Origin: Chloroflexota bacterium | GTDB taxonomy: Bacteria > Chloroflexota > Dormibacteria > CF-121 | DNA length: 38,543 nucleotides | Assembly: GCA_005881425.1 (NCBI GenBank) | Contig: VBIC01000107.1 | Location: forward strand, 7,380-45,922 | Direction of reading: 5' to 3' | Shown: positions 1-38,543 of the stretch, piece by piece | How the letters are laid out: each line of letters starts with the position of its first letter | Numbering within the stretch: position 1 is the first letter of the stretch | Notes under the pieces: model-generated | What the model saw: only the letters and a program-made list of their open reading frames with translations | What the model was told of the DNA's origin: nothing | Databases searched by the model: none | Translations under genes and position numbers: made by a program

Positions 1-1710
1 GAGGGGCGGCCGCCGGCACGCCGGACCGTCCGGCTCGGGCTCACCGGCAGCTACACCACCACCCAGCTGGCCGCCATGCTCCGGCTGGCCGCGCTCAGGG
101 AAGGCATCGACGTCATCCTCTTCGAGGGCGCCTTCAACCAGTACCGGCAGGACCTGGGCGACCCGGACAGCGGGCTCTACGGCTTCGACCCGGAGGCCGT
201 CGTGATCGCCGCACATCATGGCGCCATCGAGCTGCCTCCTTTCAGCGAGACCCCGGAGGAGGCGGTCGCGGCGGAGCTGGCGCGCTGGCAATCCCTGTGG
301 CGGACGGCCGCGGAGCGCTCGGGCGCCCGCATCATCCAGCACACCATCGCCGTCCCGGTAGAGGCGCCCTTCGGCCATCTGACGCCACGGCTCGAAGGCT
401 CGCGCGACACCATGACCCTGCGGCTGAACGCTCTGATGGGGAAGGCGGCGACAGAGGGGGTGCTGCTCGTGGATTGCGACCGTGTCGCGGCGACCTTCGG
501 CAAGGCAGCCTGGTTCGACCATCGCTACTGGTTTGCGGCCCGGCAGGCGGTGAGCCTGGACGCGCTCCCGCTGCTGGCGCGGCATACGGTCGCCGTGCTC
601 GCCGCCGGGCTGGGGCTCAACCGGAAATGCCTCGTGCTCGACCTGGACAACACGCTCTGGGGCGGAGTCGTCGGCGAGGACGGCCTGGCCGGGATCCACC
701 TGGGGCAGGACCCACCGGGGGAGGCTTTCGTCGCCTTCCAGGAGTACGTGCTCCAGCTCAAGCAGAGGGGGGTGGTGCTGGCCGTCGCCTCCAAGAACAA
801 CGAGGCGGACGCGCGCGCGGTCTTCGAGCAGCATCCGGACATGCGAATCCGGCTGGCCGACCTGGCTGCGTTCGTCTGCAACTGGGAGGACAAGCCGAGC
901 AACCTGCGTCGCGTCGCCGACCAGCTCAACCTGGGGCTCGACGCGCTGACCCTGGTCGACGACAATCCGGCCGAGCGTGCCCTGGTGCGAGCGGTGCTCC
1001 CCGAGGTCGACGTCATCCCTCTCCCGCCCGAGCCGTCCGGTTACCTGCGCGCCCTCTCCGATTACCTGCGCTTCGAGGCGGCGGCGCTGACCGCGGAGGA
1101 CCGTTCGCGTACTGAGCAGTACCGGGCGCGGACCGCGGCCGCGGAGCTGGAGGCCGCAAGCGGCGGCATGGAGAACTTCTACCGGAGCCTGCAGATGGAA
1201 GCTCGGGTACGGCCCTTCGACGACTTTCACCTCCCCCGGATCGCCCAGCTGGTCGGCAAGACCAACCAGTTCAACCTGACCACCCGGCGCTACACGCTGG
1301 AGCAGCTGCGCGCCCTGATGCACGAGCCGACGACTGTGCACCTCTATCTGAAGCTCAAGGACCGGTTCGGAGACCACGGCCTGGTCAGCGTGCTGATCGC
1401 ATGCAGGGCCGGGACCACCCTGGTGGTCGACACCTGGCTCATGAGCTGCCGGGTGATCGGGCGGACGGTGGAGGCGGAGATGCTGGCCCGGCTCTGTGAG
1501 CTGGCGCGATCCGCAGGAATCCAGAAGATCCAGGGGACGTACGTTCCATCGGGAAAGAATGCCCTGGTCCGCGAGATCTACGGCAGATTCGGTTTCGTGC
1601 AGGTGGGCGAGGCCGACGGCGTGACCACGTGGGAGTACGACCTGGCGGCCCAGGGCCCGATCCGCAACGGCTTCATCGCCGACTGGGCGGAATCAGATGA
1701 CGCTGCATGA
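1..1710 (+). CDS. FkbH-like HAD-IIIC phosphatase / glyceryl transferase (5' partial)
   Basis: The frame is open from base 1, and residues before the first ATG (position 76) already look like family sequence, so the true start lies outside the window. The visible 569 residues show three parts. The first resembles the SGNH-like N-terminal region of FkbH proteins (EGAFNQY). The second is a HAD domain with the nucleophile motif DLDNTLWGG and a later DDNPAER motif. The third is a C-terminal GNAT-like part (SGKNALVREIYGRFGF). Characterised FkbH enzymes take glyceryl from 1,3-bisphosphoglycerate and load it on an acyl carrier protein. The next gene is a free ACP, overlapping by 14 bases, which fits that role. 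The final substrate is unknown; a surface polysaccharide or lipid is my inference. Confidence 0.9.
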   Translation, partial: EGRPPARRTVRLGLTGSYTTTQLAAMLRLAALREGIDVILFEGAFNQYRQDLGDPDSGLYGFDPEAVVIAAHHGAIELPPFSETPEEAVAAELARWQSLWRTAAERSGARIIQHTIAVPVEAPFGHLTPRLEGSRDTMTLRLNALMGKAATEGVLLVDCDRVAATFGKAAWFDHRYWFAARQAVSLDALPLLARHTVAVLAAGLGLNRKCLVLDLDNTLWGGVVGEDGLAGIHLGQDPPGEAFVAFQEYVLQLKQRGVVLAVASKNNEADARAVFEQHPDMRIRLADLAAFVCNWEDKPSNLRRVADQLNLGLDALTLVDDNPAERALVRAVLPEVDVIPLPPEPSGYLRALSDYLRFEAAALTAEDRSRTEQYRARTAAAELEAASGGMENFYRSLQMEARVRPFDDFHLPRIAQLVGKTNQFNLTTRRYTLEQLRALMHEPTTVHLYLKLKDRFGDHGLVSVLIACRAGTTLVVDTWLMSCRVIGRTVEAEMLARLCELARSAGIQKIQGTYVPSGKNALVREIYGRFGFVQVGEADGVTTWEYDLAAQGPIRNGFIADWAESDDAA

Positions 1711-1960
1711 GCGCCTCCAGGAGGTGCTTCGCACCTTCTTCAACGACGACGAGCTGGTCGTGACAGCCGAGACCGTGCCGGCCGACGTGCCCGGCTGGGA
1801 CTCGCTGGCCCAGGTCAACGTCGTGTTCGCGATCGAGGAGGCCTTCGGGATCGAGCTGGGCGACGAGGCGCTCTCCCGCTTCGCCTCGATCGGCGAGCTG
1901 GAGCGGCAGATCACGGCCCGCTTGAAGTCACAAGGCGGGCAGCGGGATATCGCCAACTGA
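1697..1960 (+). CDS. Acyl carrier protein
   Basis: This 87-residue acidic protein has the ACP signature PGWDSLAQVN; Ser36 in the DSL motif is the expected 4'-phosphopantetheine site, followed by the typical helix VFAIEEAFGIEL. It starts with ATG inside the end of the FkbH-like gene (14-base overlap), so the two are translationally coupled. A free-standing ACP directly behind an FkbH homologue is the usual arrangement for making glyceryl-S-ACP or another short acyl-S-ACP. It is unlikely to be the housekeeping fatty-acid ACP, which normally sits in a fab cluster and carries a DSLD motif. Confidence in the family is high; the carried acyl group is inferred. Confidence 0.93.
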   Translation: MTLHERLQEVLRTFFNDDELVVTAETVPADVPGWDSLAQVNVVFAIEEAFGIELGDEALSRFASIGELERQITARLKSQGGQRDIAN

Positions 1961-1970
1961 TGGAAGGCGC

Positions 1971-2504
1971 GTGCGCCGCCTGCTAGTTCGCGCGCTCCAG
2001 CTCCTGGCGCTCTACGCGCCTGGGGCCACCAGCGTTCGGGTCTTTCTGCACCGCCGTCGCGGGGTGGCGATCGGAGACCGCGTCTTCATCGGGGCGGACG
2101 CGATCATCGAGACCGACCGGCCGGAGCTGGTACGGATCGGCAACGGAGTGACGATCTCCATCCGCGTGACCATCGTCGCCCACTTCCGGGGTGCGACGCC
2201 GGCCGAGCGCGGCGAGGGCCGGGAGCGCTACTCGGTGCGGATCGAAGACCAGGCCTTCATCGGTCCGGGCTCGATCATCCTGCCCGGCGTCACCATCCAC
2301 GAGGGAGCGGTGGTCGCCGCCGGCAGCGTGGTGGCCAGCGCCGTGCCGGCCATGACCATGGTGCAGGGCAATCCCGCCCGACCCGTGGCGCGCTGCGGCA
2401 TCCCGCTCGGGCCCGGCACCTCGGCCGATGAGTTCTACCGGAACCTGCGCCCGCTCAAGAGCAGCCAGGAGCCGGCGGCCTGGAACGCCGGTCCCGGGCG
2501 ATAG
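1971..2504 (+). CDS. Hexapeptide-repeat (left-handed beta-helix) acyltransferase
   Basis: The 177-residue product has a hydrophobic N-terminal helix (about residues 3-20). Imperfect hexapeptide turns follow, and the end (VASAVPAMTMVQGNPARPVA) is typical of CysE/WbbJ-type O-acetyltransferases. It starts with GTG ten bases after the ACP stop, behind a GGAAGG Shine-Dalgarno sequence (1962-1967), so it belongs to the same operon. Family members transfer acetyl or other acyl groups to sugars, usually during polysaccharide or lipopolysaccharide assembly. Sitting next to FkbH and ACP, it could take its acyl group from the ACP rather than acetyl-CoA; that is inference. Its stop codon lies inside a TAGGCT hexamer that may be the -10 of the next gene. 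Confidence 0.88.
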   Translation: MRRLLVRALQLLALYAPGATSVRVFLHRRRGVAIGDRVFIGADAIIETDRPELVRIGNGVTISIRVTIVAHFRGATPAERGEGRERYSVRIEDQAFIGPGSIILPGVTIHEGAVVAAGSVVASAVPAMTMVQGNPARPVARCGIPLGPGTSADEFYRNLRPLKSSQEPAAWNAGPGR

Positions 2505-2519
2505 GCTGAGAGGACGAGC

Positions 2520-4124
2520 ATCCCGGGTCCGGTCGTCGGTGTCTTACCGTCCTCGGCGCACGAGCGGCGAGCGCGCCTCTTCCGTGCCCTCGAGCGCGCC
2601 CTCGCGGTCACCTTCGAAGGCCGCGGCCCTGGGCAGTGGGAGGGCCTTGCGGCGGCCATCATCTTTCCGGAAGCGGGCGCCTGGCCCGAGCCGCCGGTGC
2701 CGCGGCTGATGATTCGCGGGGTCGCCGAGGAGAGCTCGCGCTCGGCGCGGATCGAGTTCTCCGAGGATGGCGGCCTCGACCGGCGGCTCCGCGGCCAGCG
2801 GCTGTGGCAGCGGGGAGGTCTCGCCCCGGTCGGCCTGCCTCCGGGGCCGGGCGACGCGGTGCTCGCCACCGCCGACGGGAGCGCCCCGCTCTGGATCGCC
2901 TCGCGCCGGCAGGGCCAGCCGCGAGAAGAGGTCGCGGCCGGACCCGACGAGCTGGCCCCTGGGGAGAGCCTGCGCGACCAGCTCCACGCCGGCCGCTTCC
3001 TCGGGCTCCTCCCGCTCGTCCACTTCCTGCGCCGGGTCGACGGGGCGGCCGGCTGGACGTCCCCGGGTCTGCGGGCGGCGATCGTCTTCGACGACCCGAA
3101 CCTGCGTGGCATGTCCTACGGGTACCTGCGCTTTCGAGAGCTCGTCGAGCATGCGGCCGTCCATGGCTATCACGTCGTCATGGCCGCCATCCCGCTCGAC
3201 TACGGGTTCGTGGACCGGGCGGCGGTACGGCTCTTCGACGAGCATCGCCACCAGGTTTCCCTGGCGCTCCACGGCAACAACCACGAGGCCTTCGAACTGC
3301 TTCGGGTCGGCTCGGAGGTGCAGGCGCTGGCGCTGGTCGCGCAGTCGCTCCGCCGGGCGGCTCGCTTCGAGAGCCGCACCGGGCTGGAGGTCTCACGCGT
3401 CATCTGCGCTCCTCACGAGGCCTGCGCGGCCGCGGTGCTGCGCGCGGCGCTCCGCCTGGGGCTGGAGGCGGTCTGCCTGGAGACGCCCCTGCAGCGGCGT
3501 CCCGGAATCCCGCTCCTCAGCTCGCCGCTGACGGGATGGGAACCGGCACAGCTGGTGGAGACCGGCATTCCGATCCTGCCCCGATATCCGCTCGCCTATC
3601 CCTTCGACGACGTCGTCCTCCGAGCCTTCCTCGACCAGCCGATGATCGTATTCGGGCACCATCAGGACGTCGCCGGCGGGTTGGGACGCCTCGAGGAGCT
3701 TGCGGGAAGGATCAATCGCCTGGGCAAGGTGAGCTGGGGATCGCTGGCCGAGCTGGCCCGCTCGAGCTTCCTTCAGCGGCGGGAGGGGAGGACTCTCCTG
3801 GTGCGGATCCACGGGCGGTGCGTCCGGGTCCCGATTCCAGAGGGGACGGACCGTATCATCGTCGAGGTGCCGCCTCTGGATTCGGAGCCCCTGGCCGGAG
3901 ACATCGTCGCCGGCGGCGCCCGTGCGGCCGTTCAAGCGACGCCCGGCGAGGCGGCGCGCGCCTGCTTCGAGGGGCCGTTCCGGGCGGTCGAGACCATCGC
4001 CTGGCAGCCGCCGTCACCGGTGTCGCCGGCCGCCGTCCCGCCGCCGCCCTGGCGAGCCTGGCCGATCATACGCAGGGTCATGACCGAGGTCCGGGATCGC
4101 AGCGCGCCCTTCCTGCGCGCATGA
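2520..4124 (+). CDS. NodB-like (polysaccharide deacetylase-fold) protein, start codon uncertain
   Basis: The core carries AAIVFDDPN and LALHGNNH. These resemble the metal-binding Asp-Asp and His-x3-His motifs of polysaccharide deacetylases or related beta/alpha barrels, at about residues 132 and 192 counted from GTG 2697. The C-terminal 120 residues are a separate domain ending in a Pro-rich stretch. The first standard start codon in frame is GTG 2697, which has no Shine-Dalgarno sequence. Upstream codons 2520-2696 read as good protein (VVGVLPSSAHERRARLF, then WEGLAAAIIFPEAG) with high GC at third positions, and contain no in-frame ATG, GTG or TTG. I therefore start it at ATC 2520, behind GAGAGGA; ACG 2514 lies exactly six bases after TAGGCT and is the alternative. 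If only standard starts are allowed the gene is 2697-4124. Role: probably editing or sensing of the cluster's glycan (inference). Confidence 0.7.
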   Translation: MPGPVVGVLPSSAHERRARLFRALERALAVTFEGRGPGQWEGLAAAIIFPEAGAWPEPPVPRLMIRGVAEESSRSARIEFSEDGGLDRRLRGQRLWQRGGLAPVGLPPGPGDAVLATADGSAPLWIASRRQGQPREEVAAGPDELAPGESLRDQLHAGRFLGLLPLVHFLRRVDGAAGWTSPGLRAAIVFDDPNLRGMSYGYLRFRELVEHAAVHGYHVVMAAIPLDYGFVDRAAVRLFDEHRHQVSLALHGNNHEAFELLRVGSEVQALALVAQSLRRAARFESRTGLEVSRVICAPHEACAAAVLRAALRLGLEAVCLETPLQRRPGIPLLSSPLTGWEPAQLVETGIPILPRYPLAYPFDDVVLRAFLDQPMIVFGHHQDVAGGLGRLEELAGRINRLGKVSWGSLAELARSSFLQRREGRTLLVRIHGRCVRVPIPEGTDRIIVEVPPLDSEPLAGDIVAGGARAAVQATPGEAARACFEGPFRAVETIAWQPPSPVSPAAVPPPPWRAWPIIRRVMTEVRDRSAPFLRA

Positions 4125-4606
4125 GCGAGCCCAGGCGCGACCGGCCGCACATGCCCGGGTACGGCATCAAGCCCGAGCCGGACGGCCTCCAGTCCTGGGA
4201 CCGCTTCCAGGATCGGGCGACCGGCTCGCGCAATTACTGGGTCGCGACCGTCGGGGACGACGGGCGGCCGCACGTGATGCCGGTCTGGGGATTGTGGCTC
4301 GAGGGGCTCGTCTACTTCTCGACCGACCCCTCTTCGCGCAAGGGGCGCAACCTGCGGTCCCGCCCTGAGGTGGTGGTGCACCTGGAGAGCGGCGACGACG
4401 TGGTCATAGTCGAGGGGGTGGCCGAGCCGGTCACGGACCCGGCCGCGGTGGCCCGCTTCGTCGAGGCCTATGAAGCCAAGTATCGGTTCCGGCCCGATCC
4501 CGGCAATCCGGCCCATGGCGTCTACGCCGTGCGCCCGCGGCGCGCCTTCAGCTGGCTGGAGCAGGATTACCCGAGCACGGCGACCCGCTGGCGCTGGGAG
4601 GGCTGA
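4121..4606 (+). CDS. PPOX-class (pyridoxamine-phosphate-oxidase-fold) flavoprotein
   Basis: The 161-residue protein begins at ATG 4121, overlapping the previous stop by ATGA. The split-barrel flavin-binding signature is visible: NYWVATVGDDGRPHVMPVWG, then VYFSTDPSSRKGRNL and VVVHLESGDDVVIVEG. The C-terminus ends in FSWLEQDYPSTATRW, common in actinobacterial-type F420- or FMN-binding PPOX proteins of unknown substrate. Such enzymes reduce or oxidise small molecules using FMN, F420 or haem. The cofactor cannot be told from the sequence. A larger same-frame ORF opening at 2636 is a shadow upstream of 4121. Confidence 0.85.
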   Translation: MSEPRRDRPHMPGYGIKPEPDGLQSWDRFQDRATGSRNYWVATVGDDGRPHVMPVWGLWLEGLVYFSTDPSSRKGRNLRSRPEVVVHLESGDDVVIVEGVAEPVTDPAAVARFVEAYEAKYRFRPDPGNPAHGVYAVRPRRAFSWLEQDYPSTATRWRWEG

Positions 4607-4617
4607 GACTTCAGCCC

Positions 4618-5058
4618 ATGGGTCGCGAGGTCCCCGTCGATCCACTCTTCTTCAGCGTCCGATGGCGGGTGCGCAGCTACGAGCTGGACCAGAACGGACA
4701 CGTCAACAACGCCGTCTATCTGAACTGGGCGGAGGAGATCGCGACCGAGCACGCGGAGGCTGCCGGCTACGGGCGCGACTGGGCCGCGGCCCGCGGCGGC
4801 GGTTGGCTGATCCGGCGCAGCGAGGTCACCCATCATCGCCCGGCGCTGTACGGCGACGAGGTAGAAGTCAGCGTCCGCGTGGAATCCGTGCATGGGGTCC
4901 GGGCGGTGCGCCGGACCTGGATCCGCCGGGCCGGCAATGGGGAGCTGCTGGCCGAGGTCAGGACGGAGTGGGTCTGGGTGCGGGCGTCCGACGGCCGGCC
5001 CGCGCGCGTGCCGCCGGAGCTGGTCGCGATGGCGGCCGGCGGGGAGCCGCACGTTTGA
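4618..5058 (+). CDS. Acyl-CoA/acyl-ACP thioesterase, 4HBT hotdog fold
   Basis: The 146-residue protein carries the hotdog thioesterase signature ELDQNGHVNNAVYLNWAEE near residues 22-40, with the expected Asp/Gly-His/Asn pattern. Single-domain hotdog enzymes of this size hydrolyse acyl-CoA or acyl-ACP thioesters. It lies 11 bases after the PPOX gene, so it is probably cotranscribed. With an ACP three genes upstream it may clear misacylated ACP; this is inference from position. The helicase promoter region begins within its last codons. Confidence 0.87.
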   Translation: MGREVPVDPLFFSVRWRVRSYELDQNGHVNNAVYLNWAEEIATEHAEAAGYGRDWAAARGGGWLIRRSEVTHHRPALYGDEVEVSVRVESVHGVRAVRRTWIRRAGNGELLAEVRTEWVWVRASDGRPARVPPELVAMAAGGEPHV

Positions 5059-5081
5059 TGGAAGCCCGAGCCTGGTACACT
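5055..5081 (+). promoter_or_regulatory. Extended -10 promoter for the RNA helicase
   Basis: TGG immediately precedes the hexamer TACACT (5076-5081), giving an extended -10. A TTGATG element lies at 5055-5060 with a short 15-base spacer. Predicted transcription starts near 5087-5088, giving a leader of about 115 bases before the TTG start of the helicase. Confidence 0.5.
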
Positions 5082-5084
5082 CTC

Positions 5085-5112
5085 GGTGACCCCCAACTTC
5101 AACGGGGTCGCC
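5085..5112 (+). other. Stem-loop at the 5' end of the helicase leader
   Basis: Bases 5085-5093 pair with 5104-5112 over nine base pairs (one G-U) around a ten-base loop. It would form right at the predicted 5' end of the helicase mRNA. No T-run follows, so a mRNA-stabilising or regulatory role is more likely than a terminator for the thioesterase gene, though the latter is not excluded. Confidence 0.5.
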
Positions 5113-5202
5113 CGCCTGGGGTCCTCCCTCCCCGTCACAGCACGGAGTCCTGCAGATCGCGGCCATAACAAAAGAAGGCAGAGGGACCTGAGGAGTATTC
5201 GT

Positions 5203-6459
5203 TTGACCACGTTTGCCGACCTGGGCGTCAGCGCCCACACACTATCCGCGCTCGCCCGCCAGTCGATCGACACGCCCGTCGAGGTCCAGGCCCGGGCCAT
5301 ACCCGCCCTCCTCGAGGGCCGCCACGTGGTGATCCAGGCGCCCACCGGCTCCGGTAAGACGCTGGCTTTCCTGCTCCCCCTGGTGGAGCGGTTCCGGGCT
5401 GCGACCGCCCCCGGCCCCCGGGCCCTGGTGGTGACGCCGACCCGCGAGCTCGCGATCCAGGCCGACCGCGTGCAGCGTACGCTCGACAGCGGGCTGCGCG
5501 CCGCCCTCATCTACGGTGGTGTCGGCTACGCCGGCCAGGAGCAGGCCTTAAGACAGGGCGCCGACGTCGTGATCGGGACGCCGGGCCGCATCCTGGACAT
5601 GGTCTCGCGCCGCAAGCTCTCCCTGAGCCGGGTGCAGTACCTGGTCCTGGACGAGGGTGACGAGATGCTCGACGCCGGCTTCGCCCCGGACGTGGAGCGC
5701 ATCCTGGGCCTCACTTACGAGCCCCAGATGGTGCTGGCCTCGGCGACCATGCCCACCTGGGTCACGCGAGTCATCGAGCGCCACCTGCACGACCCGATCC
5801 GGATCCAGGTGGAACAGGACGCAGAACCCGACCTGGAGCACGGACTGGTCCGGGTGCCCCGCGCCCAGAAGCTGCGCACCCTGAGCCAGGTGCTGCGCGC
5901 GCACTCGGGTTCGGTGATCGTCTTCGGGCGCACCAAGCACGGCGTCCGCAAGCTAAGCCGGGATCTGCGCGGCCTCGGCCACGACAGCGCCGACCTCCAG
6001 GGCAACCTGTCGCAGTCGGTGAGGGATCGGACCATGGACGCCTTCCGGGCCCTGCGCACCACCGTGCTGGTGGCCACCAACGTTGCGGCGCGCGGGCTGG
6101 ACATCAGTCACGTCGACCTGGTGATCAACTACGAGCTGCCCGATTCGGCCGAGTGGCTGACGCACCGGGTGGGGCGGACCGCCCGGATGGGCGCCGCCGG
6201 CCGGGCGCTGACCTTCGTCTCACCCGAGGACGATGCCAGCTGGCGCAAGCTGCGCCGGCAGGGCGCGCCCTCCATCCCCGAGGTCGACCTCGGCCATTTC
6301 GTCAACCAGGGCGGTTGGCGCTATGTCGCCAGCGCTCTGCTGCAGCCGTCCGTGCCGGTGGCCGGACCGCGTCCGGCCGGGGTTCGAACCCGGCGCCGGA
6401 GCCGGCCGCGCTGGCGGCGCCCGGCGGCTGGAGGCAGGCCCGCGACCCGCTCGGCCTGA
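5203..6459 (+). CDS. DEAD-box-family ATP-dependent RNA helicase (DEGD variant)
   Basis: I start this 418-residue protein at TTG 5203 because an AGGAG site lies at 5191-5195, seven bases upstream, and the Q-motif region (TFADLGVS, then TPVEVQ) follows at once. Motifs in order: Walker A APTGSGKT (about 46-53), PTRELA, TPGR, motif II DEGD (150-153), SAT (180-182), VIVFGRTKHG, ARGLD and HRVGRTARMG. The tail is Arg/Pro-rich and probably binds RNA. DEAD-box enzymes unwind RNA duplexes in ribosome assembly and mRNA decay, often under cold stress. Motif II reads DEGD rather than DEAD. The long structured leader suggests post-transcriptional control, as in cold-shock helicases; that is inference. Confidence 0.94.
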   Translation: MTTFADLGVSAHTLSALARQSIDTPVEVQARAIPALLEGRHVVIQAPTGSGKTLAFLLPLVERFRAATAPGPRALVVTPTRELAIQADRVQRTLDSGLRAALIYGGVGYAGQEQALRQGADVVIGTPGRILDMVSRRKLSLSRVQYLVLDEGDEMLDAGFAPDVERILGLTYEPQMVLASATMPTWVTRVIERHLHDPIRIQVEQDAEPDLEHGLVRVPRAQKLRTLSQVLRAHSGSVIVFGRTKHGVRKLSRDLRGLGHDSADLQGNLSQSVRDRTMDAFRALRTTVLVATNVAARGLDISHVDLVINYELPDSAEWLTHRVGRTARMGAAGRALTFVSPEDDASWRKLRRQGAPSIPEVDLGHFVNQGGWRYVASALLQPSVPVAGPRPAGVRTRRRSRPRWRRPAAGGRPATRSA

Positions 6460-6502
6460 GGTCTTCGGCCGGTCGCGCCGACGCCGCTACGCGCCCCGGT
6501 AC

Positions 6503-6526
6503 TAATCTGGACTTCACCGGAGGAGG
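6503..6526 (+). promoter_or_regulatory. Likely -10 and Shine-Dalgarno for transketolase
   Basis: TAATCT at 6503-6508 is a plausible -10 in an otherwise GC-rich gap. A strong GGAGGAGG Shine-Dalgarno lies at 6519-6526, nine bases before ATG 6536. No convincing -35 is seen. Confidence 0.4.
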
Positions 6527-6535
6527 CGAGCACAG

Positions 6536-8407
6536 ATGGCCAGAGCGGCGGTAACTCGGGAGACCCGCATCCCGGATCTGGACTTCGTGCAGGAGCTGGC
6601 GCAGCAACTGCGTGTCGACGGGATCCGCATGAGCACGGCGGCCGGCTCCGGCCATCCGACCTCCAGCATGTCGGCGGCGGACCTGATGGCGGTGCTGATG
6701 GCGCGCCACCTCCGCTATGACTTCCAGGATCCCCAAAGGGCGACCAACGACCACCTGATCTTCTCCAAGGGTCACGCCTCGCCGCTGCTCTACGCGATGT
6801 TCCGGGCGGCCGGCGCGATCAGCGAGGAGGAGATGTTCACCTATCGCAAGCTGGGTTCGCGCCTGCAGGGACATCCCACACCGGCCATCCCCTGGGTGGA
6901 CGTCGCCACCGGCTCCCTGGGCCAGGGCCTGCCCATCGCCGTCGGGATCGCGCTCGCCGGCCGCAAACTCGACCGGCTCCCCTATCACGTCTGGGTGCTC
7001 TGCGGTGACAGCGAGCTGGCGGAGGGCTCGATCTGGGAGGCGATCGACAAGGCCGGCTTCTACGGACTCGCCAACCTGACCCCGATCTTCGACGTCAACC
7101 GGCTGGGCCAGCGCGGGCCGACCGAATACGAGTGGAACACCGACCTCTACCGCCGTCGCGTGGAGGCCTTCGGCTGTGACGCCCTGGTCGTCGACGGCCA
7201 CGATCTCCATGCCATCGACGAGGCATTCTCACGCGTGAGGGAGGCGTCGGAGCGCCCCACCGTGGTGATCGCGAGGACGATCAAGGGCAAGGGGTTCAGC
7301 GAGCTCGAGAACAAGGACGGCTGGCACGGCAAGGCCTTGCCCAAGGACATGGCCGACCGGGCCATCGCCGAACTGGGCGGAGTGCGGACCCTGAGGGTCG
7401 AGGTGGCGCCGCCCCAGCCGGGCTCTCCCGCGATCCAGGAGGATGGAACCTCGGTCAGCCTGCCCCGCTACGAGAAGGGAGCCAAGGTCGCCACCCGCAA
7501 GGCCTACGGGGACGCGCTCGTGGCGCTCGGCGCCAGAGCGACCGTGGTGGCCCTCGACGGAGAGGTCAGTAACTCGACCCACGCCGACCAGTTCAAGCAG
7601 GCCTATCCCGAGCGATTCTTCGAGATGTTCATCGCCGAGCAGCAGCTGGTGGCGGCTGCGGTGGGGCTGAGCGTGCGCCGCTACGTCCCGTTCGCCTCCA
7701 CCTTCGCGGCCTTCTTCAGCCGCGCCTACGACTTCATCCGGATGGCCGCCATCTCGCGGGCCAACCTCCGACTCTCCGGATCGCACGCCGGCGTCGAGAT
7801 CGGAGAGGATGGCCCATCCCAGATGGCGCTCGAGGATCTGGCCGCGATGCGGGCGGTGCAGGGCTCGACCGTGCTCTACCCCTGTGACGCGACCTCGACG
7901 GCACAGCTGGTGCAGGCCATGGCCGGCGCCGAGGGCATCGTCTATCTGCGGACCACCCGCGGCGCCTATCCCGTCCTCTACGGCGAGGGCGACAGCTTTC
8001 CGATCGGCGGTTCCAGGGTCATCCGCCAGGGCCAGGCCGACCGGGTCGCCATCATCGCGGCCGGTGTCACCGTGCACAACGCGATCGAGGCCGCGGCCCA
8101 GCTGGACCGGGAGGGAATCGCGGTCCGGGTCCTCGACTGCTACTCGGTGAAGCCGATCGACCGCCAGGCCCTGCGGGAGGCGGCGCGCGCCACCGGAGGC
8201 CGCCTGGTGGTGGTCGAGGACCATTACCCCGAGGGCGGGCTGGGGGCGGCGGTGATGGAGGCGCTGGCCGCGGAGCCGGACCCGCCTCGAGTCGTCCATC
8301 TGGCCGTCCAGGGACTGCCCGGCTCGGGCAAGCCGGCCGAGCTGATGGACGCGGCGGGGATCTCGGCCCGCCACATCGCGGCGGCGGTCCGCAAGCTCAA
8401 GGACTAG
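6536..8407 (+). CDS. tkt: Transketolase
   Basis: This 623-residue protein contains both halves of transketolase. The N-terminal ThDP-binding domain has AAGSGHPTS, FSKGHASPLLYA and the diphosphate motif GDSELAEGSIWEA with the later Asn in FDVNRLGQ. The pyrimidine-binding domain has SNSTHADQF and FIAEQQLVAAAVG. A C-terminal domain begins near residue 490. The length and the GSGHPTS region resemble the shorter mammalian-type transketolases rather than the roughly 660-residue E. coli type. It transfers two-carbon ketol units in the non-oxidative pentose phosphate pathway. Its TAG stop overlaps the stop of the convergent PsiE-like gene in a single CTAG. A single gene covers what some bacteria split into two subunits. 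Confidence 0.95.
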   Translation: MARAAVTRETRIPDLDFVQELAQQLRVDGIRMSTAAGSGHPTSSMSAADLMAVLMARHLRYDFQDPQRATNDHLIFSKGHASPLLYAMFRAAGAISEEEMFTYRKLGSRLQGHPTPAIPWVDVATGSLGQGLPIAVGIALAGRKLDRLPYHVWVLCGDSELAEGSIWEAIDKAGFYGLANLTPIFDVNRLGQRGPTEYEWNTDLYRRRVEAFGCDALVVDGHDLHAIDEAFSRVREASERPTVVIARTIKGKGFSELENKDGWHGKALPKDMADRAIAELGGVRTLRVEVAPPQPGSPAIQEDGTSVSLPRYEKGAKVATRKAYGDALVALGARATVVALDGEVSNSTHADQFKQAYPERFFEMFIAEQQLVAAAVGLSVRRYVPFASTFAAFFSRAYDFIRMAAISRANLRLSGSHAGVEIGEDGPSQMALEDLAAMRAVQGSTVLYPCDATSTAQLVQAMAGAEGIVYLRTTRGAYPVLYGEGDSFPIGGSRVIRQGQADRVAIIAAGVTVHNAIEAAAQLDREGIAVRVLDCYSVKPIDRQALREAARATGGRLVVVEDHYPEGGLGAAVMEALAAEPDPPRVVHLAVQGLPGSGKPAELMDAAGISARHIAAAVRKLKD

Positions 8408-8916
8408 GAGTCGGCGTCCTCGGCCGCCAGCGGCGCGTAGAAGCGCCGCCAGGCGATGACGGCCGCGGTCATGACGAGGACCAGTCCGGTGAGGAGGGCC
8501 AGCTCGACTCCCTGCTGCGCCCAGCTGAACCGGCCCTGCTGGGCGGCCTGGGCGGTGATGATCAGGATGCGCCGGATGCCGGCGATGATGGCCACGATCA
8601 GGAAGGGCTCGGCCGCGAGCGTGCGTGCCTGGATCGTGACCCGAACCGTGTGCAGCAGCTCCGCGATGATGAACAGGATCAAGCCGCGGTCCAGGAAGTT
8701 GACCACGATGGGCAACGGATCCTTCTGCGAGGCGACCTCCGGCAGGGAGACGATCGCGCTCCAGAGCACGAACGCTCCGGCCACCACCAGCAGGATCGCG
8801 ACCACCACGTAGATCCCATCCTCGACCGTCTCCATGGCCAGGACGATGCCGCTGTGGCCGCGCGTTCGTGGACGCTTCAATGGATAACCGCTGCGTGATT
8901 GCGACGTCCCCGCCAT
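8404..8916 (-). CDS. PsiE-like (phosphate-starvation-inducible E family) membrane protein
   Basis: The 170-residue product has four predicted membrane segments: GIYVVVAILLVVAGAFVLW, ILFIIAELLHTVRV, FLIVAIIAGIRRILIIT and LALLTGLVLVMTAAVIAW. The second helix, with AELLHTV, resembles the PsiE family, whose biochemical role is not established. I choose ATG 8916 because TATTCT lies exactly six bases upstream on the minus strand (8928-8923), matching other genes here; the first 27 residues would then be a basic cytoplasmic tail. A downstream ATG at 8835 is the alternative. It is divergent from the MetE-like pair. Confidence 0.75.
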   Translation of the reverse strand: MAGTSQSRSGYPLKRPRTRGHSGIVLAMETVEDGIYVVVAILLVVAGAFVLWSAIVSLPEVASQKDPLPIVVNFLDRGLILFIIAELLHTVRVTIQARTLAAEPFLIVAIIAGIRRILIITAQAAQQGRFSWAQQGVELALLTGLVLVMTAAVIAWRRFYAPLAAEDADS

Positions 8917-8928
8917 CGCACCAGAATA
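8917..8928 (-). promoter_or_regulatory. -10 hexamer of a predicted leaderless PsiE-like transcript
   Basis: On the minus strand TATTCT (8928-8923) is followed by six bases and then ATG 8916. No Shine-Dalgarno sequence lies between, so transcription should begin at or next to the start codon. Confidence 0.6.
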
Positions 8929-8980
8929 GCGTGTGCCTCCCGGGCGGCCGGAACCGACGTCCACGTGTGACCCCGTCCGC

Positions 8981-8995
8981 TAGACTGGCGCCATC
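8981..8995 (+). promoter_or_regulatory. -10 hexamer followed by ATC start (leaderless)
   Basis: TAGACT (8981-8986) is followed by six bases and then ATC 8993. The TAG is an in-frame stop for the downstream gene, so its frame cannot extend further upstream. No ATG, GTG or TTG occurs in frame until GTG 9041. Confidence 0.55.
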
Positions 8996-9946
8996 GACAT
9001 CCTCGCCTTTCAACCAGGTATCTTTCCGCGCTCGGAGCGGGTGGTCGCGGCCACCCGCGGGCTCGATCGCGGCCGGGTCACGGCGGCGTCGGTCGATGAG
9101 GCGTTCGCCCAGGACCTGCGGGACTTCGTGCGGGTGCAGCAGGATGCACAGCTCGACTACTTTTCGGACGGCCTGCTTCGCTGGCAGGACATCTTCCGGC
9201 CACTGGTGGAGGCCGCGCCTGGACTGGCCGCGCACAGGCTGGTCCGCTGGTTCGACAACAACGCCTTCTTCCGCGCTCCCCAGCCGCGCGGATCGCTGAC
9301 CGCGATCGCCGCGCCCGACGCGATCGTTCCCGATGGGATCGTGCCCCGGCCGCGCGTCGCCACGCTCCCGTCTCCCTACCTGTTCTCCCGGGCGGCGGTG
9401 GGCGTCAAGGACCGTAACGCCTTCATGCTGGAGCTGGCCCAATCCGTGCTCCGGCCGGCCGTGGAGCGGCTCTTCCAGGAGGGCTGCGAGCTGGTCCAGC
9501 TGCAGGAGCCGTGGCTCCCCTATTTCGGCATCGCGGACGGTGATTGGGCGCCTTTTAAGGAGGCCCTGGCCGCCACGCGCGGCGACGCCGGAGCGCGAAT
9601 CGTGCTCTCCCTTTACTTCGGCGACGCCGGCCCCCACCTGCCGCGGCTCAAGCGCCTGCCGGTTGATGCCCTGGGCATCGACCTGGTCGAGACCGACGTC
9701 GCCGAGCTCGGGTCAGGCTGGGAGATGGGACTGGTCGCCGGCTGCCTCAACGGCAGGAGCTCGCTGCTGGAGTCCCTGGACGAGACCGTGGACCTGATCC
9801 GTCACCTGGCGGCCTCGGTCCGGCCCACCACGCTGTACGTGTCCTCGAACAGCGACCTCGAGCTGCTGCCCACGGCCGTGGCCGAGAAGAAGGTGCTCCT
9901 GCTGGGTGAGGCCGCCCGCCGGGCTAAGGAGCGGGTGGCGGCATGA
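8993..9946 (+). CDS. MetE-like (COG0620) TIM-barrel protein without zinc ligands; probable ATC start
   Basis: The product resembles the C-terminal barrel of cobalamin-independent methionine synthase: LPSPYLFSRAAVG, LVQLQEPWLPYFG, GIDLVETDVAEL, GCLNGRSS and YVSSNSDLELLP. The positions that hold His-x-Cys and the last Cys in active MetE read LSLYFGD and SSNSDLE, so the zinc site appears lost. Family-like N-terminal sequence (DILAFQPGIFPRSERVV) begins at 8993, upstream of GTG 9041, and the only initiator available is ATC. From ATC 8993 it is 317 residues. Its stop overlaps the next gene's ATG (ATGA), so the two are coupled and probably form a complex. It could be a substrate-binding or methyl-donor partner; this is inference. 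Confidence 0.8.
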   Translation: MDILAFQPGIFPRSERVVAATRGLDRGRVTAASVDEAFAQDLRDFVRVQQDAQLDYFSDGLLRWQDIFRPLVEAAPGLAAHRLVRWFDNNAFFRAPQPRGSLTAIAAPDAIVPDGIVPRPRVATLPSPYLFSRAAVGVKDRNAFMLELAQSVLRPAVERLFQEGCELVQLQEPWLPYFGIADGDWAPFKEALAATRGDAGARIVLSLYFGDAGPHLPRLKRLPVDALGIDLVETDVAELGSGWEMGLVAGCLNGRSSLLESLDETVDLIRHLAASVRPTTLYVSSNSDLELLPTAVAEKKVLLLGEAARRAKERVAA

Positions 9947-11103
9947 AAGCTCTGCTCACGCACGAGGTCGGCTCCCTGGACAAGCCCGGTTGGCGGGTCA
10001 AGGCCTTCGCCGGCAAGCCGCTGGCTGAGGCCGACTACGAGGAGGCGCGCCATTGGGGCGAGCGCCTCCAGGTCCCCGACTATCCGAAGCTGGTCGAGCT
10101 GCTCCGGCAGAGCCCGCTGAACCGAGAACAGAAGCATGAGGTGCAGCGCTGGTCGAGCCGGTATGCGGTCCGGCTCCTCGAATCGGCCGGGCTCGACGTC
10201 GTCTACGACGGCGAGCAGCAGCGCACCGAGATGTACGACTGGACGGTGAAGCACTCGCTCGGCTTCGAAGCCAGGGGCAGCGTGCGGGCCTTCGACAACA
10301 AGTACTACACCAAGGCAGCCGTCACCGGTCCGCCCGGGCTGCGCGCACCTTTCCACAACGACGAGTTCCAGTACGTCAAGTCGGTCGCCGGCGCGGAGCT
10401 GAAAGTGCCCGCCACCGGCGCCTACACGATTGCCGACTGGTCCTTCGACGAGCGCTACGGCAAGCCCACCGACCTGCGCCGTGCCGCGGCGGAGCGGCGC
10501 GCGGAGCGAAAGGCCGGCCGGCGAGCCTTCGTGCTGGACGTGGCGCGCAAGATCATCCGGCCCAACATCGAGGCCCTGCTCGATCTCGGCGCGGGCTGGA
10601 TCCAGGTCGACGAGCCCGGCGCCTCGACCGAGCCCGACGAGCTGAGCCTGTTCGCGGAAAGCTTCAACGCCACGGTCGAGGGCCTGCCGGCCACCTTCTC
10701 GACCCACCTGTGCTTCAGCGATTACCGGCTGTTCTTCCCGGCCATCGAAGCCATGTCCGCCTGCCGCCAGTTCGCGGTCGGCTTCGCCAACTACGACAGC
10801 CGGGAGCTGGGAACCAGCCCCGCGAACCGTCCCGGGTACCAGGTCATCGCAAAATTCCGGGACCTGCCCTACGCGCCGATCCTGGGCCTGGGCGTTCTCG
10901 ACATCCACACCGACTTCATCGAGCCGCCGGAGCTGGTCCGTGACCGGATCCTTTACGCGGTGGACGTCTTCGACGATCCCAACCGGATCCACGTGACGCC
11001 GGACTGCGGCCTGCGCACACGCTCCTGGGAGGTCGCCTACACCAAGCTGCGCAACATGGTGGCAGGCGTCCAGCTGGCCAAGAAGGAACTGCGCCTGAAC
11101 TGA
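9943..11103 (+). CDS. MetE-like methionine synthase II family protein (zinc site present)
   Basis: The 386-residue protein starts LLTHEVGSLDKPGWRVKAF, typical of short MetE/YxjG-like proteins. It carries zinc-ligand motifs: His-x-Cys in FSTHLCFSDY and a distal Cys in HVTPDCGLRTRSWE. The central IQVDEPG motif also matches the homocysteine barrel of MetE. It lacks the N-terminal folate-binding barrel of full-length MetE (about 750 residues), so the methyl donor may not be methyl-tetrahydrofolate. Short core-MetE-like proteins are known to act as folate-independent methionine synthases in some bacteria, sometimes with a partner protein. Coupling to the zinc-less paralogue upstream supports a two-component enzyme. 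The exact reaction is unproven. Confidence 0.87.
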   Translation: MKALLTHEVGSLDKPGWRVKAFAGKPLAEADYEEARHWGERLQVPDYPKLVELLRQSPLNREQKHEVQRWSSRYAVRLLESAGLDVVYDGEQQRTEMYDWTVKHSLGFEARGSVRAFDNKYYTKAAVTGPPGLRAPFHNDEFQYVKSVAGAELKVPATGAYTIADWSFDERYGKPTDLRRAAAERRAERKAGRRAFVLDVARKIIRPNIEALLDLGAGWIQVDEPGASTEPDELSLFAESFNATVEGLPATFSTHLCFSDYRLFFPAIEAMSACRQFAVGFANYDSRELGTSPANRPGYQVIAKFRDLPYAPILGLGVLDIHTDFIEPPELVRDRILYAVDVFDDPNRIHVTPDCGLRTRSWEVAYTKLRNMVAGVQLAKKELRLN

Positions 11104-11131
11104 GGCCGCGGGCGGCGCTGATGTCCCCGCG

Positions 11132-11845
11132 TCAGTAGGGGAGATCGTCCTCGGACATGCCGAAGTGGTGGCCGATCTCGTGGGCCATGGTCTCGTCGAC
11201 CTGCTCGGCGAGCTCCCCGAGATCGCCGCTGACGTTCTCGTGGTTGCGCTGGTAGAGGACGATCCGCTCGGGCAGGCCGTGCTCGAGCGCGGTCCCGCCC
11301 TCGTAGAGGCCCAGCAGGTCGGGGTCCTCGCCCTCTCGAACCGAGTCCAGGGTGGGCAGGTCGTCGACCACGATCATGGTGTTCCCCAGCCGCTCCTGGA
11401 AGGGCCCAGGTATCCGGGCCAGGGCGGCGTCCGCCAGCGCCCCGAACCGCTTGCGGCTGACGCGGTAAGGCCGGACGTAATGATCGGGGTCGAGCGCGGC
11501 GGCGCGGCTGAGGGCCTCGTCGGCGCTGCGGTCCTGGAGCCAGACGCGAACCCGTCCCATCAGGTTCCAGGAGGCGGCATCCTCCGCCTGGCCGAGCGCC
11601 TGCTCGATCGCCGCCGCTGCCTCCCGCATCCGGCCGGCCCGGAACAGGAGCCGCGCCGCCAGCTGTAACCAGGCCGTTTCAGGAGGTCCGCCCATCTCCT
11701 CCAGCAGCCCGAGGGCCTGCGGAAAATGGCCGGAAACGGCCGCGATCGCGGCCTGTGGGCGGCCCGCCCGGGCCTGGGCCAGCGCCGCCTCCACCTCCCG
11801 CCGAAGGGCCGGGCCGCCTCCCCGCAGCCGGCCTAGCCAGCGCAT
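11132..11845 (-). CDS. Zincin-like metallopeptidase with TPR-like N-terminal part
   Basis: The C-terminal 90 residues match the small zincin family (DUF1025 type): IVLYQRNHEN, then MAHEIGHHFGMSEDDL, with the HExxH metal motif near residue 225. The N-terminal 130 residues are Ala/Leu-rich helical repeats, TPR-like (ALAQARAGRPQAA, AGRMREAAAAIEQAL, DEALSRAAALDPDHY), which could recruit a partner. Stand-alone members are about 120 residues, so this is an extended form of 237 residues. It is divergent from the DUF1444-like gene, with 59 bases between the starts. The substrate is unknown. Confidence 0.85.
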   Translation of the reverse strand: MRWLGRLRGGGPALRREVEAALAQARAGRPQAAIAAVSGHFPQALGLLEEMGGPPETAWLQLAARLLFRAGRMREAAAAIEQALGQAEDAASWNLMGRVRVWLQDRSADEALSRAAALDPDHYVRPYRVSRKRFGALADAALARIPGPFQERLGNTMIVVDDLPTLDSVREGEDPDLLGLYEGGTALEHGLPERIVLYQRNHENVSGDLGELAEQVDETMAHEIGHHFGMSEDDLPY

Positions 11846-11904
11846 GGTCCGGCCCAGCCTTGAGGCTGCAAGCCTGAAATCAGCCTCCCGTTACACCGGC
11901 ATCG

Positions 11905-12711
11905 ATGGGCCAGCAGGCGACGATGAACGCGCACGACTTCGAGAGCCACGTCCTCAAGCGGCTCACCGCGCTGCGTCCGGGGTGGAGCGTGAAGAGGGGA
12001 CCCGAGCCCTTTCAGCTCACCATCCAGCGTGGACGCGACGGCGATCTTCGCTTCAACCTCGACACCTTCTACCAGCAGTACCGGGAGCAGCCGCAGGCCC
12101 TCGACCGTCTCTTCGCGGCGCGCCTGCGCCGCCTCGACCAGGAGTCTGACGCCGAGGCCGACTTCGGCGCTCCCCTCATCCTTCCGGTGATCCGGCCGGC
12201 CAGCTTCCTCGAGTCGGCGGGCGGACCGGTCGTCTACCGCCGCATCCTGGACGAGATCGTCGTCGCCTACGCGGCGCATTACCAGCAGGGGATGCGCTAC
12301 CTGCTGCCCCAGGACCTCAGCGCCTGGGGTGTGGGACGCGACCACGTCGAGGTGATCGCGCTGACCAACCTGGCGCTCATGTTTCGGGCCGGGATGAAAT
12401 TCACCGGGCTGGAAACCGAGAACGGTACGCGCCCCCAGATGCTGATGCTGAGCTATGTCGACGCCCGCCCCTATGGCGGCGCCCTGATGCTCCTTCCCGA
12501 GGTCTGGGCCTGGCTGGAGGAGATGCTCGAGGACGTGCCGGTCGTGGGGGTTCCGGAGCGGGGATCGCTGATCGCCGCCGGCGAGCGGTCCCAGCTGATC
12601 GGGCGTCTGCGCCACGACGTCGAGGAGCGCCACCAGGTGGCAGCCTACCCGGTCTCGAAGCGCCTGTTCGCCGTGGTCGACGGCCGCATCCGCGTCTACT
12701 CCGGCCGCTGA
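11905..12711 (+). CDS. DUF1444 (YtpQ/UPF0354)-like protein
   Basis: The 268-residue soluble protein has the layout of DUF1444 proteins: an N-terminal region on which the family is named, then LPVIRPASFLE, VAYAAHYQQGMRYLLPQDL and a C-terminal YPVSKRLFAVVDG. No catalytic motif is evident and the function is unknown. ATG 11905 lies seven bases after TACACC (11892-11897), compatible with a leaderless start; a second ATG is at 11923. Its 3' end overlaps the convergent rhomboid-SDR gene by 16 bases. Confidence 0.7.
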   Translation: MGQQATMNAHDFESHVLKRLTALRPGWSVKRGPEPFQLTIQRGRDGDLRFNLDTFYQQYREQPQALDRLFAARLRRLDQESDAEADFGAPLILPVIRPASFLESAGGPVVYRRILDEIVVAYAAHYQQGMRYLLPQDLSAWGVGRDHVEVIALTNLALMFRAGMKFTGLETENGTRPQMLMLSYVDARPYGGALMLLPEVWAWLEEMLEDVPVVGVPERGSLIAAGERSQLIGRLRHDVEERHQVAAYPVSKRLFAVVDGRIRVYSGR

Positions 12712-14117
12712 CGGTAGCGCGGGGCCAGCTCCGGCACGTTGCCCAGCTGGAGCAGCCGGCGGCTCTGCTCCTGGAAGGCCAGGACGGCGGCAGGCTCGCT
12801 CAGCCCGGGGATGCAGATCACCTCACCGGCCTCGAGCGCTCGCAGTGACGCCGCCACCACGTCGGCCGGCTCCATCCGCGGACCCAGCCGGCTGGGATCG
12901 ACGCCCAGCCGATCGTGGAACTCCGTCTTGACGATGCCGGGGCAGCAGACCTGGATCCGAACCCCGCTCTCGCGCACCTCGCCGGCGAGTGTCTCGCTGA
13001 AGGCCACCAGGTAGGCCTTGGCCCCGGCGTAGACGGCTCGCGCGGGCATGGGATCGGCCGGAAGGGAGCCGGCGAAGGCCAGCAACGAGGCGACGTTCAC
13101 GATCGATCCCCGACCTCGCTCCACCATAGCGGGCAACGCCGCCCGCGCCAGGAGCGTCGAGGCCAGCACATGCAGGTCGATCAGCTCGCGGGCGCGTTCC
13201 TCGGGCAGGCGGACGAAAGGCATGTAGCCGCCGAAGCCGGCGCTGTTGACGAGCAGGTCGACAGGCCGTGCCCGCAGGCGGGCGGCGACCGCCGCCAGGG
13301 CGGTGCGGTCGGTCAGGTCGGCTGCCATCACCTCGACTGACGAGCCCGTTTCCTGCTCGAGCCGCCGGGCCAGCTCCTCCAGCCGCTCGCGCCAGCGCGC
13401 CACCACTACCAGGTCGTACCGCTCGCGAGCGAGACGCTCCGCGTAGGCCTGGCCGATGCCCGACGAGGCGCCCGTCACCAGCCCACTGAGCTCCTTGAGC
13501 AGCCAGGCCAGGATGAGCCCGCTGACGAAGCCGCCAACGTGAGCGAAGAAGGCGACTCCGCCGCCGCCCTCGGGGACGCCCAGCGAGAGGTAGGCGTTGA
13601 GCGCCTGGAGCGCGATCCAGTAGCCGATGAAGACCATCGCGGAGAGGCGGACCAGGAAGAACGGCACGATGAAGGTCAGCACTCGCGCCCTGGGGTAGAA
13701 GAGGACGTAGGCGGCGAGGACGCCGGAGATGGCGCCGCTGGCGCCCAGCGTGGGCACCTGTGAGCTGGGGTCGGCCGCGACCTGGAGCAGGCTGCCGGCG
13801 ACGCCCGCCACCAGGTAGAGCAGGATGTATTTCAGCTCTCCCAGCCGGTCCTCCACGTTGTTGCCGAAGATCCAGAGGAAGAGCATGTTGCCCCCCACAT
13901 GGAGCAGGCTGGCGTGCAGGAAGAGCGAGGAGAGCAGGGTTCCGAGATGGCGGCCGGCGGCGATGTCGGCGGGAATCAGGGCGTAGCGGCGGACGATCGC
14001 CGCGTCCATCACCGGGCTCTGAGCCACGTAGAAATAGATCGCCAGGTTGAGGATGATCAGCCCGTAGGTCAGCAGCGCCGGCCGCCGGGTCGGGTTCTCG
14101 TCCTTGAGCGGGATCAC
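12696..14117 (-). CDS. Rhomboid intramembrane protease fused to a short-chain dehydrogenase
   Basis: One uninterrupted frame of 473 residues encodes two complete domains. Residues 1-209 are a rhomboid protease: it starts IPLKDENPTRRPALLTYG, has HVGGNMLFLWIFGNNVEDRLG, the catalytic serine in TLGASGAISG (Ser127) and the catalytic His in FFAHVGGF (His193). Residues from about 210 are an SDR: VTGASSGIG (about 214-222), NSAGFGG, VNVASLLAF and the YAGAK catalytic pair. The last rhomboid helix (LILAWLLKE) runs straight into the first SDR strand (LSGLVTG) with no linker and no internal start that would keep that strand. It starts GTG 14117, overlapping the aldolase stop by GTGA. This topology would tether an NAD(P)-dependent oxidoreductase to the inner face of the membrane. 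The fusion is seen in sequence; its meaning is unknown. Confidence 0.88.
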   Translation of the reverse strand: MIPLKDENPTRRPALLTYGLIILNLAIYFYVAQSPVMDAAIVRRYALIPADIAAGRHLGTLLSSLFLHASLLHVGGNMLFLWIFGNNVEDRLGELKYILLYLVAGVAGSLLQVAADPSSQVPTLGASGAISGVLAAYVLFYPRARVLTFIVPFFLVRLSAMVFIGYWIALQALNAYLSLGVPEGGGGVAFFAHVGGFVSGLILAWLLKELSGLVTGASSGIGQAYAERLARERYDLVVVARWRERLEELARRLEQETGSSVEVMAADLTDRTALAAVAARLRARPVDLLVNSAGFGGYMPFVRLPEERARELIDLHVLASTLLARAALPAMVERGRGSIVNVASLLAFAGSLPADPMPARAVYAGAKAYLVAFSETLAGEVRESGVRIQVCCPGIVKTEFHDRLGVDPSRLGPRMEPADVVAASLRALEAGEVICIPGLSEPAAVLAFQEQSRRLLQLGNVPELAPRYRQRPE

Positions 14118-15025
14118 GTGGCGCGGGGAACGGCGTGGGAGAGGAGGCCGGCATCCGCCAGCAGCCTGCGTATCTCGTCTCGCTCCTCGGCCGCGGCGGG
14201 ACGCAGCGGCGCCCGCGGCAGCCCGTGCTCGAAACTCAGCTCCGCCAGGCCGGCCTTGAGGCGGGCGATCGCGCTGGCCCCGCTGAGCCACGCGGCCAGC
14301 GGTTTCAAGGCCGCCTGCAGGCGGCGGGCCGTGGACTCGTCGCCGCCTGAGGCCGCCCGGCGGATCGCGGCGCAGCCCGCGCCGGCGAGGTTGGCCAGGG
14401 CCGGTATCGCGCCGTCGGCGCCCAGCGCCATGGCCTCCGCCAGCTGCGCGCCCACGCCGGGAAGGAGGACCAGGTCGGGACGGCCCTGCCTGACCCGAGC
14501 CAGCTTGGCCAGGTTGCCCGAGGAGTCCTTGACGCCCGCGATCCTGGAATGGGCGGGAAGCCCCAGGAACCACTCGGCCGGAAGGTCGACGCCGGTGAGC
14601 TGGGGCACGTTGTAGACCAGGATCGGAATCGGACTCTCGCCGGCGACGGCCGTGTAGTGAGCGTGAAAGTCGGCGGCGACGAGGTCGCGGCGGTAAAGGC
14701 TCGGCGTGATGACCAGGGCGCATTCGGCGCCCGCGGCCGCGGCGGCCTGAGTCCGCTCGATCGTCTGCCGGGTCGACTCGGCGCCGGTGCCGGCGAGCAG
14801 GCGCAGCGGCGGCGGCAGGGCCAGGCGTAATGCCTGGATCCATTCGATCCGCTCCCGGTCGGAGAGCGCGGCCGCCTCGCCGTTGGAGCCCAGCGCCACC
14901 ACGCCGTCTATCCCCGCGTCACGGAGATGCTCGAGGAAGGGTCTCACGGGCGCGCCCAGGGTCCCGCCGGCTTCGAAGGGAGTGGCGATGGGCGGGAAGA
15001 CGCCCCGCAGCCAGGCCGGTCCCAT
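14114..15025 (-). CDS. DapA/NAL-superfamily aldolase (dihydrodipicolinate-synthase-like)
   Basis: The 303-residue barrel has the Schiff-base lysine in GVKDSSGN and the catalytic tyrosine in YNVPQ. The substrate loop reads GSNGE rather than the GTTGE of true dihydrodipicolinate synthases; GSNGE is seen in 4-hydroxy-2-oxoglutarate aldolases and relatives, so lysine synthesis is not assured. The enzyme would cleave or form a 2-keto acid by pyruvate aldol chemistry. ATG 15025 has TACACT exactly six bases upstream on the minus strand, predicting a leaderless mRNA. The downstream rhomboid-SDR gene is coupled by a four-base overlap. Confidence 0.9.
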   Translation of the reverse strand: MGPAWLRGVFPPIATPFEAGGTLGAPVRPFLEHLRDAGIDGVVALGSNGEAAALSDRERIEWIQALRLALPPPLRLLAGTGAESTRQTIERTQAAAAAGAECALVITPSLYRRDLVAADFHAHYTAVAGESPIPILVYNVPQLTGVDLPAEWFLGLPAHSRIAGVKDSSGNLAKLARVRQGRPDLVLLPGVGAQLAEAMALGADGAIPALANLAGAGCAAIRRAASGGDESTARRLQAALKPLAAWLSGASAIARLKAGLAELSFEHGLPRAPLRPAAAEERDEIRRLLADAGLLSHAVPRAT

Positions 15026-15037
15026 GCCGCCAGTGTA
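15026..15037 (-). promoter_or_regulatory. -10 hexamer of a predicted leaderless aldolase transcript
   Basis: TACACT on the minus strand (15037-15032), six bases, then ATG 15025. No Shine-Dalgarno sequence is present. Confidence 0.6.
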
Positions 15038-15118
15038 GTGGGCGTGTGATTCGTGGCGGAACCGCGACCCCGGCGTTACGGAGGCCCGGCCAAGCCAGCG
15101 AAGACCGTAAGGGATGGT

Positions 15119-15127
15119 TGCTACTCT
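15119..15127 (+). promoter_or_regulatory. Extended -10 for the sugar-binding lipoprotein
   Basis: TGC precedes TACTCT (15122-15127), an extended -10 shape. GTG 15137 is nine bases and ATG 15143 fifteen bases downstream, so the mRNA would have a leader of only a few bases. Confidence 0.45.
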
Positions 15128-15136
15128 CGCCCCGCA

Positions 15137-16474
15137 GTGGGCATGGCTGGCGCGCGCCGATTCAGCCGCCGCGCCTTCCTCGACCGCGGGCTTCGGACCG
15201 CGCTCGCGGTCACCGGTGGGCTCGAGGCGGCGTCGCTGCTGGCCGCCTGCGGCGCGCCTGGCGCCGCGGCCTCACCGACCGCGCCGCCGGGGGCGACTGT
15301 GATCCGGGCGCTCCTCTTCGACCAGGTCGGCTACGATCCGGCCCTCTTACAGGCGCTGGCCGCGCAATTCCGCTCGCGTCACCAGGGCAGCGTCTTCGTC
15401 AGCGTCGAGACCGCGCACTACCGCGACCTCTACGAAAGCGTCCTCGCCGCCAGCCTGAGCAGGCCCGCTCCCTACGACGTGGTCGCCGTCGACCAGGTCT
15501 GGGTCCCGGAGCTGGCCGCCGCCCACCAGCTGCTGCCCATCAGCCCACATCTCGACGACGCAGCCCGCGCCGACCTGGCGCCGACCCTCCTGGACGCCTT
15601 CTCCTACGGCGGCACGCCCTTCGCCATGCCGCAGGTGCTCAACGTACAGAGCCTTTACTACAACAGCAGCCACCTTCGGGCCGCGGGCTTTGCCGGCCCG
15701 CCCCGGACACTCGAGGAATGGCACTCGCAGATGACGGCGCTCAAGGCTCACGAGATCCCCTACACCGATTCCTGGGCGGAGGGCGAGGGACTGGTCTCCG
15801 ATTTCGTGCGATTCGCCGCCCAGTTCGGAGGCGACCTCTTCGACGGCGAGGGGCGTCCCCGACTCGACACCCAGCCCGTGCAGCGGGCCGCCTCCTTCAT
15901 GCGCCAGCTGATCGACGAGCAGCTGGTCCGGCCCGACGTGGCGGCCACCAACGAGCCTGACGCGATGCGCTCCTTCGTCACCGGTCAGGTCAGCTACACC
16001 ACCAACTGGAACTTCGTCTTCGGCGCGATGAGAGACCCCGCTTACTCCCGGATCATCGGCCAGGGCTCGGTGGCGCCGATCCCGGCCAGCGCCGCCGCGG
16101 GACGCCAGGCGGCTTCCGTCAGCGGATTCCTGGGGCTGTCGGTGCTGGCCAACACGAAGTCGCCGGAGCTGGCCTTCGAGTGGCTCCGTTACCTGGTCAG
16201 CCCCGAGGTCCAGGCACAGCAGCTGACCCAGCTCCCGATCTGGACCTCGCTCCAGAACTCGGCCGCGTTCCAGAAGGCCAACCCGGCCATGAGCGTCTTC
16301 CTCACCAACCTGGCCAACGCCCGGCCCCGGCCGCAGCTGACCCACTACGTGGAGGCGTCGGCGGTGCTCCAGCATCACCTGCACGACCTGGTCATCGGGG
16401 CGACGCAGCCTGGCCAGGCGCTGCACGACGCCCAGACCGAGCTGCTCGCGCTCTGGGCCCGCTGGCACAGCTGA
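15137..16474 (+). CDS. Tat-exported lipoprotein, ABC-type sugar-binding protein
   Basis: The N-terminus carries a twin-arginine motif (FSRRAFLDRG) followed by a hydrophobic stretch and a lipobox (LLAACG), so it is probably a Tat-exported lipoprotein. The body resembles family-1 extracellular solute-binding proteins: YDVVAVDQVWVPELAA, MPQVLNVQSLYYN, WHSQMTALK, SGFLGLSVLANTKSPELAFEWLRYL. These usually bind oligosaccharides for an ABC importer. No permease or ATPase genes are adjacent, so it is an orphan here. I use GTG 15137 (ATG 15143 is equally possible) because it follows the -10; a frame reaching GTG 15053 would add an implausible pre-Tat extension. Confidence 0.87.
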   Translation: MGMAGARRFSRRAFLDRGLRTALAVTGGLEAASLLAACGAPGAAASPTAPPGATVIRALLFDQVGYDPALLQALAAQFRSRHQGSVFVSVETAHYRDLYESVLAASLSRPAPYDVVAVDQVWVPELAAAHQLLPISPHLDDAARADLAPTLLDAFSYGGTPFAMPQVLNVQSLYYNSSHLRAAGFAGPPRTLEEWHSQMTALKAHEIPYTDSWAEGEGLVSDFVRFAAQFGGDLFDGEGRPRLDTQPVQRAASFMRQLIDEQLVRPDVAATNEPDAMRSFVTGQVSYTTNWNFVFGAMRDPAYSRIIGQGSVAPIPASAAAGRQAASVSGFLGLSVLANTKSPELAFEWLRYLVSPEVQAQQLTQLPIWTSLQNSAAFQKANPAMSVFLTNLANARPRPQLTHYVEASAVLQHHLHDLVIGATQPGQALHDAQTELLALWARWHS

Positions 16475-16509
16475 CCGGACCGGGCGCGCCCCCGAGTCGC
16501 GGCGGCGTG

Positions 16510-16521
16510 TAACGTGAGCGC
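16510..16521 (+). promoter_or_regulatory. -10 hexamer of a predicted leaderless membrane-protein transcript
   Basis: TAACGT (16510-16515), six bases, then GTG 16522; no Shine-Dalgarno sequence. Confidence 0.55.
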
Positions 16522-16956
16522 GTGCCGTCGACTGTCACCGGCTACCGGCTGCTCCTGATCTACGGCCTGCTCGCGCTGAGCGCCTTCCTGCTGGCCTTCA
16601 CCGCCATCACCATCCTCGGCCGGCGGCAGTGGTCGGGGCTGGGGGTGATGGAGTCGCTGCTGGCCCGGCTCTGCGGCGCGGCGCTGCTGGGCGCCATCGC
16701 CGTGGGGAGCCTCTCGGGTGTGGTGACCACCCGCATCTTCCCCCTCGCCGGGGCCTTCGATCCGGGCACCGAGCCCGCCCGGGTGCAGGGAGCCCGCCTG
16801 CAGACGGAGCTGGCCCTGCTGGTCGCCCTGGGCCTGACCGTGGCGGCGGTGGTCCGCCTCGAGGCGTCGCTGCGCCGGGGTGTGGGACCTGTCCGGTCGG
16901 AGGGCGAGGACTGGGAGGTGGACGCGGCCGAGGTGGTGCGCCGCCGGACACCCTGA
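16522..16956 (+). CDS. Three-helix membrane protein of unknown function
   Basis: The 144-residue protein has three hydrophobic segments: LLLIYGLLALSAFLLAFTAI, LCGAALLGAIAVGSLSGVV and LALLVALGLTVAAVVRL. It ends in a charged cytoplasmic tail (EDWEVDAAEVVRRR). I recognise no family. The GTG start fits the TAACGT-six-base spacing. It is convergent with the amino-acid-binding lipoprotein gene, two bases away, and 47 bases behind the sugar-binding gene. Confidence 0.72.
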   Translation: MPSTVTGYRLLLIYGLLALSAFLLAFTAITILGRRQWSGLGVMESLLARLCGAALLGAIAVGSLSGVVTTRIFPLAGAFDPGTEPARVQGARLQTELALLVALGLTVAAVVRLEASLRRGVGPVRSEGEDWEVDAAEVVRRRTP

Positions 16957-16958
16957 GG

Positions 16959-17873
16959 TCAGGGAGTCGACGCCGGCGACGGAGTGATCACGACCTGCGA
17001 GGCGGGGATGGCGAGGCTGTCCAGGTTCCATTTGCGCAGGATCTCGCGGTAGGTCCCGTCCGCCTCCAGGGCGAGCATCGCCTGCTGGATCGCGTTGAGG
17101 ACGTCATGGTTGCGCGGGTCGACCGCGATTCCCTCGGTGCCGAGGCGCAGGGCCGGCCCCGCCACCTCCAGCGAATCGGGGTTGCCGTTGACGAAGGTCA
17201 CGGCCACCGGTGAGTCGTCGAGCACGGCGTCCAGGCCGCCGTCGCGCAGGGCCTGCACCGCGACCGTGTCGGTGGCGAAGGTCCTGATGTCGATGTGCCG
17301 CTGGGCGCAGTCGCCGCCGTTCTCGCTGGTCAGGGTGTCCTGGGCGCTGGTGGTGACCTGGACGCCGACCCGCTTGCCGCAGAGGTCGGCCGGCCTCTGG
17401 ATGGCGCTGGGGTTGCCCCTGCGGACCAGGATCGACTCGCCGGCCTGGAAGTAGCCGACGAACGCCACCGAGCGCTGGAGGTCGGGGGTGATGGTCATGC
17501 CCGAGATCGCCGCATCCCCCTTGTGGGCGAGAAGGGCGGTGACGATGCCGGCGTAGTCGGTGGAGACGATGGTGGCGGACAGCCCCATCCGGCTGGCGAT
17601 CGCGTCGGCGATGTCGACGTCGAAGCCGACCGCCTGGTTGGTCGCGGGATCGAGCGACTCCTGGGGCGGATTGATGGTGTCGGAGAGGAAGGTCAGGCTG
17701 CCCGCGCTGACCAGGCTTCGAGGCGCCTTGACCAGGGCCGCCGTCGGGGAAGGGCTCGCCGAGGGGCTGCGCGAGGAGGCGGGCGTGGCCGACCCGGTGG
17801 CGGTCGGGCTGCAGGCTGCCAGCGTGAGCGTCAGCGCGCAAAGCAGCGATGCCCGCCCGGGGAAAGGCGCCAC
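16959..17873 (-). CDS. Amino-acid ABC transporter substrate-binding lipoprotein (SBP_bac_3)
   Basis: The 304-residue protein starts with a signal peptide and lipobox (LTLTLAACSP), then a Ser/Pro/Thr-rich linker. A family-3 solute-binding domain follows: PQESLDPATNQAVGFDVDIADAIASRMG, VSTDYAGIVTALLAHKGDA, DLCGKRVGVQVTTSAQ and WNLDSLAIP. Such proteins bind amino acids for an importer or sensor. No permease or ATPase is nearby. It is divergent from hutH with only 36 bases between start codons, so co-regulation with histidine breakdown, and a histidine-related ligand, are reasonable guesses. GTG 17873 is used; on the minus strand TAGAAT (17890-17885) lies upstream and is a candidate -10. Confidence 0.88.
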   Translation of the reverse strand: MAPFPGRASLLCALTLTLAACSPTATGSATPASSRSPSASPSPTAALVKAPRSLVSAGSLTFLSDTINPPQESLDPATNQAVGFDVDIADAIASRMGLSATIVSTDYAGIVTALLAHKGDAAISGMTITPDLQRSVAFVGYFQAGESILVRRGNPSAIQRPADLCGKRVGVQVTTSAQDTLTSENGGDCAQRHIDIRTFATDTVAVQALRDGGLDAVLDDSPVAVTFVNGNPDSLEVAGPALRLGTEGIAVDPRNHDVLNAIQQAMLALEADGTYREILRKWNLDSLAIPASQVVITPSPASTP

Positions 17874-17909
17874 GATCGCGTGTCATTCTACGGCTAACAT
17901 GGGGACGCC
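17874..17909. promoter_or_regulatory. 36-base divergent promoter region, hutH / amino-acid-binding protein
   Basis: Both genes must be transcribed from this 36-base gap or from inside each other. Plus-strand TAACAT (17895-17900) lies nine bases before the hutH TTG. Minus-strand TAGAAT (17890-17885) lies eleven bases before the GTG of the binding protein. The two -10 elements nearly abut, so one regulator or one polymerase could block the other. Confidence 0.45.
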
Positions 17910-19439
17910 TTGGCCACCATCCTCGACGGCTCCACGCTGAGCCCCGCCGACGTCGTGGCCGTGGCCCGCGAGGGGGCGCCGGTCGCGATCTCGAAGGCGG
18001 CTGGGGCCCGCCTGCGCCGGGCCCGCGAGGTGGTCGACCGCCTGGTGCGGGAGGAGAAGGTCGTGTACGGCCTGACGACCGGGGTCGGCGACCTGCGAAC
18101 GACGCGCATCCCGCCGGCGCAGGTGCGGACGCTGCAGCACAACCTGCTGCGCAGCCATGCCGTGGGCGTGGGGCCGGCGCTGCCCCGCGAGGTGGTACGC
18201 GCCGGGCTGCTGGTGCGGGTCAACCAGTTCTGCCAGGGCTCCTCAGGCGTGCGTCCGGAGGTGGCGGAGCGGATCGTCGATCTGCTCAATCGCGACCTGA
18301 CCCCCTGGGTGCCCGAGGTGGGCTCACTGGGGGCCAGCGGCGACCTGGCGCAGTCCGCCCACGCCGGGCTGGTCCTGATCGGCGAAGGGCACGTGCTCCA
18401 GGACGGCAGCCGCCAGGATGCAGCCGCCGCCCTGCGCGCCGCCCGCCTGCCGGCGCTCGTCCTGGAGGCCAAGGACGCTCTCTCCATCCTGAACGGGACC
18501 CACTTCATGGCCGGCGCGGCCGCCCTGCTCCTCAGCGACGCCGACCGCCTGGTGCTGACCGCCGACACGGTGGCGGCGCTCAGCCTGGAGGCGCTGCGCG
18601 GATCGCGAACCGCCTTCGACCCGCGCATCCACGCGGCCCGTCCGCATCCCGGGCAGCAGGCGTCGGCGGCCCGCATCTTCGCGCTTACCGAGGAGAGCGG
18701 GATCGTCGAGTCGCACGTCCTCTGCGACCGGGTGCAGGACGCCTACTCGCTGCGCTGCGCGGCCCAGGTCCACGGCGCGGTGGCAGACGCCCTCGGCCAT
18801 CTCCGCCGCCAGCTCGAGGTCGAGCTCAACGCCGGGACGGACAACCCGATGGTCTTCCCGGACGACGCGGCGGTTCTCTCCGGCGGCAACTTCCACGGCG
18901 AGCCCCTGGCACTGGCTCTGGACTTCGCGGGGATCGCGCTCAGCGAGCTCGGCAGTATTTCCGAGCGGCGCCTCTTCCGGCTGCTGACCGCGCACCTCTC
19001 CGACCTGCCGCCTTTCCTCAGCCGGCGTTCCGGCGTCAACACGGGCTACATGCTGCTCCAGTACACGGCGGCCGCGCTGGCCACGGACAACGCCCTGCTG
19101 GCCACCCCGGCCAGTGTCCATTCGCTCCCGACCTCGGCCGACCAGGAGGACCACGTGAGCATGGGATGGCATTCCGCCCTGCGGGCGGGCAAGGTGGCGG
19201 ATAACGTCGAGATCATCCTGGCGCTGGAGGCGCTGGCGGCGGCGCAGGGCATCGACCTGCTGGCGCCGCTGCGTCCCGGGCCGCAAACCGCGAAGGCGCA
19301 CGCCCTGATCCGGGCCCGGGTGCCGACGCTGGAGGACGACCGAGCCTTCGGCCCGGAGATCGAGGCGGTCAGGGCCCTGGTCCACGAGGGTGAGCTGGCA
19401 GGGATTGCCGCCCGGGCCCTGGAGGTGGCGCGGCCCTGA
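17910..19439 (+). CDS. hutH: Histidine ammonia-lyase
   Basis: The 509-residue protein has the MIO-forming Ala-Ser-Gly in [15 protein letters not shown] (around residues 142-144). It also has the family motifs [10 protein letters not shown] near the N-terminus, NGTHFMAG and [14 protein letters not shown]. It converts histidine to urocanate and ammonia. The following urocanase gene identifies histidine, rather than phenylalanine or tyrosine, as substrate. The start is TTG 17910; a GGGGA stretch lies just upstream. The downstream gene starts eight bases after its stop. Length is normal for the family. Confidence 0.95.
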
Positions 19440-19447
19440 GCGCGCCG

Positions 19448-21109
19448 GTGATCCGCGCCGCGCGCGGCGCGCAGCTCAGCTGCCGGGGCTGGCAGCAGGA
19501 GGCGGCGCTGCGCATGCTCTGCAACAACCTCGATCCCGAGGTCGCCGAGCGGCCCCAGGACCTGGTGGTCTACGGCGGGACGGGAAAGGCGGCCCGCGAC
19601 TGGCCCGCGTTCCACGCCATCGTGGCGGCGCTGCGGCGGCTCGCTGACGACGAGACCCTGCTGGTCCAGTCGGGGAAGCCGGTGGGCGTCTTTTCGACCC
19701 ACGAATACGCGCCCCGGGTGCTGATCGCCAACAGCCTGCTGGTCCCCAGGTGGGCGACCTGGGAGGACTTCCGGGAGCTGGAGCGGCTGGGCCTGATCAT
19801 GTACGGGCAGATGACGGCCGGCAGCTGGATCTACATCGGGAGCCAGGGCATCCTGCAGGGCACCTTCGAGACCTTCAACGCGGTCGCCGCCAGCCGTTTC
19901 GACGGCAGCCTGGGAGGCCGGGTGGTGCTGACCAGCGGGCTGGGCGGGATGGGAGGTGCGCAGCCACTCGCCATCACCATGAACGGGGGCGTCGCCCTCT
20001 GCGTCGAGGTCGACGCCACGCGGGTCGAGCGGCGGCTGCGCTCGGGGTACCTGGATCGGGCCAGCCACTCCCTGGACGAGGCGCTGCGCTGGGCCGAGGA
20101 GGCCCGCTCACGGGGCCAGGCGCTCTCCATTGGAGTCAGCGGGAACGCCGCCGAGGTCTACCCTGAGCTGGTCCGGCGCGGCTTCCAGCCGGACGTGGTC
20201 ACCGACCAGACGTCGGCCCACGATCCGCTGCGCGGCTACATCCCGAGCCCGCTCTCAGCCGCCGAGGCCGAGGACCTCCGCCAGCGGGATCCGGAGGAAT
20301 ACCTGGAGATGGTCAAGCATTCACTCCGGGCGCACGTCGGCGCCATGCTCGAGTTCCGCCGGCGGGGCGCCGAGGTCTTCGATTACGGCAACAACCTGCG
20401 AGGCGAGGCCAGGGCGGCGGGCGTCGACCACGCTTTCGAGATCCCGGGCTTCGTGCCCGCCTACATCCGTCCTCTCTTCTGCGAGGGCAAGGGTCCCTTC
20501 CGATGGGTGGCGCTCTCGGGCGAGGCGGACGACATCTATCGCACCGATGCCGCCGTCCGCGAGGTCCTCCCCGACAACGAGCCGGTGGCCCGCTGGCTGC
20601 GCCTGGCGCGAGATCGAGTCCAGTTCCAGGGACTCCCGGCCCGCATCTGCTGGCTGGGCTACGGCGAGCGTGCCGAGGTCGGGCTGCGCTTCAACGCCAT
20701 GGTCAAGGCCGGGACCCTGCGGGCTCCGATCGTGATCGGGCGCGACCACCTCGACGCCGGCTCGGTCGCCTCACCCTACCGCGAGACCGAGCGGATGAAG
20801 GACGGGAGCGACGCGATCGCCGACTGGCCCATCCTCAACGCGCTGCTCAACACCGCCGCGGGTGCGAGCTGGGTCTCGGTACACCATGGCGGCGGAGTCG
20901 GGATGGGGAACTCGATCCACGCCGGCATGGTGGTGGTGGCGGACGGCACCAGGGGAATGGCCGACCGCCTGGAGCGGGTGCTGACTACCGACCCGGGCAC
21001 GGGCGTCATCCGCCACGCCGACGCCGGCTACGAGTCGGCCGTGGCCTTCGCCCGGAGCCACGGGATCGACCGGGCCCAAACAGACTCCGGATCGGCGCCC
21101 GCCGAGTGA
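19448..21109 (+). CDS. hutU: Urocanate hydratase
   Basis: The 553-residue protein matches urocanase along its length: [32 protein letters not shown], the NAD+-binding [36 protein letters not shown] and the active-site cysteine region [13 protein letters not shown]. It adds water to urocanate using tightly bound NAD+ to give 4-imidazolone-5-propionate. The GTG start lies eight bases after the hutH stop. Its own stop overlaps the next gene by GTGA, so hutH-hutU-formimidoyltransferase-cyclodeaminase form one coupled unit. Confidence 0.96.
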
Positions 21110-22005
21110 GCCACCTGGTCGAGTGCGTCCCCAACTTCTCCGAGGGGCGCCGGATGGAGGTCGTCGACGCGATCGCGGACGCGATCCGCAGCCAGGGCGG
21201 GCGTGTGGTCGACGTCCAGGCGGACCCCGCGCACAACCGGTCCGTCGTCACCTTCGTCGCCGAGCCCGAGGCCGCGGTCGACGCGGTGATGGCCGGAGCC
21301 AGAGTCGCCTGCGAGCGCATCGACCTGCGCCGCCACCAGGGCGAGCATCCTCGCATGGGGGCGATCGACGTGGTGCCGTTCGTGCCCTTCGCCGACCTGC
21401 CGATGGGAGTATGCGTCGACCTGGCCCACCGCTTCGGGGCACGGCTCTTGGGGGAGCTGGGAATCCCCGTCTACTACTACGGCGAGGCCGCGCGCAACCC
21501 CGAGCGGCGGGAGCTGGAACGGGTGCGCCGGGGCGGCTTCGAGGACCTGCGGGAGCACATCCTGGAGCCCGAGCGGCAGCCCGACGAGGGCCCGGCGGTG
21601 CTGCATCCCAGCGCCGGCGCGACAGCGGTGGGCGCGCGCATTCCTCTGATCGCCTACAACGTCAACCTGCGAACCACGGACATCGGCGTCGCCAAGGAGA
21701 TCGCGCGCAAGGTCCGCGCCTCGTCCGGAGGGATGCCCAACGTCAAAGCGCTAGGCTTCGACCTCCAGGACCGCGGCCTGGTCCAGGTGTCGATGAACCT
21801 CACCGACTACCGGGTGACCAACATCTGGAAGGTCTTCGACGCCATCCGCAGAGAGGCCGAGCGGCGCGGGGTCGAGGTCGCGGAGTCCGAGATCGTGGGC
21901 ACCATTCCGCTGGACGCCGCGGTCAGGACGGTCGCCGACGCCGTCCTGGAGCCACGCCTGCGCATGGACCAGATCCTGGAGAAGCGGGTCTGGGCGGCCG
22001 AATGA
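21106..22005 (+). CDS. Glutamate formimidoyltransferase
   Basis: The 299-residue protein begins [15 protein letters not shown] and contains [39 protein letters not shown] and [20 protein letters not shown], the signature of the FTCD N-terminal domain. It moves the formimino group from N-formiminoglutamate to tetrahydrofolate. In animals this domain is fused to the cyclodeaminase; here the two are separate genes overlapping by ATGA. It starts GTG 21106 inside the hutU stop. The hutI step that makes formiminoglutamate is not encoded in this window. Confidence 0.94.
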
Positions 22006-22586
22006 GCGGCCCGGTGTCCGAGACGCCGGTGGGCGAGTACCTGCGGGCGCTCGCCAGCACGGCGGCGGTCCCGGGCGGAGGCAGCGCCGCGGCGCTGGCC
22101 GGCGCCATGGGTTGCGCCCTGGTCAGCATGGTCGCCAAGCTCAGCGCCAAGCGGGCCGCGGACGCAGCCGCTGCGCAGACGCTGGAGCGGCTGGTGCCGG
22201 AGGCGGACCGCCTGATGGAGCGCCTGCTCCAGCTGAGCCAGGAAGACGTCGATGCTTACCGCGAGGTGGTCGCGACCCGCCGCCAGCGGCCCGGGGACCG
22301 CGAGGCGCTGGCCCGGGTCTCGCGGGCCGCGGCCGAGGTCCCGCTCCAGGCGGCCCGGGCCGCCGCCCGGGCGGCCGAGCTGCAGCGGCAGCTGAAGCCG
22401 CTGGCCTGGTCCATGACCGCCTCCGACGCCGAGGCCGCCGGACTCCTGCTCGACACCGGCCTGCGGGCGGCGCTGGCCAACGTGGCCATCAACCTGCCGG
22501 AGCTGGAGGGCGAGGCCAGGCTGCGGATCGAGGCCGACTACGAGACGTTGCGCAAGGCCGTGGGGGGCGCCGCCCCGCTAGTCTGA
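22002..22586 (+). CDS. Formimino-tetrahydrofolate cyclodeaminase
   Basis: The 194-residue, Ala-rich helical protein begins VGEYLRALASTAAVPGGGSAAALAGAMGCALVSMV, matching the cyclodeaminase (FchA / FTCD C-terminal) family. It ends LPELEGEARLRIEADYETLRKAV. It converts 5-formimino-THF to 5,10-methenyl-THF and ammonia. With the preceding transferase, it would channel a one-carbon unit from histidine into folate metabolism. The ATG overlaps the upstream stop by four bases. Confidence 0.93.
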   Translation: MSGPVSETPVGEYLRALASTAAVPGGGSAAALAGAMGCALVSMVAKLSAKRAADAAAAQTLERLVPEADRLMERLLQLSQEDVDAYREVVATRRQRPGDREALARVSRAAAEVPLQAARAAARAAELQRQLKPLAWSMTASDAEAAGLLLDTGLRAALANVAINLPELEGEARLRIEADYETLRKAVGGAAPLV

Positions 22587-22590
22587 AACC
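22579..22590 (+). promoter_or_regulatory. -10 hexamer of a predicted leaderless oxidoreductase transcript
   Basis: TAGTCT (22579-22584), six bases, then ATG 22591, all within the end of the cyclodeaminase gene. This would give the oxidoreductase group its own promoter, separate from hut. Confidence 0.6.
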
Positions 22591-23541
22591 ATGCGCGCGG
22601 CGGTGATCGAGGGATACGGCGAGGCTCCGGTGCTCCGCGAGGTGCCGGACCCGGAGCCGGCCGAGGGCCTGATCCTGGTCGAGGTCCGGGCGGCGGGCCT
22701 GAACCCGGTCGACCTGCGGATCGCGAGCGGGCGCTTCTACGCCGGCTCGCCGCCCGTTCCCTACGTACCCGGCAGTGAGGGCGTGGGCCGGGTGCTGGCG
22801 GGCGGCCGCCTCGAGCCCGGCAGCCGGGTCTACTTCGAGGCCCGGCCGGGCCAGGGATCGTTCGCCCAGAAGTCCGCGGCGCAGGACTCCGCCGCGATCG
22901 AGCTGCCGCCCGGCGTCGACGACGGAACCGCGGTCGCCCTCGGCGTCTCAGGCCTGGCGGCCTGGCTCGGGCTGGAGCGAGGGGGACTGAAGGCGGGCGA
23001 GACGGTGCTGGTGCTGGGGGCGAGCGGAGTCCTGGGACTGATCGCGGTCCAGGCGGCCAGGCTCATGGGCGCGAAGCACGTGGTGGCGGCGGGCCGCGAC
23101 CGCGGCCGGCTGGAGCAGGCCCGCGAGCGCGGCGCCGACGCGATCGTGGAGCTGGGCCCCGGAAAGGAGCTGGCCGAGGCCTTCCGCAAGGCGTCCGGCG
23201 GCGGCGTCGACGTGGTCATCGATCCGGTCTGGGGAGAGCCCGCGGCGGCGGCGGTGGAGGCCCTGAACCGGTTCGGTCGCCTGGTTCAGATCGGCCAGTC
23301 GGCCGGGGCCGAGGCAACCCTCACGTCGAGCTCGATTCGCGGCCGCTCGCTGGCCATCCTCGGTTACACGACCTACGCCGTTCCCCAGGAGCAGAAGGCT
23401 GCCGCCTACCGCCGGCTGGTCCAGGAGGCGGCCGCCGGACGGATCACGGTCGAGTCGGAGGCGGTGCCCCTGGAGAAGGTCCAGGACGCCTGGAGCCGGC
23501 AGCCGCGATCGCCGCACCGCAAGCTCGTCCTGGTCCCCTGA
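22591..23541 (+). CDS. Quinone-oxidoreductase-like MDR dehydrogenase
   Basis: The 316-residue protein has the medium-chain dehydrogenase layout: a GroES-like N-terminal part (AAGLNPVDLRIASGRFY, PYVPGSEGVGRVL) and a Rossmann domain with VLVLGASGVLGLIAVQAARLMG. It lacks the cysteine-rich zinc-binding segment of alcohol dehydrogenases, as in NADPH-dependent quinone reductases and enoyl reductases. The substrate is unknown. The next gene starts at its stop codon (ATG 23541). Confidence 0.88.
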   Translation: MRAAVIEGYGEAPVLREVPDPEPAEGLILVEVRAAGLNPVDLRIASGRFYAGSPPVPYVPGSEGVGRVLAGGRLEPGSRVYFEARPGQGSFAQKSAAQDSAAIELPPGVDDGTAVALGVSGLAAWLGLERGGLKAGETVLVLGASGVLGLIAVQAARLMGAKHVVAAGRDRGRLEQARERGADAIVELGPGKELAEAFRKASGGGVDVVIDPVWGEPAAAAVEALNRFGRLVQIGQSAGAEATLTSSSIRGRSLAILGYTTYAVPQEQKAAAYRRLVQEAAAGRITVESEAVPLEKVQDAWSRQPRSPHRKLVLVP

Positions 23542-24437
23542 TGATCCCGCCGTTTCCCTCCTACCAGAGCCGGACGGTGTCCATCGACGGCGTCAGCGTC
23601 CACTTTCTCTGCGGCGGGCATGGAACGCCGCTCGTCCTGGTGCACGGCCTGGGAAGCTCGGCGGGAGTCGAGTTCTACTACAACCTCGAGGCGCTGGCCG
23701 CGGTGCATTGCGTCTACGCGGTCGACCTGCCGGGATTCGGCAGATCGGACAAGCCGTCGATCGACTACACGATCGAGTTCTTCGTGCGCGTCCTACGCGA
23801 TTTCCTGGACGCTCAGGGATTGGACAAGGTGGCCCTGATGGGCGTCTCCCTGGGGGGACGGATCGCCGTCGGCTTCGCCCTCCAGTTCCCCCAGCGCGTC
23901 GCCAGGCTGATCCTGGTCGACGCCCTCGGCGTCGGCGTGCCCCGCCGGGTGCTGGCCTACTCGTTCCTGCTCGCCCGTGGGATCGGCGAGCTGGCTCTGA
24001 GCGGAACGGCCCGGGCGCTGCGCCGGATGAATCCGCGCCTGATCCGCCGCTTGTGGGGCTGGTACCTCTCGCGGCCGGGGTCGATCGAGCAGATCCTGAG
24101 CGACGATCGCATCGCCAACCATCGCGAGATGCTCGAGATGCCGGCTTACCGGGCCGCCTACCTGTCCGCGCTGCGCTCGGTGGCCGGGATGCGGCGGGTA
24201 AGGGACGGGGTGCTGGTCGAAGACCGGCTGGGCGACCTCTCCATGCCCACGCTCCTGGTCTGGGGCCGGCACGACCACATCTTCCCGCCCAGCCACGCGG
24301 AGGAGGCCGCCCGCCGGATCCCGGATGCCGGCTTCGAGATCTTCGAGGACAGCGGCCACACGCCCCAGATGGAAGAGCCCGAGCGCTTCAACCAGCTGGT
24401 CCTCGGCTTCCTGTCGCGCTCCTCAGCCGGAGGATGA
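23541..24437 (+). CDS. Alpha/beta hydrolase
   Basis: The 298-residue protein has the fold's landmarks in order: oxyanion region LVHGLGSS, nucleophile elbow GVSLGGR (serine), acid in LLVWGRHDHIFP and catalytic His in EDSGHTPQMEEPERF. This is a C-C bond hydrolase or esterase-like family; the substrate cannot be predicted. It overlaps the dehydrogenase stop by one base and the following ligase gene by ATGA, so the three form an operon. Confidence 0.9.
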   Translation: MIPPFPSYQSRTVSIDGVSVHFLCGGHGTPLVLVHGLGSSAGVEFYYNLEALAAVHCVYAVDLPGFGRSDKPSIDYTIEFFVRVLRDFLDAQGLDKVALMGVSLGGRIAVGFALQFPQRVARLILVDALGVGVPRRVLAYSFLLARGIGELALSGTARALRRMNPRLIRRLWGWYLSRPGSIEQILSDDRIANHREMLEMPAYRAAYLSALRSVAGMRRVRDGVLVEDRLGDLSMPTLLVWGRHDHIFPPSHAEEAARRIPDAGFEIFEDSGHTPQMEEPERFNQLVLGFLSRSSAGG

Positions 24438-25660
24438 GCGAGCTGCGGGTGTACGACACGGCCCGGCGCGGTCTGATGCCGTTGCCGACCTCGAGGACGT
24501 CGAGCAGTCCGACCCTCAAGCTCTACGTCTGCGGCATCACTCCCTACGATTCGGGCCACATCGGACACGCGTTCACCTACTGCGCCTTCGACGTGCTCGT
24601 TCGGTGGGTCGAGGCGTCCGGGGTTCGGGTCCGATACGTGCAGAACGTGACCGACGTGGACGACCCGCTGTTCGTCCGCGCCCGGCGCGATCGCGTCCGC
24701 TGGCGTGATCTCGCGCGTCGCCAGACGGCAGGGTTCAGGCGGGACATGTCGAGGTTGGGCTGGCGCCAGCCCGACGTCATGCCGCGCGCCTCGACGGAGA
24801 TCCCGGTCATCCTGCGGGCGATCCGCCGGCTCGACAGACGGGGTTATTCGTACGCGACGGACGCCCTTTACTTCGAGGTCGAGAAGTACCCTCGGTTCGG
24901 CCAGCTTTCGAGGCTGAGCCATCCGGCGATGATGCGGGCGCTGCACCAGCGGGGACTGGCGGGGAAGGTGGGGCCGGACGCCAGACACAACCCGCTCGAC
25001 TTCCAGCTCTGGCGCAGCTCAGAGCCCGGCGAGCCCACCTGGCCCTCGCCCTACGGAGCGGGGCGGCCGGGTTGGCACATCCAGTGCTCCGCCATGGCCA
25101 TGGAACACCTGGGCTACCCGATCGACGTGCACGGGGCGGGTCGGGACCTGGTCTTCCCTCACCACGAGTCGGAGCGGGCGCAGTCGGAGGCGCTGACCGG
25201 ACGCGCGCCCTTCGCCCGAGCCTGGATGCACACCGGAATGGTCCGCTACCAGGGGGCCAAGATGTCCAAGTCGCTCGGCAACCTGGTCCTGGTCCGGCAG
25301 GCGTTGGAGAAGGCATCCCCGGCAGGCCTTCGCCTCTACCTGGCGTCCCATCGTTACCGGCACGATTGGGGCTTCAGCTGGGAAGGCCTGGCCGCCGCAG
25401 CCAGCCTGGCCGATGCGATCGGCGCGGCCGTCGGGGCCAGCCGGCGCCACCGCGATCCGGATACCAGCCGAGGCGCGCCCGCGCCCGACCGGGACCTGTG
25501 GGCCGACTTCAAGGCGGCCATGGACGACGACCTGGACACTCCCCGTGCGATCCGGGTCCTGCGCAGGGCGCTCCTCCAGCGCCGGCCGGCGGCCGTGCGC
25601 CGGATGGCCGGCATCCTCTGCGGCCGCGCGTCCTACCGTCGTTCGCCGGCGTCTCCGTAG
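24434..25660 (+). CDS. MshC-like cysteine ligase (mycothiol-type), CysRS paralogue
   Basis: The 408-residue protein is related to cysteinyl-tRNA synthetase but has the sequence marks of MshC, the cysteine:GlcN-inositol ligase of mycothiol synthesis. It reads YVCGITPYDSGHIGHA where CysRS has CGPTVYD, then YVQNVTDVDDPLF, STEIPVILRAI, zinc-site residues in HIQCSAMAM and FPHHESERAQSEALTG, and KMSKSLGNL. It ends soon after LASHRYRHDWGFSWE and lacks the long tRNA-binding tail, as MshC does. MshC uses ATP to activate cysteine and join it to an amino sugar. A true cysS follows, so this copy need not charge tRNA. Other mycothiol genes are not in the window. Its TAG stop is part of the cysS -10. Confidence 0.8.
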   Translation: MSELRVYDTARRGLMPLPTSRTSSSPTLKLYVCGITPYDSGHIGHAFTYCAFDVLVRWVEASGVRVRYVQNVTDVDDPLFVRARRDRVRWRDLARRQTAGFRRDMSRLGWRQPDVMPRASTEIPVILRAIRRLDRRGYSYATDALYFEVEKYPRFGQLSRLSHPAMMRALHQRGLAGKVGPDARHNPLDFQLWRSSEPGEPTWPSPYGAGRPGWHIQCSAMAMEHLGYPIDVHGAGRDLVFPHHESERAQSEALTGRAPFARAWMHTGMVRYQGAKMSKSLGNLVLVRQALEKASPAGLRLYLASHRYRHDWGFSWEGLAAAASLADAIGAAVGASRRHRDPDTSRGAPAPDRDLWADFKAAMDDDLDTPRAIRVLRRALLQRRPAAVRRMAGILCGRASYRRSPASP

Positions 25661-25670
25661 ACTAGGCCGC
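25658..25670 (+). promoter_or_regulatory. -10 hexamer of a predicted leaderless cysS transcript
   Basis: TAGACT (25658-25663) overlaps the stop codon of the MshC-like gene and is followed by seven bases and GTG 25671. The same hexamer is used before the MetE-like gene at 8981. Confidence 0.55.
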
Positions 25671-27179
25671 GTGAGCCGCTCGCCCAGCGCCGACGGCCGT
25701 CCTCTACTGCTGTTCAATTCGCTTGGCAGGCGGCTCGAGGAATTCACCCCTGTCCATCCACCTCAGGTCGGCGTCTACACCTGCGGCCCGACCGTCTACG
25801 CCTACCCTCACCTCGGCAACCTGCGCGCCTATGTCTTCGCCGACGGGCTTCGCCGGGCGCTGGAGTGGAAGGGCTACGAAGTGCGACAGATCGTGAACAT
25901 CACCGACGTCGGCCACCTGACCTCGGACCAGGACGAGGGCGAGGACAAGATGCTGGTCGCGGCCCTGCGCGAAGGACGCAGCATGCGGGAGATCGCCCAG
26001 ACCTACACCCAGGCCTTCATGGACGACGTCAGGCGCCTCGCCATCCTGCCGGCAACCGTCTATCCGCGCGCCAGCGACCACGTGCCGGAGATGATCGAGT
26101 TCGTCAAGGTCCTGGAGGCCAAGGGTTACACATACGGGCTCCCGACCGGCCTCTACTTCGATACCGGCCGGAGCCAGGACTATGGCCGCCTGGCTCTGCT
26201 CGACCGGGAGGGCGTCCGCGAGGGACGCATCGAGTCGGTCGAGGGCAAGCGCAATGCCGCGGACTTCGCGCTCTGGCGCAGCCGGGTCGGCGAGGCGCGC
26301 CGGGCCATGGAGTGGGACTCGCGCTGGGGGCCGGGCGCGCCCGGCTGGCACCTCGAGTGCTCGGTCATGAGCATGAAGTACCTGGGCAATCACTTCGACA
26401 TCCATACCGGCGGCGTCGACCACCGCGAGGTTCACCACGTGAACGAGATCGCGCAGAGCGAGGCCTATCTCGGAGACGGCGAAGCCTGGGTGCGCTACTG
26501 GCTCCACAACGAGTTCCTGCTCTTCACCAGGGAGAAGATGTCCAAGTCAGCGGGCGGGACGATCCGGCTGGAGGACCTGATCGAGCGTGGCTACCATCCA
26601 TCGGTGTTCCGTCACTTCACGCTGACCGCCCACTACCGAAGCAAGATGAACTTCTCGTTCGAAGCGCTCGACGCCGCCGAAGCCTCGCTGCGACGCCTGC
26701 TGCTGAGGGTCAGGGACCGGCGTCGGGAAGGCGACGGCTCCGGGCAGCGACCCGACTTCCACTCCACACTGGAGAGGCTGAAGTCGGAAGCGGGCCGGCG
26801 CTACCTGCTGGGCATGGACGAGGCGGTCTCGGCGGACCTCAACACTCCGCGGGCGCTGGCGCTGGTCGACGCCTTCACCCAGGACACGAGCCTCGACCGG
26901 CAGGAGGTGCGGGCGCTGCTCGAGGCGGCGGACACGATCCTGGGCCTGGGCTTGCCCGATACGCAGGTCGAGGACCTGAGCGCGAAGTCGGCGATCGAGG
27001 ACTCGGCCGTCGCCGAGATCGAGCGCCTGGTCCAGGCGCGCAGCCGGGCGCGCGCGGCGGCGAGATGGGAGGAAGCCGACGCACTGCGGCGGCAGCTCAA
27101 GGAGCTGGGAGTCCAGGTGACGGACACCGCCGGGGGTACCGAGTGGTACCCGATCCGTCGCCAGCCACCGGCAGTGTGA
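25671..27179 (+). CDS. cysS: Cysteinyl-tRNA synthetase
   Basis: The 502-residue class I synthetase has the HIGH-type signature in TCGPTVYAYPHLGNLRAY, the zinc-site Cys in WHLECSVMSMKYLG and KMSKS. A C-terminal helical tail ends ARWEEADALRRQLKELGVQV, the usual tRNA-recognition part of CysRS. The zinc-site segment reads GGVDHREVHHVNEIAQSE where most CysRS have FPHHENE, a modest variation. I use GTG 25671 because it follows the TAGACT hexamer and ten residues of family-like sequence precede PLLLFNSLGR. It charges tRNA-Cys. It is convergent with the S9 peptidase gene with one base between them. Confidence 0.94.
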   Translation: MSRSPSADGRPLLLFNSLGRRLEEFTPVHPPQVGVYTCGPTVYAYPHLGNLRAYVFADGLRRALEWKGYEVRQIVNITDVGHLTSDQDEGEDKMLVAALREGRSMREIAQTYTQAFMDDVRRLAILPATVYPRASDHVPEMIEFVKVLEAKGYTYGLPTGLYFDTGRSQDYGRLALLDREGVREGRIESVEGKRNAADFALWRSRVGEARRAMEWDSRWGPGAPGWHLECSVMSMKYLGNHFDIHTGGVDHREVHHVNEIAQSEAYLGDGEAWVRYWLHNEFLLFTREKMSKSAGGTIRLEDLIERGYHPSVFRHFTLTAHYRSKMNFSFEALDAAEASLRRLLLRVRDRRREGDGSGQRPDFHSTLERLKSEAGRRYLLGMDEAVSADLNTPRALALVDAFTQDTSLDRQEVRALLEAADTILGLGLPDTQVEDLSAKSAIEDSAVAEIERLVQARSRARAAARWEEADALRRQLKELGVQVTDTAGGTEWYPIRRQPPAV

Positions 27180-27180
27180 G

Positions 27181-29307
27181 TTACGGTCCCGGCCCCGAGG
27201 CCCCGGCCAGCAGGGACTCGAAGTAGGCCAGGATGCGCGTCTCCATCGCCTCGCGGTCCCGCTCCGACCGCGGCATGTGGCGCTCGTTGGGATAGATGAG
27301 CAGGTCATAGGGCCGGTTGGCCTTGGTCAGGGCGTCCATCAGGCGCGCCGTGTGCCGGAAATGGACGTTCTCGTCGATCAGGCCGTGGATCAGGAGCAGC
27401 CTTCCCCGGAGCCGGTGGGCGTGGGTCAGGGCGGAGGCCTCGCGATAGCCGTCCGGGTTGTCCCGGGGCGTGCCCAGGTACTTCTCGGTGTAGGCCGTGT
27501 CGTAGCCGTCCCATGAGGTGACCGGCGCTCCGGCCACGCCGACCTGGAACAGGTCGGGCGCCTTGAGCATGGCCATCGCGGTCATGTAACCGCCGTAGCT
27601 CCAGCCGTAGATTCCGACCCGCGAGGCGTCGCCCAGGCCGAGGGAGGCCAGCCAGCGTACGCCCGCAGCCTGGTCTGTGACCTCGCGGTCGCCCAGGCGT
27701 CCGGCGATGGCGGCTTCGAAGCGCAGGCCCCGCCTGGCGGAGCCGCGGTTGTCGATCTTGATCACCAGGAAGCCTCTTTCAGCCAGCATCTGGGCCCGCA
27801 TGTCGACCGTCAGGGCCCAGGTGTCCTGCACGGTCTGGGTCGCCGGGCCGCCGTAGACCGAGACCAGGATCGGCGGCAGCGTCCCGCCCTCGGGGCGGTA
27901 GAGGGCCGCATGCAGGGTGACGCCCTCTTCGCTTTCGAAGGAGTGGAATTCGGGCGGCCGGAGATCGTGGTCCAGGCGCTCAGGTTCGTGCAGGACCGCG
28001 ATCCGGCCGCCGTCGAGGCGCCGGACGACTACCGCGGGCGGCCGGCGCACGCTGTCGAAGACCTCGACCAGGCTGGAGAAATCGGGAGCGAAGACCGCGT
28101 GATGCGTCCCGCCGTCCGCGGTCAGGGCCACCGGCGCACCGCCGTCGAGCGGGACGCGGTACAGGTGCCGCTCCAGCGGGGAGCCGGAGGGGGCGGCGAA
28201 GGCGACCTGCCGGCTCAAGGCGTCGAGGCCGAGCAGGGCGTCCACCGGCCGGTCGTCCCAGGTCAGCCACCGCTGCAGCCGCCCGTCCGGCGCGTGGACC
28301 GAGAGGCGGCGGAAGCCGCCGCTCTCCGAGGACCAGGTGAACTCACCGGTCCGCGGGTCGAAGCGCAGGTCGTCGTGCAGGTTGATCCAGGGGTCGGCCT
28401 GCTCGCTGACCAGGGTCGACGTCCGGCCGGTTGTGGGATCGAAGGCGAGCAGCTCCAGCAGGCGCCAATCGCGGCGCAGCCGCTGGATGAAGAGGCGCCC
28501 GTCGGGGTGCCAGTCGACGCGGGCCAGGTAGTGGTCCTCGGGGTCGCCCAGGTCGAGCCAGCGCACGCCACCCCCGGCTACCGGGGTCACGCCCAGCCGC
28601 CAGCGGACGTTGTCCGCCCCGGCGAAAGGATAGCGGTGCTCCTCGATCTCGATCCGGTCCTGCCCCTGGTGCACGATGGGATAGACCGGGACATGCCGCT
28701 CGTCCACCTGCTCGAAGGCCAGCCAGCGTGAGTCCCGCGAGACCCAGAACCCGGAGTAGCGGTCGAGCTCCTCCTGGGCGACGTACTCGGCGCTCCCGTT
28801 GCCGACTCCGGGCTGGGCGCCCGAGGTCAGCGCCCGCTCGCCGTCCTGATCCAGGACGCGGACCTCACCATCCCGAACGAAGAAGACCAGCCTGCCGTCG
28901 CGCGAGATCTGCGGCGTGATGGCGCCGCTCGTGAGGCGACGAAGACTTCCCGCTTCCCAGCGGTAGAGGTCGCCTTCGATGGGAACCAGCATCACCGGCG
29001 CCTCGGCGGCCCACCAGTACTCCGTGATGCCCACCTCGCGCCGGCGCAGCCGCTCGCGTCGCAGCCGCTCCTGGAGTGACAACTCCGCCTCCCGGCCGGT
29101 CTCCGCCGCGCGGATCAGCACCTCCGTCCGTCCTGTCTCGAGCTCGAACCGCCAGAGGTCGAATACCAGGTCTCCCCGCTCGCTGGCGAGGTAGGTGATC
29201 GCCTTGCCGTCGGGCGAGTAGGCGATCCGGGCCGGGATGCTCATCCCGGGGCGGGGGTAGCGCGCCACGATCGCGGGCGTGATGCGCGTCCCCAGCCGTT
29301 CAGCCAT
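27181..29307 (-). CDS. S9 family dipeptidyl-peptidase IV-like serine peptidase
   Basis: The 708-residue protein has an N-terminal beta-propeller (YSPDGKAITYLASERGDLVF, YSGFWVSRDSRWLAFEQVDE) and a C-terminal alpha/beta-hydrolase domain. The nucleophile is in YGWSYGGYM (Ser about 570), the acid in HGLIDENVHF and the His in YPNERHMP. The DPP-IV-type EQVDE segment argues for a dipeptidyl peptidase rather than an acyl-aminoacyl peptidase. No signal peptide is seen, so it is probably cytoplasmic. ATG 29307 has TAGGCT exactly six bases upstream on the minus strand, predicting a leaderless mRNA. Confidence 0.92.
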   Translation of the reverse strand: MAERLGTRITPAIVARYPRPGMSIPARIAYSPDGKAITYLASERGDLVFDLWRFELETGRTEVLIRAAETGREAELSLQERLRRERLRRREVGITEYWWAAEAPVMLVPIEGDLYRWEAGSLRRLTSGAITPQISRDGRLVFFVRDGEVRVLDQDGERALTSGAQPGVGNGSAEYVAQEELDRYSGFWVSRDSRWLAFEQVDERHVPVYPIVHQGQDRIEIEEHRYPFAGADNVRWRLGVTPVAGGGVRWLDLGDPEDHYLARVDWHPDGRLFIQRLRRDWRLLELLAFDPTTGRTSTLVSEQADPWINLHDDLRFDPRTGEFTWSSESGGFRRLSVHAPDGRLQRWLTWDDRPVDALLGLDALSRQVAFAAPSGSPLERHLYRVPLDGGAPVALTADGGTHHAVFAPDFSSLVEVFDSVRRPPAVVVRRLDGGRIAVLHEPERLDHDLRPPEFHSFESEEGVTLHAALYRPEGGTLPPILVSVYGGPATQTVQDTWALTVDMRAQMLAERGFLVIKIDNRGSARRGLRFEAAIAGRLGDREVTDQAAGVRWLASLGLGDASRVGIYGWSYGGYMTAMAMLKAPDLFQVGVAGAPVTSWDGYDTAYTEKYLGTPRDNPDGYREASALTHAHRLRGRLLLIHGLIDENVHFRHTARLMDALTKANRPYDLLIYPNERHMPRSERDREAMETRILAYFESLLAGASGPGP

Positions 29308-29319
29308 CCCGCCAGCCTA
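29308..29319 (-). promoter_or_regulatory. -10 hexamer of a predicted leaderless S9 peptidase transcript
   Basis: TAGGCT on the minus strand (29319-29314), six bases, then ATG 29307; no separate Shine-Dalgarno leader. Confidence 0.6.
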
Positions 29320-29352
29320 GCGAACGCAAGCTGGCGGCACGGATCAGGACGC

Positions 29353-29595
29353 TCAGGGTCCCACCCGGCCCAGGCGGGCGGCGTAGAAGGCCAGGAGGGA
29401 GCGGTAGAGGAGGCTGCCACCCCATCCTATAAGTAGGATGCCGGCCAGGGCGATGGCCGGGCCGTACAGGCGTTTGACCCGATAGCGGGCGAAGCTCCAG
29501 AAGCTCTGCCAGAAGGTCGAGGTGAGCAGGCCGTGCCGCTTGGAGCTGCCCAGGCCGGCCGCCAGCAAGGCCAGGCCCACCAGGATCAGAGCCAT
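29353..29595 (-). CDS. Small two-helix membrane protein
   Basis: The 80-residue product has two hydrophobic segments (ALILVGLALLAAGLG and GPAIALAGILLIGWGGSLLY) separated by an aromatic/basic loop (FWQSFWSFARYRVKRLYG). I know no family for it. Codons upstream of ATG 29595 also read plausibly (RYGVPALIQG), so the true start may lie a little further out. A run of codons rare in this genome (cta, ctt, ata) coincides with the palindrome at 29424-29439. It is divergent from nrdJ. Confidence 0.55.
   Translation of the reverse strand: MALILVGLALLAAGLGSSKRHGLLTSTFWQSFWSFARYRVKRLYGPAIALAGILLIGWGGSLLYRSLLAFYAARLGRVGP
29424..29439. repeat. Palindrome ATCCTA-N4-TAGGAT inside the small membrane-protein gene
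   Basis: A perfect six-base inverted repeat with a four-base centre. The same arms occur at the nrdJ promoter 260 bases away, suggesting a paired operator. Confidence 0.5.
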
Positions 29596-29614
29596 GCCCT
29601 GGATCAGGGCCGGA

Positions 29615-29630
29615 ACGCCATATCTTGTGT
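29615..29630. promoter_or_regulatory. NrdR-box-like site upstream of nrdJ
   Basis: The sequence ACGCCATATCTTGTGT agrees with the NrdR consensus (aCaCwAtATaTwGtgt) at 13 of 16 positions by eye. NrdR represses ribonucleotide reductase genes. Boxes usually come in pairs; I see no good second copy at the expected spacing. Confidence 0.45.
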
Positions 29631-29637
29631 CCCCAGG

Positions 29638-29646
29638 TTGTCCACA
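29638..29646 (+). promoter_or_regulatory. DnaA-box-like site upstream of nrdJ
   Basis: TTGTCCACA is the GC-rich form of the DnaA box (consensus TTATCCACA). DnaA control of ribonucleotide reductase is known in E. coli. The site lies between the NrdR-like box and the -35. Confidence 0.5.
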
Positions 29647-29670
29647 GGGCTACGGGTTGGGGTAAAATGC

Positions 29671-29699
29671 TTGACAGGCCACATCCTATCTCATAGGAT
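29671..29699 (+). promoter_or_regulatory. Housekeeping-type promoter of nrdJ
   Basis: TTGACA (29671-29676), a 17-base spacer and TAGGAT (29694-29699) form the best -35/-10 pair in the window. A TAAAAT at 29663-29668 could be a second, weaker -10. Predicted transcripts carry a leader of about 30 bases with a GGAGG site before ATG 29737. Confidence 0.75.
29683..29699. repeat. Palindrome over the nrdJ -10 (putative operator)
   Basis: ATCCTAT, three bases, ATAGGAT: a perfect seven-base inverted repeat. Its right arm contains the -10 hexamer, so a bound repressor would block the promoter. It does not match the NrdR box; the regulator is unknown. Confidence 0.6.
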
Positions 29700-29736
29700 T
29701 GTCAGCGCTTTCACCCTCTGAGCGGAGGTCCAGTTC

Positions 29737-32583
29737 ATGCCCCGTCCCACCCAGAAGCAGTCGACCGACCGACCCGTCAGCGTGCCCGGCGCGGCCCCAA
29801 AGCGCAATCCGAAGGGCCTTCCCTGGAAGCGGTACTTCACGCGGCCCGGCGTCCCCGCCTTCGACGAGGTGCAGTGGGAGACGCGCTCGGCCACGATCGC
29901 CAACGAGAAGGGTGAGGTGGTCTTCGAGCAGCACGACGTCGAGGTCCCGACCGGCTGGTCGCAGGTGGCCACCAACGTCGTGGTCTCGAAGTATTTCCGG
30001 GGGGTGATCGGGACTCCCGAGCGCGAGCGCAGCGTCAAGCAGCTGATCGGGCGGGTGGCCCGGACCATCCACAGCTGGGGGGAGAAGCAGGGCTACTTCC
30101 AGACGGCCGAGGCGGGCGCGATCTTCCGCGAGGAGCTGACCCACCTCCTGGTACACCAGAAGGCCGCCTTCAACAGCCCGGTCTGGTTCAACGTCGGAAT
30201 CGAGCCCCGCCCGCAGAGCTCGGCTTGCTTCATCAACAGCGTCGAGGACACGATGGAGTCGATCCTGACCCTGGCCCGGACCGAGGGGATGCTCTTCAAG
30301 TACGGATCGGGGACGGGGACCAACCTGTCCACCATCCGGTCCTCCAAGGAGCTGCTGGCCGGCGGGGGAACGGCCTCCGGCCCGGTCTCGTTCATGAAGG
30401 GCTACGACGCCTTCGCCGGCGTGATCAAGTCCGGGGGCAAGACCCGCCGCGCCGCCAAGATGGTCATCCTCAACGTCGACCATCCGGACATCGTGGAGTT
30501 CATCAACTGCAAGGTGGAGGAGGAGCGCAAGGCCTGGGCTCTGATCGAGGCCGGCTACGATCCGTCCTTCAACGGGCCCGCCTACAGCTCGATCTTCTTC
30601 CAGAATTCCAACAACAGCGTTCGCGTGACGGACGACTTCATGGCGGCGGTGGAGCAGGATCGGGAATGGAACACGATCGCGGTCACCACCGGCCAGATCA
30701 TGGACACCTACCGGGCCCGCGAGCTGATGCGCATGATGGCCGAGGCGGCCTGGTCCTGCGGCGACCCCGGCCTGCAGTACGACTCGACGGTGAACCGCTG
30801 GCACACCTGCTCGGCCAGCGCCCGGATCAACGCCTCCAACCCCTGCAGCGAGTACATGTTCCTGGACAACACCTCCTGCAACCTGGCCTCCATCAACCTG
30901 ATGAGGTTCCTCGACGAGCGAGGCGAGTTCCAGGTCGAGGCCTACCGGCAGGCGATCCGGACCCTGATCACGGCCATGGAGATCATCGTCGACAACGCCT
31001 CCTACCCGACCGAAGCCATCACCCAGAACAGCCGCAACTTCCGTCCGCTCGGGCTGGGCTACGCCAACCTCGGCGCCCTGTTGATGGCGTCCGGGCTGCC
31101 CTACGACAGCGACGCCGGCCGCGACGTGGCGGCGGCCCTGACCGCCGTGATGACCGGGGATGCCTACGCCCAGTCGGCCCGCATCGCGCAGCGGAAAGGC
31201 CCCTTCAACGGCTATCCGACAAATCGCGACTCGATGCTCCAGGTCATGGACCAGCACCGGAGCTACGTCCGGCACATCAACCCGGCGCACGTCCCGCTGC
31301 CGCTGCTCCAGGCAGCCAGGGACGCCTGGGACGCCGCCTGCAGCCTGGGCGAGGGCTATGGCTATCGCAATGCCCAGGCCACCGTGATCGCGCCCACCGG
31401 CACCATCGGCTTCATGATGGACTGCGACACGACCGGCATCGAGCCGGACATCGCCCTGGTCAAGTACAAGAAGCTGGTGGGCGGCGGCATGCTCAAGCTC
31501 GTCAACCAGACCGTGCCGATCGCGCTGCGCCGCATCGGCTACAGCGAGCCCCAGGTCTCAGAGATCCTGCAGTACATCGACGAGCACGACACGATCGAGG
31601 GCGCCCCTCACCTGCGCCAGGACGACCTGCCGGTCTTCGACTGCGCCTTCAAGCCCGCCACGGGATCAAGGACGATTCACTACATGGGCCACGTGAAGAT
31701 GATGGCCGCCTGCCAGCCGTTCATCTCCGGGGCGATCTCCAAGACGGTGAACATGCCGGAGCACGCCACGTCCGAGGAGATCAGCGAGGTCTATCTGGAG
31801 GGCTGGCGGATGGGCCTCAAGGCGATCGCGATCTACCGGGACGGATCCAAGCGCTCGCAGCCGCTGAACACCGCCCTGGACAAGCAGGAGAAGGTCCAGC
31901 CGGCCGCCGTGGCGATCCTGCCGGAGGTGGTGGCCCTCGCCGAGCAGGCCCGGGCGGTTCGCCGCAAGCTGCCCGACGAGCGCCGGGCCATCACCCACAA
32001 GTTCGACATCCAGGGCCACGAGGGCTACATCACGGTCGGCGTCTATGAGGACGGAACTCCGGGCGAGATCTTCCTGGTGATGTCCAAGGAAGGGAGCACC
32101 ATCTCCGGGCTGATGGACGCCTTCGCCACCGCCATCTCGCTGGCCCTGCAATACGGGGTACCGCTCGAGGTACTGGTAAAGAAGTTCGCCCACACCCGGT
32201 TCGAGCCCTCAGGCTTCACCAAGAACCCGGAGATCCCGATCGCGAAGTCGATCACGGACTACATCTTCCGCTGGCTGGCTTCGAAGTTCCTCAACGAGAC
32301 CTCACAGGAGGCGGTCGGACTCGTGCGCCGGGAGCCGAGCGTGAGTCCGGTGAGCGGGCCGAGCTCGGCCGAACCGCCAGCCGCCGGAACGCAGGCGCCC
32401 GCCGCCGGATCGGCGCCGCCGGCGATCCCAACGCAACCGTTTCCGGTCGAGACCGGCCAGGCCAGGATCACATTCCAGGGCCAGGAGGACGCGCCGGCAT
32501 GCTCCGACTGCGGCTCGATCATGGTTCGCAACGGAACCTGCTACAAGTGCCTCAACTGCGGGTCGACCAGCGGATGTTCCTAG
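29737..32583 (+). CDS. nrdJ: Adenosylcobalamin-dependent ribonucleotide reductase (class II)
   Basis: The 948-residue protein has the class II large-subunit layout: PQSSACFINSVEDTMESI, FKYGSGTGTNLSTIRSS, KTRRAAKMVILNVDHPDI, the active-site NPCSEYMFLDNTSCNLASIN and ATVIAPTGTIGFMMDCDTTG. A Pro/Ala-rich linker leads to a C-terminal zinc-ribbon-like tail (CSDCG, then CYKCLNCG), the redox tail of NrdJ. It reduces ribonucleoside diphosphates using adenosylcobalamin and needs no oxygen and no small subunit. ATG 29737 follows GGAGG at good spacing. The upstream region carries several regulatory elements listed separately. No cobalamin riboswitch is visible. Confidence 0.96.
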   Translation: MPRPTQKQSTDRPVSVPGAAPKRNPKGLPWKRYFTRPGVPAFDEVQWETRSATIANEKGEVVFEQHDVEVPTGWSQVATNVVVSKYFRGVIGTPERERSVKQLIGRVARTIHSWGEKQGYFQTAEAGAIFREELTHLLVHQKAAFNSPVWFNVGIEPRPQSSACFINSVEDTMESILTLARTEGMLFKYGSGTGTNLSTIRSSKELLAGGGTASGPVSFMKGYDAFAGVIKSGGKTRRAAKMVILNVDHPDIVEFINCKVEEERKAWALIEAGYDPSFNGPAYSSIFFQNSNNSVRVTDDFMAAVEQDREWNTIAVTTGQIMDTYRARELMRMMAEAAWSCGDPGLQYDSTVNRWHTCSASARINASNPCSEYMFLDNTSCNLASINLMRFLDERGEFQVEAYRQAIRTLITAMEIIVDNASYPTEAITQNSRNFRPLGLGYANLGALLMASGLPYDSDAGRDVAAALTAVMTGDAYAQSARIAQRKGPFNGYPTNRDSMLQVMDQHRSYVRHINPAHVPLPLLQAARDAWDAACSLGEGYGYRNAQATVIAPTGTIGFMMDCDTTGIEPDIALVKYKKLVGGGMLKLVNQTVPIALRRIGYSEPQVSEILQYIDEHDTIEGAPHLRQDDLPVFDCAFKPATGSRTIHYMGHVKMMAACQPFISGAISKTVNMPEHATSEEISEVYLEGWRMGLKAIAIYRDGSKRSQPLNTALDKQEKVQPAAVAILPEVVALAEQARAVRRKLPDERRAITHKFDIQGHEGYITVGVYEDGTPGEIFLVMSKEGSTISGLMDAFATAISLALQYGVPLEVLVKKFAHTRFEPSGFTKNPEIPIAKSITDYIFRWLASKFLNETSQEAVGLVRREPSVSPVSGPSSAEPPAAGTQAPAAGSAPPAIPTQPFPVETGQARITFQGQEDAPACSDCGSIMVRNGTCYKCLNCGSTSGCS

Positions 32584-32590
32584 AGCGCGA

Positions 32591-32618
32591 GGGGGAGGCG
32601 ACGAGCGTCGCTTCCCCC
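32591..32618 (+). terminator. Hairpin terminator-like structure after nrdJ
   Basis: Bases 32591-32602 pair with 32607-32618 (12 base pairs, one G-U) around a four-base loop, starting eight bases after the nrdJ stop. There is no T-run, so termination efficiency is uncertain. Confidence 0.6.
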
Positions 32619-33071
32619 GACAGTGCTTGCGGTCTCTACGCCGAAACCTGTTGCGATGGAGGTCGCTGTCTCTAAAGACATCGAGGAGCACCTTGGACGG
32701 TGCCGGCGACAGTCATCGACGGCGTCGAGCGCTGAGAATCCGGTGACCCCTTGTGCTTTTTCTTCCAAATCATGGTATGGTGCGGGGTAATGGATGTCGA
32801 AGCACGCGGGTCCGCGTCATCGCAGGAGCCGCGCTTGATGCCAGACGATCATCATCACCGCGAAACCCCCGGCTCCGCGTCGACGGCTGCAGTCGTCCGC
32901 GTCGAGCCCTCTTGATGAGGATGAATCGACGGTCGATCGCCTCATCGCACGCTCCTCTTTGCTTCCGGTACCCGGCCGCGCCGGCGCCCGCGCGTCCACG
33001 ATCTTCGTGGCGCTCACGCGCGATCGGCATCGGCGCATTGCGTCAGCGGCCGACCGGGAGAATCCACGAAT
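32619..33071 (+). other. Gene-poor, structured leader region
   Basis: I find no convincing conserved gene here. An AT-rich patch holds an extended -10 (TGG before TATGGT, 32776-32781) with TTGTGC at 32751-32756. Downstream, bases 32914-32920 pair with 32940-32946, and inside them 32925-32929 with 32933-32937, giving a nested stem-loop. The ten-base sequence TCCGCGTCGA is repeated at 32874 and 32896. A 41-codon ORF (32790-32915) starts eight bases after the -10 but looks low-complexity. The region may be a long leader of the lysine-rich microprotein mRNA or a small RNA. Confidence 0.4.
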
Positions 33072-33086
33072 AAGGAGGTGACCCCG

Positions 33087-33152
33087 GTGGCCGCAAAGAA
33101 GAAGGCGGGTGGCAAGAAGAAAGCCGCCAAGAAGTCCTCGAAGAAGAAGTAA
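33087..33152 (+). CDS. Lysine-rich 21-residue microprotein
   Basis: A perfect Shine-Dalgarno sequence (AAGGAGGTGA, 33072-33081) stands before GTG 33087 at the right distance. The 21-residue product is almost only Lys, Ala, Gly and Ser, in a KKK-AGG-KKK-AA-KK pattern like histone H1 or Hc1 tails. It should bind nucleic acid electrostatically. The strong ribosome site and the terminator-like hairpin 27 bases after the stop support expression. Other roles, such as a ribosome-associated or RNA-binding peptide, cannot be excluded. Confidence 0.6.
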   Translation: MAAKKKAGGKKKAAKKSSKKK

Positions 33153-33179
33153 GGTCCGTATCGATCCTTACGTTTCGAG

Positions 33180-33210
33180 CACAGCCGGTGCCCCGATGGC
33201 ACCGGCTGTG
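33180..33210 (+). terminator. Hairpin terminator after the microprotein gene
   Basis: A perfect 13-base-pair stem (33180-33192 with 33198-33210) with a five-base loop, followed by GCATCTT. The T content after the stem is weak, but the stem is the strongest in the window. Confidence 0.65.
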
Positions 33211-33223
33211 GCATCTTGAGGGG

Positions 33224-33637
33224 ATGGAAATCGATCTGGCCAGGGCCCGGGCTTTCCTCGAAAGCCGGCGGCAGGGAATCCTGGCCACGATCAAGCGGGA
33301 CGGGCGGCCTCAGCTCTCGAACGTCCTTTTCGTGCTCGACCCGGACGACGACCGGATCAAGGTCTCGGTCACCCAGACCCGGGCCAAGACCCGCAACCTC
33401 CGGCGCGACCCGCGCGCCTCGCTCCACGTGGCGGGCAAGGACTTCTGGGAATTCCTGGTGGTCGAGGGCCAGGTCCGCCTGGTCGAGGGGGAAGGGGTCC
33501 TGCCGGCCCTGCGCGACTACTACCGCAAGGCTCGGGGCGAGCATCCGGACTGGGAGGAATACGACGCGGCCATGGTCCGCGACCAGCGCCTCCTCCTCTC
33601 CATCTCCCTCGACCGCGCCTACGGCCAGCTGGCCTAG
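33224..33637 (+). CDS. PPOX-class F420/FMN-dependent oxidoreductase-like protein
   Basis: The 137-residue protein (starting at ATG 33224, MEIDLARARAF) has the split-barrel pattern ARAFLESRRQGILATIKRDGRPQ, then VSVTQTRAKTRNLRRDPRAS and VEGQVRLV. This resembles the F420-dependent PPOX subfamily. A longer frame from 33188 would begin inside the terminator hairpin, so I reject it. It differs clearly from the PPOX protein at 4121. The physiological substrate is unknown. It is convergent with the AsnC-domain gene over 12 bases, a gap that is part of a GC-only palindrome (33639-33650). Confidence 0.85.
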   Translation: MEIDLARARAFLESRRQGILATIKRDGRPQLSNVLFVLDPDDDRIKVSVTQTRAKTRNLRRDPRASLHVAGKDFWEFLVVEGQVRLVEGEGVLPALRDYYRKARGEHPDWEEYDAAMVRDQRLLLSISLDRAYGQLA

Positions 33638-33649
33638 GGCGGCGCGCCG

Positions 33650-33877
33650 CTAGCGGACGGCCAGGCAGGTGATCGTCTTGAAGACCCCGTCGACCTTCTG
33701 AATCTTCTCCACGATCACGTTGCCGATACCGGCGACGTCGGGGGCGTCGACCTGGGCGATGACGTCGTACTCGCCGGTGATGGCGTCCGCGTTGGTGATG
33801 CCAGAAACCCCAGCCAGTGACCTGGCGACGTCGATCGCCCTGCCCGCCGACGCGTTGATCAGCACGTAGGCCCGCAT
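33650..33877 (-). CDS. Stand-alone Lrp/AsnC ligand-binding (RAM) domain protein
   Basis: The 75-residue protein is only the effector-binding half of Lrp/AsnC regulators: AYVLINASAGRAIDVARSL, GEYDVIAQVDAP and VVEKIQKVDGVFKTITCLA-type pattern. There is no helix-turn-helix. Such proteins form ring-shaped oligomers that bind amino acids and may modulate full-length Lrp proteins. It starts at ATG 33877 behind AGGAGG. It lies back to back with the threonine-degradation genes, so an amino-acid-sensing role there is a reasonable inference. Confidence 0.88.
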   Translation of the reverse strand: MRAYVLINASAGRAIDVARSLAGVSGITNADAITGEYDVIAQVDAPDVAGIGNVIVEKIQKVDGVFKTITCLAVR

Positions 33878-33905
33878 CCTTCTCCTCCTGCGCGTGTTGC
33901 CGTTC

Positions 33906-33911
33906 AGGATA
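33906..33911 (-). promoter_or_regulatory. -10 for the AsnC-domain gene
   Basis: TATCCT on the minus strand, about 28 bases before ATG 33877. Here a leader with an AGGAGG Shine-Dalgarno is present, unlike the leaderless genes. Confidence 0.45.
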
Positions 33912-33968
33912 CGGCTTTTCGGCCCCGACTCAGGCGCCCGGCCAGCCGGTTCGCCGAGTTCAAGCTCC

Positions 33969-33980
33969 TAAGATAGGGTG
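33969..33980 (+). promoter_or_regulatory. -10 hexamer of a predicted leaderless tdh-kbl transcript
   Basis: TAAGAT (33969-33974), six bases, then ATG 33981. A GTG directly before it (33978) is in frame but less well placed. Confidence 0.6.
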
Positions 33981-35047
33981 ATGACGTCGATGACGGCGGT
34001 CGTCAAGGCGTCCGCCGGACCCGGCGCCGAGCTCGAGCAGGTCGAGATCCCCGAGGCGAAGGGCAAGGACGTCCTGGTCGAGGTCGCGGCCAGCTCCATC
34101 TGCGGCACCGACGTCCATATCTTCGACTGGAATGATTGGGCCCGGGCTCACATCCATCCGCCTCGCGTCTTCGGCCACGAGATGTCGGGCCGGATCGTGG
34201 CGGTGGGCGAGGAGGTGCGGGGGCTCGCGCCGGGCGACTTCATCGCCGCCGAGACCCACGTGGTCGACGGCACCTGCCCTCAGTGCCGCCGCGGGCTCTA
34301 TCACCTGTGTGAGAACCCTCGCCTGCTGGGCGTCGATCGCGACGGGTCCTTCGCCCGCTACGTGCTCCTGCCGGCGGAGAACTGCTGGCGCAACGCGCCC
34401 GGCCTCAGTCCTGAGGTGGCCGCCCTGCAGGAGCCCTTCGGCAACGCGGTGCACGCGGCGACTGCCGGCCCCCTCAAGGACGCCGCCGTGGCCATCTTCG
34501 GCGCCGGTCCGATCGGGCTGTGCGCGGTTGGCATCGCGCGGGCCGAGGGCGCGGCGGCGGTCTTCGTGGTCGAGCCCAACCCGTTCCGGCGGGAGCTGGC
34601 GGAACGGATGGGCGCCGCCGCGGTCTTCGGCCCTTCGGACCGCACCGCGGAGGAATTGCGCCGGGCCAACGGCGGCCTCGGGCTGGACGTGGCCCTGGAG
34701 ATGTCCGGGCACCCGTCGGCGGTCGAGCAGGGGCTCCTGTCCCTGCACCACGGAGCCTGGATGAGCCTCCTCGGCATCGGCGACCGGCCGGTGACTTTAG
34801 ACCTGAACGACCTGGTGGTGACGAAGAGCGTCACCCTCCACGGCATCTTCGGGCGCCGGGTCTGGGATACCTGGGAGCGGACCTCGCGCTATCTGAGCAC
34901 CGGCGCCGTCGACGTGCGCGCCCTGATCACCCACCGCTTCGCGTTGAGCGACTTCCAGGAGGCGATGGCTCAGATGAAGAGCGGTCGCTCGGGGAAGGTG
35001 GTGCTGCTGCCTGACGGCGGCCAGTCCAGTCCGAAAGGAGGGTCACC

Positions 35048-35051
<4 letters not shown>
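33981..35051 (+). CDS. tdh: L-threonine 3-dehydrogenase
   Basis: The 356-residue zinc-dependent medium-chain dehydrogenase has catalytic zinc ligands in SSICGTDVHIFDW and FGHEMSG. The four-cysteine structural zinc loop reads CPQCRRGLYHLC, and the Rossmann motif is FGAGPIGLCAVGIARAEGA. It oxidises threonine to 2-amino-3-ketobutyrate with NAD+. The next gene, kbl, encodes the enzyme that uses this unstable product, and the two overlap by ATGA, which confirms threonine rather than another polyol as substrate. Confidence 0.95.
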
Positions 35052-36229
<1,178 letters not shown>

Positions 36230-36310
36230 CGGCGGTAGCGACCCAGCGCGCGGGCCGTCCGCGAGCCGCACATGCGCCCGGTAAGTCTCTGAACCCGGGA
36301 GCGACTCGGG

Positions 36311-36325
36311 CTAGTAGATCTAGTA
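36311..36325 (+). repeat. Direct repeat CTAGTA in the sigma-factor promoter region
   Basis: CTAGTA occurs at 36311-36316 and 36320-36325, nine bases apart, around a TAGATCTA palindrome. The AT-rich patch holds several TANNNT hexamers (such as TAACCT, 36324-36329) that may be the -10. It could be an autoregulatory site. Confidence 0.4.
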
Positions 36326-36337
36326 ACCTTCCGGGAC

Positions 36338-36916
36338 ATCGAGCCTTATACGGGTAGGTCAAGGCGATCGGCGGCGGAGCTGCAGGACGAGGCGCGCCTG
36401 ATCGAGGCCGCGAAGCGGGACCGCAAGGCGTTCGAGACCGTTTACAACCGCTACTTCGATCAGATCTACTCCTTCTGTTACTACCACACCGGACGTCGCG
36501 AGGAAGCCGAGGACCTGGCCAGCGAGACCTTCCAGCGCGCCCTGGAGGGTCTGCCGGACTTCGAGTGGCGCGGGATCCCGTATTCAGCATGGCTCTACCG
36601 AGTGGCGTCCAACCTGATGGCCAAGCAGCGGCGGCGGCCCGCCTGGATCGAGCTGCCCGAGCCGACCTCGGGCTCGCCCGAGGACGATCCCGAGCGCCGC
36701 TGGCTGAGACGGGAGCAGGGTGACGAACTGCATGCCGCGGTGCGCCGCCTGCCGCTCGACCAGCGGCACGCGGTCCTGCTCAAGTTCGAAGCTCGCCTCA
36801 AGAACCGGGAGATCGGGCGGATCATGGGCCGGAGCGAGGGAGCGGTGAAGCTGCTGCTCTTCCGGGCCGTCCACGGTCTGCGCCGTCGCATGGGCTCAAA
36901 GGAGAAGGCGCGATGA
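36338..36916 (+). CDS. ECF-type RNA polymerase sigma factor; probable ATC start
   Basis: Region 2 is clear: ARLIEAAKRDRKAFETVYNRYFDQIYSFCYYHTG, then EEAEDLASETFQRAL and YSAWLYRVASNLM. Region 4 follows: LPLDQRHAVLLKFEARLKNREIGRIMGRSEGAVKLLLFRAVHGLRR. The first standard start in frame, GTG 36602, falls inside region 2 and would delete most of it. Between the upstream sequence and 36602 no in-frame ATG, GTG or TTG exists. ATC 36338, eight bases after TAACCT, gives a 192-residue protein of normal ECF length; CTG 36380 or 36398 are weaker alternatives. It overlaps the following membrane-protein gene by ATGA, the usual place for a regulator of the sigma factor. Confidence 0.85.
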   Translation: MEPYTGRSRRSAAELQDEARLIEAAKRDRKAFETVYNRYFDQIYSFCYYHTGRREEAEDLASETFQRALEGLPDFEWRGIPYSAWLYRVASNLMAKQRRRPAWIELPEPTSGSPEDDPERRWLRREQGDELHAAVRRLPLDQRHAVLLKFEARLKNREIGRIMGRSEGAVKLLLFRAVHGLRRRMGSKEKAR

Positions 36917-37308
36917 ATCCTCGCCTGGACGACATCGAGGCCCTGGCGCAGGCCATCGACCGCCTCGTGTTCCTCGAGCCCGGGGGACCGAAGGCGGTGC
37001 CGGAACGGCAGACCGCAGCGCTGGCGCTGATCTCTTACCTCAACGAGAGCTTTCCCAGGGTGACCCTGCCGGCGTCCCGGCGGGAGCGGGTCCACAGGCG
37101 CTTGATGCGGGAGCTCGGGATTCCGCTGCCGCCCTCCAACGCCCCCTGGGGCCGCCTCGAGGAGGAGATGAACCGCCGCCTGCACGCGGTCGACCCGCGC
37201 TGGCGGCCGGTGGTGGGCGGAGCCGCGATCCTGCTCATCGGCGTGATCGGGTTCGCCTACCTGCGTCAGCGGTCGGCGGTCAAGGGCATCGCTGCGATCG
37301 CCTCCTGA
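36913..37308 (+). CDS. Putative membrane-anchored regulator (anti-sigma-like)
   Basis: The 131-residue protein has a soluble, charged N-terminal part (LDDIEALAQAIDRLVF, SRRERVHRRLMRELG) and one membrane helix near residues 103-119 (VGGAAILLIGVIGFAYL) with a short outside tail. It has no cysteine, so the zinc-binding anti-sigma motif is absent. Translational coupling to the ECF sigma gene suggests it controls that sigma factor. No family is recognised, and a sensor role is only inferred from position. Confidence 0.65.
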   Translation: MNPRLDDIEALAQAIDRLVFLEPGGPKAVPERQTAALALISYLNESFPRVTLPASRRERVHRRLMRELGIPLPPSNAPWGRLEEEMNRRLHAVDPRWRPVVGGAAILLIGVIGFAYLRQRSAVKGIAAIAS

Positions 37309-37347
37309 GCGGTCGAGGGGGCGAAACCTTGGCCCGGGGTCCGTCGT

Positions 37348-37353
37348 TACATT
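37348..37353 (+). promoter_or_regulatory. -10 for the secreted deacetylase
   Basis: TACATT lies eight bases before ATG 37362; no Shine-Dalgarno sequence. Weak evidence because the -35 is not visible. Confidence 0.35.
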
Positions 37354-37361
37354 CCAGCCTG

Positions 37362-38417
37362 ATGAGGGATCGCGTGCCGGCCGCTGCTCGCTGGGCGACA
37401 CTGCTGTTCCTGTTGGCCCTGGCCGGCCTCCTGCCTTCGACCGGTACGGCCAGCCTGAGAACGGTGGCCTCGCCGGTGGACGCCAGCGCCGTCGGTCTCG
37501 ACGTCTTCGAGCCGGAGGACGCCGAGCCAGCACCATCGCCCTTCACGGCGGCGCCCCGGCTCATCGCCCTGGCCCGTCCTGCCGCAACGCCACAGGCTCC
37601 GGGAGTCGCGGGCACCTACGTCCCGGTCCTCTATTACCACTACATCCGGATCAACCCCTCGCCCAGAGACCTGGTCGGGTTCTCGCTCTCAGTGCCGCCG
37701 GCCATGTTCCGCGCCCAGATCCAGTACCTGGCCGACCATGGCTTCCACGTGGTTCGCCTGCACGATGCCGTCATGGCGATCCTGCATCACACGGCGCTGC
37801 CGGCCCGGCCGGTGGTGCTCACCTTCGACGACGGCTACGCGGACTTCTTCACGCAGGCGGTTCCGATGCTCCTCGGCCACGGCTTCAGCGCCACCGACTT
37901 CGTGATCTCGGGTCGCATGGGCTGGGGCTCGTACATGACCTCGGCCCAGGTGCGGGCCGCCGACCAGATGGGATTCACCATCGGTGCCCATACGGTGGAC
38001 CACTACGCGCTGGCCTCCCTGAGCCAGGTCCGGGCGCTCTGGGAGATGCGCCAGAGCAAGCTGACCCTGGAAACGCTGCTGGGACACCCGGTGATCGACT
38101 TCGCCTACCCGTATGGCAGCTTCAACGCCTATGACGAGGCGCAGGCGGGGCAGCTCGGATTCGAGGTCGCGGCCTCCACCATCGGCGGCGCCTGGCACTG
38201 GCCGTCCCAGCTCATGGACCTGCATCGAATCCGCGCCACGGGAGGCATGTCCTTGAGCGGATACGCGCGGCTGCTGGGAGGTCCGGCACCCTCGAGCGCG
38301 GAGCTGGCCCTGGCCGGCGGATCGGTGCCGCCTGCCTCCACCAGCCCGGCGGCGACGGTGAGCCCCACGGCCCGGCCGGCCCCCACGCCGTCGCCCTCAC
38401 CCAGCCCGTCCGGATGA
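37362..38417 (+). CDS. Secreted polysaccharide deacetylase (NodB/CE4)
   Basis: The 351-residue protein starts at ATG 37362 with a signal peptide (ARWATLLFLLALAGLLP). A linker with Pro/Ala follows, then a NodB domain: VPVLYYHYIRINPSP, metal-binding LTFDDGYADFF, the His pair in TIGAHTVDHYALASLS and DFAYPYGSFNAYD. The tail is Pro/Ser/Thr-rich and probably wall-spanning. CE4 enzymes remove acetyl groups from N-acetylglucosamine polymers or peptidoglycan. It follows the ECF sigma/regulator pair and may be part of its envelope-stress regulon (inference). A TTG at 37329 would put eleven extra residues before the signal peptide. Confidence 0.9.
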   Translation: MRDRVPAAARWATLLFLLALAGLLPSTGTASLRTVASPVDASAVGLDVFEPEDAEPAPSPFTAAPRLIALARPAATPQAPGVAGTYVPVLYYHYIRINPSPRDLVGFSLSVPPAMFRAQIQYLADHGFHVVRLHDAVMAILHHTALPARPVVLTFDDGYADFFTQAVPMLLGHGFSATDFVISGRMGWGSYMTSAQVRAADQMGFTIGAHTVDHYALASLSQVRALWEMRQSKLTLETLLGHPVIDFAYPYGSFNAYDEAQAGQLGFEVAASTIGGAWHWPSQLMDLHRIRATGGMSLSGYARLLGGPAPSSAELALAGGSVPPASTSPAATVSPTARPAPTPSPSPSPSG

Positions 38418-38543
38418 GCGAGGAGGACGAGCTCTCCGCCAGGGAGCGGGCCCGGATTCGCGCCCGCGACCGCAAGTCGCGTCCGCCCCGGATGGTCGTC
38501 GACAACGCGGGGGTCAAGCGGATCCAGAGCGCGCTGCAAAAGC
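38414..38543 (+). CDS. Unknown basic protein (3' partial)
   Basis: ATG 38414 overlaps the deacetylase stop by ATGA. The visible 43 residues are highly charged (MSEEDELSARERARIRARDR, then KSRPPRMVVDNAG) and run off the window end. It is translationally coupled to the deacetylase. No family can be assigned from this fragment. Confidence 0.6.
   Translation, partial: MSEEDELSARERARIRARDRKSRPPRMVVDNAGVKRIQSALQK

Follow-up and report, generated by a model that had tools for sequence, protein, structure and literature searches.

TANNNT hexamers at a sharp spacing before start codons point to frequent leaderless mRNAs in a high-GC Chloroflexota genome, with probable AUC starts in a few conserved genes

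Leaderless genes of Actinobacteria and Deinococcus-Thermus carry a TANNNT hexamer with an information-poor middle at high GC, and about 12 bases separate its first T from the start codon. Both ATG and GTG serve as starts, and Shine-Dalgarno (SD) genes exist alongside (PMC3160421; Cortes et al. 2013, PMC3898074; PMC12340547). The genome described here is alike in all these respects. It differs in belonging to a high-GC Chloroflexota clade, in the share of genes involved (13–22%) and in a few apparent AUC starts. Of 12 Chloroflexi genomes, Zheng et al. (2011) detected a leaderless signal in no more than 4, where it covered 4.0–5.7% of genes (PMC3160421).

According to a review (PMC9031893), leaderless mRNAs of E. 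coli are translated from AUG, whereas GUG, UUG and CUG are much less efficient, and raised IF3 is inhibitory; GUG works better on leaderless mRNA in Mycobacterium smegmatis and Streptomyces. Recognition in the E. coli model mRNAs goes through the 5′-terminal start codon, as is proposed below for the present genes. The conserved AUC starts are unexpected, since GUG, UUG and CUG are reported to be poorly translated, and IF3 to inhibit, in that system. AUC is not mentioned as a start in the available part of the same review, and a literature search combining AUC and leaderless, with partial coverage, found no case.

The window, a stretch of 38,543 nucleotides, covers positions 7380–45922 of one contig of a metagenome-assembled genome that comprises 2.92 Mb in 227 contigs, is 90% complete and has a GC content of about 69%. 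For one protein of the window, the closest records with a name belong mostly to Chloroflexota. RpoB of the host shows 79% identity to Chloroflexi bacterium CF_121, 82–83% to same-family genomes and 58–62% to Tepidiforma-type and Ktedonobacteria-labelled genomes, which places the host in Chloroflexota and in neither Actinobacteria nor Deinococcus. The rpoB match in G000 (C171:2274–3358) falls into two pieces with a TAG between them, probably through an assembly error or a frame change in the assembled genome.

Genes were predicted with our own gene finder based on a codon-usage model, from which all start codons derive. Genome-wide figures refer to 728 kb of the host with 611 gene starts. Upstream sequences were fitted, unsupervised and with free spacing, by a mixture of SD motif, second hexamer and none. 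A gene-model-free count recorded TARNNT followed by six bases, a codon and 100 open codons. The latter replaced a likelihood test of all 64 codons for extra start codons, which was unusable because a coding model without a signal cannot place starts; every common codon "gained" in it.

The sites in the window are given below; the spacer is the number of bases between hexamer and first codon.

2502..2507, plus strand: TAGGCT before gene 2514/2520–4124, candidate starts ACG 2514 (spacer 6) or ATC 2520 (spacer 12)
8923..8928, minus strand: TATTCT before ATG 8916 of the PsiE-like gene, 8404–8916 or 8404–8835, start uncertain
8981..8986, plus strand: TAGACT, putative −10 of the MetE-like gene, with ATC following at spacer 6
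8993..9946, plus strand: MetE N-terminal-half-like protein, 317 residues, probable AUC start at 8993
9943..11103, plus strand: second MetE half (Meth_synt_2, core MetE-like), ATGA overlap with the first half
15032..15037, minus strand: TACACT, putative −10 of the DHDPS-family aldolase gene 14114–15025, spacer 6
15122..15127, plus strand: TACTCT before the solute-binding protein gene 15137–16474 (GTG), spacer 9
16510..16515, plus strand: TAACGT, putative −10 of gene 16522–16956 (GTG start, no Pfam match, read earlier as a membrane protein), spacer 6
17885..17890, minus strand: TAGAAT before the SBP_bac_3 gene 16959–17873, spacer 11, back to back with the next site
17895..17900, plus strand: TAACAT before the aromatic amino acid lyase gene 17910–19439 (TTG), spacer 9, divergent and 4 bp from the preceding site
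22579..22584, plus strand: TAGTCT, putative −10 of the zinc-binding dehydrogenase (MDR) gene 22591–23541, spacer 6, overlapping the 3′ end of the preceding gene
25658..25663, plus strand: TAGACT, putative −10 of cysS 25671–27179 (GTG), spacer 7
29314..29319, minus strand: TAGGCT, putative −10 of the S9 peptidase gene 27181–29307, spacer 6
33969..33974, plus strand: TAAGAT, putative −10 of tdh 33981–35051, spacer 6 to the first ATG

A sequence-only reading of this DNA had listed seven hexamers, each exactly six bases before the first codon of an unrelated gene and without an SD site. All seven are present where it put them and at that distance, and GGAG, GAGG and AGGA are absent within 18 bases at the called spacer-6 TANNNT starts of the window. 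The window holds five copies of the pattern TANNNT-N6-ATG where 1.3 are expected, and none of 100 shuffles reached 5. With starts called by our finder, spacer 6 was matched 5 times in 35 genes over a background of 0.0033 per position (P ~1e-7).

The individual genes vary in how well they fit. TATTCT does stand six bases before ATG 8916 of the PsiE-like gene, yet this start is doubtful: the 27 codons from it to ATG 8835 look non-coding by score, and the Pfam domain starts only past 8835. The MDR gene had been counted among the first genes, but it is not one, as only 4 bases separate it from the codirectional gene before it. The membrane gene and cysS are 47 and 10 bases downstream of codirectional genes. 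In tdh, a second ATG (33990) aligns with position 1 of an NCBIfam L-threonine dehydrogenase model. A seven-base spacing had been proposed for cysS and a DUF1444-like gene; it holds for cysS, and the latter gene was not found among the proteins scanned. Orthologues of the S9 peptidase gene have spacers of 8, 12, 12 and 14 and thus do not keep the spacing of 6, indicating that short leaders occur.

Some divergent genes lie very close together, with start codons 14, 20, 23 and 36 bp apart (L185 15729–15743, L009 9234–9254, L020 13703–13726 and window 17874–17909). The hexamers of such pairs overlap or stand back to back on opposite strands; in one example the palindromic ACTATAGT serves both genes at spacer 6. 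These pairs read as candidate minimal bidirectional leaderless promoters.

Fitting an upstream motif model and testing for a spacing peak over the host genome, the check put forward with the earlier reading, gave a peak: TANNNT stands at spacer 6 before 36 of the 611 gene starts, where about 2 per position would arise by chance (P ~1e-31). Spacers 7 to 11 give 15, 12, 14, 7 and 6, and any other spacer about 2. TANNNT at a sharp 6–7 base distance from the start codon is a genome-wide feature. The mixture model returned the hexamer T77 A93 G43 A46 C43/A39 T95, with 38% of sites at spacer 6, 17% at 7 and the next at 8–10; the motif recovered is TAGACT/TANNNT at spacers 6–12. This class added 188 log units over SD alone, and the TAGACT consensus was also recovered from a reversed seed in a smaller sample. 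In the gene-model-free count, ATG (22) and GTG (26) make up 48 of the 112 sites at spacer 6, and together reach 3–11 at other in-frame spacers. AUG and GUG are used about equally at leaderless-type starts. No −35 consensus was detected, no upstream column exceeding 0.13 bits.

Chance AT-rich words picked out before start codons would give 1.3 matches in the window anyway. They would not give a genome-wide peak at one spacing that is strand-specific and absent with reversed and complemented patterns, and this refutes the explanation, whose probability we regard as negligible.

TANNNT might mark translation rather than transcription. It could be an upstream in-frame stop that serves coupling or, on an mRNA with a leader, an A/U-rich site for the ribosome or S1. 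At spacer 6 a TAG or TAA shares the frame of the start codon and ends it, and G is favoured at the third position. Several observations make this very unlikely. About one third of the sites are TAC or TAT, every member of the selected set has T at position 6, and the preferences at positions 4 and 5 fit a −10 box. The excess extends to the out-of-frame spacers 7 and 8, and known leaderless promoters have the same spacing (PMC3160421, PMC12340547).

The peak is shared by relatives. Among 574 genes of the same-family genome G003, 32 have the hexamer at spacer 6 and 21 at spacer 7. The peak is also present in one same-class genome (G018), weaker in the genomes G019 and G020 and in Tepidiforma-type genomes, and absent from one Ktedonobacteria-labelled genome. 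Of two plasmid controls of about 100 genes each, that of Deinococcus radiodurans MP1 shows the peak and that of Cupriavidus, a high-GC, SD-type negative control, does not. Mixture fractions are unreliable in samples of this size (33% in the negative control, where the spacing is diffuse and no TANNNT motif emerges), and therefore only the spacing histogram was relied on there.

Leaderless transcription had been called the default for first genes, with internal genes using overlaps or SD sites instead. The strict TANNNT excess, counted at naive starts, amounts to about 13% of all genes, and the mixture model gives 22%. Among first genes the strict excess at spacers 6–11 is about 16%; the mixture-model share is 36% for divergent first genes, 25% for codirectional genes with a gap of at least 30, and 14% for the shorter gaps of operon-internal genes. 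SD sites account for 32–37% of first genes and outnumber TANNNT in every gene class but the divergent one, where the two are nearly equal. Genes lacking a TANNNT promoter have mainly GGAGG-type SD sites. Leaderless transcription from a −10 element adjoining the start codon is strongly supported by sequence statistics in the host and its relatives, but "default" is too strong for the roughly 16–36% of first genes that fit. The preference for first genes exists as a bias, not a rule, because 14% of internal genes carry the hexamer too.

The first codon of the MetE-like gene is ATC, a point that the earlier reading overlooked; although not a standard start codon, it is still the probable start. 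No ATG, GTG or TTG precedes GTG 9041 in this frame (8993–9946), which is closed by the TAG of the gene's own −10 box at codon −4. Fourteen ATC-type orthologues, from three genera and two families, comprise that of the host and 13 others (53–62% identity), of which 12 come from same-family genomes and one from G016, a member of another family. In all 14, TANACT stands before the ATC with a spacer of 6 or 7. In nine of them the reading frame is shut off three codons before the ATC, and none of the three intervening codons is near-cognate to ATG; in G081 a TTG stands at codon −9, which is upstream of the −10 box. Three MetE-family models agree in aligning their position 9 with residue 9, which places codon 1 at the model start. 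G036, of family f2, has TAACGT-N7-ATG and six extra residues. The MetE-like protein is encoded as two genes (8993–11103) overlapping by ATGA, an N-terminal-half-like one and one for the core catalytic half.

A finder limited to ATG, GTG and TTG calls GTG 9041. If the MetE-like gene, and likewise the UbiB-like gene described below, began at the first downstream GTG or ATG, the ATC region would be untranslated. We give this little probability. Codons 1–16 of the MetE-like gene behave like translated sequence, with variation mostly at the third position (13 of 16 columns vary there, 7 and 6 at the other two), and include a conserved PRSE block. Codon 17 is GTC or GTT in 5 of the 14 orthologues, and G016 has no GTG at codons 17–18. 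In the UbiB-like gene of G003 no further ATG comes until codon 79, which lies past the kinase FIKLGQ motif.

The MetE-like mRNA could instead have a leader, with its real start site elsewhere and the AUC reached by an SD-independent 30S route. The spacer of 7 in some family members would agree with this. It is nonetheless rather unlikely, seeing that TANACT is kept while its flanks change and that the spacing stays at 6–7 in 14 of 14. Initiation at AUC 8993, on an mRNA beginning at or close to that codon, is the reading that we retain.

AUC as a general start codon of the host is ruled out, as the gene-model-free count over the genome shows no excess of ATC at spacer 6 (2, against 2–4). AUC starts consequently rest on conservation in individual genes, and they appear to be limited to particular conserved ones: MetE-like, UbiB-like and, singly, DUF4032. 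The UbiB-like gene, from a scan of G003, has TAGGCT, TAGCCT or TACGCT six or seven bases before ATC in all 11 orthologues from a single genus. One orthologue has a GTG at codon −7 and one has far-upstream starts; in the outgroup G002, from a different genus, a TTG stands two codons before the ATC position. By protein-profile alignment, codon 1 falls at the model start or close to it. The DUF4032 gene (L010) has TAACGT-N6-ATC in the host, and G006 has CACAAT-N6-ATG eight codons upstream.

Other candidates were considered. An ABC transporter ATPase gene (L221, L222) shows TAGCGT-N6-ACG with no standard start for 34 codons, a candidate leaderless ACG start; it is kept in two close genomes only (L179, L221, L222), too few to claim. 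Gene 2514/2520–4124 lacks ATG, GTG and TTG in its first 61 codons. ACG 2514 was rejected here, ATC 2520 being the better candidate, as it aligns with the ATG of the sole orthologue found (G001). The start-codon scan also gave GCC, GAT and other odd candidates.

Initiation at a near-cognate codon under IF3 is known from the autoregulation of infC at AUU (cited in PMC9845219). AUC and ACG are near-cognates of the type that IF3 discriminates against. At the infC start position of the present lineage, ACG follows AGGAGG in 12 family genomes and ATC occurs in five class members, seemingly without a standard start, which is consistent with IF3-sensitive near-cognate starts in the lineage. In family f1 infC has a GGAGG site, whereas the MetE and UbiB starts lack an SD site and have the look of leaderless ones.

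Ordinary −10 elements that produce leaderless mRNAs, together with a few conserved leaderless AUC starts, very probably account for these genes. The hexamers would be −10 elements of a housekeeping sigma-70/RpoD-type promoter. If RNA polymerase starts about 6–7 bases past the hexamer, the transcript would begin with the start codon itself or 1–6 bases before it. The mRNAs would be leaderless or nearly so, with ribosomes recognising the 5′-terminal start codon, and the initiator tRNA would read a 5′-terminal AUC with a third-position mismatch. Tentatively, the 5′-terminal AUC may even be a regulatory device that has been kept, with the MetE-like methionine synthase pair and the UbiB-like kinase produced only if initiator tRNA or the balance of IF2 and IF3 permits a mismatched codon at the 5′ end, so that the level of fMet-tRNA or IF3 would set their expression, though we consider this doubtful.

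Gene finders restricted to ATG, GTG and TTG shorten AUC-start proteins and misplace their starts. With predicted leaderless genes about as frequent in this Chloroflexota clade as has been reported for Actinobacteria, the trait extends to another phylum. If proven, leaderless mRNAs that open with AUC would conflict with the AUG requirement of E. coli, and such genes would then be natural substrates for start-codon proofreading in leaderless initiation.

Follow-up and report, generated by a model that had tools for sequence, protein, structure and literature searches.

The closest described counterparts of the protein analysed here come from two ordinary families, and the protein is a new domain combination of both. 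GlpG-type rhomboids (PF01694; PDB 2NR9, 2IC8) share with it, as indicated by a sequence match, a six-helix core, a Ser-His dyad contained in the motifs GxSG and AHxxG, and an HxxxN motif in TM2. The soluble domain of GlpG is situated at the N-terminus and is no metabolic enzyme, whereas in the fusion a whole SDR replaces the C-terminal tail. YqgP of Bacillus subtilis is a rhomboid with a soluble domain facing the cytosol, and this domain was shown to regulate cleavage (PMC7231995). Unlike the arrangement found here, the regulatory domain of YqgP is N-terminal and metal-binding, and its C-terminal domain is an extracellular TPR.

Membrane-anchored SDRs such as HSD17B13 carry a membrane-binding segment N-terminal to the SDR. 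HSD17B13 (PDB 8G89) is among the fold matches of the fused SDR; its type of anchor is, however, a short segment, whereas the anchor in the fusion is a six-helix protease. Nearest among solved structures, by sequence as well as by fold, are the NADPH-dependent SDRs 4BMV of Sphingobium yanoikuyae and 6ZE0, the bulky-ketone alcohol dehydrogenase of Comamonas testosteroni, both of which were solved as stand-alone enzymes without the membrane domain that the SDR of the fusion possesses.

One frame for a rhomboid and an SDR

The gene is located in a window of 38,543 nucleotides, the whole stretch of DNA that was analysed, from an uncultured soil Chloroflexota represented by a metagenome bin that is about 90% complete. 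A single minus-strand frame of 473 codons (12696–14117), starting with GTG at 14117 and ending with TAG at 12698–12696, encodes a rhomboid (residues 1–207; 13497–14117, delimited by Pfam, the match of its relatives to about residue 208 and the structural model) and a classical SDR (residues 210–473; 12699–13490, delimited by Pfam, alignment and residue positions) with two residues between them. The initial annotation had read this frame as a complete rhomboid joined to a complete SDR, and Pfam agrees, assigning Rhomboid (PF01694) to residues 59–207 with an E value of 1.8e-34 and 119.4 bits as compared to a cut-off of 22.6, and adh_short (PF00106) to residues 213–403 with an E value of 1.8e-41, far above its cut-off. 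Moreover, Ser127, His193, TGASSGIG and YAGAK are all found at the residues given in that annotation. The start at 14117 is backed by the N-terminus IPxxDxNPxRR, which is conserved in the relatives; the frame is open upstream to 14843, and this extra stretch overlaps a DHDPS-family gene and is not rhomboid. This upstream neighbour (14114–15025, minus strand) overlaps the start of the fusion by 4 bases (GTGA). On the other side, a convergent gene of 268 amino acids (11905–12711, plus strand), conserved in all syntenic relatives, overlaps the 3′ end of the fusion with its own 3′ end by 16 bases. At 74–83% identity across the family the 268-residue protein is the best conserved of four neighbours compared, and no Pfam family matches it above cut-off, DUF1444 coming closest with an E value of 0.1. 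A scan for sigma-70-type promoters and terminators returned no match.

Sequence comparison matches the rhomboid part to GlpG. Its active-site residues Ser127, in GASG, and His193, in AHVGG, are conserved in the relatives, an oxyanion-type HVGGN contributes His73 and Asn77, and the structural model places the six helices of the core at residues 15–32, 71–92, 94–115, 126–140, 160–178 and 186–207. It is the sole rhomboid detected in this genome, so that its loss would leave no obvious backup. The fused rhomboid is not evolving faster than stand-alone rhomboids, as its branch length is 0.13 versus 0.16 for the stand-alone protein of G002, and its identity to the outgroup is 62% versus 55–59% for stand-alone rhomboids.

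Similarly, the SDR part has retained beta-1 and its motifs, and its C-terminus is as long as is usual. The cofactor motif TGASSGIG (215–222, of the type TGxxxGxG) is preceded by a complete strand beta-1 (210–215), and NSAG (291–294), Ser344, Tyr363 and Lys367 (YAGAK, 363–367) are those expected of a classical SDR. The fourth residue of the tetrad, an Asn in the LNV position, is His316 in the fused SDR. His is also found at this position in the close relatives L064, L047, L065 and L018, and more distant relatives have Asn; His316 is a trait of the subfamily, and the fusion did not bring it about. LNV is changed to LHV or IHI both in the fused SDR and in the majority of its close relatives. The basic residues that follow beta-2 (VARWR) and the likeness to 4BMV make NADPH the more likely cofactor.

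The locus in relatives and the origin of the fusion

How could an SDR come to follow a rhomboid in the same frame? The rhomboid is present, at 60–76% identity, in each of the 17 further genomes of the family that the search covered, one copy being cut by a contig end, and in these 17 genomes it matches the fusion only up to about residue 208. In 16 relatives the gene order is shared, consisting of a zincin-like gene, the 268-residue gene and the rhomboid gene, followed in most of them by the DHDPS-family gene and then genes for solute-binding proteins, and in none of these 16 is an SDR found at the locus. The initial annotation had named close relatives with two separate neighbouring genes and a gap between them as the observation that would expose a deletion or assembly error; none were found, the rhomboid standing alone in each case. 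Since the relatives have the rhomboid without an SDR at the locus, an insertion is indicated, and a deletion that joined two old neighbours was rejected. The rhomboids of the relatives end 9–14 residues after the last shared position, mostly with RPRxHPDPHPGYxGY. This tail, which is conserved in the rhomboids of one genus (L031–L045) and absent from the fusion, is rich in His and Pro and could bind metal. In G001 and G002, which represent two sister genera, the TAG of the rhomboid gene lies inside the end of the 268-residue gene, at the position occupied by the TAG of the fusion, from which we infer that the fusion stop probably marks the position of the ancestral rhomboid stop.

These comparisons are most simply read as the insertion of an SDR frame within the rhomboid tail, with the rhomboid start and stop position being kept. 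In the sequence the SDR lies between the rhomboid and the convergent gene and continues the rhomboid frame; both the short tail of the rhomboid and the start codon of the SDR are missing from the fusion. Several relatives of the SDR start five residues before VTG (MSKLAVVTG, MNKLALVTG, MSRLALVTG), indicating that hardly anything beyond the start codon was lost from the fused SDR. The nearest homologues, with 46–58% identity, are separate genes that occur here and there in several families and phyla; of the 17 family relatives only 2 have one. In the tree of the 13-member subfamily the SDR of the window belongs to no well-supported group, the nearest rows coming from several phyla. Duplication of an SDR from within the genome was rejected, the next best one being only 33% identical. 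Of viral origin there was no sign: scanning viral contigs with the single sequence yielded no relative, and an alignment scan yielded only SDRs at about 40% identity or less. The joins bear short repeats of the chance type and no mobile-element signature.

Alternatively, the SDR of a foreign organism could have been built into the rhomboid locus during assembly. The source is a metagenome bin, the locus of the relatives lacks the SDR and no close SDR is present elsewhere in the genome, all of which would be expected of such a chimera. It would, however, need two false joins, each in frame and each trimmed to coding ends, within a contig of 57 kb, and the gene order, which is conserved to the left and right of the fusion, argues against a chimera. 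The same gene order around the rhomboid in 16 relatives likewise indicates that both flanks of the insert are authentic. In addition, the base composition of the SDR part by codon position equals that of the neighbouring genes. An assembly chimera is, accordingly, quite improbable.

Junction, topology and possible coupling

At the junction (13488–13499, minus strand), as defined by the codons and the model, TM6 ends with Leu207, Lys208-Glu209 follow, and Leu210 is the first residue of the SDR strand beta-1. An AlphaFold2 model calculated from an alignment of 33 sequences (pLDDT 88, pTM 0.77) folds both domains well, with TM6 at 186–207 and beta-1 at 210–215 both well predicted on either side of the two-residue junction. 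The description of the fusion as linkerless thus comes close, the two residues Lys208-Glu209 being the exception. In Foldseek comparisons the SDR part superimposes on NADPH-bound 4BMV with a TMt of 0.93 and on the bulky-ketone reductase 6ZE0 with a TMt of 0.94.

Codons 208 and 209, AAG GAG, resemble a ribosome-binding sequence, and it could be imagined that an internal start yields a separate soluble SDR in addition, so that two proteins arise from one frame. AAGGAG precedes GTG214 by 12 bases and CTG213 by 9. Starting at 213 or 214 would, however, remove at least half of beta-1, whereas in the relatives VTG is preceded by at least five residues, and the rhomboid part would still be read into the SDR. 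Between ATG161, which is located inside the rhomboid, and the SDR, GTG214 is the only in-frame ATG, GTG or TTG, no standard start codon being present between 161 and 214. Such a second product is very improbable, and the earlier statement that no separate SDR start exists was nearly right: GTG214 is in frame and would cut off most of beta-1.

In GlpG both ends of the six-helix core are in the cytoplasm. By analogy with this family, both termini of the rhomboid part should be cytoplasmic, as it has six helices and the segment preceding TM1 is positively charged, which would locate the SDR where NADPH is. The tethering of an oxidoreductase to the membrane, suggested in the initial annotation, follows from this predicted topology; an envelope or lipid substrate for the fused SDR is a guess.

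Does the SDR control the protease? The initial annotation also considered that proteolysis might be coupled to the NAD(P) redox state, for which the analysis revealed no support. Occupancy of the SDR by NADPH or a carbonyl substrate could act through the two-residue junction on TM6, which carries His193, and in this way control cleavage, so that membrane proteolysis would follow the metabolic state. In the model TM6 enters beta-1 after two residues, making such a transmission geometrically possible, and YqgP provides a precedent for a rhomboid regulated by a cytosolic domain (PMC7231995). Against it stand the absence of a conserved fused relative and of functional context in what was searched, and the geometry of the SDR itself. 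In a Rossmann fold the N-terminal end of beta-1 lies opposite the cofactor site. A redox- or ligand-gated protease has, of all readings considered here, the slimmest chance of being correct.

The reading we favour, with moderate confidence, is a real lineage-specific fusion in which one chain comprises a working rhomboid and a tethered, independent reductase. Briefly, the gene would be translated as one polypeptide, the rhomboid core would remain an active intramembrane serine protease, and the SDR would hang on the cytoplasmic face of the membrane directly under TM6, with NADPH available, acting as a ketone or lipid reductase tethered to the membrane, with a carbonyl compound that is bulky or hydrophobic as its substrate. 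The gain, if any, would be the location of the reductase. Protease and reductase activities are probably mutually independent, no evidence for coupling having been found.

Occurrence and meaning of the fusion

Searches of the family, the class and the phylum, covering approximately 450–510 distinct genomes (573 with repeats), revealed no second fusion; as the phylum search scored four candidates per genome and listed matches with an E value of 1e-50 or better, a diverged fusion could be missed in it. A scan of 84,980 species gave none among its 80 best loci, none appeared when 118 rhomboid and 104 SDR loci were checked frame by frame, and 72,556 plasmids contained neither a fusion nor any place covering 80% of the query. 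Loci of Microcoleus with both genes were inspected and are not fusions, the genes having a frame each, at a distance of about 2 kb or more. No independent genome in the collections searched has the same domain pair, which hence does not count as an established architecture. Furthermore, no description of a rhomboid-SDR pair was found in the open-access literature, and a 2025 review of rhomboids does not mention a dehydrogenase. The claim that the pair is without described counterpart therefore stands for every collection searched. A rhomboid like those of the window's family, with 68% identity, occurs on a 4.4-kb contig (L225, G092:C58) in a genome of another family that has 9% contamination; the equal length of the L062 record suggests that this contig was mis-binned.

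The occurrence of the fusion in one genome only, a metagenome bin, with no conserved fused relative in the searched sets, is the counterweight to the favoured reading. It could also mean that the fusion is real and the SDR a passenger, which lost its start, is tolerated as the tail of a working rhomboid, contributes nothing and will decay. A fusion that is a singleton in all searches, and an SDR whose relatives are sporadic accessory genes present in 2 of 17 family relatives, would suit this explanation. Yet the SDR has kept every motif and an open frame of full length, it is composed like a coding gene of the host and the AlphaFold2 model folds well, so that we regard a passenger as unlikely. 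The gene seems to be a genuine fusion of which, so far, a single case is known.

As a singleton it is a curiosity for now. If it is made as one chain, nature would have attached a metabolic enzyme directly to the last helix of an intramembrane protease, and this in the one rhomboid detected in the genome, and the cytoplasmic end of TM6 would be shown to tolerate a folded domain of large size nearly without a linker. The protein would then be a ready-made construct for asking whether rhomboids can be controlled from the cytoplasm.
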